This document shows, one piece after another, positions 1 through 64,000 of a DNA stretch of 64,000 nucleotides. The DNA lies in assembly GCF_007748175.1 (NCBI RefSeq), contig NZ_CP037422.1:5224334-5288333 (forward strand), given 5' to 3'. The position numbers and the translations under genes are program-made. The stretch is from Gimesia aquarii. Its GTDB lineage: Bacteria; Planctomycetota; Planctomycetia; Planctomycetales; Planctomycetaceae. The notes beneath the pieces were generated by a model. That model worked only from the letters and a program-made list of their open reading frames with translations. It had not been told where the DNA came from and did no database searches. Every line of letters starts with the position of its first letter. Position 1 is the first letter of the stretch.

Positions 1-183
1 TACGGACAAACTGATGACTACTGTTATAATATCACAGAGAATCCCGTACATGTACACGACTTTCACGCCACAGTTCTACATTGCCTCGGCATCAATCATG
101 AGCGCCTGACACATCGTTTTCAAGGCCGTGATTACCGTCTCACTGACGTGCATGGAACCGTAGTAAAAGATATTCTGCAGTGA
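1..183 (+). CDS. C-terminal end of a DUF1501 family protein (partial, cut by left edge)
   Basis: Frame 1 is open from the first base to a TGA at 181-183 and encodes 60 residues. Phrases such as [20 protein letters not shown] and [15 protein letters not shown] match, from memory, the conserved end of planctomycete DUF1501 proteins. These are sulfatase-fold, usually Tat-exported proteins that typically sit next to DUF1549/DUF1553 cytochrome-like genes. The function of DUF1501 is not established. The start and most of the protein lie outside the window. The gene converges on the serine hydrolase gene that ends 25 bases further on. Confidence 0.85.
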
Positions 184-208
184 CTTTTACATTCTTAAAA
201 TACCTGGT

Positions 209-1459
209 TTATTTTTCAACCGCTGCCGAAATCACTGGTTTCAAAGCCGTTTCGAGCAGGAATGAAAAAGGCATCGTTTGTTCCATCGTCACGACGATTA
301 GATCGTCTTTGGGAGATGACCAATAGTGCGTACTGGCAGCACCTCCCCAACCATAATCATCGACTTTGCGAGCAGAATCAAACTGACTTGGCTCAACACA
401 AACCGAAAACCCATAGCCAAAACCAACACCATCGCGGACTGACTTTCCGAATTTAATCCAGCCGACCTCTTTGGGAACATGATTTTGAGTCATAAGCTTA
501 ACCGTTTCGGGTTTTAAGATTCGTTTTCCATTTAATTGACCTCCATTACGCAGTGCAATGAGAAATTTCATATAGTCGGAAATCGTACCAACCAGACCAC
601 CGCCACCGGAAAGCAGATTCGGTTTTTTCAGATAGCGACTGGTCGCTGGATCATCGATTAATTCGCCACCCGGCTTGTAGTTTGCGGAAAACCGAGCTCG
701 CTTTTCTTTCGGAACGAAGAACCCTGTATCGCTCATATCCAAAGGTGTAAAAATATTATCCTGCAGGTATTTATCGAATGGTTGTCTGGACACAACTTCG
801 ATAAGTCGACCCAGAACATCAATCGACGTTCCATACACCCAATCTGTTCCGGGTTCGTACATTAAGGGGGTTTGTCCCATTTTTTGAGTCATCTCCTGCA
901 GCGTATTGTCTCGATTAATGGCATCTTCTTTTTTGACAAGCTTGCCATATTCACCAGCTGCCCCATAGACCAGACCCGCTGTGTGCGTCATCAGCTGTGC
1001 GACAGTGATCGGGTTTTTCGCTGGCCTGATTCCTTCCTCTGTGAAAACGGTCATTGCTTTTAGTTCAGGAATGTACTTGCCAATGGGATCATCTGGCGAG
1101 ATTTTTCTTTGCTCTATTAATTGCATCACGGCAGCAGTTGTGATCGCTTTCGACATCGAATAGATGCGGAAGATGGTATCTTTTTGCATCTCTTTATCAC
1201 GTTCGACATCCATCTTACCGTACGTTTCAAAGAAACAAACCTGTCCATTTCGTGCTACCATCACGGATGCCCCCGCCAGGCGTTTCTTGGCGATGAGTTC
1301 ATTGACAATAGTTCCAACTTTCGTAAGCTTGTCGGCTGACATGCCTACTTCAATGGGACTAACGACAGGTAAATCTTCAGCCTGATTTTGATCGAGCCCG
1401 AAACCGAAAAGGGCAATTGATATCCAGACCAGCTGTTTCAGTTTGAAATGCATTTTCAT
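209..1459 (-). CDS. Secreted serine hydrolase, beta-lactamase class C / esterase fold
   Basis: This 416-residue protein has a hydrophobic N-terminus (about residues 8-22) that looks like a Sec signal peptide ending near QAED. The catalytic SxxK motif is S101-M-S-K104, inside the context IFRIYSMSKAIT, as in class C beta-lactamases, DD-peptidases and EstB-type esterases. A second block, HTAGLVYG, and the YGTS in WVYGTSID, in the position of the family's YxN motif, also fit. Known substrates in this superfamily are beta-lactams, peptidoglycan stems or small esters; the sequence does not tell which applies. No clear Shine-Dalgarno precedes the ATG, and a second in-frame ATG two codons later is possible. 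It stands alone, convergent with the DUF1501 gene. Confidence 0.85.
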   Translation of the reverse strand: MKMHFKLKQLVWISIALFGFGLDQNQAEDLPVVSPIEVGMSADKLTKVGTIVNELIAKKRLAGASVMVARNGQVCFFETYGKMDVERDKEMQKDTIFRIYSMSKAITTAAVMQLIEQRKISPDDPIGKYIPELKAMTVFTEEGIRPAKNPITVAQLMTHTAGLVYGAAGEYGKLVKKEDAINRDNTLQEMTQKMGQTPLMYEPGTDWVYGTSIDVLGRLIEVVSRQPFDKYLQDNIFTPLDMSDTGFFVPKEKRARFSANYKPGGELIDDPATSRYLKKPNLLSGGGGLVGTISDYMKFLIALRNGGQLNGKRILKPETVKLMTQNHVPKEVGWIKFGKSVRDGVGFGYGFSVCVEPSQFDSARKVDDYGWGGAASTHYWSSPKDDLIVVTMEQTMPFSFLLETALKPVISAAVEK

Positions 1460-1738
1460 AGTTTGATACTTTATTATCAGGGAGTGAAATCGTGTTAGAT
1501 AATTCAGTGTATCAATTAAAATGACATCTGTCAGCTATAGATGTTCCGTCTCGTGATCTGTCTTGCTTCCTGGGATAAGATACTGCTGTTTTAGAACGGC
1601 TTGAGACGATCTAGATTGTTAAAAACTATAAAAATCGATTCTCTAGGCAGGGCGGATGGTGATATGTTTTCTAATAATCTAACAGCCAACTTTTACCTGT
1701 GCAGGTCTTCAAAATCCTCGCAGTGCTTTAGTCTTTTT

Positions 1739-2188
1739 TTATGAGGGTGATTGCTTAAAGGCTTCCTGAACCATTTTAATTTCTTGGTTTTCGTGTGCAC
1801 GCAGGTCGATCAACAAAGCATCAAATTGTTTTAATGCTTCATCCCAGCTTTGGAAAGGGTGTTCTGATTCTTTTAGTCTTGCAATGAAATTATCAATGTT
1901 ACACAAACTTTCTGCATGTTTCTTGTGAAAGTCTGGTACCATAATACAACAACCGGGAGACTCATCAAAAATGGGTTTAAAGTATCCTTCCTGTTCTTCA
2001 TTCTTAAAGTGCTTTGCCAGTAAATCACGAAAAGATTTCACCCGTGTTCCCAATTCACCAAATTTAGGAAACCCTTTTTCTTTCAGTTGCTCTGTCCAGT
2101 CAGCCAGTTCGTTTATGTGAGTGAGGATTTCTTCATGCTCATCTAACAATAACTGTATATGTTCATTGGGATTCGATTTTGGGTCCAT
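1739..2188 (-). CDS. Hemerythrin-like (HHE domain) protein
   Basis: This 149-residue, mostly helical protein carries the hemerythrin-type spacing of metal ligands: H18 in DEHEE, H60 and E64 in KHFKNEEQEGYF, H88/H91 in DFHKKHAE and H132 in RAHENQE. Such four-helix proteins hold a di-iron site and bind O2 or sense redox or iron. There is no signal peptide, so it should be cytoplasmic. An AAAGGAG sits just before the ATG. It starts 36 bases after the end of ppsA on the same strand and is probably co-transcribed with it, which suggests, without proving, a link between oxygen status and gluconeogenic flux. Confidence 0.85.
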   Translation of the reverse strand: MDPKSNPNEHIQLLLDEHEEILTHINELADWTEQLKEKGFPKFGELGTRVKSFRDLLAKHFKNEEQEGYFKPIFDESPGCCIMVPDFHKKHAESLCNIDNFIARLKESEHPFQSWDEALKQFDALLIDLRAHENQEIKMVQEAFKQSPS

Positions 2189-2224
2189 AGTTAACTCCTT
2201 TTATAGTTAAGTTAAAATGATTCA

Positions 2225-4669
2225 TCATAAGGTCAAATTCCCTTTCATTTCTGGACTGGAAACAGGTGATTCCAATTCCGCTTCAACTTCTGCGATACGT
2301 GAAACGGTTTTCAGTATGGAATCAGGATTCAGCGAAATACTGTCAATTCCCTGTTTAACAAGAAACTCGGCAATTTCAGGGTAATCGCTGGGAGCCTGTC
2401 CGCAGATGCCGATTTTTTTACCCGCTGATTTGACCTGTTTAATGGCTGCCGCTAATGACTCCATGACAGCAGGATCACGTTCATCAAAGAGGTGAGCCAC
2501 AATTTCTGAATCTCGATCAACACCCAGAGTTAATTGTGTCAGGTCATTCGAACCAATTGAAAAACCGTCAAAAATATCAGCAAAGGCCTCTGCTTGAATC
2601 ACATTACTGGGAAGCTCACACATGATGTAGATTTCCAGTCCTTCTTCTCCGCGACGCAGGCCATGTTTCGCCATTTCTGCCAGCACTTTTTTTCCTTCAT
2701 CTACCGTACGACAAAACGGAATCATTAGCTTCATGTTTTTTAGACCCATTGTCTCACGTACTCTTTGCATTGCCTGACATTCTAAACCAAAAGCATCACG
2801 ATAGTGCGGATGATAATAGCGGGAAGCGCCCCGGAAGCCGATCATGGGGTTTTCTTCTTTGGGTTCATAGCGATTTCCGCCAATTAAGTTCGCGTACTCA
2901 TTTGTTTTGAAGTCACTCATTCGGACAATGACATCATGTGGATAAAAGGCGGCCGCAATCATGGCCACACCCTGAGCCAGAGTATCCACGAAGAAAGACG
3001 GTTTATCATCATAAGAAGAGGTTCGACGATCTATTTCAGATTTTAAGATGGGATCCTTGAGTTTTTCATACTCTAACAGAGCCATCGGATGAATGCGTAT
3101 GAACGAGTTGATAATGAACTCCATCCGTGCCAGACCAACTCCATCACTGGGTAACATAGAGAGGCGAAATGCTTCGTTTGGATTTCCAACAATCATCATC
3201 ACCTTTGTTTGAGGGCGAGGAATTTGAGAGAGATCGACCTTTTCAACCTCGTAATCGAGTTGGCCTTCGTATACATTGCCGGTATCTCCCTCTACACAAG
3301 CGACTGTGACCATCGATCCTGAAGGAATAGAAATGGTTGCTTGTTCCGCTCCAACAATTGCCGGCAATCCGAGCTCACGGCTCACAATTGCTGCATGGCA
3401 GGTGCGACCTCCTCGATTCGTCACAATCGCAGCTGCCTTTTTCATAATGGGTTCCCAGTCTGGATCAGTCTTCTCGGTAATCAGTACATCACCAGGTTGG
3501 ACTTCATCCAGATTATCCGCACTATGAACGACACGGGCGATTCCATGACCGATTCGTTCACCCACACTCCGACCACGAGCAAGAATTCTTCCGCGTTGAT
3601 TCAAATGGTAGGTCTTTAAAAGTTGAGTTTTATTCTGTGAGTGAACTGTTTCTGGCCGAGCCTGTACAATAAATAGTTCTTGTGTGATTCCATCTTTTGC
3701 CCATTCAATATCCATAGGGCAGGGGTGTCCCCGGACTTTTGAGTAATGATCTTCGATGAGGCATCCCCAGCGGGCCAGTGTAAGAATATCGTCATCATTT
3801 AAGGCGAACTGTTTCCGATCTTTGTGTGAAACTGGAATATTTCGGGTCATTTTCTCCCCACCAGTATCATACACCAGCTTAAACTCTTTCGATCCCAGTG
3901 ATTTATTCAGAATAGGCTGGTATCCTTTTTTGAGGGTCGGCTTGAATACATAGTATTCATCAGGATTTACGCTGCCTTGTACGATGTTTTCACCCAGTCC
4001 ATATGCGGCATTAATCAAAATGGCATCCTTGAATCCGGTCTCGGTATCGATTGTGAACATCACTCCGGAAGCCGAAAGGTCTGAACGCACCATACGTTGT
4101 ATGCCGATGGAGAGAGCAATCTCAAAATGGTCAAACCCTTTTCCAGTGCGATAAGAAATCGCTCGGTCTGTAAACAACGAAGCGAAGCAGCGACGGCAAG
4201 TATCGAGTAATATACTTGGTCCTCGCACATTCAAATAAGATTCCTGCTGCCCAGCAAAACTCGCATCAGGTAAATCTTCTGCTGTGGCACTGCTACGCAC
4301 GGCGACATCGATACCTCCTGGAAGATTGTCGCTCAGCTTTTCGTATGCTTCTTGAATTTCCTCTTGAATCGATTGAGGAATCTCGGCAGAGAGAATGGCA
4401 TGCCTGACTTCAAGGCCATGTTGTTGAAGATTGATAATATCCGAGGTATCCAGATCACAGAGGATCTCTCGAATATGTTGGTCGAGGTCCGTTTCAGACA
4501 AAAAGCGACGATATGCGGTGGCCGTAGTTGCAAAACCATTAGGGACGGAAATCCCTTCTGATTTCAGGTGATGATACATTTCTCCCAGTGAAGCATTCTT
4601 GCCTCCTACTGAGGGGACATCGCTTATATCAATCTGATCAAACCAAAGTATCAGTGGTTCTCTGGTCAT
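2225..4669 (-). CDS. ppsA: Phosphoenolpyruvate synthase
   Basis: The 814-residue protein covers all three PEP synthase domains. The N-terminal ATP-grasp part has GGKNASLGEMY near residue 22 and DLPDASFAGQQESYLNV near 130. The swivelling phosphohistidine domain has GGRTCHAAIVSRELGLPA with the catalytic His near 424. The C-terminal PEP/pyruvate TIM barrel has GSNDLTQLTLGVDRDS and the active-site Cys in GICGQAPSDYP near 755. The enzyme makes PEP from pyruvate and ATP, releasing AMP and phosphate, the entry to gluconeogenesis. Length fits the family (E. coli 792). A strong AAGGAGGAG precedes the ATG. It is divergent from the N-ATPase operon and followed by the hemerythrin gene. Confidence 0.95.
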   Translation of the reverse strand: MTREPLILWFDQIDISDVPSVGGKNASLGEMYHHLKSEGISVPNGFATTATAYRRFLSETDLDQHIREILCDLDTSDIINLQQHGLEVRHAILSAEIPQSIQEEIQEAYEKLSDNLPGGIDVAVRSSATAEDLPDASFAGQQESYLNVRGPSILLDTCRRCFASLFTDRAISYRTGKGFDHFEIALSIGIQRMVRSDLSASGVMFTIDTETGFKDAILINAAYGLGENIVQGSVNPDEYYVFKPTLKKGYQPILNKSLGSKEFKLVYDTGGEKMTRNIPVSHKDRKQFALNDDDILTLARWGCLIEDHYSKVRGHPCPMDIEWAKDGITQELFIVQARPETVHSQNKTQLLKTYHLNQRGRILARGRSVGERIGHGIARVVHSADNLDEVQPGDVLITEKTDPDWEPIMKKAAAIVTNRGGRTCHAAIVSRELGLPAIVGAEQATISIPSGSMVTVACVEGDTGNVYEGQLDYEVEKVDLSQIPRPQTKVMMIVGNPNEAFRLSMLPSDGVGLARMEFIINSFIRIHPMALLEYEKLKDPILKSEIDRRTSSYDDKPSFFVDTLAQGVAMIAAAFYPHDVIVRMSDFKTNEYANLIGGNRYEPKEENPMIGFRGASRYYHPHYRDAFGLECQAMQRVRETMGLKNMKLMIPFCRTVDEGKKVLAEMAKHGLRRGEEGLEIYIMCELPSNVIQAEAFADIFDGFSIGSNDLTQLTLGVDRDSEIVAHLFDERDPAVMESLAAAIKQVKSAGKKIGICGQAPSDYPEIAEFLVKQGIDSISLNPDSILKTVSRIAEVEAELESPVSSPEMKGNLTL

Positions 4670-6510
<1,841 letters not shown>

Positions 6511-6511
<1 letters not shown>

Positions 6512-6906
6512 TGAATTTAAAAGTCCTATTGCCCACTGAAATCTTTATTAAACAACCTGTCACTAAAATCATTGCGGAGGCGGAAAATGGTTCCTTCTGT
6601 CTCCTGCCAAAACACGTTGACTTCGTTTCTGCTTTGCTCCCGGGAATTTTGACTTATGTTGATGAACGGCAATGTGAATACTTTCTCGGTGTTGGTGGTG
6701 GAATTTTAACGAAAACGGGTTCTGAAGTGCGTGTCTCAACAATTTATGCTGTGCAGGGAGAAGATTTGGGGACGCTTCGTCAAAAAGTGATCGAGCAATT
6801 TGAAATCATGAATGAACGCGAGCGATTGGCTCGTTCCGCCATTGCCAGACTGGAAGCAGATATTCTGAGGCACTTTGTGAAACAGGGAGTGAGTGCCGAT
6901 GGATGA
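6511..6906 (+). CDS. atpC: N-ATPase F1 subunit epsilon
   Basis: The ATG at 6511 overlaps the atpD stop by one base; a TTG one codon earlier is the alternative. The 131-residue product has the epsilon N-terminal beta-sandwich (VLLPTEIFIKQPVTKI, CLLPKHVDFVSALLPGIL) and a C-terminal helical part. Epsilon links the F1 head to the c-ring and regulates ATP hydrolysis. The order atpD-atpC at the operon start is typical of N-ATPases. Confidence 0.9.
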
Positions 6907-7252
6907 TCAAACACCTGCAGAAGACGACGAAACTCCCAACAGAGATTTACAACCAGATCATTTGCAAATGCAGAATCAGAGGGAGATTCAAAAACGAATT
7001 GCTTCCCAGGAACTGCGTAAGCTGAAAGCAAAAAATGAAAAACATCACACCATCTGGTTTGGGCTTGGTATGTTTGGACTCATTGGCTGGTCGGTCGCAA
7101 TTCCCGCTGTCTTGGGAGCCACCATTGGCATGTGGATTGACTCACGCTGGCCGACCCCATACTCATGGAGTCTGATGTTGCTGATCGGTGGAATTGCCTT
7201 GGGTTGTTTTAATGCCTGGAAATGGTTGCATAAAGAAGGAGGAATCGATTGA
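6899..7252 (+). CDS. atpQ: N-ATPase AtpQ (AtpI-like membrane protein)
   Basis: This is a 117-residue protein with a charged, probably helical N-terminal 45 residues followed by two membrane segments (about 50-75 and 85-108) with GATIGMWIDSRWPTP between them, as in AtpI/AtpQ proteins. AtpI-like proteins help assemble the c-ring. The ATG at 6899 is preferred because AGGGAG lies about nine bases upstream; a GTG at 6893 is possible. It overlaps atpC by eight bases. Confidence 0.8.
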   Translation: MDDQTPAEDDETPNRDLQPDHLQMQNQREIQKRIASQELRKLKAKNEKHHTIWFGLGMFGLIGWSVAIPAVLGATIGMWIDSRWPTPYSWSLMLLIGGIALGCFNAWKWLHKEGGID

Positions 7253-7572
7253 TGGACCTCATTTTGGTTTTACAGCTTCTTGTTAGCCTGGGAACCGGGT
7301 TACTATTGGGGGCATTATTCTTCGGCGGACTTTGGCTCACTATTAAAAAACTCACCAAAGTAAGTCAACCCTGGTTATTGTTTTTACTGAGTGGCTTAAG
7401 CAGAACGGTAATAACACTCTGTGGATTCTGGTTTATCGGAATATCGTTGTCACCAAACCATCAATGGCAGCGGATTGTGATTTGTTTGTTAGGTTTTATG
7501 ATGATGCGTTTTTTTTTCACACGTTATGTGAATCTGGCTAATACATCTCTATCGCGGGAATCTCATCAATGA
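7252..7572 (+). CDS. atpR: N-ATPase AtpR membrane subunit
   Basis: The 106-residue hydrophobic protein has three predicted membrane helices, with SGLSRTVITLCGFWF in the middle one. AtpR is found only in N-type ATPase operons, between atpQ and atpB; its role is unknown but is thought to concern the rotor or stator membrane part. The start at ATG 7252 follows a strong AAGGAGGA and overlaps the atpQ stop by one base. Assignment rests on position, size and topology more than on motif identity. Confidence 0.8.
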   Translation: MDLILVLQLLVSLGTGLLLGALFFGGLWLTIKKLTKVSQPWLLFLLSGLSRTVITLCGFWFIGISLSPNHQWQRIVICLLGFMMMRFFFTRYVNLANTSLSRESHQ

Positions 7573-8297
7573 CCATGTTTCCTGACGAACCAATCTGGCA
7601 ATGGGAATTTATCATTCTGAATCGGACGATTATTTATACATGGGTCGTCATGAGCATCCTGGTATGCATCTCATGGCTCGTCACGCGTAATTTGTCTTCC
7701 AGTACGAAAATTTCGCGCGGGCAGAACTTATTGGAAGTGCTTGTCACAGGACTACGAAACCAGATTCGAGAGGTCAGTCAACAGGATCCTGGTTCTTACC
7801 TGCCATTCATAGGCACACTTTTTTTGTTTATTGTCGTTTCTAATATATTGGCGATTGTTCCCGGTTATTATGCCCCTACCAGTTCACTCTCCACGACAGC
7901 GGCTCTGGCAACTTGTGTCTTTATTGCGGTACCCATTTATGGAATTGCAAATCAAGGAGTTAAAGGATACCTCAAGCAATATATCAGTCCTTCCGTCTTA
8001 ATGTTGCCTTTTAATATTATTGGTGAACTCTCTCGAACGCTGGCATTAGCAGTTCGCCTTTACGGTAATATGATGAGTGGCGCAGTGATTGCAGCGATCC
8101 TGTTGGGATTTGTGCCGTTGTTTGTCCCGATTTTAATGCAGGCGTTTGGACTACTGACGGGTGTCATTCAAGCTTATATCTTTTCAGTTCTCGCCATGGT
8201 TTATATCGCGTCGGCGACACAAGTGAGTGATGACTCAATTCGAAATAACAAAGTTCCTGAAATCAATTCGGAACAATCTCGCAATGATGAAAACTAA
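7569..8297 (+). CDS. atpB: N-ATPase F0 subunit a
   Basis: The 242-residue polytopic subunit a contains ELSRTLALAVRLYGNMMSG, whose R163 is the essential arginine facing the c-ring ion site. The C-terminal LLTGVIQAYIFSVLAMVYI is the second conserved helix. It forms the ion half-channels. Its ATG overlaps the atpR stop by four bases (ATGA). Confidence 0.93.
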   Translation: MTMFPDEPIWQWEFIILNRTIIYTWVVMSILVCISWLVTRNLSSSTKISRGQNLLEVLVTGLRNQIREVSQQDPGSYLPFIGTLFLFIVVSNILAIVPGYYAPTSSLSTTAALATCVFIAVPIYGIANQGVKGYLKQYISPSVLMLPFNIIGELSRTLALAVRLYGNMMSGAVIAAILLGFVPLFVPILMQAFGLLTGVIQAYIFSVLAMVYIASATQVSDDSIRNNKVPEINSEQSRNDEN

Positions 8298-8313
8298 AGA
8301 GAGGAAGTTCTTT

Positions 8314-8592
8314 ATGGACTCAAACACGATGATTGCAGCGGTGTCAATCTTTACTGCAGGTATTACGATCGCGATTGGTTCAATAGGCCCTGCTTTAGGA
8401 GAAGGACGAGCTCTGGCACAGGCATTGAGTGCCATTGCTCAACAACCAGATGAAGCAAGTACAATCACCCGCACGCTCTTTGTAGGGTTGGCTATGGTGG
8501 AATCAACGGCAATTTACTGTTTTGTAATTTCAATGATTCTGATTTTTGCGAATCCGTTCTGGAATTTCTTTCTGCAGTCGAATGGTGGTTAA
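8314..8592 (+). CDS. atpE: N-ATPase F0 subunit c
   Basis: The start at ATG 8314, after AGAGAGGAAG and 16 bases after atpB, gives 92 residues, the right size for a two-helix c subunit; the longer upstream frame only extends into atpB. Helix 1 has GSIGPALGEGRA with E30 where Na+-binding c subunits have Gln. Helix 2 has VESTAIY with E63, S64, T65 and Y68, matching the Na+-type signature of helix 2. Two carboxylates per hairpin is a known N-ATPase trait. The ion (Na+ or H+) cannot be settled from sequence; N-ATPases were predicted to pump Na+, while a studied Burkholderia c-ring was reported as a proton type. Confidence 0.93.
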   Translation: MDSNTMIAAVSIFTAGITIAIGSIGPALGEGRALAQALSAIAQQPDEASTITRTLFVGLAMVESTAIYCFVISMILIFANPFWNFFLQSNGG

Positions 8593-8622
8593 TCAACTTG
8601 AATGACAACGTAGGATTCAACA

Positions 8623-9420
8623 ATGTCCATTGATTGGTTTACATTTATTGCGCAAATCTTAAACTTTCTTGTTCTTGTCTGGTTGTTAACCCATTTCCTG
8701 TATACGCCAATCATCAATGCGATGAGCGAACGGGAAAAACAGATGGCAACGGAACACGAAAAAACTCTTACAGCGCAACAGCAGGCGGAATCTGAGGCAG
8801 AGAATTATCAACTGAAAACAGAAGAACTTGCACATGCTAAGGGCGATTTACTGGCCGATGCAGGGAAAGAGATTCAGCATTGGAAAGAAGAACATCTTAA
8901 CCAGGCTCGGGCAGAAGTGGATCAAGCAAAGACAGAGTGGTATCGGACGCTTAGCAGAGAAAGGCACTCTTTTATTCGTGAGGCGCGCCTGCTGATCTCA
9001 AACCACATTCAAAAGATGAGCCATCGAATTTTAACGGAATTGGCGGATGTCGATATTCAACAGCAGACGATTGAGATCTTTCTAAAAGAGATCAAGAAGA
9101 TTGACATACAGCAAAAGCAGAGAATTATCTCATTGCTTGATACAACAAAACATCGCGTATTGGTAGAAAGTGCCTTTGCACTTAGTGAAACGGACCTGGA
9201 AAAAGTCAGGACATTCTTGCATCAATTCCTGGGGGAAGATGTCGCGATCGATTTTCGAGAGAATTCTGAATTAATTTGTGGAATGGAATTGCATGTAGCT
9301 GGATACAAAGTCGCTTGGAGCATTCAGGAATCACTCGAAGAATTAGAAGAGGAGTTTGAAATATCGCTGAATGAAGAAATGACATTGGAAACAGAAACTG
9401 ATGTGCCAACCACGGCATGA
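8623..9420 (+). CDS. atpF: N-ATPase F0 subunit b with delta-like C-terminal part
   Basis: The 265-residue protein starts with one membrane helix (FIAQILNFLVLVWLLTHFLY), then a long Glu/Gln/Lys-rich coiled coil (about residues 35-130). Its C-terminal third (about 170-250) contains VLVESAFALSETDLEKVRTF and ELICGMELHVAGYKVAWSIQ, resembling the C-terminal domain of the delta subunit. The operon has no separate atpH, so this long subunit probably supplies the delta function of tying the stator to F1. This matches the alternate F0 subunit B family, longer than the usual b subunit of about 160 residues. Confidence 0.9.
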   Translation: MSIDWFTFIAQILNFLVLVWLLTHFLYTPIINAMSEREKQMATEHEKTLTAQQQAESEAENYQLKTEELAHAKGDLLADAGKEIQHWKEEHLNQARAEVDQAKTEWYRTLSRERHSFIREARLLISNHIQKMSHRILTELADVDIQQQTIEIFLKEIKKIDIQQKQRIISLLDTTKHRVLVESAFALSETDLEKVRTFLHQFLGEDVAIDFRENSELICGMELHVAGYKVAWSIQESLEELEEEFEISLNEEMTLETETDVPTTA

Positions 9421-9472
9421 ATTTCTACATTCATATTATTTAGTCTGGTCAATCATGATTGAAAGTATGTAA

Positions 9473-10999
9473 ATGGATATTGATCTGAGTGTCCGAGCAC
9501 TTCTCGATGAGACATTTAATACATTTGATGACACGCTCACTCAACATAATTTCAAACCACGACTCATTGAAATTGGTGAAGTCACATATGTAGGTCGGGG
9601 TAATGCGCGTGTTATCGGTTTACCCAACGTGCAATCGGAAGAACTCTTACAGTTTCCCAATCATGTACTCGGTCTGGCATTAAACCTGGATATGGATGAT
9701 GTAGGTGTCGTATTACTAGATCATAGTGATCAACTTACTGCCGGCGATGAAGTGAGGCGGACACACCGTTTACTCGATATCCCCGTCGGAGAATCATTAA
9801 TCGGTCGCGTCATTGATCCGGTGGGGCGACCCCTTGATGGGCACGGTCCTATTTCGGCGGCAGATCGCCGACCTTACGAACGGGAACCAGCATCGATTAT
9901 CAACCGTGCACCGGTCACCGTTCCATTGCAAACAGGTTTCAAAGTGATTGACGCTTTGATTCCGATTGGACGGGGACAACGCGAACTGATTCTTGGTGAT
10001 CGACAAACCGGAAAAACAGCCATTGCAATCGATACGATTATCAACCAGCGAAACAAAAACGTTGTATGTATTTACTGTGCCATCGGCCAACGTAATACAG
10101 CTGTTGCTAAGGTGATTGACGATTTACGAAAATATGATGCACTCGAATATACGGCTGTTGTTGTAGCCGAAAGTGATGCGGCACCGGGACTACAATTTGT
10201 CGCACCTTATGCCGCTACTACGCTCGGTGAATACTTTATGGATCAGGGGCAAGATGTACTTGTCGTTTATGATGACCTGACTTCGCACGCGCGCGCGTAT
10301 CGCGAATTATCGCTTTTATTAAGACGCCCTCCCGGAAGGGAAGCATTTCCAGGCGATATTTTCTATTTGCATTCCCGTTTGCTGGAACGATCAACACATT
10401 TGCGCGACTCAATGGGGGGAGGTTCTTTGACGGCCTTGCCGATTGCCGAAACCGAAGCCCAAAATCTGTCTGCCTACATTCCAACGAACCTGATTTCGAT
10501 TACCGACGGTCAAATTTATCTTTCTCCGCAGTTATTTCAAAAAGGAATCCTCCCGGCAGTCGATGTCGGGCGGTCAGTCTCGCGTGTGGGAGGCAAAACA
10601 CAATTACCCGCTTATCGAGCGGTCGCCGGTGACTTGCGGTTGTCTTATGCCCAGTTTGAAGAACTGGAAGCATTTTCTCGTTTCAGCAGTCGCTTAGATG
10701 AAGAAACCCTTACGACGCTCGAACGTGGTCGACGTGTTCGGGAAATATTCAAGCAGTCACAATATCAACCACTTTCCGTTCCTCAGCAAATTTCTATTTT
10801 ACTGTCAATGGCGGCAGGAGTCTTTGATACAACAGGGATACCTCTGATTCGGAGTGCAGAGCAGAGGGTACAAAACATACTTGTCGATGAATTTCCCGAT
10901 GTGAGTGAGGCGATACTGGCGGGGCAAAAATTTTCTGAAGAGGATCAAAGAGAGACGATTCAATCAGCGCGTGAAATTATTCAGTCTCTTAACCAATAA
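9473..10999 (+). CDS. atpA: N-ATPase F1 subunit alpha
   Basis: The 508-residue non-catalytic nucleotide-binding subunit has Walker [10 protein letters not shown] near residue 174 and [18 protein letters not shown], and the conserved [18 protein letters not shown] with the arginine finger region. The N-terminus begins [13 protein letters not shown]. It alternates with AtpD in the F1 hexamer. It lies 52 bases after atpF in the same operon. Confidence 0.95.
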
Positions 11000-11022
11000 A
11001 CATACTGAACCAGTAAAATAAG

Positions 11023-11907
11023 ATGCAAGACTTTGAATCATTAAAACGAAGTATTGATAGTACTAGAGATCTCGAATCAGTAGTTCGCACGATGAAGACA
11101 CTTGCCGCTGTCAGTATACGTCAATACGAACAGGCTGTAGATTCACTGACAGACTTTTCAGAAACAGTTGAGCTGGGGCTCAAAATGGTGCTCTGGGATA
11201 GTCCATTGGAGTCGCGTTTGCGAGGGCTGAAAGCCGATGGTGCAACAGGTATCATTATTTTTGGGTCTGACCAGGGTATGTGCGGACAATTCAATGAGCA
11301 GATCGGTTCCCATGCATGGGAGCATTTTTCAAACGACAGTGACAAAGGCAAGTACTTAGCCTGGATGACCATAGGCTCGCGGATTTCGAATAAATTATTG
11401 GATTTGGGAGCGAATATCGATTTTACTTTTTCACTACCGGGGTCTGCTACAGGCATTGCACCATTGGTAATTGATATTCTGGCGAGTATTGATCATTGGC
11501 GGAGAGAGAAAAGCTTGGATCGTATTTATATTTCTTATAATCGGCGGGTATCTGCGTCAACATATAAGCCGCATATGTTGCAACTGTTGCCTATCGATCC
11601 AGCATGTATTTTTCACCATAAAAAGAGAAAATGGTCTTCGCAAACACTCCCCATGTTTACGATGAATCGCAGTGTATTATTATCACGGCTCATTCGACAG
11701 TATCTGTTTGTTTCATTATTTCGCGCGTGTGCTGAATCACTGGCAGGAGAAAACGCCAGTCGGATCGCTTCCATGCAGGCCGCAGAACGCAATATCAAAG
11801 AGCGACTCGTGAACCTGCAATCTGAATACAACCAACAAAGACAGACCTCCATCACAGAAGAATTGCTCGATGTCGTCACCGGGTTTGAAGCACTGAAAGA
11901 TTCGTAA
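11023..11907 (+). CDS. atpG: N-ATPase F1 subunit gamma
   Basis: The 294-residue rotor shaft protein has the two long terminal helices: an N-terminal ESLKRSIDSTRDLESVVRTM and a C-terminal RIASMQAAERNIKERLVNLQ, the latter close to the family's ASRMxAMxxAxxNA block. The central domain includes GSDQGMCGQFNEQI, the usual GLCGxxN site. It is last in the ATPase operon, 23 bases after atpA. Confidence 0.93.
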   Translation: MQDFESLKRSIDSTRDLESVVRTMKTLAAVSIRQYEQAVDSLTDFSETVELGLKMVLWDSPLESRLRGLKADGATGIIIFGSDQGMCGQFNEQIGSHAWEHFSNDSDKGKYLAWMTIGSRISNKLLDLGANIDFTFSLPGSATGIAPLVIDILASIDHWRREKSLDRIYISYNRRVSASTYKPHMLQLLPIDPACIFHHKKRKWSSQTLPMFTMNRSVLLSRLIRQYLFVSLFRACAESLAGENASRIASMQAAERNIKERLVNLQSEYNQQRQTSITEELLDVVTGFEALKDS

Positions 11908-11985
11908 CGCAATTCATAATGAAAAGGAAACATTAAGTATTGTATCATTTCCTGAACAAGAAAATCATTACAGGAGTTTCAATCA

Positions 11986-12492
11986 ATGAATGAACTAAAA
12001 TCATCACCACATGCCAAGGATTTTATGACGAGTCATGTTGAAGTTGTCACTCCGGAGATGCCGCTTACTCAAGTGGTTCGATTTTTACTCAAACACCATG
12101 TTTCAAATGCACCTGTAGTAGAAATGCGTAACGAAAAAAAATATTTAGTGGGTTTCGTCTCCGAAAAAGACTGTTTGTCTGCACTTTCCAAAGAAATCTA
12201 TTTTGGAAATCCCAGCCCTCCACAGTCTGCCAAAACTATTATGACGTCACATCCCATCTGTATTGCTCCCGATACAGAACTCTTTGCGATTGTTTCTATT
12301 TTTACAAGTCATCATCTGCGCCATTTACCAGTTGTGCAGGAAGGGGAGCTGCTCGGCATCGTCAGTCGATGTGATATTCTGGAAGCAATGGAAAAGTATT
12401 ACTCGCAACTAGTTCACAAGAGTGACCATGAACGAGAGTTACGTGATACTTCGCAGATCATGAACCTTAGGTTTACAATTGATCGGAGTTGA
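11986..12492 (+). CDS. Two-CBS-domain protein
   Basis: The 168-residue soluble protein consists of two CBS repeats. The first (about residues 12-75) has AKDFMTSHVEVVTPEMPLTQ and VVEMRNEKKYLVGFVSEKDC; the second (about 82-140) has AKTIMTSHPICIAPDTELFA and LPVVQEGELLGIVSRCDIL. CBS pairs bind adenine nucleotides and act as energy sensors. It lies 78 bases after atpG on the same strand, so it may be the last gene of the ATPase operon and could tie the pump to ATP/AMP level; that link is an inference. Confidence 0.88.
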   Translation: MNELKSSPHAKDFMTSHVEVVTPEMPLTQVVRFLLKHHVSNAPVVEMRNEKKYLVGFVSEKDCLSALSKEIYFGNPSPPQSAKTIMTSHPICIAPDTELFAIVSIFTSHHLRHLPVVQEGELLGIVSRCDILEAMEKYYSQLVHKSDHERELRDTSQIMNLRFTIDRS

Positions 12493-12501
12493 TGTCTCCG
12501 A
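12483..12501. terminator. Small hairpin between convergent operons (possible terminator)
   Basis: TCGGAG (12483-12488) and CTCCGA (12496-12501) form a six-pair stem around a seven-base loop. The hairpin overlaps the stop of the CBS gene and sits 34 bases from the end of hypE, where the ATPase and hydrogenase operons converge. No T-run follows on either strand, so termination is only plausible. Confidence 0.3.
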
Positions 12502-12535
12502 CTTGAATATCACTAGCGACTATCCTGAATTGACA

Positions 12536-13606
12536 TTAACAGATCCTTGGGAGTGGGCTTCCCAATGGATCATCCAAGGGTTGTTCCGAATCCAGCGTGC
12601 GACGAATTGTGACTGGGACGATACCTCGGGATTTCACAATACCAATCTGTTGTGCCGTAGCGGTTTCTGGAATTGATTTTAGTATTTCAACGGCAGCTGT
12701 GCCTGCCCCTGGTTTGACGGCGATGACCATGGTTCCTTCATTAGCCATATGGAGTGGGTCAAGCCCCAGCAATTCACAGACTCCCCGAACTTCCGGTGAA
12801 ACGGGAACATTGCGTTCTTCGATACTCAGAGTCAATTCGCTGGCTTCCGCCCATTCATGTAGAACTGCGGCGACTCCACCTCTGGTTGCATCGCGCAGAC
12901 AACGTACTTGATTACCGATTCCACTTCGTAAGAGTTCAACAGACTGTAGTAATGAACCGCAATCACTGAGAGGCAGCGGTTCCAACCCGAGTTCTTCGCG
13001 TGTTGCCAATACCGCAATTCCATGTCGACCAATGGGACCGCTGATGATTAATTCGTCATCTACCTGTAAAGTCGCCGGACCGGGTGGGATTGGTGTGATG
13101 AGTTCTCCCACCCCGGCCGTATTAATAAATAGTCCGTCTGCGACGCCGCGGGGAACGACCTTCGTATCACCGGCAACAATCTTGATGCACGTTTCCCGTG
13201 CAGCCCGAGCAATACTTTCCAGAATACGATCTAGGATCGCGAGCGGAAATCCCTCTTCCAGGATCAAGGAAAGTGTCAGCCAGAGAGGTTTCGCGCCACT
13301 GACAGCCAGATCATTGACTGTTCCGAAAATCGCCAGTGAGCCGATATCACCTCCTGGAAAAAATAGAGGTGAGACGACAAAACTGTCTGTCGTTAACGCC
13401 AATGGTCCTTCGATTTTGGGGAGCTGAGCCGCATCATTGAGGGCGATGAGATATTCATTATTCAGAGAAGCTAAAATATGCTCTTGAATCAGTTTTCGTG
13501 AGAGCCGTCCTCCTTCACCATGAGCCAAAGTCACATATTCAGCGTTCGCTGGTATAGAAACGGGACAGTTCAACTGCCAGGAGGCAGGATTGTTATTACT
13601 TGACAT
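12536..13606 (-). CDS. hypE: Hydrogenase maturation factor HypE
   Basis: The 356-residue PurM-like ATPase ends in PRIC, the conserved C-terminal cysteine that receives the carbamoyl group from HypF and is dehydrated to thiocyanate, the source of the cyanide ligands of the NiFe site. VTLAHGEGGRLSRKLI, LTTDSFVVSPLFFPGGDIG and RDATRGGVAAVLHEWAE are typical blocks. It is the last gene of the hydrogenase operon, 45 bases after hypD. Confidence 0.95.
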   Translation of the reverse strand: MSSNNNPASWQLNCPVSIPANAEYVTLAHGEGGRLSRKLIQEHILASLNNEYLIALNDAAQLPKIEGPLALTTDSFVVSPLFFPGGDIGSLAIFGTVNDLAVSGAKPLWLTLSLILEEGFPLAILDRILESIARAARETCIKIVAGDTKVVPRGVADGLFINTAGVGELITPIPPGPATLQVDDELIISGPIGRHGIAVLATREELGLEPLPLSDCGSLLQSVELLRSGIGNQVRCLRDATRGGVAAVLHEWAEASELTLSIEERNVPVSPEVRGVCELLGLDPLHMANEGTMVIAVKPGAGTAAVEILKSIPETATAQQIGIVKSRGIVPVTIRRTLDSEQPLDDPLGSPLPRIC

Positions 13607-13651
13607 GCTAATTACAAACTTTCCTGCATGATGAATCCATCTATAGTTCGG

Positions 13652-14746
13652 TTAGGGAGTAGTTGTGACACCATAACGGTAATAGGCGGCACACGCTCCT
13701 TCAGACGAGACCATAGGGGCTCCCAAAGGTGACTCAGGCGTACAGCGCGTTCCAAAATGAGGACACTCGGGGGGCTTGATTTGGCCCGTCATGACTTCGA
13801 AACTCTGGCACTCATCCCGTTTGAAGACGGGTATTGCTGGTTTATTAAATCGCAATAGAGCATCAAACTGTTGCCACTCGGGACGCAGTTCTAAACCTCC
13901 TTTAGGTATGGTACCAAAACCGCGCCATGCCCGATCACAAACTTGATAGATTTCCTGCACCAGATCTTGCGCTGACCGATTTCCAGCTGCTTGAACCGTA
14001 CGCGCATAGCGATTCTCAAGCATTGCCTCGTTTGCTTCAAGTTGTTTGACACAAGCCAGAATTCCATCCAGTAAATCCAGTGGTTCGAAACCAGTTACCA
14101 CGACAGGCAGTTGGTATCGATTCACAAATGATTCATATGATTCATATCCCATGACGGTACAGACATGTCCTGCTGCCAGAAATGCTTGTACGCGATTTTC
14201 AGGTGCTTGCACCAGTGATTCCATCGCAGGTTGCACGCGCACATGTGAAACAATCATACTAAAATTCTCTAATCGATAACGGGCCGCCTGTTTGATTGCC
14301 AGAGCGGTGGCAGGCGCTGTTGTTTCAAATCCCACGGCAAAGAACACAAACTGTGTTTCAGGCTGCTTCCGTGCCAATTCCACCGCATCCGAGGGAGAAT
14401 AGACAATTTGGATATGAGCTCCCGTCGCCTGAGCATCCAGTAGTGATCCATGACTACCAGGCACACGCAACATGTCACCAAAACTGGCCAGAACGATCTC
14501 CTCACGCTGTGCCAGTTGACAGGCAAAATCGATGGCTGCCTGATCTGTCACACAGACGGGACAACCCGGTCCATGAATCAGTTCCACGGTTCCTTCCAGC
14601 TCTACAGCAATACCGTGCCTGAGCAGACTATGTGTCTGACCGCCGCAGACTTCCATCAAAGTCCAATGACGAGTTGTGATTCTGCGAATTTCATCTAACA
14701 ATAATTGCGCTGTTTTGGGATCGCGGTATTCGTCAAGATATTTCAT
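13652..14746 (-). CDS. hypD: Hydrogenase maturation factor HypD
   Basis: The 364-residue protein carries the HypD signatures MEVCGGQTHSLLRHG, HGPGCPVCVT, FFAVGFETTAPATALAI and the C-terminal [4Fe-4S] cysteines in EGACAAYYRYG, with CPHFGTRCTPESPLGAPMVS before it. HypD with HypC is the scaffold on which the Fe(CN)2CO group is put together. Its ATG overlaps the hypC stop by four bases. Confidence 0.95.
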   Translation of the reverse strand: MKYLDEYRDPKTAQLLLDEIRRITTRHWTLMEVCGGQTHSLLRHGIAVELEGTVELIHGPGCPVCVTDQAAIDFACQLAQREEIVLASFGDMLRVPGSHGSLLDAQATGAHIQIVYSPSDAVELARKQPETQFVFFAVGFETTAPATALAIKQAARYRLENFSMIVSHVRVQPAMESLVQAPENRVQAFLAAGHVCTVMGYESYESFVNRYQLPVVVTGFEPLDLLDGILACVKQLEANEAMLENRYARTVQAAGNRSAQDLVQEIYQVCDRAWRGFGTIPKGGLELRPEWQQFDALLRFNKPAIPVFKRDECQSFEVMTGQIKPPECPHFGTRCTPESPLGAPMVSSEGACAAYYRYGVTTTP

Positions 14747-15018
14747 GGTGATGCCTCTGTATCTTGCGACAATCCCGTGTGCCAGCCTTCGTCTTCACCC
14801 CATTGGGAAAGTGTTTCAAAGATACGCTCAGCCTCAATCGGATTGATGCGGCTGATGGCAATTCCGGCATGCACAACAACATAATCCCCCAGTTCCGCTT
14901 CAGTGACACATGCCATATGGACAAGTCGTCGAATTCCTTCAAATTCCACTTCCGCTTGTGCAAACGCCCCCTCTCGTTCAATCCAGCGAACGACCTTACC
15001 GGGAATTCCTAAGCACAT
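14743..15018 (-). CDS. hypC: Hydrogenase maturation chaperone HypC
   Basis: The 91-residue protein starts MCLGIPGKVV, with the essential Cys2 exposed after Met removal, and has the family's GDYVVVHAGIAISRI. It carries the iron group from HypD to the large subunit. It overlaps hypF upstream by ten bases and hypD downstream by four, so translation of the three is coupled. Confidence 0.95.
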   Translation of the reverse strand: MCLGIPGKVVRWIEREGAFAQAEVEFEGIRRLVHMACVTEAELGDYVVVHAGIAISRINPIEAERIFETLSQWGEDEGWHTGLSQDTEASP

Positions 15019-17306
15019 TGGTCTGCCCCTTTCAGATTTCCGCGAGAAATGGCTACAGCGAGTTGACCTGCCGCCAACCCGCCATCATTGGGAGGAATTT
15101 TGCCTGGCAATCCGAGTGGCTGTCTGTTTTCTTCGAATTCTTCTAACAACAACTCAACCAGGCATCGATTCTGAAAGACGCCCCCTCCCAGAACAACGGG
15201 CAGGGGGGCAAACTGATAACAGAGCTGAGCGACCGCTCGCGCCAACCCACGATGAAATCGCATCGCCATCACTGCCGGGGGTACGCTTGCATCACGGTCT
15301 TTTAAAATCTGTGAGATCAACGGCCGCCAGTCAAGTTGAATGGGTTTGCTTCCTTGCAAGGGAATCTCATAACATCCTGGTTCAGATTGATCGCAGACCG
15401 CTTCCAGTGACATTGCCGCCTGTCCTTCAAAATCACACTGTTCTATTCCCAGCACGAGGGCAGCAACACCATCAAACAGACGACCGGCACTGGTCGTCGG
15501 AGGTGAAAGTCGCTTTGACTTGATGATTTTCAGCAGCGGTTTTATCTGTTCTCTGTTTAGTTTCAAACGGGAAGCAACGTCTATACCAGCAACCTGTGTG
15601 ACCAACGAGACGGCGACGCGCCACGGTTCACGCATGGCACGTTCTCCACCTGGCAGACGAAACGGTCTCAAGTGTGCCACTCTGGTATAGTTGGTAGCGG
15701 TCGATAACAAAAATTCTCCTCCCCAGATGGTGCTATCATCGCCCCAGCCAGTGCCATCAAAGGCGACACCCAATACCTGGCGATCTAACCAACCCTGTTC
15801 CAGCATGCCTGCAACAATATGGGCATGATGATGCTGCACCGTTTCCAGTGGAACCGATTCGCGAGCCGCCCATTGTGAAGTGAAATAATTCGAATGAGTA
15901 TCACAGACCAATGAACTTTGTGAGACGCCGTATAGTTGTTTCAATGACTGAAGTTGTTCTTGATACCGTTCGCAGGACGCCAGACTGTCCAAATCACCGA
16001 TATGAGGACCGAGCATGCTTTGACGACCGTTGCAAAGCGCGAATGCTGTTTTTTGATGTCCGCCTAATGCGATTTGAGAGACACTGCTTTTCAGTTCGAG
16101 GGGCAAGGGTGCTAAGCCACGAGCTATACGGATTGCTACGCTTCGTCCCGCGATGCATCTCACCACGCTATCATCAATCGGACGGGTAATGGGACGATCA
16201 TGCTCCAGCCAAAGATCGGCTATCGATTTTAGTTCTGTACTGATATTTTCCCTCTGATAAGCTAACGGTTCTCCCTCCCGATTTGCGCTGGTGACGACTA
16301 ACGGGAAGGAGCACTGTTGTAGCAACAGCCAATGAAGAGGAGTTGTTGGTAGCATGACTCCCAATGTATTCAAGCCGGGATTGATACTGCTTGCCAGGTT
16401 GGAAATACAGCGTGATTGTACCAGGACAATCGGGGCGGCGGGGCTAGTGAGTGCAGACCGTTCGGCTTCATTCAGATAGACCAGCGTTTTAGCTTCTGCA
16501 ATAGAACTCACCATCACGGCCAGCGGTTTCCCATAACGATGTTTTCGCTGCCTTAGTTTTTTAACGGCGCGTTCTGATGTCGCATCTATGAGAAATTGGT
16601 AGCCGCCCAATCCACGCATTGCCACAATCTGTCCCTGCTTCAATGCCGTTGCCGCAGCTTTGACTGCCTCATTCTGACAGGCAATTTGTCGTCCCTTCGC
16701 ATCGGTGCACCAGATATGGGGACCACATTCCGGGCAGGCGTTGGTTTGTGCATGAAACCGTCGGTCATCAGGAGACTGGTACTCCGTTTCGCAACACTGG
16801 CACAGAGCAAACTCTGACATACTGGTTTGTGTTCGCTCATAAGGCATTGATTTGATGATTGAATAGCGGGGACCACAGTTTGTGCAGCTTGTGATCGGGT
16901 AATGAAAACGACGGTCTTCTGGTTTTGTGATCTCAGAGAGACACTCCTCGCAAACGGCGATATCGGGGGGAACTTGTGTAGAAAGAGGGCCTTCTGTTTC
17001 GCTCTCGATAATCTCAAATTTGATTAATGCACTTGGCTTTAGATTTGCACGTGCACTTTTTTCAAGGTAAGCTCCGCTCGGCAAATGTGTGTCTAATTCA
17101 TTTTCAAAACGTTGTACAATATCTGCGGGGCCTTCAACAATCAGTTTGACACCTTGTGTGGTATTGCAAATCTGGCCGGCTAAATTTAATTTCTGTGCCC
17201 AACGAGCTATTGTGGGACGCAATCCGACTCCCTGGACGTGTCCTGTTAAAGTCAACTGCACGGCCACTTTTGATTTCTGTTGATTAGCGATTACCTGCTG
17301 GTTCAT
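15009..17306 (-). CDS. hypF: Carbamoyltransferase HypF
   Basis: The 765-residue protein shows the full HypF order: an acylphosphatase domain (LTLTGHVQGVGLRPTIARWA, about residues 13-100), two zinc fingers (CEECLSEI...CTNCGPRYS and CQCCETEY...CPECGP), a YrdC-like domain (KRRG-type AMRGLGGYQFLIDAT), and the Kae1/carbamoyltransferase domain with QHHHAHIVAGM and GVAFDGTGWGDD. It makes the cyanide precursor from carbamoyl phosphate and ATP. The start at 17306 (MNQQVIANQQ) is chosen; the frame is open further but would run deeper into hypB. It overlaps hypB by 23 bases. Confidence 0.94.
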   Translation of the reverse strand: MNQQVIANQQKSKVAVQLTLTGHVQGVGLRPTIARWAQKLNLAGQICNTTQGVKLIVEGPADIVQRFENELDTHLPSGAYLEKSARANLKPSALIKFEIIESETEGPLSTQVPPDIAVCEECLSEITKPEDRRFHYPITSCTNCGPRYSIIKSMPYERTQTSMSEFALCQCCETEYQSPDDRRFHAQTNACPECGPHIWCTDAKGRQIACQNEAVKAAATALKQGQIVAMRGLGGYQFLIDATSERAVKKLRQRKHRYGKPLAVMVSSIAEAKTLVYLNEAERSALTSPAAPIVLVQSRCISNLASSINPGLNTLGVMLPTTPLHWLLLQQCSFPLVVTSANREGEPLAYQRENISTELKSIADLWLEHDRPITRPIDDSVVRCIAGRSVAIRIARGLAPLPLELKSSVSQIALGGHQKTAFALCNGRQSMLGPHIGDLDSLASCERYQEQLQSLKQLYGVSQSSLVCDTHSNYFTSQWAARESVPLETVQHHHAHIVAGMLEQGWLDRQVLGVAFDGTGWGDDSTIWGGEFLLSTATNYTRVAHLRPFRLPGGERAMREPWRVAVSLVTQVAGIDVASRLKLNREQIKPLLKIIKSKRLSPPTTSAGRLFDGVAALVLGIEQCDFEGQAAMSLEAVCDQSEPGCYEIPLQGSKPIQLDWRPLISQILKDRDASVPPAVMAMRFHRGLARAVAQLCYQFAPLPVVLGGGVFQNRCLVELLLEEFEENRQPLGLPGKIPPNDGGLAAGQLAVAISRGNLKGADQCA

Positions 17307-17973
17307 GATATGTCGCCAATTGCTGTTGATGTTGTTCTTCCAGAAAATCACACCAGCTTGCAATGCCGGAACCATCCAAAGCACAATTTGCTAAGACTTT
17401 CAAATGAGGCTGAATACGATGGGCATCTTCTGTCACCGCTTTTACTGAAAAGGGAACGTGTGGCAGTAAATCCAGTTTTGTAATCACCATTGCCTGACTG
17501 GTACGGAACATTTTCGGATATTTGCCTGGCTTATCGTCTCCCTCCGTCGTACTAATGAGTACGACACGCAAGTGTTCTGCCAGATCGTGTGAGGCCGGGC
17601 AAACCAGATTGCCCACATTTTCAATAAATAGAAAATCGACTTCAGGATCGCCCAGCGCCTTCAGTCCTCGTTGCACGAGTGATAATTCCAGATGACAGGC
17701 TCCCCCTGTGGTTAACTGTGCTACTGGCACGAGAGGCGACAAACGTTTTGCATCGCGATCTGTTTCAAGATCACCTACCAGCACAGCCATACTGCGGCGG
17801 CCAGCAAAATGCCGCGCTGTTGCTTCCAGTAAGGTCGTTTTTCCCGCGCCTGGCGAGGAGAGTAGATTGACAACCAGCGTCCCTCGGCGTCCCAGTCTCT
17901 CTCGTTCTGTAGCAGCATCCGCTTTCTGATCAGCTTGCACATCGCGTTGTACAACAATTGTGCGCTGGTTCAT
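17284..17973 (-). CDS. hypB: Nickel-inserting GTPase HypB
   Basis: The 229-residue SIMIBI-class GTPase has the P-loop SSPGAGKTTLLE, the TTGGACHLE and ENVGNLVCPASHDL metal and switch regions, and the ITKLDLLP base-recognition motif. It delivers nickel with HypA in a GTP-dependent step. No long N-terminal His stretch is present, so nickel storage is unlikely. It starts with ATGA overlap on hypA. Confidence 0.95.
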   Translation of the reverse strand: MNQRTIVVQRDVQADQKADAATERERLGRRGTLVVNLLSSPGAGKTTLLEATARHFAGRRSMAVLVGDLETDRDAKRLSPLVPVAQLTTGGACHLELSLVQRGLKALGDPEVDFLFIENVGNLVCPASHDLAEHLRVVLISTTEGDDKPGKYPKMFRTSQAMVITKLDLLPHVPFSVKAVTEDAHRIQPHLKVLANCALDGSGIASWCDFLEEQHQQQLATYHEPAGNR

Positions 17974-18341
17974 GATGCGACTCCTTCGATTGAATTGTTC
18001 GAATTAATGGAAACGCTGATTAATGTTACTTCGTCTCCCTGAATGACCTGCACCGACTTCGTCTGGCATTCAGGACAACGAAACTGAAAATCAACGATTT
18101 CAAACTGATGTTCACATTCGCTACAAACCGCCGTGACTGGCACGATTTCGAGTGCCAATCGACAGTCGGAAGAAAACACACTAGGAACCATGTCATCAAA
18201 CGCTGTCTGAAACAAAAGTGGTTCCACACCGGACAAATCACCCACCTGCACACGAATTTCGGTGACCTTCCCGCCGCCTTCTACTGCGACGATTTGCTCC
18301 ACTTGCCGTAATAAACTCCGGATCAGAGACCGTTCATGCAT
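17970..18341 (-). CDS. hypA: Nickel metallochaperone HypA
   Basis: The 123-residue protein begins MHERSLIRSLL, with nickel-ligand His2, and has a zinc finger made of CSECEHQF and CPECQTKS (about residues 74-95). It hands nickel to HypB or the hydrogenase large subunit. It overlaps the maturation protease gene by eight bases. Confidence 0.93.
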   Translation of the reverse strand: MHERSLIRSLLRQVEQIVAVEGGGKVTEIRVQVGDLSGVEPLLFQTAFDDMVPSVFSSDCRLALEIVPVTAVCSECEHQFEIVDFQFRCPECQTKSVQVIQGDEVTLISVSINSNNSIEGVAS

Positions 18342-18816
18342 GTTGGATCTCAGACTTTTTTATGGGTATCGATAGTTCTTGACAGATTGTCTCTGCGACC
18401 AGAATTGCTCCTGCCTTCACTGGATCAGACATTGAGTCACCAGGCTGTGTCTGTTCAATTTCGACACCCCAAATTTGAACCAAAGTGGGAAGTCGGCCCA
18501 GTTGTTCGGCCAATGCGAGGACAGTGGGTAACGAAACATGGTGTGTTCCCGACCATGTCATTGTTTCCAGTTGGTCAGAGGGCCATTCCCAGTGGTGGTG
18601 AGTACCTACATCTCCCGCACCCTGGCAAGCATCGCAAATCACCAATTGTTTTATTCCCTCCAGCCAGTCGATTAAATCATCGGGCGTTCGCGCCAGACGG
18701 ACATCAACGAACTCGCTGCCCCTATCTTGAATCTGCTTTGCAATCTCCCAACCGACTTGATCATCGCCGTGGGGGCTGCCGATGCCTATGACCAAAATCC
18801 GGGATTGATGCTTCAT
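18334..18816 (-). CDS. Hydrogenase maturation endopeptidase (HycI/HyaD/HoxW type)
   Basis: The 160-residue protein starts RILVIGIGSPHGDDQVGWE, a variant of the family's GxGNxLxxDDG block whose acidic residue binds nickel. The context LARTPDDLIDWLEGIKQLVICDAC also fits M52 peptidases. It would trim the C-terminus of HydA after nickel insertion. The ATG at 18816 is preferred to a GTG one codon earlier. It lies 25 bases after hydA. Confidence 0.88.
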   Translation of the reverse strand: MKHQSRILVIGIGSPHGDDQVGWEIAKQIQDRGSEFVDVRLARTPDDLIDWLEGIKQLVICDACQGAGDVGTHHHWEWPSDQLETMTWSGTHHVSLPTVLALAEQLGRLPTLVQIWGVEIEQTQPGDSMSDPVKAGAILVAETICQELSIPIKKSEIQHA

Positions 18817-18841
18817 CACAGTCAGACTTTCGTATCTTGAA

Positions 18842-20137
18842 CTAAGTGCGTTCTATTTTGACATTCAGAAAATGAGTGGAACAACTGATGCAGGGATCAT
18901 ACGCACGGACCAGGTTTTCACATTTGCGGGCTGTTTCTCGTTCATCATTACTGATGACATGCGAGATCCATTGTTTTAAATCTGTTTCAATTTGAGCCTG
19001 GTTTTGTGAAGTCGGTGGAACAATCGATGCTTCAACAATCTTACCATCTTTATCGACAATATACCGATGAAAGAGGGTTCCGCGCGGTGCTTCGGTTGCA
19101 GACAATCCCTCGCCGGCTTGATACTCGTATGACGCACGCGATTTCCCTTTTAGTGTTTGATCTCGCAGGATCATTAACGCTTCTTCGTAAGCGTGGATGA
19201 TCTCCAGTCCCCGCGCAATAATCCCTTTATGCGGATTGCAGCATAAAGGCTCCAGCTTGATTTCGTCTGCCAGTTTTTGTGCGGAGGGAGAGAGTTTGTC
19301 CCGATTCAGATTGATGCGCGCTAACGGCCCCAGTAAATAAGGGCGTCCCGTTGACTTTCGAATCGCATGTAAGGCCGTGGAATGCGGAACCTGTTGTTCT
19401 TCAAATTCTGCTTCATAATTAGCCACATCGATCGTGTCACCACGACTGGTTTTCATGACTCCTGCATTCATCGGATATTCATCGGGATGCGAAAGTGAGA
19501 TGTATTCACAATCAGGGGATTCGAAGTCAGGGAAATCAAAACCGGCAACCCAGCGTGTTGTTTCGATGGCTGCATTCAACCCCCATTCAAAATCAGGAAT
19601 CAATTTATGGACTTCTTTTCGTGTTGGCAGACGATAAAAACCGCCAACACAAACATTGATGGGATGAATGGCTCGCCCTCCCAGCATATCGACGAGTTGA
19701 TTGCCATGTTTTTTCAAACGCAGCCCTCGATTGACTTCGTCCGGGAACTGTTTCGCCATTTCCAGTCCACTGTCGAATCCCAGGAAGTCTGGCGCATGCA
19801 ATAAGTGCATGTGTAAACCGTGACTTTCAATCCATTCACCACAATAGAGCAATCGTCGCAGACGGCGGATCTCTGGTGAAACTGTCACTTCCAAAGCAGC
19901 TTCTAATGCATGCACGCTACTCATCTGATAGGCGACCGGGCAAATTCCACAGATCCGCGCCGTAATATCGGGAACATCTTCCAGAGGTCGGCCGCGTAAT
20001 AGAGCTTCGAACAGGCGCGGCGGTTCATAAATTTCTAATCGCACTTCGTCAACGGCCTCTCCATTCAAACGAATATAGAGACCGCCTTCGCCTTCGACCC
20101 GCGTCAATGTTTCAACTTTGATTGTACGGTTACCCAT
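18842..20137 (-). CDS. hydA: [NiFe] hydrogenase group 3b, large (alpha) subunit
   Basis: The 431-residue catalytic subunit has the N-terminal metal motif RICGICPVAY (C63, C66) and the C-terminal DPCISCSTH (C416, C419), the four cysteine ligands of the NiFe site. A tail of nine residues after H422 would be the piece removed by the protease. Group 3b enzymes are cytoplasmic, bidirectional NAD(P)-linked hydrogenases (sulfhydrogenases). The assignment to 3b follows from its three partner subunits. The start overlaps the hydD stop by one base. Confidence 0.94.
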   Translation of the reverse strand: MGNRTIKVETLTRVEGEGGLYIRLNGEAVDEVRLEIYEPPRLFEALLRGRPLEDVPDITARICGICPVAYQMSSVHALEAALEVTVSPEIRRLRRLLYCGEWIESHGLHMHLLHAPDFLGFDSGLEMAKQFPDEVNRGLRLKKHGNQLVDMLGGRAIHPINVCVGGFYRLPTRKEVHKLIPDFEWGLNAAIETTRWVAGFDFPDFESPDCEYISLSHPDEYPMNAGVMKTSRGDTIDVANYEAEFEEQQVPHSTALHAIRKSTGRPYLLGPLARINLNRDKLSPSAQKLADEIKLEPLCCNPHKGIIARGLEIIHAYEEALMILRDQTLKGKSRASYEYQAGEGLSATEAPRGTLFHRYIVDKDGKIVEASIVPPTSQNQAQIETDLKQWISHVISNDERETARKCENLVRAYDPCISCSTHFLNVKIERT

Positions 20138-20925
20138 CAGTTCTGCTCCCTGGCCTGATCCGTTAACCGCTGGCTCTCTTTATGAAAGGCAGGTGCAGAG
20201 ACGTTGAAGTTTTGCAGTCTGTGAGCAGCTTCTGCTGGAGAAACGCCTGTTTTGAGTGTCTGTGTGCTCAAGCTTACCAGATTTGGCTGAGCAGCGGGAC
20301 CATAACAGCCATAACAACCCCGGTGATAACTGGGGCAAATCGCATCACAGCCGGACTGCGTGACAGGTCCCAGGCAGGCGATTCCCTGAGCGACGGTCAC
20401 GCAAACCGTTCCACGGCGTTTACAATCGAGACAAACGCTATGTTTGGGGGTACGTGGAGTTCGGCCTGCCAATAATGACTGAATGACTTCGATTAATTGA
20501 TATTGATTGATGGGGCAACCCCGTAACTCAAAATCGACCTTCACATGTTCGGCAATCGGCGTTGATTGGTCTAAAACCTGAATGTATTCAGGGGTCGCAT
20601 AGACGGCTTGCATGAATTCACTCGTATCAGCGCCATTGCGTAGTGCCTGGATTCCACCTGCAGTCGCACAGGCGCCGATTGTCATCAAAAACTTCGAGTC
20701 GCCGCGGATTTGCTGAATTCGTTCTACATCGTGTGGGGTTGTGATGGAACCTTCGATCAGTGCAATATCATAGGGACCCGATTCCAGTCGGCTGCTTGCT
20801 TCAGGGAAATGGACAATGTCGACTGCTTCCGCAACAGCAAGCAACTGATCTTCAGCATCCAGCAGTGATAATTGGCAACCATCGCAGGAGGCAAATTTAA
20901 AAACACCAAGTTTTGGTTTTCCCAC
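20137..20925 (-). CDS. hydD: [NiFe] hydrogenase group 3b, small (delta) subunit
   Basis: From the GTG at 20925 the product is 262 residues and begins [20 protein letters not shown], the proximal cluster site (C14, C17), followed by [10 protein letters not shown] and [13 protein letters not shown] cysteine-rich end ([33 protein letters not shown]) holds further Fe-S clusters. No Tat signal is present, so the enzyme is cytoplasmic. The frame stays open well upstream into hydG, but GGAGGGACT at the hydG end and the family start support GTG 20925, two bases after the hydG stop. Confidence 0.92.
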
Positions 20926-20927
20926 GA

Positions 20928-21803
20928 TTAGAGTCCCTCCACGATTAAATAAGGCGAAATCTGATCGTAGCGAAAAATGGGGCCATCCTTGCAAATAAAT
21001 TCCGGACCCAGTTGGCAATGTCCACACAGGCCGATCGCACATTGCATGTTTCGTTCCGTGGAAACCCAGATTTGTTCGGGCGTCATTCCGCGTTGCATTG
21101 CTGCTCTGGCGGTAAATCGCATCATCAGCTCCGGTCCACAAATCATGAGTATCGAATGAGCAGGGTCGAATGGTTCTAAGCGTTCCAATAGCATGGACAC
21201 CACTCCGACATTCCCCTGCCAACCGAGATTTTTTCGATCTACTGTTTCTTTAATCAACAGACCTTTCTCAGACCAGTCACGATATTCTTTGGTGTAAAGT
21301 CGCATATCGGGAGATCGTGCACCGTAGAGTAAATGCAGTTGTCCGAATCGCTGTCGCTCAACCAGCAGACGATGAATGAGCGGACGAAGCGGTGGTAATC
21401 CAATGCCTCCTGCTACCAGAATGACATCTTTGCCGACACACTTTTCCAAAGGCCAACTCGTACCAAAGGGGCCTCTGAGTCCCAAGGTATCACCTACTTC
21501 CATAGTTGCGATACTGCGTGTCACATTTCCCGCAAACCGAATCGTATGTGCCAGAGTTTCCGGTGAATCAGGATCGCCACTCATTGAAATCGCCGACTCA
21601 CCCGCGCCTGGCACGTACAACATATTGAATTGTCCGGGCTCGAAACGGTATGCTTTGGCAAGCGCAGGATCAGATAGCGCCAAATGATAGGTACTGACTT
21701 CGTTGACTTCATGTGTGACTTTACGAATCACCGCCGTATGCGGTACCCAGGAATTGGCTTGCGTAATGCTGTCTTCTCCTGTTGTTGAACAAGCGGAATT
21801 CAT
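20928..21803 (-). CDS. hydG: Hydrogenase gamma subunit, FAD/NAD(P)-binding reductase
   Basis: The 291-residue ferredoxin-reductase-type protein has an FAD-binding barrel ([17 protein letters not shown]), the NAD(P) domain starting [32 protein letters not shown], and a C-terminal [2Fe-2S] set [17 protein letters not shown]. It moves electrons between NAD(P)H and the iron-sulfur chain. It overlaps hydB by four bases (ATGA). Confidence 0.92.
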
Positions 21804-22924
21804 GTCTGGCTTTCTCGAATGGCGGCAACTTCCTGTGTCAGATCAATGCCGACAGGGCACCAAGTAATACAACGACCGCAGCCAACACAACCAGACGTTC
21901 CGAATTGGTCGATCCAGGTTGCCAGTTTATGAGTCATCCACTGGCGATACCGGTTTCGAATACTATTCCGTACCAAGCCACCGTTCATATAACTGAAATC
22001 AACGTTAAAGCACGAATCCCATTGACGTTGTCTTTCGACATGATCGCCAGTCAGGTCACTGACTTCTTCCACGGAACTGCAAAAGCAGGTCGGACAGACC
22101 ATCGTACAGTTGGTACAGGAAAGGCACCGTTCCGCGACATCATTCCATTGTGGATGTTCTAAATTAGACAGTAATAAGTCTCGAATATCTGTTGTATCGA
22201 ATTCTCGTGAGATCTGATCGACCGCTTGTTGCCGCGCGGCTTCAGCCTGTCGTTGATTTTCGTCTGAGGCAATCTGAGTTTCCAGAGCATCAATGATTGT
22301 TTCACCAAGTGAAGTGGCCACTTCGACAACGAAGCCATCTGGTAGTTCCGTGAGGGCCAGGTCATAGCCACTTGTACAACGGGGGCCGGTATTCATGGAG
22401 GTGCAAAAGCAAGTCGATGCCGCCTGTGTGCAGTTCACAGCGATGACTAATGCTTGATTACGACGTCCCTGATAATTCGGATCAACATACGGGCCTTCCA
22501 TAAAGACACGATCCTGAATTTTGAGAGCCGCCAATTCACATGCGCGTACTCCGAGAAACGCAAATTTGGGTAGCTCCTGTTCTACTTCAGTAAACTGCCA
22601 ACCCTCGTCTGTTCGATCAGCACTGGATAATGTGCTGACAGGCGGAAATAAATTTTGTTTCCATGAATGGGGACCGACCACATAGCCAAATAAGGCATCG
22701 TCATCACGTTGCTCTAATCGATACTTGCCAGGCTCTTGAATGTCCGTCCATCCGCGGGGCAGATCCTCAATCGATGTCACCCGATCATACACAATCGCTT
22801 CCTGATCTAAAGTAGGGCCGATGACTTCGTAATCTAAAGCATGCAGCACTTCGAATAAATTCGCAAACTGATCGATTGAAAGAAAACAAGATCGGGGACT
22901 TGCAGTCTGTATGGCTTCATTCAT
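21800..22924 (-). CDS. hydB: Hydrogenase beta subunit, 4Fe-4S protein (sulfur-reductase type)
   Basis: The 374-residue protein has two ferredoxin-type cluster motifs near its C-terminus, [16 protein letters not shown] and [16 protein letters not shown], and conserved cysteines in [14 protein letters not shown]. It is the beta subunit of group 3b hydrogenases, in which beta and gamma together make the sulfur/NAD(P) reductase arm. Its presence is the main reason to choose group 3b over 3d. ATGA overlap with the upstream cNMP-domain gene. Confidence 0.9.
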
Positions 22925-23436
22925 TCTGCTGTCCCTCTCGAGCTATTTTCGTAAGAATCGACATCATCAAATAACTCGAGACCAAACATATCGAGCACCT
23001 GTAAGCGAGAGGCTACAAGTCGCTGGGAAAGTGCAGTGGCAATTCGATGCATGATTTGATAGCCAATATCATGATCCTCGTCACAAAGTGTTCTTAAACT
23101 TGCTGCATCAATGGCAATTGTTTGTGTGTCTTCCAAGGCTACGACTGTGGCCGTCATTTCTCCCAGTTTTAAAATAGATGACCAGCCAACCAGATCGCCT
23201 GATTCGAGCGTTAAAACAGGTAAACATCCACGGGCCGGTATGCTCATGCAGATTTCGACGCGACCAGTTCGTATTACATAGATATCTTTGTGCGCGCTAC
23301 CCTCTGTAAAAATAGTCGTACCTTTGGGAAAGTCTCGCGCACGCGAAATACGAGCCAGCTTCTGTTGCTCTCCCTCTGACAGTCCAGCGGTAAATCGTAG
23401 TTCCATCAAGATTTGTTGAAGCTGTTGCGTCTCCAT
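22921..23436 (-). CDS. Cyclic-nucleotide-binding-domain protein (CRP-like sensor, no DNA-binding domain seen)
   Basis: The 171-residue protein is one cNMP-binding beta-barrel: DFPKGTTIFTEGSAHKDIYV, RTGRVEICMSI, LTLESGDLVGWSSIL and a C-terminal helix. No helix-turn-helix follows, so it is a ligand-sensing subunit rather than a complete CRP regulator. Such genes are often seen at the head of hydB-hydG-hydD-hydA operons, where they may tune enzyme activity. It is the first gene of the 12-gene hydrogenase operon. Confidence 0.85.
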   Translation of the reverse strand: METQQLQQILMELRFTAGLSEGEQQKLARISRARDFPKGTTIFTEGSAHKDIYVIRTGRVEICMSIPARGCLPVLTLESGDLVGWSSILKLGEMTATVVALEDTQTIAIDAASLRTLCDEDHDIGYQIMHRIATALSQRLVASRLQVLDMFGLELFDDVDSYENSSRGTAE

Positions 23437-23840
23437 AGAGGCCTCTTTTCTGGTTGTTAGTAGCTGATAGGACTGCTCCTAATCGATTCTAACTTTCACT
23501 GATCCTACCGTCTATAGACTCAAGATTGAGAGATGATATGTGAAAAATAATAATAGAAACTTCATGCTTTGCTCTTCGAATCAGAAACAGTAATGACCAC
23601 GGATGGGGAATTTCCCCAGGCTTGGCTTGGGAGATTGTCTTATGTAAGATCTGTTTTAAACGTAGTAGAAAAGTGCAGTTGATCTTTTCAAATATCATAG
23701 TTTGGAAGCACACAAGAGAACGGTGATGCCAACAACTGTTTCAAGCTGTAAATAGTCTTGATTTCTCCGGTCTGGTGAAGTGTCAGGCGGGAGAATTTTG
23801 ATACTTCACTCAGGCATAAGCACTAATACCATGGCCATGA
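23437..23840. promoter_or_regulatory. Upstream region of the hydrogenase operon
   Basis: About 400 bases without a supported gene. It must hold the leftward promoter of the hydrogenase operon. The one structured element noted is the inverted repeat at 23604-23618. Short frames here have no recognisable product. Confidence 0.4.
23604..23618. repeat. Perfect inverted repeat TGGGGAA-T-TTCCCCA (candidate operator)
   Basis: Seven-base arms around a single central T, about 170 bases upstream of the first hydrogenase gene. The symmetry and the intergenic position fit a dimeric regulator site. No regulator gene for it is recognised in the window. Confidence 0.35.
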
Positions 23841-24104
23841 TTATTTGAAGTCGATATTTGAATCATTACAAATATTAATATAAGCACCAAAGAATTTCGA
23901 TAGGAATTCATTTCGTTCTGAGCACCACGCCAATGGAGCATAGAACCAGACTATAAAGTTTAGCTATTCCAGATGTTCCAAATCTCCATTCGAGTCATAC
24001 ATCAAAGCAAAAACAGGACCAGTGCACATAATATAAACCACTAATAATATAGGGACAGCAAAACATGCAAATCGAATGAAAATGGATTCTTTCTTTTCAG
24101 TCAT
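23841..24104 (-). pseudogene. Small membrane protein, copy 3, interrupted by an in-frame TAG
   Basis: Reading from ATG 24104 gives TEKKESIFIRFACFAVPILL with one membrane helix, then LEHLE, a TAG at 23964-23966, and in the same frame LNFIVWFYAPLAWCSERNEF and FFGAYINIC to a TAA at 23841. The first half matches the intact neighbour (RSMLLRFAYYAIPFLLVIYV) and the second half matches its YFPLTWAANKNQF / YINLC part, so this is a paralogue of about 87 residues with a single nonsense codon. The function of the family is unknown. Confidence 0.7.
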
Positions 24105-24162
24105 ATGAACTAGTTCCATGTAATAGAAATCTAAGCGTGACAAAAGCAGATCATAATACAAG

Positions 24163-24480
24163 CTAGAAAAAGCCACCAAAGCTACAGTAATCGTGTGTGT
24201 CTGGAAATATCAATCTATGACATAAATTAATATAGCGTTTAAGCATTTCATTAATGAATTGATTTTTGTTTGCAGCCCATGTCAAGGGGAAATAAAAAGA
24301 ACCCGCTTCAACATAAATTGATCCAAGAGTAACATTTGATCCAGGCTCTTGAGTGTGAACATAAAATAAGTGTAAAAATATCGCTTCAACAGGGCCAATG
24401 CTCAAAACATAAATCACTAGCAAAAATGGGATCGCATAATATGCAAATCGAAGGAGCATTGAGCGTTTATTTTCAGACAT
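24163..24480 (-). CDS. Small membrane protein, copy 2, apparently intact
   Basis: The 105-residue product has one strong membrane helix (about residues 10-30, FAYYAIPFLLVIYVLSIGP) followed by a soluble part with YVEAGSFYFPLTWAANKNQF and MLKRYINLCH. It is the only copy of the three that reads through. No known domain is recognised. Because both neighbouring copies are damaged, this one may also be declining. Confidence 0.55.
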   Translation of the reverse strand: MSENKRSMLLRFAYYAIPFLLVIYVLSIGPVEAIFLHLFYVHTQEPGSNVTLGSIYVEAGSFYFPLTWAANKNQFINEMLKRYINLCHRLIFPDTHDYCSFGGFF

Positions 24481-24518
24481 GGGAATTACACTCGTGGGTT
24501 CAAAACACTAAGAAAGTG

Positions 24519-24683
24519 TTAAAAAATTTTTTTCCAGAAATCAATGTATTTCATGAGTAACGATCTTAGCCATGAATTGGTAGTTGCCATAATAATCACA
24601 GGAGCATAAAAAATTTCCATCTGGCTTCTGTACTCAGGATAATAAAGGCCTCCATTTACTTTGGTAACTAACGCATATGCAGT
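24519..24683 (-). pseudogene. Small membrane protein, copy 1, 5'-truncated remnant
   Basis: The frame from 24683 to a TAA at 24519 encodes LVTKVNGGLYYPEYRSQMEI, FYAPVIIMATTNSWLRSLLM and KYIDFWKKIF with no start codon (a TGA lies just upstream). It aligns with the second half of the neighbouring copies (FYAPL.W....N..L....YI). The membrane-helix half is missing, so this is a 3' fragment. Confidence 0.6.
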
Positions 24684-24729
24684 TCAGGGGTAATTTCCAT
24701 TCAATTACCGTAAAATTGTTTAAATGTTC

Positions 24730-25536
24730 TTAATGATCTGGGAGAAACTCTAAGGACTGATTACGGGTATAATGATAGGAAGCATTTTCAATTTTCCATT
24801 TCTCCCAGGCAGGCAAAATCAAATTACGAAATTGATTTGAGTTGTACATAGAATCTCTGGGTTCGTAAAACAAACACGCTGCATATTCCGAGCGTAATTG
24901 TCTGCCCGGCCAGGCTTCGACTCCATGATAGATTGGTAGTATGTCACGCCAGTTACTAGCCCATATTTCGCTATTCCTAAACCAAAACATAGTTCCAGAA
25001 TAATGCCAACCATGGCCTCCCCAAGCATCGCTATGCCCACGGTTGCTATTGTGTTTGAATGGTCCTACTAATCCAAAACCACGTTGTAAAAGAAACTCAA
25101 CTTTTTTGTGGTAATGAACGTTCGCTTCATACATTAGATCGGCCCAGGCGTGGGCTATGGTTCCAGGGTTATGATTAACTCCTTTTGCGTGACCATAAAA
25201 AGTAACTTCGTCAGGATTCTCATTCATCACATATTCCAACATTTCAGGAAAGGTCTGGACTTCTCCTAGTTCTTTTTGGTTTTCGTGAACGATAAATTCT
25301 TCAATGTACTCTTTTAACAGATCCTTTACTTCTTGAGGATCTGCTGTATCAGTTCCATGAGCAATTCCTACAATGCGCTTGTGATTGAAAATTTCTATAT
25401 CACGTTTCAGATTATTGATGAATTTCATCCAAACTGGTCGAGCAGATTCTTTGGGCCAAATGTGAAACATCAAGTTTCGTTTCACATTGTCATTGAATTT
25501 ATGTGGTTTGAGAGCAATATCATCTTTGTCAGTCAT
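24730..25536 (-). CDS. Glycosyltransferase-like hypothetical protein
   Basis: The 268-residue soluble protein has no confident family name. Visible features are MFHIWPKESARPVWMKFINN, KRIVGIAHGTDT, VTFYGHAKGVN, the HYSGTMFWFRNSEIW block, and GVEAWPGRQLRSEYAACLFY. The HAKG and YSG-FWF pattern followed by a conserved W and E recalls small proteins found in glycan clusters that are presumed to bind nucleotide sugars. It lies between a methyltransferase and the decayed membrane genes, in a region full of glycosyltransferases, which supports but does not prove a glycan role. Confidence 0.5.
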   Translation of the reverse strand: MTDKDDIALKPHKFNDNVKRNLMFHIWPKESARPVWMKFINNLKRDIEIFNHKRIVGIAHGTDTADPQEVKDLLKEYIEEFIVHENQKELGEVQTFPEMLEYVMNENPDEVTFYGHAKGVNHNPGTIAHAWADLMYEANVHYHKKVEFLLQRGFGLVGPFKHNSNRGHSDAWGGHGWHYSGTMFWFRNSEIWASNWRDILPIYHGVEAWPGRQLRSEYAACLFYEPRDSMYNSNQFRNLILPAWEKWKIENASYHYTRNQSLEFLPDH

Positions 25537-25628
25537 TCAAACATCCAATATTCGGCCGGCTCTGGATTCAGAATAGTTGTTGGTAATGGAGTTCCAGTAC
25601 AACAGAAAAGCGAAACAACTTTTTCAAT
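25533..25628 (-). pseudogene. 5' remnant of a CCTGT-type cysteine-rich protein gene
   Basis: Between the methyltransferase stop and the next gene lies an open frame EKVVSLFCCTGTPLPTTILN, then PEPAEYWMFE and a TGA that overlaps the next ATG by the four bases ATGA. AGGAG stands just upstream but the first codon is ATT, so translation is doubtful. FCCTGTPLPTTI resembles GCCTGTSMPSRRLTATL in the 36673-37098 protein, so this looks like the beginning of a related gene cut off by rearrangement. Confidence 0.4.
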
Positions 25629-25643
25629 GTTCTCCTGGTTATA

Positions 25644-26303
25644 TTAAGATGCCTTGGCCAAGAATTCATTGGTACTTTTGACCTGTCCCAGCATAATCCA
25701 TTGATTATGGTAGTCTTCAGTCATTCCACCTATCGTTAGCTTAAGGTCCAACCAGCCACCTATCATATTTATAATCTCGGCTTCGGTAAAAACAGTTCGC
25801 TTGGCATCCGAGCAAACCTCGTTTGGTGGTGAACGAAACCAGCTAATCCATATGTGACCATCTGGTTTGATGATCCTTTGAATTTCATGAATGTAGTTTT
25901 TCGCAACTTCAAATGTTTCGAGGTGCGAGAATAATGATGCGCAAATGACTAAGTCTGCAACATTCTCTTCGATAGGGATCTGAAACGTCTTCGGATCAAT
26001 TACCCCAGTTGGGTTATACATTTCATTTCTAACGTTTGAGTGTTTCCAGCGATATTGGGGATAGTTTAGTGAGCCTTTTTCAACCGAATCTCTGTTAACA
26101 TCAAACCCGATATAATGAATCGTTGGGTCAAGCGACATCGCTGGGGCAAACCGTTCCCCACATCCAAGATCGACAACAGTGTCCCCCGATTCCAAGGCAC
26201 CGAACTCGTCCCACAAGTTAAGAGCCCATTGTGTTGCTCCGTATTTTTGAGAGATCCCCAGTTTTGAAAAAAGTGATTTCAATTTCTCATTATCAATCTT
26301 CAC
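25644..26303 (-). CDS. Class I SAM-dependent methyltransferase
   Basis: The 219-residue protein has motif I VVDLGCGERFAPAM (residues 43-56) followed by IGFDVNRDSVEKG at the second strand, and ADLVICASLFSHLETFEVAK at the motif IV/V region, then IIKPDGHIWISWFRSP. The fold is clear, the substrate is not. Its place beside sulfotransferase-like and glycosyltransferase-like genes suggests a sugar or surface polymer substrate. Confidence 0.8.
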   Translation of the reverse strand: MKIDNEKLKSLFSKLGISQKYGATQWALNLWDEFGALESGDTVVDLGCGERFAPAMSLDPTIHYIGFDVNRDSVEKGSLNYPQYRWKHSNVRNEMYNPTGVIDPKTFQIPIEENVADLVICASLFSHLETFEVAKNYIHEIQRIIKPDGHIWISWFRSPPNEVCSDAKRTVFTEAEIINMIGGWLDLKLTIGGMTEDYHNQWIMLGQVKSTNEFLAKAS

Positions 26304-26408
26304 CAGTTACTCCTGATATTTTAGGGAAGTGATTTCAAGGTAGAAAAGCTTGCTCTACAAAAAATTTATTTTCTATCGCTGGATGAGGACTAAAGGTCTA
26401 TTTACTTT

Positions 26409-27014
26409 TTAATATGTGTATCCATATCGTTCCAGTACGCGGCGTTCATGTTGAACTACATCTCTAGCCAATGCAAAAGAATACCCTGTGAATTTGACGC
26501 CTGTTTTAGTACCTCCCACATTTTTCGATTTGACTGCTCTCAGTTTGACCTCATCAAAAGTTTCTCCTGCCAGTCTTAAAATACGGACGAGGTCATTCAC
26601 AAGGTTTTCCTGCTTACCAATCATAGAAATTTCCCCAGGATTGATTCCTGTAAACCGTTCATAAAGTGCAGAGAGATAGCCTTGAGGTTCAACTGCCATA
26701 CAATTGCGAACAAACTGCTCAAAGTCGTCTGTTTCTACTTTGGGTTCCTCTTCCAGGCGTGGAAAGCGATTAGTTTCTTTCCAATACATCCAGGCAGACC
26801 TATACCAGTCAAGAGGATGCCGGACGAAGGTAATGGTGAGAGGGATTTCGATTCCTTTTTCTAATATGATCTGCTTGGCCGTCTGCAAGTCACAATGCCA
26901 ATCACCAATTTCAGTAATCGGCCCTTCGACTGCTTCATAGCAAGCGGTGCGAACCCAATCTGAGCCTGTCTTGGGAATATGTAGAATCAGAGTATGAGGA
27001 AGTAAATAAGCCAT
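26409..27014 (-). CDS. Sulfotransferase-like protein
   Basis: The 201-residue protein begins with HIPKTGSDWVR (residues 12-22), the loop that binds the 5'-phosphosulfate of PAPS in sulfotransferases, and has FVRHPLDWYRS (63-73), the 3'-phosphate site. It is shorter than most (about 250-300) but holds both halves. It probably sulfates a carbohydrate or related surface molecule; sulfated glycans are common in marine planctomycete settings. Confidence 0.75.
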   Translation of the reverse strand: MAYLLPHTLILHIPKTGSDWVRTACYEAVEGPITEIGDWHCDLQTAKQIILEKGIEIPLTITFVRHPLDWYRSAWMYWKETNRFPRLEEEPKVETDDFEQFVRNCMAVEPQGYLSALYERFTGINPGEISMIGKQENLVNDLVRILRLAGETFDEVKLRAVKSKNVGGTKTGVKFTGYSFALARDVVQHERRVLERYGYTY

Positions 27015-27190
27015 TTGATTTCAAAAACTCTTATTGAATCATGACAAAAATCAACATGCCAATATTATGAGATTAAGCCAAATCACTTCGACTTTCCACA
27101 TTTTCAAATTCAAATCTGAGGTACTCACTCTTGTAATCATTGATTGCTAAACACTGGTTCTAAGAAATTATCTTCATACAAAAATGATTC

Positions 27191-27526
27191 TCAGCAACTT
27201 CCGTTTCTTGTCGAGAAACTGGGAAAAGTCAGGCCAGGGAAAGAGCCTCCCGTTGCTTTCTCAGATCCATAAATTGGAGGGAGGGAGATACTACCCCATG
27301 AGAGAACCCAGCTATTGTCGTCTTCACAATTTAAGACATAGCTATAGTTAGTAGTGAGCCCTGTCCAGCTTGTTCCAGCGCCAATTAATGTGTTTTCAGG
27401 ATCGCCTGGGTCAAATTGGCTAGTGTCGAGACAGAGATAAGGAAAATTATATACTAATTCTTGGAGTTTAGCTGGATCGCAAGAAATATCATTTGGGGGA
27501 TTACAAGCGGGATTCGCATTGGGCAT
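27191..27526 (-). CDS. MPNSNPAC-leader small protein, family A (copy 1)
   Basis: The 111-residue protein starts MPNANPACNPPNDISCDPAK, then LQELVYNFPYLCLDTSQF, TSWTGLTTNYSYVLNC, WVLSWGSISLPPIYGSEKAT and ends SFPGLTFPSF...GSC with a Cys at the very end. It shares this layout with the 27616 and 37269 genes. There is no Sec signal peptide. A GGAG lies just before the ATG. The function is unknown; the spaced cysteines and aromatic, Gly/Ser-rich body suggest a beta-rich, disulfide-stabilised extracellular or surface protein, which is inference. Confidence 0.6.
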   Translation of the reverse strand: MPNANPACNPPNDISCDPAKLQELVYNFPYLCLDTSQFDPGDPENTLIGAGTSWTGLTTNYSYVLNCEDDNSWVLSWGSISLPPIYGSEKATGGSFPGLTFPSFSTRNGSC

Positions 27527-27615
27527 CTTTTTCTCCGTTATGGTTTTAATGTTTGTAAGAGGTTACGCAAGAATAGATTGCACATTTTTAGAGCTCTCAT
27601 TATTCTTGGGTAACT

Positions 27616-27960
27616 TCAGCAAAATCCCCCTGTTGTAGAGAAATTAGGAAAGATAAGATTAGGGAAAGAACCTCCTGTTGCATTTTCTGATCCTGAACTC
27701 CAAGGAGGGAAAATTTCATCCCATCCAACTTTCCAAGTATCCTCGCCTGAGCAAACTAAGCCATAATTATAACGCCCAGAAAGACCTTGCCAGCTAGTTC
27801 CAGCACCCCCAACGCCCAATAGCGTAGTTTCAGGATCATTAGGTTCAAATTTGCTAGCATCTAAACATAGATCGGGAAACCTCTCTACTAATTCATTTAG
27901 TTTAGCTGGATCACAGGTGACATCACTTGGTGGATTGCAAGCGGGATTTGAATTGGGCAT
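27616..27960 (-). CDS. MPNSNPAC-leader small protein, family A (copy 2)
   Basis: The 114-residue paralogue begins MPNSNPACNPPSDVTCDPAK, has LVERFPDLCLDASKFEPNDP, GTSWQGLSGRYNYGLVC and ends with ATGGSFPNLIFPNF and a terminal GGFC. It follows the same plan as its neighbour and as the 37269 gene ten kilobases away, including positions of cysteines. CGGAG precedes the ATG. Function unknown. Confidence 0.62.
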   Translation of the reverse strand: MPNSNPACNPPSDVTCDPAKLNELVERFPDLCLDASKFEPNDPETTLLGVGGAGTSWQGLSGRYNYGLVCSGEDTWKVGWDEIFPPWSSGSENATGGSFPNLIFPNFSTTGGFC

Positions 27961-28238
27961 TGTTTTCTCCGTTGTAATGCTAGTGGGAGTGTATTTTGGA
28001 TGAATTGAATCAGAGCAAAAATTAGTCCCTTTTAAATGGTTGGCATTAACCAGACATTATCAATGCGAGTGGTATGCGAATGCTGGATCATTCAATAGTC
28101 ACCTGACAGTATCATCGCTTTACTCTGCTACTATCTAATAATGAACCTAATTCCAAAAAACGTTTTCATTGCAGAATAACTCACGAATATGTGGATCATG
28201 ATATATTATGAAAAAACTGATTCATCTGATTTATTTAA

Positions 28239-28457
28239 TCAGTATTTTTTTGTTTGAGTATCAGTAGTTGGAAATAAGAGACCTGTCTCCTTTAATTTAG
28301 CCGGTTTTAATTCCGTTTCTCTCTTCATCTGGTACTGACCAATCTGTACCGATTGCGACTGACGGATTCCGACTTGTCCTGATGCATCGTACTCAGTTAT
28401 TTTGAGAAGTTCAGGAAGAGTCTTTTGCCTGATGCCCTCAAAGGAGCCACTGTACCA
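28239..28457 (-). pseudogene. Coding remnant without start (unidentified)
   Basis: In the stretch 27961-28489, which holds no complete gene, a frame of 72 codons after a TAG reads WYSGSFEGIRQKTLPELLKI, TEYDASGQVGIRQSQSVQIG and PAKLKETGLLFPTTDT to a TGA. Composition looks protein-coding but there is no start codon and no family is recognised. It may be the tail of a gene that once followed the lipoprotein. Confidence 0.3.
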
Positions 28458-28489
28458 CTACAGTCAAGTTCTAATCTGTATTGCTGCTG

Positions 28490-29155
28490 TTATTCGTTGG
28501 TGAGATACGGTGGTCCGTAACCCCATTTTGAGACAATCTGCATTACATTTCCTTCAGACAGAGAGAACCCCCCAGAGGTTGTACTATTCTTCAAGTGCTC
28601 ATAGATGGTGTCGTTAGTTTTACGGATATATACAATACTACTATTGTCCCGTATTTGAACACCGCTCATGTCATTGAGATCGTCTGCACCGGTCAGCCTG
28701 AAAGAGGATTTGGCCGAATAATCTTTGTTTTCTGTAGATAAGATTGAGTAGTAGAAATCGGAATGCGGAAAAGCAGGAAGCGGCTCAGTTAAATAGGAAT
28801 CATATTTTTTATCGTTCATGATGTTATTTACATCTGACAAAGATTGAACAGACAGCGCTCCCGTTACATAGTTTCGATTTTCCTTGAGTAAAAACGTTCC
28901 GTTATCCCAGACTGCAAAGGTAATTTCGGGCTGAAACAGATCGTTAGGATATGGTGCAAATCGAGTTTGAAAAACGGCGATCATGGGCTTATTGAATAAA
29001 TAAGCTGGCATATCAGATGAAAGATCAAACTCACCTGAGAATTGTGATCGTTCCTCAGCCGGACGGGAAGCGCTGGTCGATATTCCACGGTGACAACTGG
29101 AAAGACAAGTACAAAATAATATCGAGATAAGTGTTATGATGTAACGGGCATACAT
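28490..29155 (-). CDS. Predicted lipoprotein downstream of the YD-repeat protein
   Basis: The 221-residue protein has a signal peptide ending in the lipobox LSSC (Cys21), so it should be lipid-anchored. The body has no recognised domain; it contains AYLFNKPMIAVFQTRFAPYP and FAVWDNGTFLLKENRNY. It begins 69 bases after the stop of the YD-repeat gene on the same strand, the place where RHS-type toxins usually have an immunity gene; that role is only a possibility. A methionine start with ACTGGAGGTAGT upstream is good. Confidence 0.6.
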   Translation of the reverse strand: MYARYIITLISILFCTCLSSCHRGISTSASRPAEERSQFSGEFDLSSDMPAYLFNKPMIAVFQTRFAPYPNDLFQPEITFAVWDNGTFLLKENRNYVTGALSVQSLSDVNNIMNDKKYDSYLTEPLPAFPHSDFYYSILSTENKDYSAKSSFRLTGADDLNDMSGVQIRDNSSIVYIRKTNDTIYEHLKNSTTSGGFSLSEGNVMQIVSKWGYGPPYLTNE

Positions 29156-29224
29156 TCCGAACTACCTCCAGTTAAGAGAATTATTATAATTACATGGACA
29201 ACATGAAATTTAATAAAAACTCTA

Positions 29225-32200
29225 CTAGGGAATGAAAGGTATTTTTAACGGATCATATCCACAATTTCTTAATACAAAATGCCTTTGAAAAGTAAAGTGT
29301 TGAACAAGTTTCTGCTGACACTTTTGACTCATTGGGAATTTTTTTAGTTCTTCTGGGTCTGTCATTAACACGTAGAACCTCTGGGCATCACGTGAGCGAG
29401 CACGACATTCTGATTTGTTAGGGTCTATCTCCGGCTTGAACGGAGGACGAACTATTGAGCAGTCATTTTTGTTACATTCGTTAACTTCGGGGAAGTGTAA
29501 ACGTTCATGGCTTTCTATGAATTTGTCTATTGTAGGGCATTCGCCTGGTTCATAATCAAGGCCTGGAGCGAAAGGACTAGGCCTTTGATGAATTGGAAAC
29601 AGACATATACACCTCACTCCACACTCACAAAATATAGCCCCACCGGCAGGATTACTAAATCTCTGGGGGTTTGCTTTATTAATTTTCTTTACATCTTTGC
29701 ATATGGATTTACATGTCCTTTTCTTTTTTCGTTTAAAAATTGGTGGAAGCGGAATGCGTGGAAATGTCCCTTTCTTTTTTTGTTGATACATCCCGGAAGG
29801 GTCACTTCGTAACAATGGATTGTTATTTACATAAGTAAATAAATTCATTCCATCCAGAAAACCTATAGGGTCAACGCTCGACCATCTTGCAATACCAGGA
29901 TCATATATCCGGTTGCGGATATGGTTGTTTCCTGTTTCAACATCAAGATAATAGCCCAACTCACCGATGAAACCCATGAAGACTAGCGTGGTACCACTAC
30001 GGCTGATAATATTACCCCAGGCATCGTAAATCCAAGTGTCAGTTATTGTCTCACTTTCGTTAGTTATTTCGCGTGTACTTCCTAGTACATCATAATGACA
30101 ATAATTGGTTTCTCCTGCTCGCCGTTGTGAAATCAGATTGCCGTATAAATGTGGTTCGTTAGTGTAGATGCAAGTGGTATTGCCAGAGGCATCTGTTTCC
30201 AAAAGATAGTTCTGTTCATCCCAGATAAACTTTGTTGTGCCTGAATTACTCTGTTTTTCAATACGCAACTTTTCGGCATTGTAAGACATGGTGATAATAT
30301 CGCCAATAGGTAATTCATACTGTGTAGGCTGATTCTCATAGTCCCACATTGATGTAGTCAAATCACCGTTTGGTTCCTGAACGAGCTGCTGGTTACCATC
30401 ATTGTCGAATATGTACGTTGTAATTCCGCTGGAATCGATAGATGTATTCAGCTGATTAGCAACATCATAGCTGTATGTGGTACGAAAACCGTTAGTAATT
30501 TTAACTAATCGATTTCCTGCCGGATCATAGGTAAACGTGTTGGAGTATGTATTTGGGCCGCTACGGTGTTCACTCAGGAGTTGGTATGAGTTATCATAAC
30601 CCCAAGTGACACGATCACCGCTCAGTTCCAATACGGAAGTACGATTACCAACATTGTCGTACTGATAATCAAACCTCGAGATGTAGCTGCTGATAGAATT
30701 CAGATTGGCCACCGTTTTGACATTGTTAGCATCATCATAATTGAAAGATGTCCGTGTGCCGTTCGCAAGTTTCTTCACTGTTCTGCGGTTCGCTGCATCA
30801 TAGCTGTAACTGGTTACTTGATTTTGCGGGTTTTCGAGATTTGTGATTTGCCCAGTAGAGTTAAATACATATGTAAATACACCTCCGTCAGGATCAGCCA
30901 TACGAATACGTTGCTCGTTCGCATCATAGGAGTAAGTGATTGCCTTGCCATCAGGATCGATCACTGACTTTTTTTGGTTCAGCGTATTATAAGAGGTCGT
31001 GTATCTACCAGTCACACTTGCCATGATAGTTCGATTGCCGACAGCGTCATAAGCGAATGTCACCCTTGTGCTATCAGGGTACTGTCGGCCTATTACCTGA
31101 TTGGCTGCATCGTGTGAATATGTTGTTCGGTAGCCACGAGCGTCAATTCGTAGGATTTTACGACCGCCCGCATCATAAGCAGAAGTTATGCACCGAAGTA
31201 ACGGGTTAATGACCCGTATTTCCCTTCCCGCTGCATCATATGTAAAGCTGGTGAGATTTCCATTCGAGTCAATCAAAGAAAGCTGCTTTCCATCCGCGTC
31301 ATAAATCGTTGTTACGCGATTCCCAAGAGCATTGATGCTTACAATCAATTGGCCTATTGCATCATAAACCATCGTTTGGATATTATTATTCGCATCTTTG
31401 ACTGCTACTTTCTGACCTGCTGCATCATAACTATATGTAATGCGGTTGCCAATTGGATCAATGGTATCGGTTGTCTGGCCGTTGGCGTTATAGATGGTCG
31501 TGGAAATATTCTCTAATGGATCAATCGTTTCGATGACTTGACCAACTACATCGTAGACTGTCGAGGAACGATTATTATCTGCATCAATGTAGGCAATCAC
31601 TTGACCAGCAGCATCAAAGATTGAAGTGCTACGATAGCCAAGTGGGTTCACTCTCGCTACATTTTGATCTGCTGCGTCATAAACCGAAGTATTACGATAA
31701 CCAAGTGGATTAATTCTAGCTATTGTGTTTCCATCAGCATCATACAGAGTCGTGCTTATAAAACCTAAAGCGTTTTGGAAAGCGACTGATTGGCCGACCT
31801 CATCATATGTAGTTGTGGATCGGTTATTTAATGGGTCGATACTCCCAATTATCTGGTTATTCGCATTATATACTACCGTGCTGCGGTTGAGCAGCGGATC
31901 GACATTGGCGATATCGCGGTCGTCAACATCGTAAACTGTTGTGTAGATGTCGCCTAGTGCATTGGTCGTAGCAACTTGATTGCCCCTGCTGTCGTAACTG
32001 TAGCTGCTGCGGAAGCCGAGTGGATTGATCTCGGCAACAAGCTGGTTGGCGGAGTCGTAGACTGCGGTGTTCCGATTACCAAGCGCATCTATAATTGCTA
32101 CAGTACGGCCAGCGGAATCGTAAAGAATTGTAGTGCGATAATCAATTGGATTGATTATAGTAATAGCCTGACTGGCAGAGTTATATATCGTCGTTGCTCT

Positions 32201-34543
32201 GTTATTCAGAGGATCAATGGTGGCAACATTTTGATTAAGCGCATCAAATAGACTTGTATTGCGAAAACCTAGAGCGTTTTCGGTGGCAATTAGGTTTCCG
32301 GTAAGATCGTAATTGAACGAAGTACGATTACCAAGAGGGTCAACAGTTGCTGCCACGCGGTTCAGGCTGTCATACACGATAGTTGAGATGCTATCGAGCG
32401 GGTCGGTATCCGCGATCTGATTGCCATCTGCGTCATAGCTATATGTAGTGCGGTTGCCGAGTGGTGTCACATTGGCGATCAGTCGGCTGGCGGAGTCATA
32501 GACATCCGTGGTGATGAAGCCTAGAGCGTTTTCGGTATGAATTTGGTTGCCACGCGAGTTATAGGCATAAGAAGTGCGGTTGCCCAGAGCATCGATTTGG
32601 GCCAGCACTTTGCCTTCCACATCGTAAACCGCTGAAGTCCGATCACCCAACGGATTGACTGTGGCAACTTGTTGTCCCAAAGAATTGTATATGTACGTAG
32701 TGCGATTCCCAGCTGCATTGATCATCGCCGAAATCTGATTAGACGGATTTCTTATATAAGTGGTGATTTCATTGAGTGGATTCGTGATGGCCACGTATTG
32801 GTTTTGTGCATTAAAACTAAAGCTGGTTCGATTGCCGAGTGGATCAATGGAGGCGATTTTGTTTCCGGATGTATCATAAACATTGGTACTGCGATTTCCC
32901 AATGGGTCGATACTGGCCAGAACTTGTCCGTCAGTGGTATAGACAGTCGAAAATCGATTTCCCAGTGCATTGACAACGGCGATGCGTTTGTGATCGGAGT
33001 TCCAGATGAGCGACGTCCGATTGCCTCGTTGATCGATAGTGGCACGCGTATAGCCATCTGTGTCATACAGATAAGTATAGATTCCACCATCGGGTTGAGT
33101 AATGTTTTTGACACGGCGCGTGCGGTTCCCGACTGTGACATGTGTGACGGAAGTGCGGTTTCCCTGAGCATTAACAATCGCATCCAAGACACCATTGTTC
33201 CAAAGGTAGGTTGTACGGTTGCCCAATGAATTGATGACCCCAGCTGGGGTATAGCCGGCATCATAAAGATAAGTGGTGACATTGCCGAGGGGATCGGTGA
33301 TTGTGTTTTCAAAGAGCGAATAAGTGTAACTGGTGATGGCGCCGGAGGCTTCTTCCACAGTCTTGACACGGTTACTGGAATCGTAGGTGTAGGATATCGT
33401 GTTTCCTTCTGAGTTCTGATACGCCTTGACACGATGGCTGCTGTCGTAGGCAAAGGTTGTAATGTTGCCTGCTGGGTTTTGGGTACGAATCAAGTTCCCA
33501 TTGGAATCGATTGTGTAACTTGTGATGCGATTGCTGGAGTCGGTAATACTTTTGAGTTTATTATTGGTGTCATAGCTGTAAGTCGTACGGCTGGTTTTAG
33601 GGTCAATGATGGCCGATAGTAAATCCCCATCACGTACGACCGTCCATATTTCTCCAACGGGAGAAACTTTCTTAGTCAACATGCCTGATGAGTCGTATTC
33701 GAACCGCATGCCGCTCGGTTGTGTCTCGGTCCAGGTTCCGTTGGAATTTTTCTTGAGAGAATTATTAGTACCGGGAGGTGCGGCATAGACGCCGTTTCCG
33801 TCTTGATTGTCGTATTGAAACCCGGATCCATTACCGGTCACGACGAGCGCTGAGTCACTGTCAATGGCAGAGACCGTGGGGTTATATAAATCAGCCCAGC
33901 CATTTCCAAATTGAATCGTACCGGCTGCGGCTGATGAGTTATAGTTGAGGTTCAAACTTGGAGAAAACACACCTGTTTGAGGTGGGGTAATACTGAAATT
34001 GACATTACCGGTGCCAAGATTGATTGTTCCAGGACCTGGATTGGGGACATTGGGATTCGCTTGCGATTGGACCAGATTGACCATACTTGCTGCATTTTTG
34101 AGTGGGTCGTTAGCTGGCTGAACGCCTCCGTTACATCCGCAACTGTCGCTGTTACACCCACAACTACCACTACCACTTCCTTTGTTATTATCACTCCTCA
34201 ACCACCCGATACCAGTACCACCAGGAGGTCCACCAGGAGGTCCACCAGGAGGTCCACCAGGAGGTCCACCAGGAGGTCCACCAGGAGGTCCACCACACTT
34301 CGTTGGTTGACAGACCTTCTTGCAATCATTTGTTAATATTGTATTGCATCCACTAATTGTCGAATCCTGAATCGGATCTTTCTGAGTTGCGCCACAACCG
34401 CAATCACCTGGATCCCCGGCAGCTTCTCCTTTTGTATTAGTACCACTTGAATCGCAAGATGGCTCTCCACAAGTGGTGCAACAACAGATCAAGTCTGGGT
34501 TCACAGTAGTTACTGTTGGCTGGGTACAGCAATTGTCTGGCAT
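29225..34543 (-). CDS. Giant RHS / YD-repeat protein with Cys-rich N-terminus and variable C-terminal domain
   Basis: The 1772-residue protein has four parts. Residues 1 to about 150 are very rich in Cys (MPDNCCTQ, ICCCTTCGEPSC, CGCNSDSCGCN) and include a Gly-Gly-Pro-Pro tract; no signal peptide is seen. Residues about 165-330 are a beta-rich YD-start region. About 330-1500 hold dozens of YD repeats near 21 residues with the theme DPLGNRTS / YDxxGxxIA. The RHS core follows (IRNRIYDPGIARWSSVDPIG, YVNNNPLLRSDPSG near 1580). The last 190 residues are a different, Cys-containing domain with ESHERLHFPEVNEC, an HExxH near 1678. RHS proteins form hollow shells around a C-terminal toxin; a metallopeptidase-type end is my inference. 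AAGGAAG precedes the ATG. Confidence 0.88.
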   Translation of the reverse strand: MPDNCCTQPTVTTVNPDLICCCTTCGEPSCDSSGTNTKGEAAGDPGDCGCGATQKDPIQDSTISGCNTILTNDCKKVCQPTKCGGPPGGPPGGPPGGPPGGPPGGPPGGTGIGWLRSDNNKGSGSGSCGCNSDSCGCNGGVQPANDPLKNAASMVNLVQSQANPNVPNPGPGTINLGTGNVNFSITPPQTGVFSPSLNLNYNSSAAAGTIQFGNGWADLYNPTVSAIDSDSALVVTGNGSGFQYDNQDGNGVYAAPPGTNNSLKKNSNGTWTETQPSGMRFEYDSSGMLTKKVSPVGEIWTVVRDGDLLSAIIDPKTSRTTYSYDTNNKLKSITDSSNRITSYTIDSNGNLIRTQNPAGNITTFAYDSSHRVKAYQNSEGNTISYTYDSSNRVKTVEEASGAITSYTYSLFENTITDPLGNVTTYLYDAGYTPAGVINSLGNRTTYLWNNGVLDAIVNAQGNRTSVTHVTVGNRTRRVKNITQPDGGIYTYLYDTDGYTRATIDQRGNRTSLIWNSDHKRIAVVNALGNRFSTVYTTDGQVLASIDPLGNRSTNVYDTSGNKIASIDPLGNRTSFSFNAQNQYVAITNPLNEITTYIRNPSNQISAMINAAGNRTTYIYNSLGQQVATVNPLGDRTSAVYDVEGKVLAQIDALGNRTSYAYNSRGNQIHTENALGFITTDVYDSASRLIANVTPLGNRTTYSYDADGNQIADTDPLDSISTIVYDSLNRVAATVDPLGNRTSFNYDLTGNLIATENALGFRNTSLFDALNQNVATIDPLNNRATTIYNSASQAITIINPIDYRTTILYDSAGRTVAIIDALGNRNTAVYDSANQLVAEINPLGFRSSYSYDSRGNQVATTNALGDIYTTVYDVDDRDIANVDPLLNRSTVVYNANNQIIGSIDPLNNRSTTTYDEVGQSVAFQNALGFISTTLYDADGNTIARINPLGYRNTSVYDAADQNVARVNPLGYRSTSIFDAAGQVIAYIDADNNRSSTVYDVVGQVIETIDPLENISTTIYNANGQTTDTIDPIGNRITYSYDAAGQKVAVKDANNNIQTMVYDAIGQLIVSINALGNRVTTIYDADGKQLSLIDSNGNLTSFTYDAAGREIRVINPLLRCITSAYDAGGRKILRIDARGYRTTYSHDAANQVIGRQYPDSTRVTFAYDAVGNRTIMASVTGRYTTSYNTLNQKKSVIDPDGKAITYSYDANEQRIRMADPDGGVFTYVFNSTGQITNLENPQNQVTSYSYDAANRRTVKKLANGTRTSFNYDDANNVKTVANLNSISSYISRFDYQYDNVGNRTSVLELSGDRVTWGYDNSYQLLSEHRSGPNTYSNTFTYDPAGNRLVKITNGFRTTYSYDVANQLNTSIDSSGITTYIFDNDGNQQLVQEPNGDLTTSMWDYENQPTQYELPIGDIITMSYNAEKLRIEKQSNSGTTKFIWDEQNYLLETDASGNTTCIYTNEPHLYGNLISQRRAGETNYCHYDVLGSTREITNESETITDTWIYDAWGNIISRSGTTLVFMGFIGELGYYLDVETGNNHIRNRIYDPGIARWSSVDPIGFLDGMNLFTYVNNNPLLRSDPSGMYQQKKKGTFPRIPLPPIFKRKKKRTCKSICKDVKKINKANPQRFSNPAGGAIFCECGVRCICLFPIHQRPSPFAPGLDYEPGECPTIDKFIESHERLHFPEVNECNKNDCSIVRPPFKPEIDPNKSECRARSRDAQRFYVLMTDPEELKKFPMSQKCQQKLVQHFTFQRHFVLRNCGYDPLKIPFIP
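34219..34290 (-). repeat. Six perfect 12-bp tandem repeats encoding Gly-Gly-Pro-Pro
   Basis: The unit CCACCAGGAGGT (plus strand) is repeated six times without change, then continues half a unit. It encodes the GGPP tract near residue 90 of the YD-repeat protein. As 12 is a multiple of three, copy-number slippage would change linker length without breaking the frame. Confidence 0.95.
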
Positions 34544-34607
34544 AATTATCTTCCTTTTGCCAAAATTTGTTCGCGTAAAAGCTAACGTGTATTCAATTAA
34601 GTGCTAG

Positions 34608-36638
34608 TTAAATTTTTTCTTCAATCAGGACATTGCTTGTTTGTTTCTCAACAGCATTTTCTGGATTCACAGTCCACTTATTGAGTGGGCAACGTTCGGA
34701 ATCCCAGAGGGCTTTGACTCTCAACGTGCAGCCACAACTTTTGTGTTTACAAACCATGCGACTGGTATCACACATTTCACATGCTTGACATGTTGAGAGT
34801 CGTGTGTTGTAGGTTGCTTCATCGACGTGTTTACTTCCGTTGGTGACATGTCGGGCGACTGCTTTGGTAAAATTAAAGGCTTTTCGCATCATGCCGGGTT
34901 CTGATGACTCAACAGAATTTTCTGATACCGCCTGCAAATTTTGACCGGGGCCGGCGCCTTTTTCCCAAAGCTCAAAATAATCGGTCCGGGTTTGGCAGAG
35001 CTTATGAAAGTGAGGATGCTTTTTGCATTGGTGCCGTTCACACCAACCTGGCTCGGCACATTCACAGTCTGTCTTGGATGATTGTTTCGGTTTCATGATT
35101 TCGGACTCCAACGCACCACTGTGCTGTGAAAAACAGGACCAGTTGACTTTGGCCTGAAAGCCTGTTGTCTTCAGACGCGCGTAAAATGCAATATCAAAAT
35201 CGGGCATATTGTGTAAGGCAGTGAATACATTATCCCTAATGGTGGAAGCCCGTAGAATCGTGCAGCCAAATCCATTACCCCCGACAACTTCTTCTTGATA
35301 ACCCAGCTTCTCATAAGAAGCACCCGCCTGATTCCAGACCACAAAACCCTTATGAAACCGAGAGGGGTAGGGGGCCGCGACCGAGACCGTTTTTGGATCG
35401 AAGCAGGAAAGTAGCTGCTGGCAGACGTCGTCAGGGGGGACGATGTCATCTTCCAGAATCCAGACAAATTCCGAATCCACCATCCGCAACATACGATTGT
35501 AGATGCGGGCCATGGCGAATCGAACCTGATCACGAATATCAGGTAGACGCCGATTTTCATCGGCCAATCCAGAAAGACCAGCATCAAATTTTAAATAACG
35601 CACATCACGATAATCACAATCTTCGATCCAGTCTCTGACGGTTTGCGAAAATTCCTCACATTGGCTGGTATCCATCAACACCAGGGAAATCTGATCGTGA
35701 GGCCAGGTTTGTCGCTCCAGGACACCAGCTGTCAGTGGCCAATGTTCCACTCGGCCAGAAAGAGGAATGAACAGCATGATTTTCTGATGAGCCAGACCTG
35801 CGTATTCAAAATAGCTACGCTGTTCGGCCGTTTGCATTTGCTGAGTCCAGTTGGTTTTGTGGATGCGGTAGTGATAGAGGGCCTTTTGTTTTCTGGCGGT
35901 CCAGGTTCTGCCCAATACTTCCCGCCAGAGAAACCAATCTCCTTGTGTGAGCAGGGGGTCAATTTGTTTTTCAAAGACACGACTCAACTCAATCGCTTCA
36001 CTTAACGCCAAACTGCCAGCATGAATAAAATTGTCGAACTGGAGTTGGTCGGCAGAGTAGGTTTCGGGATAGTTGGAGCAACCTTGTCGTTTACCAAAAA
36101 ACTGAGTATCAGAATAGACAACGGCCACCTGGTAATGATCGAACTGTTCTAATCCTTTTTCAAGATAGTCTTCGGAAAGCCTGTCATCGGCATCGAGGAA
36201 GCATGTAATTTCAGAATTCGTTGCTTCAAAGCCGGCTCCACGGGCTGCATGCACATTACCCACATCCACAGACAAATATTTCACGCCTTGCCGTTGATAG
36301 GATTGAGCGATCTCTTTGGTATCATCCGTGGAGCGATCATCGACCACAAGAATTTCGCGAGGTTTGTAAGTCTGGGCCAAGACACTATCAATCGCCTCAC
36401 GCAAAAAGGCTCCATAATTATGCGAGATAATGACGACGGCAACAGAGAAATCTTTGAGTCGTCTGCGATAGCGGCGGGATTTTTTCTCTGAGGGACTTAA
36501 CTGGCCAGGTCCTATTCCCTTTTCCCACATTTTAAAATAGTCAGATCGTGTCTGACACAAATGAAAAAAGTGTTTTGGCTTATGGCAATTATGCCGTTGA
36601 CACCATCCTGATTGACTACATTCGCATTCCGTTGACAT
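34608..36638 (-). CDS. Two-domain glycosyltransferase with duplicated CxC/His modules and zinc-ribbon end
   Basis: The 676-residue protein starts with a cysteine/histidine module (CECSQSGWCQRHNCHK and HLCQTRSDYFKMWEKGIGPG, residues 5-45). A family 2 glycosyltransferase domain follows at about 65-270 (VVIISHNYGAFLREAIDSVL, ILVVDDRSTDD, CFLDADDRLSEDY), then a second transferase-like domain at about 275-510 (WILEDDIVPPDDV). Near residues 518-560 the N-terminal module recurs (CECAEPGWCERHQCKK). At about 613-650 is a small Zn-ribbon, CQACEMCD...CKHKSCGC and CPLNKW. It probably builds surface glycan. Why it carries two copies of the Cys/His module is unknown. Confidence 0.8.
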   Translation of the reverse strand: MSTECECSQSGWCQRHNCHKPKHFFHLCQTRSDYFKMWEKGIGPGQLSPSEKKSRRYRRRLKDFSVAVVIISHNYGAFLREAIDSVLAQTYKPREILVVDDRSTDDTKEIAQSYQRQGVKYLSVDVGNVHAARGAGFEATNSEITCFLDADDRLSEDYLEKGLEQFDHYQVAVVYSDTQFFGKRQGCSNYPETYSADQLQFDNFIHAGSLALSEAIELSRVFEKQIDPLLTQGDWFLWREVLGRTWTARKQKALYHYRIHKTNWTQQMQTAEQRSYFEYAGLAHQKIMLFIPLSGRVEHWPLTAGVLERQTWPHDQISLVLMDTSQCEEFSQTVRDWIEDCDYRDVRYLKFDAGLSGLADENRRLPDIRDQVRFAMARIYNRMLRMVDSEFVWILEDDIVPPDDVCQQLLSCFDPKTVSVAAPYPSRFHKGFVVWNQAGASYEKLGYQEEVVGGNGFGCTILRASTIRDNVFTALHNMPDFDIAFYARLKTTGFQAKVNWSCFSQHSGALESEIMKPKQSSKTDCECAEPGWCERHQCKKHPHFHKLCQTRTDYFELWEKGAGPGQNLQAVSENSVESSEPGMMRKAFNFTKAVARHVTNGSKHVDEATYNTRLSTCQACEMCDTSRMVCKHKSCGCTLRVKALWDSERCPLNKWTVNPENAVEKQTSNVLIEEKI

Positions 36639-36672
36639 ATTTTGCTCTTCTATTTTTTGTCTTCCATAGGCA

Positions 36673-37098
36673 TTAAGCGGTCACCGTCAGTATAAGCTGT
36701 TGTCTCTCATCGCAGCACTTTGAGTTTTCTAAGGACAGAGCGGGAAATTCGAGTAAAAAGGGATCACAGGAATCAGGGCCTTCCTCAGCAACAAAATAGC
36801 CTCCGCCGCAGATCACACCACCCCGCCAATGAAAGCCTGACTGATCTCTTAAACAAATTAAGCCAGCGGCAATTTTGTGATTTCCACAAACGTCCAAATC
36901 ATATTCCCCGTACCAGCTACTGTGCCCTGTAAATTTCAAGCAAAAAGAAACACCATCCAGACCTTCACAACCTCCTGATCCGATATCAATGAGTGTGGCG
37001 GTCAGACGCCTTGAAGGCATGCTTGTCCCAGTACAGCAACCAAAGTTCCTGGACTTGAGTCCTTTTGGATCAAGTTGTCTCAGGATTTCCTCTTTCAA
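36673..37098 (-). CDS. Cysteine-rich CCTGT-type protein
   Basis: This 141-residue protein has FGCCTGTSMPSRRLTATLID, GGCEGLDGVSFCLKF, WYGEYDLDVCG, HWRGGVICGGGYF, SCDPFLLEFPAL and ends CCDERQQLILTVTA. The order of Cys-Cys, P-x-x-L-x-A-T-L, W..CG, C-x-P-F-x-L-x-F and a final TVT strand is the same order seen, more loosely, in the two family B leader proteins (38280, 46834), so I place them in one divergent superfamily of beta-rich proteins. The start is TTG 37098; AAGGAG lies about 20 bases upstream, so the true start could be different. Confidence 0.5.
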   Translation of the reverse strand: MKEEILRQLDPKGLKSRNFGCCTGTSMPSRRLTATLIDIGSGGCEGLDGVSFCLKFTGHSSWYGEYDLDVCGNHKIAAGLICLRDQSGFHWRGGVICGGGYFVAEEGPDSCDPFLLEFPALSLENSKCCDERQQLILTVTA

Positions 37099-37105
37099 TG
37101 AAACG

Positions 37106-37267
37106 TTAATTATTAAACTCCTTTTTATTGGGATAGAGGCAGCCGTTGTGACTTAATACTGTATTTCCTTTATAAGCTGGCCCACCTATAGAGTTGAATC
37201 CACCATCAAAAGTAAGATTTTGAAATGTTCCACCTGTCATATCTTCGCTTTCTTGAATTCCAAGAAT
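37106..37267 (-). pseudogene. 3' remnant of a family A-like gene
   Basis: Directly behind the family A gene, in another frame, an open stretch encodes EILGIQESEDMTGGTFQNLT, FDGGFNSIGG and SHNGCLYPNKKEF before a TAA. SEDMTGGTFQNLTF matches SEKATGGSLPNLIF at the end of the intact gene, so this looks like the tail of another copy joined on by recombination. Confidence 0.4.
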
Positions 37268-37268
37268 T

Positions 37269-37604
37269 TCAACAAAATCCATCTGTTGTTGAAAAATTAG
37301 GAAAGATTAGGTTAGGTAAAGAGCCTCCTGTTGCTTTCTCAGATCCACTTACTGGTGGAAGAAAAATACTATCCCACCCAAGTAGCCAGCTATCATCGTT
37401 TGAGCAATTTAAATGATAATTGTATGTACCTGAAAGTCCTTGCCAGCCTGTCCCAGCACCCAATAACGTAGTCTCAGGATCATTCGGTTCAAACTGACTC
37501 GTATCAAGACAGAGGTGTGGAAACTGTTCTACTAATTCTTGAAGTGTCGCTGGATCACATGAAGTATCACTTGGTGGATTGCAGGCAGGATTCGAGCTGG
37601 GCAT
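37269..37604 (-). CDS. MPNSNPAC-leader small protein, family A (copy 3)
   Basis: The 111-residue protein begins MPSSNPACNPPSDTSCDPAT, then LVEQFPHLCLDTSQFEPNDP, TGWQGLSGTYNYHLNC, WLLGWDSIFLPPVSGSEKAT and ends FPNFSTTDGFC. It is clearly the same family as the 27191 and 27616 genes, which lie on the far side of the YD-repeat gene. AAAGGAGATGAG precedes the ATG. Function unknown. Confidence 0.62.
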   Translation of the reverse strand: MPSSNPACNPPSDTSCDPATLQELVEQFPHLCLDTSQFEPNDPETTLLGAGTGWQGLSGTYNYHLNCSNDDSWLLGWDSIFLPPVSGSEKATGGSLPNLIFPNFSTTDGFC

Positions 37605-37778
37605 CTCATCTCCTTTGTCTGTATGAATTTACATTTAAATGTATATTTAAATAGATATTATTGTCTAATTTAATAACTATAATCATATTATAATATTAAC
37701 AATTATTAATATAGATAATACTACTATACAAATTAAAAAGTTCGACTGTGTTTCATGATAAATAGGGACACCAAAATG
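37605..37778. other. Strongly AT-rich intergenic stretch with palindrome ACATTTAAATGT
   Basis: This stretch is almost only A and T between about 37620 and 37740 and contains a 12-base palindrome at 37631-37642. It lies upstream of the family A gene on the minus strand and could hold its promoter; no clear -10/-35 pair could be fixed. Confidence 0.3.
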
Positions 37779-38167
37779 TCAATCAGTTTTTTCGAAAATA
37801 CTGGAATTATGTATGCAGGTATATTCAGTATAGGATTCCTTGAGAACTGTTAAGGTGAGGGCGGTGTCCAGGGTAAAGTCGTATTGAATTGGACTGCAGG
37901 AACTGTCGGAACAATCTTTTAGTTGATATGTGACTCCATCCGTGAGTTGCACGACACAATTAGTCAGGTAGTCAGGCAATCAAAAGCGTGAGGCCAGCCA
38001 GCGCCACTTGAGGTCGTCCAGGCATAACCGAGACCACCACCTTCAAGGACTTGATTAATGGGGGGAGGCCCTACCAGATAGAGAAACCGCGGAAGGTCTG
38101 CAGCAGGACCGAAACATTCTTCGCAAGCAGAATAAGGGGGCTGACAAGCCGAATTGGAATTAGGCAT
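37779..38167 (-). pseudogene. MPNSN-leader protein, family C, frameshifted by an 8-bp tandem duplication
   Basis: From ATG 38167 the frame reads MPNSNSACQPPYSACEECFG, LPRFLYLVGPPPINQ and HAFDC, then stops at 37964. A second frame starting nearby continues CVVQLTDGVTYQLKDCSDSS, CSPIQYDFTLDTALTLTVL. The two are separated by TAGTCAGG repeated exactly twice (37961-37976); removing one copy restores a single frame of about 126 residues. The joined protein ends with a CSPIQYDF ... TLTV pattern like family B. GAAAGGAA precedes the ATG. Either an inactive allele or a switchable one. Confidence 0.7.
37961..37976. repeat. 8-bp direct tandem duplication causing a frameshift
   Basis: TAGTCAGG occurs twice head to tail inside the coding region of the family C gene. 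Eight bases shift the frame; the single-copy version keeps it open across the junction (HAFDC-LTN-CVVQL). Confidence 0.9.
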
Positions 38168-38279
38168 AAATGGTTCCTTTCGAGATCAAGGTAACCTGAC
38201 TTAAAAACTGTACCAATTCTTAGGTCGATTGGTTAAAGTGAGATCACTGTGCAGTTACTGATATTGCTGTCAGTTGTTG

Positions 38280-38762
38280 TTACTCGCTTATTGTAATACG
38301 AAAATAAGTGGTTTCATCGAATTGTTCATAAAACTCAAGTTGAACTGGGCTGCATTGACAACTATTGGGACCATTCCAATAGCTAATTGGTGAATATGAT
38401 GCTAAAAGACCCATGTCACACGGACCTGGAGTTGCATTTGGAGTGTTATAGCTCTGATAGTTAATTTGAACGCTCCAACCACAGTATGGATCTGATAATG
38501 CGGAATTGTATGCAAGGTCAAACCCAAAAATATGAGTTTTGATTCCAGGATATTCACCGCAAACAAAAACGATTTGCTCAAACCAATCACACGGAGTCTC
38601 GTAGTCGTTTTTTAGAGTTACTGTTCCAGTAGTGGTGTCAGTACCATTTGTTATATAATAGTCTAGCTGGAGTGTATTGGGGACAGGATATGACGTCCCT
38701 CCTGATTCACAGTCACAATGGTATGTTTGAGGAGAACTACAAACGGGGTTTGAATTCGGCAT
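38280..38762 (-). CDS. MPNSNPAC-leader protein, family B (copy 1)
   Basis: The 160-residue protein begins MPNSNPVCSSPQTYHCDCES, followed by YPVPNTLQLDYYITNGTD, WFEQIVFVCG, CGWSVQINYQSYNTPNATPG, SCQCSPVQLEFYEQ and ends TYFRITISE. It is a close paralogue of the 46834 gene. The ATG at 38762 is chosen over one three bases upstream because it lines up with the leader of the others; CTTCGAAAGGAAACA precedes it. Function unknown; beta-rich and Cys-containing, probably outside the cytoplasm if the leader acts in export. Confidence 0.62.
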   Translation of the reverse strand: MPNSNPVCSSPQTYHCDCESGGTSYPVPNTLQLDYYITNGTDTTTGTVTLKNDYETPCDWFEQIVFVCGEYPGIKTHIFGFDLAYNSALSDPYCGWSVQINYQSYNTPNATPGPCDMGLLASYSPISYWNGPNSCQCSPVQLEFYEQFDETTYFRITISE

Positions 38763-38859
38763 CATTGTTTCCTTTCGAAGTCGAGGCTAAGCTCGCTAGT
38801 TTATCTGGATCATAAGTAATATCACTTGGTGGGTTACAAGTAGGATTTGAATTCGGCAT
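38737..38859 (-). pseudogene. Truncated family A leader gene fused into the next gene's upstream region
   Basis: An ATG at 38859 starts MPNSNPTCNPPSDITYDPDK and LASLASTSKGNND, then a TAG at 38737. The first 21 codons are a family A start; the rest is the leader and first codons of the family B gene read in another frame. So a family A gene was cut after about 21 codons and joined to the upstream sequence of a family B gene. AAAAGGAAACACA precedes the ATG and may still be used. Confidence 0.6.
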
Positions 38860-38870
38860 TGTGTTTCCTT

Positions 38871-38896
38871 TTCCATTTCTAAGTTTAGAAATGGAA
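38871..38896. repeat. 12-bp perfect inverted repeat with 2-base centre
   Basis: TTCCATTTCTAA and TTAGAAATGGAA flank GT, between the end of the 1564-residue glycosyltransferase gene and the truncated leader gene. As RNA it would fold into a stable hairpin immediately before a ribosome site (AAAAGGAAAC). No T-run follows, so it may be a processing or regulatory hairpin rather than a classic terminator. Confidence 0.5.
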
Positions 38897-38948
38897 TTTT
38901 ATGTGTCTTTTCCTAAAATTGATTCAGTTTACTCATGTAGAAAATATT

Positions 38949-41900
38949 TCAGACCGAATGCAATAACTGTGCGGCTTCGTTATGACCGGGACACAGTCGC
39001 AATGTCTCATGCCAGGCACTTTTAGCACAGAGGCAATCTCCTTCGTTCTGGTATGCATGACCAAGCAGGTGCCAGGTTGCTGCGGATTCTGGTCTAAGTT
39101 CTAACGATTTTTTGTAGTTGGCGATGGCTTTCTCACACTGATTGAGCTGTAAAAACGTGGTACCCAGGTTATGAAACGCGGACGCATCGTTTGGATCTTT
39201 TTCAGCCAGAGTTTGTAATACCGACAATGACTTTTCAGGAGATGACCGTTCAAAATTGAGACGACACAGTTCGCGGAGCAACTCGATGGCCTGTGGTTTT
39301 TGGTCGAGCTTCTTCTGAAGTTGTACGATAGCCTGATCCGGCTTTCCTTGTCGTTCCAGAAGTCGTGCTGAAAGAATGAAACCATCAATGTGAGTTTCCT
39401 CCTGACCACGCATTCTCATGGCTAACTGCTCGACTTGTTCCAGCTTATCGGCTTTGAGGAGCGTTTCTCCCAGACATTTCCAGGCAGTGGTATAAGTCGG
39501 AATTTCTTTGATGATCAGGCGCCATTGTGCTTCTGCTTCTTCGAGCTTTCCCATTTCATCGTAGACAATGGCCAGGTTGTGTCGCGTCTTATAACCACAG
39601 AGTCCCACATCAATACTAGTAAAGTGGCGGTCGGTCTGTTCATTGATGACACGCAGGTAGGTTTTTTCGGCATCAAGCAACCGGCCGAAGTGATGCTGCA
39701 ACATTGCCTGTCGAAACAGAAGTTCTTTATCACTAGGAAAATGGCTCAGACCTTGACTGCAATAGTCCCAGGCGTCCTGGTGTTGCTCATTTTGAGACAG
39801 GGCATTGACCAGTAACGCGTAGGCCTTGCGGACTTGCGATTCACCTGGATCAGAGACTCCCAGGCACTGTTTTAAATATTTGATCGCTTCAGGGTATTTT
39901 TCATCATCTGCGTACGTCATGCCCAAATTGAACAACACAAAAGGATGATTGGGACGTTCTCTGTTATCTAATTTAAGCAGCCGGTAGTCGCGTTCCAACT
40001 TGCGTTTACGACCTTCTACACTATGGTCTGAGCCTGAATGCACGACGTACAAATCGGTCCAGGCCACCTCTCCTCCCAACCTTCTAATAGCAGGGATAAT
40101 TTGTTCGTGAATCCTATGTTCAAACTGTAACTCAGGATGATTGCGGAAGAGCTTCACATGATCTACGGCTGTCATACTGACATCCCATTCAGGGCCCGGA
40201 CAGTGAACCTGCATAATATATCCCAGAGTACGATCAGGGTGAGACTGTGCAGCTAGTGCTTTCAGTTTTTTGCCACACTCGGCAGTGATCGTATCATCGG
40301 AGTCCATCCAAAAAATCCATTTCCCCTGTGCGTATTTAATGGATTCATTACGGGCAGCTGAAAAGTCGTCACACCAGGGAAATTCAAACATGCGGGCACC
40401 ATACTCACGGCAGATCTCAGGAGTCCGATCAACAGAACCAGTATCAACGACAATCATTTCATCCACCCAAGGCTGAATACTTTCCAGACAAGGGCCGATG
40501 GTGTCTTCATTATCGCGGACAATCATGCAGAGTGAGAGTGTGTGTGGATAGTCAGTGTCGTCAGTCACCGATGTTTCCACCGATTCTTCCTTTGGTCTCA
40601 AATCTGACTGCCATTTCTTACGGTACTTTCGCTCGTTTTCCTGCATGATGCCGGCAAAGTCAGCCCCTGATCCAATGAAGGAGCGACTCCCAAAATGATG
40701 CACGAATGCGCCGACTGCGATGACAGTTCGATAACCGGCTGTGATGGCCCTTCGACAAAAATCATCATCCTCAAAGCAGCCAATCCCAAATTGTTCATCC
40801 AATGTTCCAATTTGATTGACGACTTCCCGCTTCATGAGCATACAAAACCCCACGAGTCGTTCTTCATCAAGGGATTGCTGATCATGGCGTTTGCCCCAGT
40901 CCCAGGCAAATCCATCGAGACTCGACAAATCGGTATAAGAAATTGGAATTTGTTGTGGGCCACTCACGTTATTGGAAACGGGGCCGACAATTCCGATCTC
41001 TGCTGAGGAATGAAGTTGTGTCAACAAACGATTTAGCCAACCGGTTGTCAGGAGAGTATCATTATTCAGGAGCAAGATATTGTTGCCGGAAGCGATTTCT
41101 ATGCCTTGATTCACGGCAGCCGGAAAACCACGATTTTCGGAGTTGAGAATGAATTTTGCGTCAGCAAGTGTGTTTAAATAAGCGGGCGTTCCGTCTGTTG
41201 ACCCGTTGTCAACGAAAATCAATTCGTAAGGTTCATCGGTTCGCATCCTCAAACTATCAATGCACTGTTGGGTGTATGGCAATTGATTATGGGTCACAAT
41301 GATGATAGAGGTTAAACCATAATCGGGTTGTGGCCGCTTTGTAGCTGTGACTAAATATTGATAAGCATAGAATTCTTCCACTTCTTCAGGAGGGAGCCCG
41401 TCAATGTGTAAGTTACCGATTTGGATTTTCCCAGGGTAACCCTGTGTTTGCCATTCCTGGTAGCCAGGTCCCGGCACAATTTGGAGTTTGTCGATTTGAT
41501 ATCCCGCACGAAAGAAGAGCTTTTCAATTTCGCGTCGGGTAAAGAAGCGATAGTGGGTTTGATCGAGTAATCCTGCGCATTCGTAAGTCCAGTTGCCTTC
41601 CATCAGCCCAGTCAGCACGCTTTGATTTCTGACATTGGGAATACTGGCCACAATTGTGCCTTCCGGAGTCAGCCAGTTCGCGATTTTGTTGAGGACTTGT
41701 TCGGGTGCCTTTAAGTGTTCAAGCACGTCTGCACAAACGACACAATCAAACTCCGCCTCTTGAAATTCCTCAGAGAGGGCTTCGATATTGTTTTGAATCA
41801 CCCGGTCAAGCCGTTGTTGAGCAGTTTCGGCGGCAAAGCGATCCAGTTCGACTCCGGTCACAGTTGCGGATTGCCGTTGTTTGAGGGATTCCCCTAAGCG

Positions 41901-43643
41901 TCCCGATCCACAGCCCAAATCGAGTATGTTGTGTGCTGTGGAAGGAACCAGCGTCACTACTTCAGGACGTGGGAATTCGAAATAACTACGGTCCTGTTGG
42001 GGGGGCGACTTGGAATCACTGGCTTGGGGAGCATGAGTACTGGTCTTATTGGCAGGTTTAGAGCAGGGAGTCTGTTGAAGAAGTGTGAGCGCACGCTCAA
42101 CGGCCTGGTCGCTTAGCTCTAAATGGTCATCGCGAACCGAAAGGGCTTCAGTTCCACTCGCGCCTTCAAGATCCGTTACTTGGGCTAACAGTGATTGATG
42201 ACGTTGGTTTAAAAGCAAGGAAAAAAAACGATCTGCTTTTCGGATTAGCAGCTCGTCTTCTCCAAATTCTTCACGATACGCTTCCAAAACACTGACCCAC
42301 TCTTTTTGAAAAAAAGCGCCCCAGCCCACGAGGGCCATTTGTGCTTGACCAAAACAATTCGTGGCATTTTCAAACAAGTGCGGATGTTTCAGTCCATGTG
42401 TAATTCGATCTGGAGATGCCAGAAACGATTCATACAGTTCAGGGATGTTATGCACGAGGCAGTCGTCGTCCTGAGTATAGATAATGGGGTGTTTGGCACG
42501 CTGTGCGCACAAAAAGCGTCCGTAGGTGACCTGGTTTTGCTCGGACTGGATGACATGTACGCCCTCTACTTCGATGTCGAGATGGATTTCCGGATTATTA
42601 TTCCAGACCAAGATATCGTCGATAAACGGGTAGCGTCGTAAGTCTGTGACAATCTGCGCGATATTTTGAGGACGTTTCCAGGAGAGCAGGCACGCCGATA
42701 CCGATTGGTCAGGCAAGTGAATTTGATAGTTTGGTTGCCTGATTTCTAGATCGGACGAGGGGACAAACACAGAATTGGTGGGAGGCATCGAAACACTAGT
42801 TTTCGCTGGATGAGTTTCGATTGAAGCCAGTAGTGATTGCATACGATGTTGATATGTGTGTTGGGAGACAGCAAGTTTATGCCCCTGCCGGGCAATTTTG
42901 TTGCGTTCTGTTTCTCGCTTCAAATAATAATCCATTTTGTCACAGAGCTCTTCAAGGCACTGGTAAGTTACCAAGTGCTTACCGTCTGTAAACAACTCTG
43001 CTTGTCCATTCTCGGAAAGATCATTGGTGAGTAGCAGACCGCCACAGCCCAAGGCTTCAAACACACGCATGTTAACGTCATTTTTGACACTGCGATTAAA
43101 GATCACATGCGAGGCCGCATAGGTACGGGCCATCTCTTCAAAGTAGGTTTGACCGATAAAACAGTCGGGATACTTCTCATTAAGAGATTCGAGCAGTGCA
43201 CAGCGTTCCTGTCCCACCAGATTCCCGACAAACGAAAAATCATACTGTTTCGGTTCTGAATAAGGCCGGTGAATTTCCGGATCACAGGCCAAAGGTAGCC
43301 AGAGTGCCGATACAATACCCTCATGCTGCAGTCTCTCTGCCCCGTCATTCTGAGCGGCAAACACAAAGTCATAACGCGCCGTTTTTTCGAGGCACCATTC
43401 GAAATTCATATGCGTATCAATTACCCAGCACGCGGCAGGCCTGAGGTGATCCGGTAAGTGATATTGGAACCCATCGTCGATATTGAGAAACAAGTCGAAT
43501 TTTCCTGTGGGGATCTCTGAGATCTCTTCCGGGATGAAATGTTCGACTTCAACAAGGCTTCCTAAGGCGCGTCGGCAATAAAAACCTGTTGTTTCAGGCC
43601 GAGCCTGATTATCAAAAATGAGGGCGATGCGTTTAATCGTCAT
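38949..43643 (-). CDS. Multidomain glycosyltransferase-methyltransferase-TPR protein
   Basis: The 1564-residue protein strings together several modules. About 1-290 is a CgeB-like glycosyltransferase (FDLFLNIDDGFQYHLPD, RVFEALGCGGLLLTNDLSEN). About 310-520 is a second transferase-like unit (SVSACLLSWKRPQNIAQIV, YTQDDDCLVHNIPE). About 570-710 is a class I methyltransferase (ILDLGCGSGRLGESL). About 775-1010 is a family 2 transferase (IIIVTHNQLPYTQQCIDSLR, LLLNNDTLLTTGWLN). About 1035-1180 is another family 2 domain (SLCMIVRDNEDTIGPCLESI, WMDSDDTIT). TPR repeats fill about 1228-1564. Such fusions suggest one protein that builds and caps a surface glycan with the TPR part as a binding platform. 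It starts 20 bases after the methyltransferase gene. Confidence 0.85.
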   Translation of the reverse strand: MTIKRIALIFDNQARPETTGFYCRRALGSLVEVEHFIPEEISEIPTGKFDLFLNIDDGFQYHLPDHLRPAACWVIDTHMNFEWCLEKTARYDFVFAAQNDGAERLQHEGIVSALWLPLACDPEIHRPYSEPKQYDFSFVGNLVGQERCALLESLNEKYPDCFIGQTYFEEMARTYAASHVIFNRSVKNDVNMRVFEALGCGGLLLTNDLSENGQAELFTDGKHLVTYQCLEELCDKMDYYLKRETERNKIARQGHKLAVSQHTYQHRMQSLLASIETHPAKTSVSMPPTNSVFVPSSDLEIRQPNYQIHLPDQSVSACLLSWKRPQNIAQIVTDLRRYPFIDDILVWNNNPEIHLDIEVEGVHVIQSEQNQVTYGRFLCAQRAKHPIIYTQDDDCLVHNIPELYESFLASPDRITHGLKHPHLFENATNCFGQAQMALVGWGAFFQKEWVSVLEAYREEFGEDELLIRKADRFFSLLLNQRHQSLLAQVTDLEGASGTEALSVRDDHLELSDQAVERALTLLQQTPCSKPANKTSTHAPQASDSKSPPQQDRSYFEFPRPEVVTLVPSTAHNILDLGCGSGRLGESLKQRQSATVTGVELDRFAAETAQQRLDRVIQNNIEALSEEFQEAEFDCVVCADVLEHLKAPEQVLNKIANWLTPEGTIVASIPNVRNQSVLTGLMEGNWTYECAGLLDQTHYRFFTRREIEKLFFRAGYQIDKLQIVPGPGYQEWQTQGYPGKIQIGNLHIDGLPPEEVEEFYAYQYLVTATKRPQPDYGLTSIIIVTHNQLPYTQQCIDSLRMRTDEPYELIFVDNGSTDGTPAYLNTLADAKFILNSENRGFPAAVNQGIEIASGNNILLLNNDTLLTTGWLNRLLTQLHSSAEIGIVGPVSNNVSGPQQIPISYTDLSSLDGFAWDWGKRHDQQSLDEERLVGFCMLMKREVVNQIGTLDEQFGIGCFEDDDFCRRAITAGYRTVIAVGAFVHHFGSRSFIGSGADFAGIMQENERKYRKKWQSDLRPKEESVETSVTDDTDYPHTLSLCMIVRDNEDTIGPCLESIQPWVDEMIVVDTGSVDRTPEICREYGARMFEFPWCDDFSAARNESIKYAQGKWIFWMDSDDTITAECGKKLKALAAQSHPDRTLGYIMQVHCPGPEWDVSMTAVDHVKLFRNHPELQFEHRIHEQIIPAIRRLGGEVAWTDLYVVHSGSDHSVEGRKRKLERDYRLLKLDNRERPNHPFVLFNLGMTYADDEKYPEAIKYLKQCLGVSDPGESQVRKAYALLVNALSQNEQHQDAWDYCSQGLSHFPSDKELLFRQAMLQHHFGRLLDAEKTYLRVINEQTDRHFTSIDVGLCGYKTRHNLAIVYDEMGKLEEAEAQWRLIIKEIPTYTTAWKCLGETLLKADKLEQVEQLAMRMRGQEETHIDGFILSARLLERQGKPDQAIVQLQKKLDQKPQAIELLRELCRLNFERSSPEKSLSVLQTLAEKDPNDASAFHNLGTTFLQLNQCEKAIANYKKSLELRPESAATWHLLGHAYQNEGDCLCAKSAWHETLRLCPGHNEAAQLLHSV

Positions 43644-43663
43644 GTGATCTCTCTATGCTGTAA

Positions 43664-44260
43664 TTATCGGGCTTTAATGGCAAAGCAGTACAAATCATTG
43701 GCTGCCGTGTTATGATTGAGATAAAGCTCTTCAAAGGAGGTTTCTCTTATCCAATCCAAGAACATCCTCAGGCTCACATTTTGATAATAGTCTGGATTGG
43801 GACCAAACAGTTCCCCTGTTCGTGATGTTCCATGCTCCTTGCGTCCCTCCCCTGCGCAGGTCATAAAAAAGAGTCCACCGGGACGTAAGAGTGATAACAT
43901 GTGAGCAACCGTTTTGTCGGCATAGGGGTCATGCTCAAATGTCTCTAGAGAGCAAACTACATCAAAGGATTCAGGATTAGCCTCAAATTCATGTCCCAAG
44001 CAGACCTGATCAACGCCGTTACCGGTTTCTGCATCAATGCCCATATAATCACAGTCTGCAAACTGATCACGAACGGAACCATTCACGTCACGAGATCCTA
44101 CTTCCAGGACCCGTTTGTTCTGGAAGCAGTCAGGAAAGCGATGTTTCACAGTTTGACAAAACTCTTGTTGTTCGCGATGAGCCACGGCATTCCCTTCCCA
44201 TCCCTTAGTTTGATACGACACACCTACTTTGATTGAAGAGTCGTTTGTAATCTCGTTCAA
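43664..44260 (-). CDS. SAM-dependent methyltransferase
   Basis: The 198-residue protein has motif I RVLEVGSRDVNGSVRDQF (residues 50-67), DYMGIDAETGNGVDQVCLGH at motif II, and FDVVCSLETFEHDPYADKTV and LLRPGGLFFMTCAGEG further on. The substrate is unknown. Its predicted start lies inside the end of the upstream glycosyltransferase gene (56-base overlap); a later start is possible. Sits in a glycosyltransferase operon, so a sugar methylation role is likely. Confidence 0.78.
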   Translation of the reverse strand: MNEITNDSSIKVGVSYQTKGWEGNAVAHREQQEFCQTVKHRFPDCFQNKRVLEVGSRDVNGSVRDQFADCDYMGIDAETGNGVDQVCLGHEFEANPESFDVVCSLETFEHDPYADKTVAHMLSLLRPGGLFFMTCAGEGRKEHGTSRTGELFGPNPDYYQNVSLRMFLDWIRETSFEELYLNHNTAANDLYCFAIKAR

Positions 44261-46469
44261 TCACATCGCCCCATCGAAAACGTTCCTCGAAGACAGCCCT
44301 CCCTGCCTCTCCCAATGTTTTCATTCGCTCTGGTCGATCTAGTAGTTGGTTTAACTTCGAAACCCAATCTGCGACGTCCCCCGGGTTACAGAGCAGCCCA
44401 GTTTCCTGATCGGAAACGCTACAGGGTAGTCCTCCAATGTGGCTGGCTATTACCGGTAAGCCACAGGCCATCGCTTCCACCGAGGTACGACTGAGTCCAT
44501 CAGGAACAATGGTCGGAACGGCGCAGAGATCACAGTGTCGATACCAAAGGGGAAGTTCTAACTGTGATTTCCAGCCCACATATTTCGTGAACTCCTGTTG
44601 TTGCTGAGGAGAGTCCGAAGTTACTATCAATTCAAAGTCCTGGCGTGTTTCCCATAACTGCTCACACGCTGCCAGCAAAACAGGAAACCCTTTAATCGGT
44701 TCATGAACCAGGCCTGCAAAGATAACAGATATCTTGTCTTTGCTGATTTCAGGAGGGCATTGTTCGTCAGAAGGAAAAGGCCAGGGGAAACGCGATTCAT
44801 CCATGCCCCAGGTGACCACTTCCACGTGATTGCAAAACGGTTTATATTGTTTGGCAATCATCGGATTCAGGACCAGCACCGCTTCCGCTTTATGAAAGGA
44901 CTGCTGTAAAAGATCATGATATTCAGAAGACCCGACACCACTCAACTGTCGTTCCAGTTGATGAAGTTCGCCAGAGCGATTTTTGATCAGGCAGTGAAAG
45001 CAGTCTTCGGAATTGAAAAATTGATTCTGGGGGCAAGGAGTTAATCCCTCTGGTCCCGGGAGCATTTGCAGGTTATTCAAAGGGCACAGGCATTCTTGCG
45101 CCTGCATTCGCAAGAAGTAAGGATAGTCACTCACGGCTTCCGCCAAATGCGGCTTGAAATTCCAACTGTCTGTAATGATCACAAAATCCGGATCAAAATC
45201 GTAAACAGCGTCTTTTACTCGTTTACGAATATGATTTGCATTCCATTCAGAGGGAGTAAAATTCAAAACTTGGCTTGGAATGGGGGCATCGGACTCGATT
45301 TGGCCAATTTGCCAAGGATCATAGCGGACACAGATATGTTGAACATCGTATCCAGCCCGGCCTAAAAATTGGACTAATTCTGTGGTGTGAATATTACCGC
45401 CACCCGTGGAAGGCCAGTTATATAGAAAACTGACAATGCCAATTTTGGTGTTTTCAACAGAATTGGTTTCAAGGTTAGAATGAAAAGAATAATTTCTTTG
45501 GGGTGAAGCTGCTTTTGTTTCACGAGGCGTACTTTGCCGTTTTTCTCTCTGGGATTCTGTCGTATTCAGGGTGGTGTCGATGATGGTTTTCAAACGTTTC
45601 CCGATGTTTTCACGTGAGAGTGTTTCCCGTAAGTCTGATGCAAACTCAATCGTTTTGGTTCGATATTCCTCAGAGAACCAATAGTCCTGATCCTCTACTG
45701 CGGCGACTTCAAATCCTAATCTGGCCAGATGCTTGACACTGGAGCTATCCCGGTTCATGGCCAACGGTAAACCCGAGGCCAAATGATCAATGGCTTTGGC
45801 GGGAGGTTTATGTCTGGCTCGAAAGTCGGTTCCTTTAACGTCAATCGCGCTGCTGGCAAGTTCGGCCCAGGCAACGTGTTTGGGGGGTGTCCAGTGTTCA
45901 ATACGAATGGAATGCTTGCTAGCGAATCCCAAGTTCTCTTGAGGAATCGAGTCTATTTCCGGTTCAAGGTTGGTCAAAATCCACAGTTCTTGTGGCAAGG
46001 AATGCTGGTTCACCCATTCAATTAAAGGATGCAGATTGGAGTGAAGGCCAGTCCACAAAATTGGTCCCTCGGCTGGTTTGGGGGTCAGGGTTTTCGAAAT
46101 AAAACGCAGATGGTGATCAATGTATTCTACAGGCGCATACGCACAAAAATATTTTCTAAGAGACTCGCAGTGAATCAGAATCTGCCGACATTGAAACAGC
46201 CATTTCCCATCGCGATCAATGTCTCGGGCCGATCCATAACAGTCAACCGGGCAAAAGATGACTGGGATGTCTGGCGACCTGGAACTCATTAACTTTGAGA
46301 AATCATATTTGACGATGAGGGCCAGATCACAGGCGGGGATGGAGTCTGAAAAGAATTCGATGTCATAGAATTGTGAGAGCTCTTCGGCCATCTCTTCGCC
46401 GATCCACTCCCAAGATCCAATGCCGGGATAAACAGGTCCAATACCAATACAAGGGTGAGAAGTTCTCAT
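44205..46469 (-). CDS. Two-part glycosyltransferase (GT4-type C-terminal half)
   Basis: The 754-residue protein has an N-terminal transferase-like half (about 1-310; IGIGPVYPGIGSWEWIGEEM, ending in DLRETLSRENIGKRL) and a C-terminal half of the GT-B family 4 type (about 340-745). The latter has IGIVSFLYNWPSTGGGNIHT, VIFAGLVHEPIKGFPVLLAA and the donor-site block LSRTSVEAMACGLPVIASHI. It also has a cysteine cluster (CLCPLN, CPQNQFFNSEDCFHC) in the middle, an uncommon insertion that may bind metal. It is the first gene of the three-gene glycan operon. Confidence 0.82.
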   Translation of the reverse strand: MRTSHPCIGIGPVYPGIGSWEWIGEEMAEELSQFYDIEFFSDSIPACDLALIVKYDFSKLMSSRSPDIPVIFCPVDCYGSARDIDRDGKWLFQCRQILIHCESLRKYFCAYAPVEYIDHHLRFISKTLTPKPAEGPILWTGLHSNLHPLIEWVNQHSLPQELWILTNLEPEIDSIPQENLGFASKHSIRIEHWTPPKHVAWAELASSAIDVKGTDFRARHKPPAKAIDHLASGLPLAMNRDSSSVKHLARLGFEVAAVEDQDYWFSEEYRTKTIEFASDLRETLSRENIGKRLKTIIDTTLNTTESQREKRQSTPRETKAASPQRNYSFHSNLETNSVENTKIGIVSFLYNWPSTGGGNIHTTELVQFLGRAGYDVQHICVRYDPWQIGQIESDAPIPSQVLNFTPSEWNANHIRKRVKDAVYDFDPDFVIITDSWNFKPHLAEAVSDYPYFLRMQAQECLCPLNNLQMLPGPEGLTPCPQNQFFNSEDCFHCLIKNRSGELHQLERQLSGVGSSEYHDLLQQSFHKAEAVLVLNPMIAKQYKPFCNHVEVVTWGMDESRFPWPFPSDEQCPPEISKDKISVIFAGLVHEPIKGFPVLLAACEQLWETRQDFELIVTSDSPQQQQEFTKYVGWKSQLELPLWYRHCDLCAVPTIVPDGLSRTSVEAMACGLPVIASHIGGLPCSVSDQETGLLCNPGDVADWVSKLNQLLDRPERMKTLGEAGRAVFEERFRWGDVIERDYKRLFNQSRCVVSN

Positions 46470-46833
46470 TTACTTTCTGCCAATACAAAACGCGTTTCAA
46501 CAAAGTCGTTGGGTAACCGATTTCAAAATCAGGCGACTGTTGAGAACAATCCGTCAATTTGTTGATACTGAACACGGATCTGGCTTTGTGGGGGAAGTTT
46601 ATAAAACTAAGAAACTGTTCCCACATATAGTGTGATATTATGTTACGTTTGTGATTCGTAGAATCAAGTCTGATTTGAAAATTTACCTACGCATTACGTG
46701 AATAAATAATCACTTGTTTGTGGGTGGGTTTTGCTGGAGTATTTTCTCGGACCATGGAGAAAATAAGAGCGATGGGAGTGAACAACACATGATTTTGAAT
46801 TCCGACCACTAGCTTACCTTACCAATATAATTA
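46470..46833. other. Intergenic region upstream of the glycan operon
   Basis: About 360 bases with no supported gene between the family B gene end and the glycosyltransferase start. A promoter for the leftward operon is expected here; none could be assigned with confidence. Confidence 0.3.
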
Positions 46834-47319
46834 TTAAGTTATCTGTAGAGTAAACGATATCTCTTCATTGTATTGATAATAATATCCAACTTGAAATGGG
46901 CTGCATTGACAGCTAGTTATGTCATTCGAACCCAATGCAGCCTCTGAAAGTAGTGGAAAAAGACCTGTTGTATCACAAGGACCTGGAGTTGCATTTGGAG
47001 TATCCTCTTCAAAATCGTACGCGTCAAGGTGCCATCCACATAATGGAAATGCGGATTCTATGTCATATATTACATTAAACCCAAATATCTTTGTTTTTAC
47101 TCCATTCACTGTTTCGCAGACAAATGATATTTGTCCTTCCCAAATACATGGAGTTTGGTAGTAGTTTTTTAAAGTTACAGTTCCAGTGCTGGTGTTAACA
47201 CCATCAGTTAAATCATAGTCTACCTGGAGTGTATTTGGGAGAGGATAGGATGTCCCTCCTGATTCACAGTCACAATGGTACGTTTGAGGAAGGGTACAAG
47301 CTGGATTTGAATTAGGCAT
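46834..47319 (-). CDS. MPNSNPAC-leader protein, family B (copy 2)
   Basis: The 161-residue protein begins MPNSNPACTLPQTYHCDCES, then YPLPNTLQVDYDLTDGVN, GQISFVCETVNGVKTKIFGF, CGWHLDAYDF, SCQCSPFQVGYYYQ and ends SFTLQIT. It is the closest relative of the 38280 gene, on the other side of the three glycan genes. TTTGAAAGGAAACAA precedes the ATG, nearly the same leader as its paralogue. Function unknown. Confidence 0.62.
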   Translation of the reverse strand: MPNSNPACTLPQTYHCDCESGGTSYPLPNTLQVDYDLTDGVNTSTGTVTLKNYYQTPCIWEGQISFVCETVNGVKTKIFGFNVIYDIESAFPLCGWHLDAYDFEEDTPNATPGPCDTTGLFPLLSEAALGSNDITSCQCSPFQVGYYYQYNEEISFTLQIT

Positions 47320-48063
47320 TTGTTTCCTTTCAAATTCGAGGCTAAGAGTTTTTTTATATTATGTATGTGCTGTGTGGAATCAAGTGCAGTTTAAAAATTA
47401 ATATACTCATCATATGAATGAGTAATCACTCGTTGTTGGAGTGAAACTTGCTGGTGCTTTTGAGTTTTTCTAAAGAACAAAGAGAGCGATGTGGACAAGG
47501 TCAGTTGCAAAATCACTGGGACGGAGAACTGACGTTGCCCCCTTAACCGAGCCCAGAACTTGATATACTGATCAGGGTTCTGGACCTAGTAAGGAGAAAA
47601 CATCAGTGCTGCTGCATCGTAGAGTATTTCCTGCATCATTTTCTTACAGAGGATGTGGTAGCTATCGGCATAATAGACCCACAAATTCCTCGAATACGGG
47701 AAAGTGCGACTTCGGTCAATGAAAGTTGTTATTTCGCGTACAATCACTTAAATAACCGTCAAACGGTTTCACGTCACTTCGTACTGATCTGAAATTAATC
47801 CATGTCAGTCCGCCAACTTAATTCTGTTCATGAAACTCATGATTTTACGTATAACAACTCAAACACTCTATTTTGCTAGCAATTAAGTGAGCCGGAACAA
47901 TGGATTCAGGAAGATGTGAAATTAACACAAAAACTCTCCACCAGATAGAAGATTATTTCTCCAAATCAATCAGTTATTTTAATTATCCAACTGAAGACTT
48001 TAGACAAAAAATGTTTTCGGTAGAAGCAGAAAAATCAATTCTAAACATAAGGTGCTTGACACT
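47320..48063. other. Gene-poor stretch between the surface island and the mobile-element remnant
   Basis: About 740 bases with no gene I can support. Some open frames on the plus strand have coding-like composition but no good start or known relative. Confidence 0.3.
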
Positions 48064-48102
48064 CCCCGATTCCGAAGACTGGTGCTCTATCCAGTTGAGC
48101 TA
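48064..48102 (-). pseudogene. Partial tRNA-Arg (D arm and anticodon arm only)
   Basis: On the minus strand TAGCTCAACTGGATAGAGCA forms a normal D arm, followed by CCAGT-CTTCGGA-ATCGG, an anticodon arm with TCG (Arg). No T arm or matching acceptor stem follows, and the anticodon stem has a mismatch. This is a fragment rather than a working tRNA. Such halves are typically left where an integrase used a tRNA gene as its target. Confidence 0.65.
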
Positions 48103-48411
48103 ACATCGTAGCAAAAACGTCAGACGCCCTATTTCTAAAACCAAATATTAAAACGATCGTTTTCGCTGACACGTTATTTCAGTCAAATACAATTGAGTTG
48201 GATTGGAATGATTCGAATCCAAAACAAAGAACACAAGATATTAATCAAATTTTGTTCGCAAATCTCGTCGTTTTCGCGTACACATCATTTCGGTTAGATG
48301 AGGCTAGTTTATTAGTAGTAAAACGAAACCATAACCAACCACACGAAATTTTATTAATACATCCTTACAATCAATTAAATATGAAAAAGAAAGAGGGCAA
48401 AATGCCCTCAA

Positions 48412-48820
48412 TCAATATTCAGATGGTAGCAATAAGTTTCCATCAATAAGCCATAGAATAAAGTTCTCAAGCGGAAAATCAGTAAACGAGATTTCTTGTT
48501 TCACTTTCAGCGGCTCATTAGTATCTTCTTTCATGCTAAACAATTGCCGTTGCTCCCTTTTTTGATCTTTTAAGTTTCCACACTTGAAAAGGAATTGTTG
48601 CAATGTCGTCTTGTTCCTGGTATGAAGCAATGAAGTCAATTAGCCAACATGCCTGAGCACAATCAGCAAGATGCTTAGCACCATCCGTGTATGCGAAGTA
48701 ATCTGTAAAATGTTTATAGTATGTTTCAGTTCCCGTAAAGTGCTGCAATTCCTCTAATAATATTTTATCGAATATTCCTTTTACACCCTTACACTGCCTA
48801 CTCGATTGTGGCTTATACAA
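48412..48820 (-). pseudogene. DUF6876 family gene, frameshifted
   Basis: Two overlapping frames make one protein. The first (from 48820) reads ELQHFTGTETYYKHFTDYFA, YTDGAKHLADCAQACWLIDF and TIPFQVWKL; the second (to 48412) reads SMKEDTNEPLKVKQEISFTD and ENFILWLIDGNLLLPSEY. The F-T-G-T-E-x-Y, YTDG.K.LA, WLID.IASYQ and LPSEY blocks are, from memory, those of DUF6876, small proteins common on mobile elements. The frame breaks at about 48540-48575, so the gene is dead. Function of the family is unknown. Confidence 0.7.
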
Positions 48821-48954
48821 CTACCAATAAAAGTGCGAAAGCCATACGATAGAGCGATGGTTGAGAATCGTAACGAAATGCAATGAAGTAAGGGTCACAT
48901 ACCAAGTGAACGAAGTGAGCAATCTGTTAGACAGCAATTTATTTCAAAAGTGGT

Positions 48955-49455
48955 ATGATATTTAAACAAATTAAGCAAGAAGGTCTTCGATTAAGAAAGA
49001 ACTATCATCCCGCAATCGTAGAAGACCTTGAACGTCTCGCCCAAGATGAGTATGCAATCCGAGTCATAGTGACACCCTATGCGATTAAGGAGAATGAATG
49101 CGGCTGTAGATCTGATGGATTAAAGTACACCTTGTATTCATCAATTAACGGCAAAAAGAGTATGTTGTCTTTGGCACATCAAATCAGTCATTTTGAAGTA
49201 GGGCATTTTAAAAGAACAACGCATTGTAAGATACGCACCTAAATAGAAGCAAATGTGTTTGCAGCAAGGCTTCTTGGCATGGGATTTTTTGGCTGTAGCT
49301 TCGCAAAAATTCTGATAGAAATCAAATTGGGATATGCTTTTGGCAAACACCTCGAAAAATACTCCCCACCAAATGTCGTGGAGTTGCTTCGTATCGGCAG
49401 TGAAGAGGTACGGGGCAATGGAAAAGAATACGATCCAAATGATTTAATCGCGTGA
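48955..49455 (+). pseudogene. ImmA/IrrE-type metallopeptidase gene, broken
   Basis: One reading frame from ATG 48955 to a TGA at 49453-49455 is interrupted only by a TAA at 49240-49242. Before the stop it reads SMLSLAHQISHFEVGHFK; after it IEANVFAARLLG. These correspond to the family's LAHELGHxxxH zinc site and EAEANxFAAxLL block. The catalytic Glu of HExxH is Gln here (HQISH), a second lesion. ImmA/IrrE proteins cleave repressors in mobile elements. Divergent from the DUF6876 pseudogene. Confidence 0.65.
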
Positions 49456-49558
49456 GGAAAAAAGATCGCCCAATAATTTGTTGCCCGCTTTTTTTCTTGC
49501 GCATAAACGGGCAATGAGCGACACTAAACTATAGGAAAAATAAAAAAATCCCACAAAC

Positions 49559-49592
49559 AAAAAAGCCACAACTCGTTATGAGTCATGGCTTT
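49559..49592 (-). terminator. Rho-independent terminator behind tRNA-Lys
   Basis: AAAGCCA (49562-49568) pairs with TGGCTTT (49586-49592), with a second short stem ACTC/GAGT inside. On the minus strand six T follow the stem. It starts six bases after the mature end of the tRNA gene. Confidence 0.85.
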
Positions 49593-49597
49593 GTGAA

Positions 49598-49670
<73 letters not shown>

Positions 49671-49953
49671 ATTGTTCTTTTTGTATCTGGACAGGCCTGG
49701 ATGACAAGTGTTCGGAACCACTTTGTATTTCAACAGGACCGTTTGATCGCTGAGTTAGGATAATAGCAACAAGCCCAATAAAATCACAACATTCCGAGCA
49801 AAAAAAATCATTGTAAATTCATATTTTCTCTACCCTTAGTCAAATTCCAATGACTTTGCGCCTAAATGAATTCATTCAACAGTCATGTCCCGAAAAAGTC
49901 TCTATTTCTTAGTGATTTGGGCATGCCAGGATTCCAGGAGCGTGAGAGTCTAA

Positions 49954-51537
49954 TTATGAAGAATAGTCGTCCGTTGTGTACATTCCATCGATGTATCGCC
50001 ATAGTTTTGAGTTAGGATTTTGTGGCTTCAGTGCTTCCGGTAATCGATGAGGGCGAACGTTGTCATAGCATTGGAGCATCGAAAAACGGTGGATCGCGGC
50101 GGGAATCCCGACCGACGTAAATACCGGATGCCCCGTTGAGGGGAACGGTCCGCCATGATTCATCGCGGGACTAACGGCGACTCCCGTTGGCATTTTATCG
50201 TTTAACAGTCGACCGACTTTTTGCCGTAAGACCGGAGCAATTTGGTCGTAAAGTGTGTCATCATTTCCGTCGGTATGGCTATAAATGCAGCCGGTGAGAT
50301 TTCCCTCAAGGTATTCTGCGATTTCTGCTAACTCCTCGTCAGATTCAGCGATGACGAATAAGGCGCTGTTTCCAAATGCTTCTTCCTGTAATGAGGATGG
50401 GTTGGCAAGAAATTGGTTGCCGCTGACTTTTAACAGCGTATTCGCATAGGAGAAACCAGGACCATCCGATGCGGTGCCGCCGGTAATCAGGGTGGCACCT
50501 GCCGCCTCGATTGCCGCTATCCCCGCTTCAAGACCTGTTTGCCCTCCTTTGCTGAGTAATATTCCTGCGGGAGCTTCTTCAAATTTCTGGGTCACCTGTT
50601 GAATAAATGTGTCTGCGGAAGCGCCTGCTTTTAAAATCACCAGCCCCGGATTGGTACAGAACTGTCCGGTTCCCATCAGGCAGCTGCCTTTAAATTCTTC
50701 GGCGATGTCAGCGCTTCGTTCATTTAAGGCTTCAGGCAGCACAAACACAGGGTTAATACTCGACAATTCCAGATAGACGGGTTTGCCTGCTTTATCGGCT
50801 GCTGCTTTAATCGTCAATCCGGCACTACGACCGCCGGTATAGCCGATGGCTCCCATGAGAGGATGTGATACGAGTCGACAACCATCTTCATGACTGGTGC
50901 GATAGATGAGTTGAACGAACCCTGTCGGCATATTGGTCGCTTTTGCGGCTGTGTCAGCAGCTTCCGCAAAGATCTGCGTGGTACCAGGGTGAGAAGAATG
51001 TCCTTTGGCAATGACCGGGTTTCCTGCAGCGACCGCCGCAGCGAAGTCACCTCCTGCGATACTGTTAAAAGCGAAAGGGAAATTATTGGGACCAAAGACG
51101 GTGACTGGACCAATGGGGCCAAACAGGGAGCTGATACCGGTTGCGGTATCAATGGTTGGCATTGCCCACGAGCCTTCACGGGCATGAGTGGCGGCCTGTC
51201 TCAATTGATTGGTCGTGCGGGGGAGTTCGCCATCTCTCAAGCGGGGAGATTCAGGGTAGCCGGTTTCCAGATGCGCTGTTTCGACTAACGCTTCAGTCCG
51301 TTTTTCAATTTCCTCCGCGTAGGAATCGAGAAAGGCAGCAAAACGTTCTCCAGACCAACCTCGCATTTGTTTTGACGCATCAGAAGCGGCCTGAATCGCT
51401 GCTTCGATTTCATTCCAGGGGCTGACGGGATAGAGTGGTTCCAAAGTTTCCGCCGTTGCCGGATTGGTCGCCTGAAATGTATTTGATCCCGTTGAAGAAA
51501 TCCATTGACCATTGATAAGAATTTGTTGTGTTGCCAT
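49954..51537 (-). CDS. NADP-type aldehyde dehydrogenase (2-ketoglutarate semialdehyde dehydrogenase-like)
   Basis: From ATG 51537 the product is 527 residues. FGPNNFPFAFNSIAGGDFAA and AKGHSSHPGTT are the cofactor-binding region, GYTGGRSAG follows, then the Glu in YLELSSINPVFVLP and the catalytic Cys in GTGQFCTNPG near 290. This pattern, with SSINP, is that of ALDHs acting on 2,5-dioxopentanoate (oxidative sugar-acid pathways). The earlier start (51561) is less likely because AAGGAT sits before the chosen ATG. No dehydratase neighbour confirms the pathway. Confidence 0.85.
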   Translation of the reverse strand: MATQQILINGQWISSTGSNTFQATNPATAETLEPLYPVSPWNEIEAAIQAASDASKQMRGWSGERFAAFLDSYAEEIEKRTEALVETAHLETGYPESPRLRDGELPRTTNQLRQAATHAREGSWAMPTIDTATGISSLFGPIGPVTVFGPNNFPFAFNSIAGGDFAAAVAAGNPVIAKGHSSHPGTTQIFAEAADTAAKATNMPTGFVQLIYRTSHEDGCRLVSHPLMGAIGYTGGRSAGLTIKAAADKAGKPVYLELSSINPVFVLPEALNERSADIAEEFKGSCLMGTGQFCTNPGLVILKAGASADTFIQQVTQKFEEAPAGILLSKGGQTGLEAGIAAIEAAGATLITGGTASDGPGFSYANTLLKVSGNQFLANPSSLQEEAFGNSALFVIAESDEELAEIAEYLEGNLTGCIYSHTDGNDDTLYDQIAPVLRQKVGRLLNDKMPTGVAVSPAMNHGGPFPSTGHPVFTSVGIPAAIHRFSMLQCYDNVRPHRLPEALKPQNPNSKLWRYIDGMYTTDDYSS

Positions 51538-51633
51538 GACGTATCCTTGTGAGCCTGCCAATAAGTTGGCAATTGGTTAAAATGTGTATTTGGGTAAGAT
51601 TTATCATAGTCTGTTTAGAGAAGATTAACAGTG

Positions 51634-53130
51634 ATGCAGCAATTTGATGTTGTTATTTTGGGAGCTGGCTTTGGGGGAAGTCTGACAGCATTGCTGCTGA
51701 ATCAGATCGGTCTCAACGTGGCTTTGATTGACCGGGGAACGCACCCCCGTTTTTCCATTGGTGAATCTTCCACTCCCATAGCCGACTATCTGCTGGAATC
51801 GCTCTCCGAGAACTATGATCTTCCACAATTTCAGCCATTTTGCAAGTATGGGACCTGGCAGGAACGATATCCTCAATTGGCCTGTGGAATCAAACGTGGA
51901 TTCAGTTATTTTGCTCACGAGCCAGAGCAGTTCTTTCGACAAAAATCGAACCACAGTAGCGAGTTGCTGGTGACAGCAAACCTGGATGAAGCATCAGCAG
52001 ACACACACTGGTTTCGGGCCGATGTTGATCATTTTTTCGCGGAAGAAGTTCAAAAGTCGAGTGTCGTTTATCTGGATCAGACTGAAGTGGTTCTGGCTCA
52101 ATCCGATGATTGGACAATCCAGGTAGAGAGAAGAGGGGAACGCTTCGATTTTCGAGCTCAATTTCTCATCGATGCGACGGGGGCGATGGGCGTGGTGCCT
52201 GAATTTTTAGGAGTGGAACGTCAAACAGAGTTTGAATCCTGTTCGACAGCGGTCTATGGGCATTTTGAAAACGTGATTCCCTGGTCAGAAATATTAGATC
52301 AATATGAATTTGATCGATCGGAATATCCTTTTGACTGCGATCAGGCGGCACTACATCACGTATTGAGTGAAGGGTGGATGTGGCAATTACGTTTTAATAA
52401 TGATATTACGAGTGCCGGTTTTGTTTTAGATTCAGCTAGGAATGCTCGTTCAGCCAATGAACTGTGGCAGAATCTTTTGAGCCGCTATCCGTCAATTCAA
52501 TCGCAATTCGAGGAGGCATCGATCGTTTCACCGAACTTCGGTCTCTGTTCAACAGGCAGGTTTCAGCGTGGTTGGAAGGAGTGTGCAGGTCCCAAATGGG
52601 CTCTGTTACCGAATACGGCAGGTTTTGTTGACCCGTTACATAGTACCGGGATTGCCCATACTTTGTGTGGGATCGAGCGTCTCGTTATGATTCTGGAACA
52701 GTGCTGGCGAAATAGTGATGAATTGTCTGTTGCCTTATCGCACTATTCACAGTCGATTCAAGCGGAGTTGAAATTAATTGATGCGTTGGTCGCCGGTTGT
52801 TATCGGACTTTGAAACATTTTGATCTATTTACGACGAGCACGTTGTTTTATTTTGCTGCTGCGACTAGCTTTGAACACCAACGATGTAACGAGCAAAAGA
52901 GACCACTGTTTCTATGCGCTGATGATGTTGGCTTGAGTAACATCATCAGCGGTTGGCTAAGTGAGGTCTCTAAGATAAATGACAAAAATGTGTCTGAACC
53001 CGATGAAATCAAACGCGCGATTCTAAACGCGGAAACAATGTTAAAACCCTGGAACCGAGTGGGTTTGTTTCACCCCGATGTCCCGAACATGTATTACTAC
53101 ACTGCGGCTCCCAAAACAGAGCCGCAGTGA
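51634..53130 (+). CDS. FAD-dependent oxidoreductase, tryptophan-halogenase-like
   Basis: The 498-residue protein begins with a Rossmann FAD motif GAGFGGSLTALLLNQ (residues 10-24), has RFSIGESSTPIADYLLESL, a second FAD site in LPNTAGFVDPLHSTGIAHTL, and GWMWQLRFNNDITSAGFV where flavin halogenases carry W-x-W-x-I-P. The WxWxIP motif is changed (WMWQLRF), so halogenation is not assured; it may be a hydroxylase or reductase of this superfamily. ATG 51634 is preferred over a GTG one codon earlier. It is divergent from the aldehyde dehydrogenase and convergent with htpG. Confidence 0.75.
   Translation: MQQFDVVILGAGFGGSLTALLLNQIGLNVALIDRGTHPRFSIGESSTPIADYLLESLSENYDLPQFQPFCKYGTWQERYPQLACGIKRGFSYFAHEPEQFFRQKSNHSSELLVTANLDEASADTHWFRADVDHFFAEEVQKSSVVYLDQTEVVLAQSDDWTIQVERRGERFDFRAQFLIDATGAMGVVPEFLGVERQTEFESCSTAVYGHFENVIPWSEILDQYEFDRSEYPFDCDQAALHHVLSEGWMWQLRFNNDITSAGFVLDSARNARSANELWQNLLSRYPSIQSQFEEASIVSPNFGLCSTGRFQRGWKECAGPKWALLPNTAGFVDPLHSTGIAHTLCGIERLVMILEQCWRNSDELSVALSHYSQSIQAELKLIDALVAGCYRTLKHFDLFTTSTLFYFAAATSFEHQRCNEQKRPLFLCADDVGLSNIISGWLSEVSKINDKNVSEPDEIKRAILNAETMLKPWNRVGLFHPDVPNMYYYTAAPKTEPQ
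53100..53129. terminator. 11-bp hairpin between convergent genes (likely bidirectional terminator)
   Basis: CACTGCGGCTC (53100-53110) and GAGCCGCAGTG (53119-53129) form a GC-rich stem with an eight-base loop at the end of the flavoprotein gene, 28 bases from the htpG stop. Neither side has a clear T-run, but the position between two convergent genes fits a shared terminator. Confidence 0.6.
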
Positions 53131-53157
53131 GTAGAGTGAGAAAGCAATCTATTGGCC

Positions 53158-55065
53158 TTAGGTAATTATGGGCGAACGCTTCTGAGCCAGTTCTTCCATC
53201 ATGCTCTGAATGTTGCTCGTAATCTCATCAGGACTTGTTGCGATTCCCGTCATCAAGGAAGCGTTCCAGAAGAGTTGACGGCCACATTGCTTGATAAAGG
53301 CGTGTTGATCTGTGTTGGAAGAGAGCGTGCAGAGACGCTTTATCAATTCTGCATCCGGATTAATTTCCAGAATCCGTTTTGTCGTCGGAAAATCTTTATT
53401 GTTCATACTCAACACTTTTTGTAGCTGAGAACTGATAGCGCCTTCCGGCATGACAAGACAACAGGGGCTGTCTGTCAAACGATCTGATTTTGTGATCGAT
53501 TCGACATCGTCTTTGAGTTCTTCTTCGAATAACGAAAGGACTTTCTCGAATTCAGGAGAGACCGGCTCCTTATGCTCTTCTTTCTTTTCCGATGCCTCTT
53601 CTGATTCTACTTTCTCTTCACTTTCACCAGGAAGTTTTACCTCTGAAGAATCGATGGAAATAATATCGTGATCTTCAAATTTCGCCAGGTTTGAGAGTAC
53701 GATCTCATCCATTGGATCTGCCAGATAGAAAACTTCGATTCCTTTCTTGCGGAAGATTTCAAGATTCGGGTTCTTGGCAATCGTATTGAAATCATGCCCG
53801 CCGAGATAATAAATTTGTTTTTGGTTTTCTTCAGCTCGCCCAAGATATGTTTCTAGTGAAACGAGTTCATTTTCAGAAGCTCCTTTAGAGGATGGGAAAC
53901 GCAGAAGTTTGGCAATGGCATCACGGTTTTCAAAGTCAGTACCAATTCCTTCTCGAAGACTGCTGCCGAATTGACGATAGAATTCCAAATACTTTTCTTC
54001 ATCGTCTTTGGCAATGGAGGCCAGATGTGAGAGTACTCGTTTCGTTAACACTTTTTGAATCTTGCGGAAGATGGTGTTATCCTGCAGCGATTCACGCGAG
54101 ATGTTCAGTGGCAGGTCTGCCGAATCGACAATCCCATAAATGAATCGTAGATATTCAGGCAATAAATCTCTGTTGTCATTTTGAACCAGGATGCGTTTTG
54201 CACAGAGGCTGATGCCATGTTCGGTACGACCAAAGCCCATCAATTCGAGATTGGTTTGTGGACAATATAAGATGCTGTGAAATTGAAAGGGAGAGTCACT
54301 GCTCAGGTGCAGATGCCAGCGTGCCTGTTCTTCTCCGTTATGCGCCAAATACTGATAAAACCCGTCATATTGTTCTTGTGTGAGCTGTGTTTTCGGTTCC
54401 AGCCAGATGGGAGGCTGATCGTTGACAAGTTCATCGCCGAGTTTGATAGGATAGGGAACGAAAGTGGAATACTTTTTCAGGATAAATTTGAGGCGTGTGT
54501 CGCTTGTATATTCGTCGAGGTCTTTGCGTAAGTGCAATCGTATCGATGTACCACGTTCCAGTCCCTCTTGTGCTTCAATTGTGAATGCACCTGTGCCATC
54601 TGATTCCCATTTCCAGCCAGATTCTTCCTGGTAGCTGCGCGTCAAAACTTCAACTTTATCGGCGAGCATGAAGGCAGAATAAAATCCGACTCCAAATTTT
54701 CCAATGAGAGAAACTTCTTCTTTCTCATCACCGGCTGCATTTTTCAAAAAATCAAGCGAACCACTATGGGCAATGGTGCCAATGTTCTCGATTAATTCTG
54801 CATGTGTCATACCGACGCCATTGTCGGAGATTGCCAGAACTTTGTTTTCTTCATCCGGTTCGAGACGAATTTCCAGGTGTTGCTCTTCTTTTGCGGTTTC
54901 CTCTGTCAAAGAGAGGAATCGGAATTTATCCAATGCATCAGAGGCGTTGGATATGAGCTCTCGGATGGCGATTTCACGGTTTTGGTAAAGTGAGTGAGAG
55001 AGCAGATCTAATAGTTTTTTGATTTCTGCTTGAAACGTAAATTTTTCGGGTGTTTTTTGGTCCAT
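53158..55065 (-). CDS. htpG: Chaperone HtpG (Hsp90 family)
   Basis: The 635-residue protein shows the GHKL ATP pocket (SLYQNREIAIRELISNASDA, LAISDNGVGMTHAELIENIG, GKFGVGFYSAFMLADKVEV), the middle domain (ILVQNDNRDLLPEYLRFIYG, GIVDSADLPLNISRESLQ) and a C-terminal dimerisation part. It has an acidic insert near 495-515 (SEEKVESEEASEKKEE). Length fits the family (E. coli 624). It refolds and holds client proteins using ATP. Confidence 0.97.
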   Translation of the reverse strand: MDQKTPEKFTFQAEIKKLLDLLSHSLYQNREIAIRELISNASDALDKFRFLSLTEETAKEEQHLEIRLEPDEENKVLAISDNGVGMTHAELIENIGTIAHSGSLDFLKNAAGDEKEEVSLIGKFGVGFYSAFMLADKVEVLTRSYQEESGWKWESDGTGAFTIEAQEGLERGTSIRLHLRKDLDEYTSDTRLKFILKKYSTFVPYPIKLGDELVNDQPPIWLEPKTQLTQEQYDGFYQYLAHNGEEQARWHLHLSSDSPFQFHSILYCPQTNLELMGFGRTEHGISLCAKRILVQNDNRDLLPEYLRFIYGIVDSADLPLNISRESLQDNTIFRKIQKVLTKRVLSHLASIAKDDEEKYLEFYRQFGSSLREGIGTDFENRDAIAKLLRFPSSKGASENELVSLETYLGRAEENQKQIYYLGGHDFNTIAKNPNLEIFRKKGIEVFYLADPMDEIVLSNLAKFEDHDIISIDSSEVKLPGESEEKVESEEASEKKEEHKEPVSPEFEKVLSLFEEELKDDVESITKSDRLTDSPCCLVMPEGAISSQLQKVLSMNNKDFPTTKRILEINPDAELIKRLCTLSSNTDQHAFIKQCGRQLFWNASLMTGIATSPDEITSNIQSMMEELAQKRSPIIT

Positions 55066-55462
55066 GGTCTTTCTCTCAATTAATCAAGCCTGTGTCCAGA
55101 TTTATTATAGTGCCTTCAGGGCAATTTGGATCTCGTATCATAGCTTTGAAGCCGTTACGGTCAAATTGGATGCGTTATAGAATTTTGATGTAAACTGGAA
55201 TTTTCTCCGGCAAAAGAAGTAAATCCACTGATTGAGCCTCTATTGTCTTGTTTATAAAAAGTAGAGGATTTATTGTAAAGTGGCACAGCATCTTCGTATG
55301 GCGGCTCTGGTCTGAAAACCCTCTAAAAGACAATTGTAATCTGTAAGAGGTCGCTGTAATAATAAGATGTAACGGTGGCAGGTTCAGACTTGCCGGGTGT
55401 TCAGAGTAAAGTCTTTTTTAATGAAGCATTCAATCTAAATAGATAATCTGGAGATAGCGATC
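55066..55462. promoter_or_regulatory. Intergenic region upstream of htpG and the Tat-exported isomerase-like gene
   Basis: About 400 bases between divergent genes. It must contain promoters for both. No CIRCE element or sigma-32-like box was recognised for htpG, and no gene or RNA is supported. Confidence 0.35.
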
Positions 55463-56356
55463 ATGGAATTCTTCTCTCGTCGTGACTTTTTGAAAACTAC
55501 CGCATTAGGGGGGACTTTGGCACTGGGGGCAGGTATGTCTGGTTCTGTATTTGCAGGCAAAAAGCCGGCTCGCCAGGCACAATATGGTCTGGTCACTTAT
55601 CAATGGGCAAAAGATTGGGATCTGCCGACTCTGCTCAAAAACTGTAAAACAGCCAATGTATTGGGGGTAGAACTAAGAACGACACATGCACACGGTGTCG
55701 AGCGCACGCTGAACAAACAACAAAGAAAGGAAGTGGTTCAACAGTTTGCCGACAGTCCGGTTACATTAGTAGGCATTGGAAGTAATGAGCGATATGACAA
55801 TCCCAATCCAGGTGTCCTCAAGAAAGCAATTGCAGACACGAAAGACTTCATCAAACTGAGTCACGATGTGGGAGGCACCGGTGTAAAAGTGAAACCGGAT
55901 TCATTTCATAAAGGTGTCTCAAAGGAAAAGACCATTGAGCAGATTGGACGTTCTTTAAACCAGGTTGGAAAATATGGAGCTGACTGGGGGCAACAGATTC
56001 GTCTGGAAGTACATGGTAAATGTGCACATCTTCCGACAATTCGGAAGATATTAGACATTGCCGACCATCCTAATGTGGCGATTTGCTGGAATTGTAATAA
56101 GCAGGATCTGGAAGGCAAGGGGCTGGAGGAAAACTTTGCGCTAGTCAAAGACCGTCTGGGAGCGACAACGCATATTCACGATCTGATTCATTCCGACTAT
56201 CCACACAAGCAATTTTTTGAGTTGATGGCTGGTGTAAACTACACAGGCTGGTTGATGCTTGAAGAAGGCAAACAACCTAAGAAAGAGACTGTTGCTGCCT
56301 TGGCAGAACAGCGAAAACTGTTCGATCAGATGTGGGCTCAGGCGCAAGACAGCTAA
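55463..56356 (+). CDS. Tat-exported sugar phosphate isomerase/epimerase-like protein
   Basis: The 297-residue protein begins with a twin-arginine signal SRRDFLKTTALGGTLALGAG (RR at 6-7). The mature part is a TIM barrel of the AP-endonuclease-2/xylose-isomerase type: LGVELRTTHAHGVERTL, GGTGVKVKPDSFHK, RLEVHGKCAHLPTIRKILDI, VAICWNCNKQDL, and HIHDLIHSDYPH with the conserved His. Such proteins are plentiful in planctomycetes and thought to act on sugars outside the cytoplasm; the substrate is unknown. Confidence 0.85.
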   Translation: MEFFSRRDFLKTTALGGTLALGAGMSGSVFAGKKPARQAQYGLVTYQWAKDWDLPTLLKNCKTANVLGVELRTTHAHGVERTLNKQQRKEVVQQFADSPVTLVGIGSNERYDNPNPGVLKKAIADTKDFIKLSHDVGGTGVKVKPDSFHKGVSKEKTIEQIGRSLNQVGKYGADWGQQIRLEVHGKCAHLPTIRKILDIADHPNVAICWNCNKQDLEGKGLEENFALVKDRLGATTHIHDLIHSDYPHKQFFELMAGVNYTGWLMLEEGKQPKKETVAALAEQRKLFDQMWAQAQDS

Positions 56357-56404
56357 TCACTGTCTGATGAGACTTGGATGAATTACGACGATGTGAAGTG
56401 ATGA

Positions 56405-56602
56405 TCACGGAGATTGAAAGTTTGAGTTTTTATTCAGACTTTGTTCTTTGATCGCAGCATACACTTCTTCCCGGTGTACGGTAACATCTTTGGGGGCTTC
56501 AATTCCAAGACGAACTTTGTCGTTTTTAATTTCGATCACCATCAGTGTGATCGAATCTCCAATGATGATTTTTTCATCTTTTTTTCGGCTGAGTACAAGC
56601 AT
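56405..56602 (-). CDS. csrA: Carbon storage regulator CsrA
   Basis: The 65-residue protein starts MLVLSRKKDEKIIIGDSITL and continues VRLGIEAPKDVTVHREEVYA, the RNA-binding strands of CsrA/RsmA. It binds GGA motifs in mRNA leaders to control translation of carbon, motility and surface genes. AAGGAAT precedes the ATG. It stands alone, convergent with the isomerase-like gene. Confidence 0.95.
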   Translation of the reverse strand: MLVLSRKKDEKIIIGDSITLMVIEIKNDKVRLGIEAPKDVTVHREEVYAAIKEQSLNKNSNFQSP

Positions 56603-56957
56603 CGCTATTCCTTGCGAACTAATAAATGGGGGAACATTTTGTTACAGTCTCTTTCTGTGAACAGGACGCGAAATCGCTATCCGTTGAAAGAGTTACACTT
56701 AAAACTTAGCGTATTGTTTTGGCGTTTCTGCTCTGATCTGAAAAAAATGGATAGGATTCGGCTAACCAATGCTTAAAAAGAAGTAGTTGTAACGATTGTA
56801 TGAATTATGATCGTATCTTTTTCGGCAAGTCTGCACATGAGTTCTTCTACCTCTCAAGCCAGAGTGTTTGGTGAATCAGCCGATTAGAACTTGTCTCGAG
56901 TTATTATTAATGAGACAGAGGGCGCTATTTGACACACGCTTAATGATTTCGAAGGTC
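56603..56957. other. Intergenic region upstream of csrA
   Basis: About 355 bases with no gene or structured RNA that I can support. The csrA promoter should lie in the first part. Confidence 0.3.
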
Positions 56958-58556
56958 TTAGCGATTGGGAGCTCGCTCTTGAAGCTGTCTTAAATCCTGG
57001 ATCTCTGTTTTAAAATCGATGATTCCGGTTGGATCCAGAAATCGGTCAATTCGAGAAGCTGTGTCTCTGCATAAGCTGGCAATTCGGGATTGTGCGGCTC
57101 TGTTGTTCTGTTTCTGAGCCGCTTCTATGGCAGACACTCGAACAACATTCAGCTTTTCCTGGAAAATTTGTTTGGGTGAGATTTCGCTTTCCAGTTTTCT
57201 GATGCCTGTATCGACTTTAGTCCATTCATTATTTCTGGCCCACTTGCGAATGCGCGCCATTTTCATAGAAAGAGAGGCAACCGCCTCTATCAGTTCGCCA
57301 TTCAAAACTGCCAACTCTCCTTCCACGTTTAATCGAATCCTGTCATCGGGAACTTGGATCGAAACATCGCGGTCGATGCCGGGAATATAAGGTACATTGG
57401 CAACAAGTGCTTTGCCGCTACGAACGTAAAGCCAGACCAATGGTTGTTTTGGATCCGTTTGGAGTGTGATTTTTCCACTGCGATTTGTTAAATATTGTTC
57501 GGTTATATAATCCAAAGGTTTTGTAACTGGCTTTTTCGTTTGTTCTTTTTGTTTTTTGGCTGCGATTTGCCGCTGTCTCACCTCCTGAGGATTCAAAGGA
57601 GAGAGTTGTACCCTCATGCCTGCGTAAGATTGTGTGGATTTACCACGGGGAATCAAAGCGAGATTCGTTTGTGGATATTCTGGCTTCACTCGTATGGCAA
57701 GCGTTTCGACTCTTCGCCGACTTCCACTGAGAATTCCGCGCAGTCCTGAAGAAAGGGAGCAGGTTGCGTACTTGCGATTCATTTCTTCCAAAATGAGATA
57801 AGTCCAGGGAATAAACTGAATGTTTTTGACTTCTCGATTTCGATTTAAATATCGAAAGAAAGGTGTGAAATAGACGTCTTTCTCTGACATTCCTAATATG
57901 GGGTCTGGCGTCAAGTATTGACTCGCTTGTTCGCTCACTGTGACCTGATTTTCGATGACAGATTCAATTGAGACAACAGGTGAGAATACGTTGAGTAGCG
58001 AATGAAAAATCGTATCACTGAGAAAAGATTTTTCAAATGTGTTCTCAATTGAGACAGGCCCTAGTCTTTGCGAGAGAGAATCAAACTCTCTTCCGGAAAT
58101 CTGATAGCCAATTCCCTTTGGTTCAATCGCAATCAGAAACAACTTATCAAAGGGAAAATCAGGATAACGATTCAAAATGGCAACTGGTTCTAAGCGTTGC
58201 AGGCCTTCACTTGAAGAAAGTGCCAGCCAGTTATTTTGATAGATTCCAATTGCAGTTTTTGAATTCGTTTGATCTGTAGCATTATTATTGAGTTTCCACT
58301 TTTCACCCACCGATCGTTCTATGATCTGTGCTAATTGGCTTTGGATTCGCAGGCGATCAGAAGACGTCAGGTTTGCTTTTGGTTCATAGGAAATATCAAT
58401 TCTGACTCGATATGGTCTGAGGCTGATATGCTGGGGCTCAATTGATTGGGGTGATGCCTTTTCTATTTGTGCAAAAGTATTCCAGTTCGGGAAGAGAGCG
58501 AATCCCCAACAGAAAAATATACACTGAATCAATTTTGCACGATCAGATGAAAACAT
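56958..58556 (-). CDS. Secreted planctomycete hypothetical protein
   Basis: The 532-residue protein has an N-terminal signal-like helix (IQCIFFCWGFALFPNW, cut near TFAQIEK). The body has no known domain; visible blocks are LRPYRVRIDISYEPKANLTS, YITEQYLTNRSGKITLQTDP, VPYIPGIDRDVSIQVPDDRI and a helical end. It follows the solute-binding protein gene by 41 bases, so the three genes from the right edge to here form an operon. It may work with them outside the cytoplasm. Confidence 0.6.
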   Translation of the reverse strand: MFSSDRAKLIQCIFFCWGFALFPNWNTFAQIEKASPQSIEPQHISLRPYRVRIDISYEPKANLTSSDRLRIQSQLAQIIERSVGEKWKLNNNATDQTNSKTAIGIYQNNWLALSSSEGLQRLEPVAILNRYPDFPFDKLFLIAIEPKGIGYQISGREFDSLSQRLGPVSIENTFEKSFLSDTIFHSLLNVFSPVVSIESVIENQVTVSEQASQYLTPDPILGMSEKDVYFTPFFRYLNRNREVKNIQFIPWTYLILEEMNRKYATCSLSSGLRGILSGSRRRVETLAIRVKPEYPQTNLALIPRGKSTQSYAGMRVQLSPLNPQEVRQRQIAAKKQKEQTKKPVTKPLDYITEQYLTNRSGKITLQTDPKQPLVWLYVRSGKALVANVPYIPGIDRDVSIQVPDDRIRLNVEGELAVLNGELIEAVASLSMKMARIRKWARNNEWTKVDTGIRKLESEISPKQIFQEKLNVVRVSAIEAAQKQNNRAAQSRIASLCRDTASRIDRFLDPTGIIDFKTEIQDLRQLQERAPNR

Positions 58557-58597
58557 GAGTTTACCAAAACGAAATCGATTTTTAATCTAAGTCAAAA

Positions 58598-61132
58598 CTA
58601 TTTTTGTGTGAATGCATCTACATTTGGAAAAACAGGGGTTACAACCCACTGTTCTACATTGTCGTAAAAATTAAGAGGACGATCTGCATAACCCTTTATG
58701 TTCGTCCGAAATACATGAAACTGGTCGATTTCCCATAATGGGACAATATGAGCCATTGAATATAATTGCAGCTGCAACCTTTTGATGAGTGCCGTGGCCG
58801 TTTCCCAGTCGGTTGCTTCATCCAGTTCGATCAATTTTAATCTCAGCCAGTCAGGAAAAATTTCGAGAGAGTCAATTTGGGCTCCCTTTCCTACGGTGAG
58901 AAATGGCCAGAGCTCCATAACTGGTTCTGTCATGGTGACAGTTCGATAGGCGATGTCCCAATTCAAACTTTTCTTCTCAGCTTCAACTGGTGTATTGGGA
59001 ATGAGTGTGACTCTCACACCAATTTGTGACCAGGCGTTGATTAATTCCTTCGCTGCTTCCTGCGCTTCCGGATTCGGATCACAGAGCATATGCAGTGTTG
59101 GGATATTTCCTCCCAGTTTCTTTTGGGATGCGACAGCCAACGCAACTGCTAAAGGAAAATTATACTCACGTTGAGGAACTTGCTGGTTATAAGCTTGTAG
59201 CCCTGTGTAATAAGGAGCGGTGATCAAGCGACCGTTCAAGAGTTGAGATTGATGCAACAGGGTGTCCGTCAAAATTTTCCTGCGATTGATTGCATAGGCG
59301 AGTGCTCTGCGTAGCTCAATGATTTTGAGTGGCTTACTTTCCGGGTTGAATTGCAAAACATGTGATAAAGGGATTGCACTCTGGACGACGTTAAATTCTT
59401 CCTGTTCTTGAAAATAAGAGACCAGTTTAGCTGGAAGAAACGGGAGTACAGACACTTCTCCCAGTAATAACGCCTGAAATGACTTTTCAAAATTAGGATA
59501 GCGAATTTCATTGATCTGAGCCACATTATAATCGCGTAATCCGGTTGGCTCAGGAACAGCACGAACATAACGTACCTGGTTCGGTGTTTGTTCATCTACG
59601 ATAAAACGATTAGAAACAAAGATCTCAGGTTGCTTGGGGTTGCGTGCATTTTCTGAATTGATATCGGTTGATACTGTCTCCCAGAGTGGTTTGGCTTCTA
59701 TGGGAAGCGTTAATAACCTTTCTGTCCGTAAAGGGACTCGATCAAAAAAGATACTAAAGGTAAAGGGACTGGTCGCTGTGATTGATTGAACATAGCTGTC
59801 GAATCGTTCGTCATATTGACTGTTTCCCGGGGTGATTTTCTTTCGGAGGAACTCAGTGATATCAGCAGCCATCATGGTGGGATGCGATTCCCAGGATGCA
59901 TACGATTGTCTCAAAATAAAGTCCGCACGGCGCCCCAGATCTGTCGGATCCCACTGTTCAAAGAATCGACTTTGATATTGTGGAGTTTGATTGATACGAG
60001 CGACTTCAAATAAGGGGATTTGTGTTAACTTCCGATGTCGGCGCGTCGAGTTTCGTTCCAGAAAGAACGGCGTTTTATCGAAAGCTGTCTCGAGAACGCC
60101 GACATTGATGACGGGATAACGGTTATGGTAACGTAATAGCGATTCACGCAAGCGAGGATTGATTGGCCAGACAATGGAAGCATCCATCGCCGATTGAATC
60201 GCACTTTGATAATCGTTCTGTTTTGCTTGCTGATCCGCATTGTTCAGAATTGTATTCGAGCGGGCCAGTAAGGATTCCTCCCAGGTCGCAATAACTTTTT
60301 GCCGGGGAAACATGCTTCCCAGTCGTTTCAAAAAAAAGTGGGCTTTCCGGAAATGCTCTTCCTTTACCGATTGCTTGATCAAAACGTCAATCACTTCACC
60401 GGCGAGCTGACTTAAGCCGGGGTATTCAGGTGACCGACGATGCAGATCTTCAATAAACGCGATTGCGATTTCAAATTGTTTTAGTTTTTGCTTATCTTTT
60501 GCTTCCAGGAAAAGTAGTCTTTGTTGTCGTTGGTTAAACCCAGGCCAGTCGCGATGTTTTCGGTCCAGAACTAAAAGTAATTCAAATGCCAGACGTAATT
60601 GGTTGGATTTTAGTAATTCATCAATTCGCATTAAGATTTGATCTTCATGATGAACGACCTGTTTAACACTTTTTCTCTGGATTTGATACTCAGGGTTTTC
60701 TTTCTCATCAACCAGTGTCAATTGGATGAAATTGAATGCGGCTCGCATTTTTCGTTGCTCATCAATTTCTGCTTTGCTTTTGGGTTTGGGCCAGCTATAG
60801 CTTTCTTTGAGTGCTAAATCGAGTTGTTGCAGAGTATTAGGACGCGGGTAGATCGGTTCTACGATGAGAACACGATCGTTTTCCAAGACGACCCAGTCTA
60901 CAGGTGGTTTTTTCAACAGATCATTCATAGAAGGAACTTGCATTTCTTCTATTTTAGGTAAAAGTGTAACTTCCTCTTCTTCGGTTTGTGTTGAATCTGT
61001 TTTAGTAGGATCAGACTTTGTCGGTTTGTCTGACTGATTCTCTTTTTGGGCCAAAACTGAAGTTGATCCCGACAAAACGAGAACCAATACCAGAATACTA
61101 AAACAGAGACTTCTGTTTGTTAGATTACTCAT
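58598..61132 (-). CDS. Secreted protein with family 5 solute-binding domain
   Basis: The 844-residue protein has a signal peptide (FSILVLVLVLSGSTSVLAQ), a helical TPR-like N-terminal part (about 150-330) and a C-terminal substrate-binding domain of the oligopeptide-type (SBP_bac_5). The latter has LRRALAYAINRRKILTDTLL, HMLCDPNPEAQEAAKELINA, WSQIGVRVTLIPN and WEIDQFHVFRTNIKGY. Typical members bring peptides to an ABC importer, but no permease or ATPase gene lies here, and the long N-terminal part is unusual. The start overlaps the upstream gene by four bases (ATGA). Confidence 0.75.
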   Translation of the reverse strand: MSNLTNRSLCFSILVLVLVLSGSTSVLAQKENQSDKPTKSDPTKTDSTQTEEEEVTLLPKIEEMQVPSMNDLLKKPPVDWVVLENDRVLIVEPIYPRPNTLQQLDLALKESYSWPKPKSKAEIDEQRKMRAAFNFIQLTLVDEKENPEYQIQRKSVKQVVHHEDQILMRIDELLKSNQLRLAFELLLVLDRKHRDWPGFNQRQQRLLFLEAKDKQKLKQFEIAIAFIEDLHRRSPEYPGLSQLAGEVIDVLIKQSVKEEHFRKAHFFLKRLGSMFPRQKVIATWEESLLARSNTILNNADQQAKQNDYQSAIQSAMDASIVWPINPRLRESLLRYHNRYPVINVGVLETAFDKTPFFLERNSTRRHRKLTQIPLFEVARINQTPQYQSRFFEQWDPTDLGRRADFILRQSYASWESHPTMMAADITEFLRKKITPGNSQYDERFDSYVQSITATSPFTFSIFFDRVPLRTERLLTLPIEAKPLWETVSTDINSENARNPKQPEIFVSNRFIVDEQTPNQVRYVRAVPEPTGLRDYNVAQINEIRYPNFEKSFQALLLGEVSVLPFLPAKLVSYFQEQEEFNVVQSAIPLSHVLQFNPESKPLKIIELRRALAYAINRRKILTDTLLHQSQLLNGRLITAPYYTGLQAYNQQVPQREYNFPLAVALAVASQKKLGGNIPTLHMLCDPNPEAQEAAKELINAWSQIGVRVTLIPNTPVEAEKKSLNWDIAYRTVTMTEPVMELWPFLTVGKGAQIDSLEIFPDWLRLKLIELDEATDWETATALIKRLQLQLYSMAHIVPLWEIDQFHVFRTNIKGYADRPLNFYDNVEQWVVTPVFPNVDAFTQK

Positions 61133-64000
61133 AGCGAAGCCTGTCCTTTCTGCTGCAGGACCTGGTCGATCCGATAAAGGCTTCCATCCACAGTTGGTAC
61201 CAGCATTATCTGATCCAGATTCACAGTGGCTCCACTCGTGGGGAGTGGGGTGTTAAATTCTGTTTGAATTTTTCCAGTTTTGGCTTCGACTGTGATTAAT
61301 GTGCCGTTGCGCAGCGTTAGTAAGATTTGATCCGCATACATGGAAGGTTGACCTGTGAGGGATGAATCCGACAATTTTAAGTCCCACCGTTTTTGCAGAC
61401 CGTTACTAATGTCAAAGCAGCTTAAATTTTGCTTCGACTCTACAAACAAGAGATCTTTCGTAATCCAGAGATCATTGGCAGCCGGTGATGCTAATTGGAG
61501 TTTTTCTTTTGGTTGACCAGTCTTGGCATCGAGTAACTGTAGCTGTCCAGACGCATCTGATATGGCTATGAAATTATTACTTATTCCTGCATTAAAATCG
61601 ATGGGTTGTTTGTTGTCTGTCATTGATACAACAGCGAGGTGACGTGCCGGAGTTGTGCGATATTGTAATGTGAAAATCTGGCCGCTGGATGTTAACGCGA
61701 TACATTGATCTTTCGAAATGGGAATGAGTTGTTTCCAATTGATTTTTGCATCAACATCATCTGGCAGAACAAAATCTTGTACGGTGTTTAAACCTCGTCC
61801 TTTGCGGTATACCGAGATTTTTTTATGGAATGGAAGTGCAATTCCATCACCGATTAGAATCGGCAGGGTATCTAAAGGTGCTTTTAATGGTATTGTTTGT
61901 TCCAGTTGTCCAAATGAATTGAGAATCCAGAGCGTTGGTTCCGGGGAGCCGCAGTAGACAGCAATTTTACCATCAGACAGTTGGGTCGTTTTCAGTGGTT
62001 CAGTCAGCCCTTCGGGGAGTTTGAGCTGGGTGATGGTTCTCTCTTTGAATTTCGAGGCACTCGGTTCAAAATCTTTATCGCGGATTCGAAAAATATCTCC
62101 ATCAGAAGTGACGCAAACGAGCCCGCTATCTCCAGCGGAGTACGTTGCCAGAATGTCTGTGCCCAGAATTGATTTCCAGGAACTACTCATTTCATCCCGA
62201 TTTGCGATCGTAAAAATGACCGAGTTTGAGGAAAGCAGTCGCCGGGCAAGATACAGATTATTGCCAATCAACTGCATCGGCTGTGCTCCCAGGCCATCGG
62301 CAATTTTTTTCTTGTCTAATTTGATACCGGAATTCAGAAGCGTAAACTTGCGTAATGCAGAACTGCTCATCCAAAGTTGTCCACCGGAACCGGCCGACAG
62401 ATAGATTTGGCATGAAAGTGGATCTTGTAACTGATAGGAGGCAATTTCAGTCAGTTTTCTTTTACCTTCCTCATCGGTCACAGTGAAAGCCGTAATGCGT
62501 TCTGGAACAGTGGGGAAAAATAACTGTTTGCCACGCAGCACAGGTGGGCTTTGCACATGACCTTTAATTCGGTATTGCTCCAGTTCGTTGAGTGAAGCAT
62601 TCTCACCATTCCCATCCAGCACATGCAGTAGTGCCGAGTCTGCACGGTCATTCTCACATACCAGCAGTAGTTTTCCCATAGGAATAATAGGGATCTGTAT
62701 CGTGCCCGGTCGATGACCGAGTGCCGTGACGCGTTTACATTCAAAAGGACGCAATGAAACAAGATAAACGACTGCTTCATGTCCCGCGACAGCGACGGCT
62801 TGTTCTCCGTAGACCAGCCCGGGTGCACCGATTAATGGCTGTGCGAACTTAATTTGCGAAACGAGATTACCACTGAGTAAATCGAGACTGAGCAAATCAC
62901 CCGAGTCACATGAAACGACAATGAGCCCTTGATGAATCAATGGGTGCCCCGTCGGTCGAGAGGGCATTGCCTGACGCCAGATCAATTTTCCATTCTTTTG
63001 TGAGACACAAATCAGTTCCTGATGCCTCGAATCATAGAGGAGTAATGCAGGTTCGGCTCCTGTGACAGTCAACGGAGTGAAGGGAGCATCAAGGCCAATC
63101 GGACGTTGCCAGATAGGATCTCCTGTAATGGAATCAATCCCAAAGCAACTACCATTGGCCAATGCGAATACGTTTCGTCCATCCGAAATCGCATTGGAGC
63201 GAGAGCGAGTATGCAGTGCCAACGTAACGACTTGCGGAAATGTTTCAGGGTATTCTTCATTCGAAGCGGCAACAGGTTCGTTATTTATTTTGATGAGACC
63301 TTTTTCGACTTCGAGAATTTGATCAAGTACGGTCGACATCTTGCGATCATTGTTATAATACGGATAGCGATCCAGTAGATGCCGTCTGCGTTTCAATGCT
63401 TTTAATGTCTTTTTTTGTTTGATGGCTTCTTCAATTTCCAAGACTGCGACATCAAATACCTCTTTCCTCAGAATTTCGGCCTCTGCTTTTTCATAACCGG
63501 CTTTGATTTTCGCTAAAGTTTCAGTTGGAGGTACATCTTGAGGGCTATATCGAGTCAGTATCTTCTCGGCATTCTTTGATACCACTAACAAATCGCGATC
63601 TTTCGTTCGGCTGGCTGTTTCTACAGATCCGAGTGCAATTCGCTGTCCATAATCGGCTATGATTGGGTGCTGACTTTTGAAGTCAGAGTCATCTCTATGT
63701 TTTTTGATAAATTGATCGGTCGCCTCCAATCCTGATTTCCAGGCCGGTGTTGATCCCGAAATTTCCTTCTCTACTAATGACTTGCTGAGGAGGATGCGTG
63801 CTTCATCGACATAATCGCTTTTGCTATAATTTTCCTGGAATTTTTCGAAGAGCTGTATCGCCTGGGAATATTTTCCCGCTTCCATTTCCTGGACTGCTGC
63901 GTCAAAGTGTCGTTTGGCAGTATCACGCCCAATAATGAACCAGAAGGTCAGGGCTGTGAGCGCTAAAAGAATACCGCCGCCGGTAAGTGAGAGGACCAGC
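61129..64000 (-). CDS. Membrane-anchored PQQ-type beta-propeller protein (partial, runs off right edge)
   Basis: The frame is open from 61129 to the window end. The far end encodes a membrane helix (GGGILLALTALTFWFIIGRD) followed by a TPR-like helical stretch (FDAAVQEMEAGKYSQAIQLF) and then a WD/PQQ-like propeller (SITGDPIWQRPIGLDAPFTP, LICVSQKNGKLIWRQAMPSR, LQLLDAKTGQPKEKLQL, ITVEAKTGKIQTEFNTP). The ATG at 63885 is not the true start, since the same frame continues upstream. It is the first visible gene of the three-gene set; N-terminal part lies outside, possibly a longer sensor or kinase-like protein. Confidence 0.75.
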   Translation of the reverse strand, partial: LVLSLTGGGILLALTALTFWFIIGRDTAKRHFDAAVQEMEAGKYSQAIQLFEKFQENYSKSDYVDEARILLSKSLVEKEISGSTPAWKSGLEATDQFIKKHRDDSDFKSQHPIIADYGQRIALGSVETASRTKDRDLLVVSKNAEKILTRYSPQDVPPTETLAKIKAGYEKAEAEILRKEVFDVAVLEIEEAIKQKKTLKALKRRRHLLDRYPYYNNDRKMSTVLDQILEVEKGLIKINNEPVAASNEEYPETFPQVVTLALHTRSRSNAISDGRNVFALANGSCFGIDSITGDPIWQRPIGLDAPFTPLTVTGAEPALLLYDSRHQELICVSQKNGKLIWRQAMPSRPTGHPLIHQGLIVVSCDSGDLLSLDLLSGNLVSQIKFAQPLIGAPGLVYGEQAVAVAGHEAVVYLVSLRPFECKRVTALGHRPGTIQIPIIPMGKLLLVCENDRADSALLHVLDGNGENASLNELEQYRIKGHVQSPPVLRGKQLFFPTVPERITAFTVTDEEGKRKLTEIASYQLQDPLSCQIYLSAGSGGQLWMSSSALRKFTLLNSGIKLDKKKIADGLGAQPMQLIGNNLYLARRLLSSNSVIFTIANRDEMSSSWKSILGTDILATYSAGDSGLVCVTSDGDIFRIRDKDFEPSASKFKERTITQLKLPEGLTEPLKTTQLSDGKIAVYCGSPEPTLWILNSFGQLEQTIPLKAPLDTLPILIGDGIALPFHKKISVYRKGRGLNTVQDFVLPDDVDAKINWKQLIPISKDQCIALTSSGQIFTLQYRTTPARHLAVVSMTDNKQPIDFNAGISNNFIAISDASGQLQLLDAKTGQPKEKLQLASPAANDLWITKDLLFVESKQNLSCFDISNGLQKRWDLKLSDSSLTGQPSMYADQILLTLRNGTLITVEAKTGKIQTEFNTPLPTSGATVNLDQIMLVPTVDGSLYRIDQVLQQKGQASL

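Follow-up and report, generated by a model that had tools for sequence, protein, structure and literature searches.

A short, conserved N-terminal tag on small Cys-rich proteins of a YD-repeat island in Gimesia aquarii

The window analyzed here, i.e., the whole stretch of 64,000 nt from Gimesia aquarii, contains a YD-repeat (RHS, polymorphic-toxin-like) island that is present in few genomes of its genus. Seven genes or gene pieces of the window, all on the minus strand, open with MPNSNPAC or a variant of it. An eighth tagged copy of the same genome lies outside the window (C1:1846749), and the sister genome, G016, bears five tagged genes. The features are as follows:

24730-25536, minus strand: conserved protein with HIWP, FYGHAKG, and WHYSGT motifs; no Pfam match above the cut-off
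25644-26303, minus strand: SAM methyltransferase (PF13489, 1.7e-8)
26409-27014, minus strand: sulfotransferase-like protein; no Pfam match
27191-27526, minus strand: tagged small protein, type A, MPNANPAC; dN/dS 0.13 to the G016 orthologue
27616-27960, minus strand: tagged small protein, type A, MPNSNPAC; dN/dS 0.22 to the G016 orthologue
28490-29155, minus strand: small lipoprotein-like protein with a hydrophobic N-terminus, directly after the YD gene; no Pfam match
29225-34543, minus strand: YD/RHS-repeat giant with the Cys-rich N-terminus MPDNCC (PF05593, 8e-125, 20 stretches)
34608-36638, minus strand: GT2 glycosyltransferase with two RH Cys/His modules and a tail Cys module (PF00535, 4.5e-33; phrog_13558, 5.9e-14)
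36673-37098, minus strand: Cys-domain protein without the NPxC tag, 10 Cys; 73% identical in G016
37269-37604, minus strand: tagged small protein, type A, MPSSNPAC
37779-38167, minus strand: tagged protein, type C, MPNSNSAC, broken by a frameshift
38280-38762, minus strand: tagged small protein, type B, MPNSNPVC; used in the profile comparison
38763-38859, minus strand: type A remnant, MPNSNPTC, without a body
38949-43643, minus strand: giant glycosyltransferase/methyltransferase/TPR protein (GT/TPR; PF00535, 5.5e-53; PF13524; PF13489; TPRs)
43664-44260, minus strand: methyltransferase (PF13489, 5.4e-10)
44205-46469, minus strand: GT4 glycosyltransferase (PF13692, 4.3e-23)
46834-47319, minus strand: tagged small protein, type B, 56% identical to the 38280 protein and in the same profile comparison

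The places that a first-pass annotation had given for the MPNSNPAC-type starts were upheld, with two details amended: the type C gene starts at 38167 and its tag reads NSAC instead of NPAC, its frames 37964-38167 and 37779-37979 overlapping at the frameshift, and the piece listed as truncated at 38737 is the type A remnant, which starts at 38859 and ends where the type B gene 38280-38762 begins. This type B gene has an additional ATG at 38765. Gene turnover is visible in the window from the remnant and the frameshifted copy. The untagged Cys-rich gene 36673-37098 was absent from the earlier list.

Among the 15 intact genes of 24730-47319, Pfam matches above the cut-off were limited to glycosyltransferase, methyltransferase, TPR, and RHS families, apart from a marginal match of the YD protein to pXO2-34. 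The product of 24730-25536 is presumably glycosyltransferase-like, judging by resemblance; HIMP and WHYSGT recur in a 405-aa protein beside Cys-domain genes at locus L078. The product of 26409-27014 is one that we take to be sulfotransferase-like, and a similar gene adjoins type A genes in G016. The tip of the YD giant holds an HExxH string, and neither this tip nor the 28490 protein had a Pfam match; the latter is a candidate immunity or partner protein. The names RH and tail were coined in this analysis.

The tag is conserved at the protein level. Over codons 2-8 of 13 genes (eight from the window's genome, including the remnant and the broken copy, and five from G016), pS was 0.775 vs. a pN of 0.084, which places the shared starts beyond chance; synonymous sites are near saturation, and P2, N5, and C8 are invariant at the residue level. 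The two type A orthologue pairs had dN/dS values of 0.13 and 0.22. The expectation that the exact leader would be widespread among planctomycetes failed, as it is limited to 2 of the 397 genomes of the class. The codon pattern of MPN[..]NPxC had matches in four of these genomes, of which nine matches, in G000 and G016, were judged real; a reversed control pattern gave none among the matches listed for the 397 genomes. The other two matches were discarded, with a stop or Trp encoded at codon 4.

A looser form of the tag, in which N-P-x(1,2)-C occurs close to the N-terminus, was found on 11 of the 12 stand-alone relatives counted outside the two Gimesia-like genomes, in five other genera, a number as high as which was reached in 0 of 20,000 composition shuffles; a G764 protein found later than this count has NPTPC. 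The motif occurred after residue 30 in 0 of 17 proteins. Near the start, the motif was present in 21 of 415 gene-like ORFs drawn from loci chosen for the system, and all 21 were part of the YD-island system. Two YD giants also bear the looser tag, one of them (L141) without a domain match, although NPxC was seen on only 2 of the 13 YD N-termini inspected. The tag stands immediately before the Cys-rich domain and is missing in the 36673 protein, in one of two G027 proteins, and in two multi-domain G082 proteins. Looser forms recur at related loci in other genera of planctomycetes, and this points to a signal for docking or sorting that has not been described before.

The 36673-37098 protein served as the first seed of a domain family. 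Its AF2 model (pLDDT 82.5, pTM 0.81) has eight strands and shows a predicted Cys-rich all-beta domain, of which several small window proteins are stand-alone copies. By sequence comparison, bodies D and B are assigned to this one family. Body D was still recruited from a seed that excluded it (E 2.3e-10 to 1.6e-6), and the type B profile, with the leader removed, matched a B-free family alignment with a probability of 95.3% and a score of 48.8, the best of 150 column shuffles scoring 22.7. HMM recruitment of type B depends on the seed: the first seed, two rows of which were altered, was the only one to recruit it, and exact seeds left it at E 0.0055 or worse. Type A bodies were never recruited by the family HMM; their profile comparison gave probabilities of 9.5-15.5%, scored above every one of the 60 and the 150 column shuffles, and was collinear with the family, which is suggestive that type A may be at best a far member. 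The AF2 model of the type A protein 27616 was of low confidence (pLDDT 60.9). Type E, a body from another genus (G082), carries the looser tag and has no detectable relation to the family (HMM E 0.15). The earlier idea of one start joined to unlike bodies thus stands in part: there are several types and type E appears unrelated, but B and D fall together and A may be a distant member.

Pfam gave no match for three type A proteins, two type B proteins, 36673, and D, nor for six more members (two from G082 and one each from G143, G069, G764, and G012); in L081, an Ig-like Pfam match precedes the Cys domain. NCBIfam and PHROGs, searched with 36673, D, one protein each of types A and B, and three multi-domain members, likewise gave nothing; fold searches returned no match of weight, and BFVD returned nothing at E<=0.001. 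In other planctomycetes, the domain occurs at the N-termini of YD giants (L090 and L147 by HMM, L089 by eye) or in prophage proteins, including those encoded close to genes for a head-tail adaptor (L081) and a minor tail protein (L148); the three copies listed from phage-like contexts (L080, L081, L148) are without the tag.

The leader had been described as not hydrophobic, and this is true of the tagged window proteins tested, none of which has a Sec-like hydrophobic start. By hydropathy over 11 residues in the first 45, used with no signal predictor, maxima ranged from -0.04 to 1.29 in tagged Gimesia-like proteins (five from the window and D of G016), compared with 1.06 in the window YD protein, up to 1.86 in tagged proteins of other genera, 2.27-3.35 in three control proteins, and 2.61 in the 28490 protein. 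A G069 protein (13613), whose start is uncertain, has a hydrophobic run ahead of the tag. No exporter was recognised. The window's genome had no match to PF05943, the T6SS sheath (VipB/TssC), which is present in two of the nine system genomes (G090 and G764), and no phage sheath was found in it.

Conserved neighbors, the other element of the first-pass annotation, were borne out across genera: glycosyltransferases, the RH/tail protein, and the YD giant recur. The order GT/TPR giant, Cys/tagged proteins, Cys/His RH/tail protein, and YD giant was seen in the window, G016, G082, G143, G069, and G090, as well as in G764 up to the contig end. Of 20 stretches bearing a Cys-domain ORF, 12 had an RH/tail gene within 3 kb on the downstream side, and such a gene followed in only 5 of the 10 loci fetched by Cys matches alone; in the window, it is fused to the GT2 glycosyltransferase. 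One to four diverged small-protein copies form arrays adjoining YD giants, mostly upstream and beside glycosyltransferase genes, with two type A genes downstream of the YD gene. Alternative YD tips were seen in relatives only and none was identified in the window itself: G016 (552730 and 556704) and G143 (L086 15209 and 16795) each have, by eye, a pair of tip ORFs whose cores are alike and whose ends differ.

Our preferred explanation, held tentatively and at somewhat less than even confidence when taken whole, with the transferases and the tag Cys included, is that the tag and barrel together make up a module for docking or trafficking that belongs to a YD-repeat island of polymorphic-toxin-like kind. 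The export, modification, and function that we infer for the tagged proteins would run as follows: the tagged barrels would serve the YD giant as N-terminal modules, now detached, for docking or trafficking; they would be recognised by the RH/tail module and decorated by the linked transferases, the tag Cys would be their site of anchoring, cross-linking, or modification, and the YD giant would thereby be carried to or held at the envelope. A reading that we consider rather unlikely takes N-P-x(1,2)-C as a new Sec-independent planctomycete sorting or modification tag, read by the glycosyltransferase-coupled Cys/His RH/tail module and bringing Cys-barrels and YD giants to the surface.

A doubtful but real contender is that NPxC is only the N-terminal edge of one fast-diverging family, with its Cys in an internal disulfide and no signal or recognition involved. 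Most classifiable tagged bodies belong to one family, type A is collinear with it, and the tag directly abuts the domain; moreover, six of the eight tagged proteins counted outside the genus have an even number of Cys, so that a spare tag Cys does not fit there. Conversely, 10 of 11 tagged Gimesia-like proteins have an odd number, leaving one Cys over (the untagged pair has 10 and 10, and one type A copy jointly lacks C32 and the last Cys), the untagged 36673 member shows that the domain can exist without the tag, and the tag also occurs on type E bodies and on two YD giants, L141 lacking a domain match.

Tandem, rapidly diverging small proteins could also neutralise or fold variable YD tips as immunity proteins or chaperones, as the arrays beside YD giants, the alternative tips at some of the same loci, and the gene turnover in the window would allow; we regard this as improbable, given the mostly upstream position (the two downstream type A genes aside), the fusion of the domain to YD N-termini instead of tips, and the different, lipoprotein-like product of the gene behind the YD gene. 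It is quite improbable that the barrels are domesticated tail or head-tail accessory domains of phage virions whose receptor or sugar binding was kept on the cell surface: the domain does lie near the head-tail adaptor and minor tail genes, and at L142 a tail module sits beside tape measure and collagen-like fibre genes, yet the three listed phage-context copies lack the tag, the BFVD search was empty at E<=0.001, and the window's genome has no sheath. Precursors of ribosomally made modified peptides (RiPPs) would share a leader before variable cores, and one leader, several bodies, and nearby transferases recall this; with bodies of 100-160 residues and no peptide-modifying enzyme by Pfam among the 15 intact genes, it is hardly credible.

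When compared to the RHS/YD polymorphic toxin systems as outlined in Zhang et al. 2012 (PMC3482391), the docking-module island shares the YD-repeat giant, the alternative C-terminal tips (here in relatives), the HExxH string in the tip, and the small gene behind. In contrast to that outline, the window's genome yielded neither a T6SS or phage sheath nor a Sec-like start of the YD protein, and in their place the window has tagged Cys-barrels as separate proteins, together with an RH/tail protein and many transferases. The Cys-rich YTV cell-wall proteins, compared by their description in part of PMC8567305, are likewise planctomycete, Cys-rich, and possible surface proteins, whereas those of the window are small single domains tied to YD loci in few genomes. 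Finally, the tail module of the window GT2 protein matches phrog_13558, a phage protein whose function is unknown, as does a prophage-like gene (3.1e-16) that neighbors a tape measure gene; unlike the phage protein, the window module is fused to a glycosyltransferase, and its gene lies in a cellular YD locus.

The finding connects prophages of planctomycetes with a Cys-rich domain not described before and with a glycan-rich YD locus. With a short, constrained tag on the partners and on some YD giants, and a candidate reader adjacent, the way in which an RHS/YD giant gets to the surface of a bacterium that has no recognised T6SS sheath becomes testable by point mutants.

The G. aquarii genome (G000) consists of a single contig of 7.2 Mb, with the window at C1:5224334-5288333. 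Everything in 24730-47319 is carried on the minus strand: glycosyltransferases, methyltransferases, a YD/RHS-repeat giant of 1772 residues, tagged small proteins, and a protein we take to be sulfotransferase-like. Features in and around this region are:

5105-23436: presumably a NiFe hydrogenase gene cluster adjoining an alternative ATP synthase operon
28490: lipoprotein-like gene, coming after the tip of the YD giant
29225-29974 (-): tip of the YD giant, without a Pfam match; bears a metallopeptidase-like HERLH (HExxH) string
34200-34300 (-): repeated PPGG within the Cys-rich N-terminal region of the YD giant
36673-37098 (-): Cys-rich protein without the leader, neighbouring tagged genes
48040-48110 (-): tRNA-like piece of sequence at the region edge, with no ARAGORN call
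49597: tRNA-Lys

The leader MPNSNPAC or a variant was identified on seven genes or gene pieces in the window, one elsewhere in the genome, and five in the sister genome G016 (13 in total). Judged from substitutions, the leaders are alike through protein-level constraint and not through recent DNA copying, because codons 2-8 of the 13 genes show a pN of 0.084 against a pS of 0.775, and P2, N5, and C8 are invariant as residues. For the body types behind the leader, dN/dS was 0.13 and 0.22 in two type A orthologue pairs and 0.55 between the two type B genes. The tagged set undergoes turnover, since the type C copy carries a frameshift and the copy at 38859 is a stub interrupted by a type B gene. 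The widespread leader signal hoped for in the first-pass annotation is absent in exact form: real matches to the exact pattern were confined to G000 (5) and G016 (4) among 397 class genomes, and a type A profile gave full-length matches in these two only (59 genomes searched, own included).

A further leader-bearing body, type D, is found in G016 and is 30% identical to the untagged protein 36673-37098. Profiles of this Cys domain matched 15 of 170 family genomes (E ≤ 0.001), 9 of 297 class genomes (E ≤ 0.01; three weak matches among them were not borne out), and, with scoring of 11 candidates in each genome, 4 of 392 phylum genomes. An HMM iterated over 5562 unique ORFs from the fetched loci reached 27 proteins, with zero matches at E < 10 among reversed and shuffled ORFs; type D joined even when omitted from the seed (E 2.3e-10; smallest seed, E 1.6e-6). 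The first seed recruited type B (E 8e-5 and 8.4e-8), but HMMs seeded with exact sequences did not (best E 0.0055). We take type B to be a family member because a profile of its two leaderless bodies matched 25 B-free family rows over the whole domain (probability 95.3%, score 48.8), the best of 150 column shuffles scoring 22.7. Type A joined none of the family HMM runs. Its leaderless profile scored 22.5 (probability 15.5%), with 150 shuffles reaching no more than 21.1; in an earlier comparison it scored 21.0 against 16.5 in 60 shuffles; the motif order was T-L, W-x-G, L-x-C, W-x-L, L-x-F, and a weak predicted model (pLDDT 60.9) places strands at the first four. This evidence for membership of type A is suggestive only.

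Family members repeatedly start with a looser tag, N-P-x(1,2)-C, which lies within the first 30 residues in 14 of 17 single-domain stand-alone members and beyond residue 30 in none of the 17. Outside G000 and G016, 11 of 12 stand-alone members are tagged (composition-keeping shuffles average 0.94, and 0 of 20,000 reach 11), these 12 being non-independent members from five genomes on which the motif was first spotted. Among 415 unique gene-like ORFs (at least 100 residues, stretches of at least 8 kb), 21 bear the motif in their first 40 residues, and all are part of the system, two as YD giants (MENPCC, MSNPCDC) and the other 19 as tagged or Cys proteins. Of 4151 raw stop-to-stop frames 36 qualify, nine of which we read as unrelated; this background is local, since the stretches were picked for this system. 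Five genomes new for this domain were fetched afterwards and four held HMM members; the sole stand-alone one (G764) carries NPTPC, with a mild bias in that the search alignment included tag columns. The tag is lacking in 36673 and the orthologous G016 protein, in one of the two G027 members, in the multi-domain G082 proteins, and in three phage-context copies; 11 of 13 YD N-termini looked at had no NPxC tag.

A recurrent gene order, namely a glycosyltransferase/methyltransferase/TPR (GT/TPR) giant, Cys proteins, a protein with Cys/His modules (RH/tail), and the YD giant, was observed in the window, G016, G082, G143, G069, and G090, and in G764 as far as the contig end. The RH/tail protein is fused to GT2 in some of these loci, and G069 has four tagged proteins in tandem with one extra ORF ahead of the RH/tail gene. 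Of 20 fetched stretches that contain a Cys-domain ORF (counting L051 and L052 separately), 12 have an RH/tail gene on the same strand at most 3 kb downstream, as do 5 of the 10 holding such an ORF that were fetched by Cys matches alone. Of 387 class genomes, 73 show RH/tail matches, many with nothing but the tail part. The Cys domain also forms the N-terminus of YD proteins in L090 and L147 (by HMM) and L089 (by eye). In the phage-like loci L081 and L148, it is part of proteins encoded close to head-tail adaptor genes or minor tail genes, and in L142 the tail module adjoins a tape measure gene. A second GT/TPR and tail module locus of G000 (L149, C1:4034000-4053000) had no Cys-domain ORF by HMM, and no YD gene was noticed within it. 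The main YD frame of three genomes ends just ahead of the tip, which follows directly in a separate frame:

L052 (G016): 547895-553998
L086: 10482-15925
L140: 3906-9781

This may be a split gene, a frameshift, or a sequencing error; unlike these, the window YD gene is a single frame. The G016 locus (L051/L052, C1:530000-569999) looks like a mobile island because it is bordered on one side by what we take to be TraD-like ORFs and a tyrosine-recombinase-like gene, and on the other by presumed DNA-modification-like genes.

Regarding export, hydropathy revealed no Sec-like stretch in the tagged window proteins tested or in the YD giant, neither VipB nor a phage sheath was matched in the G000 genome, and no exporter was recognised among the scanned genes. 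Cys numbers are odd in 10 of the 11 Gimesia-like proteins with the tag and even in the two without it, and one type A copy lacks two Cys jointly; both observations fit a spare tag cysteine. Outside the genus, 6 of 8 tagged proteins counted have an even number, which speaks against it and slightly lowers our confidence in the preferred reading. The literature searched held no description of the tag or of the Cys-rich domain; PMC3482391 covers RHS polymorphic toxins and HExxH toxin classes, with planctomycetes among those listed, and PMC8567305 deals with the Cys-rich YTV wall proteins.

The chief alternative treats the tag as no more than a conserved structural edge of the Cys-domain family. 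Its occurrence on type E bodies, two G082 proteins of 96 and 98 residues starting MGFRNPTC and MAVRNPTC, of which the one tested showed no relation to the family by HMM (E 0.15), and on two YD giants speaks against this without settling it. In our preferred reading, the tag and barrel would be a detached docking or trafficking module of a YD-repeat system, and RH/tail-GT2 would act as its reader and modifier. The anatomy was observed directly, and from it we infer that the module may be recognised, modified, and exported, and that the system may be toxic.
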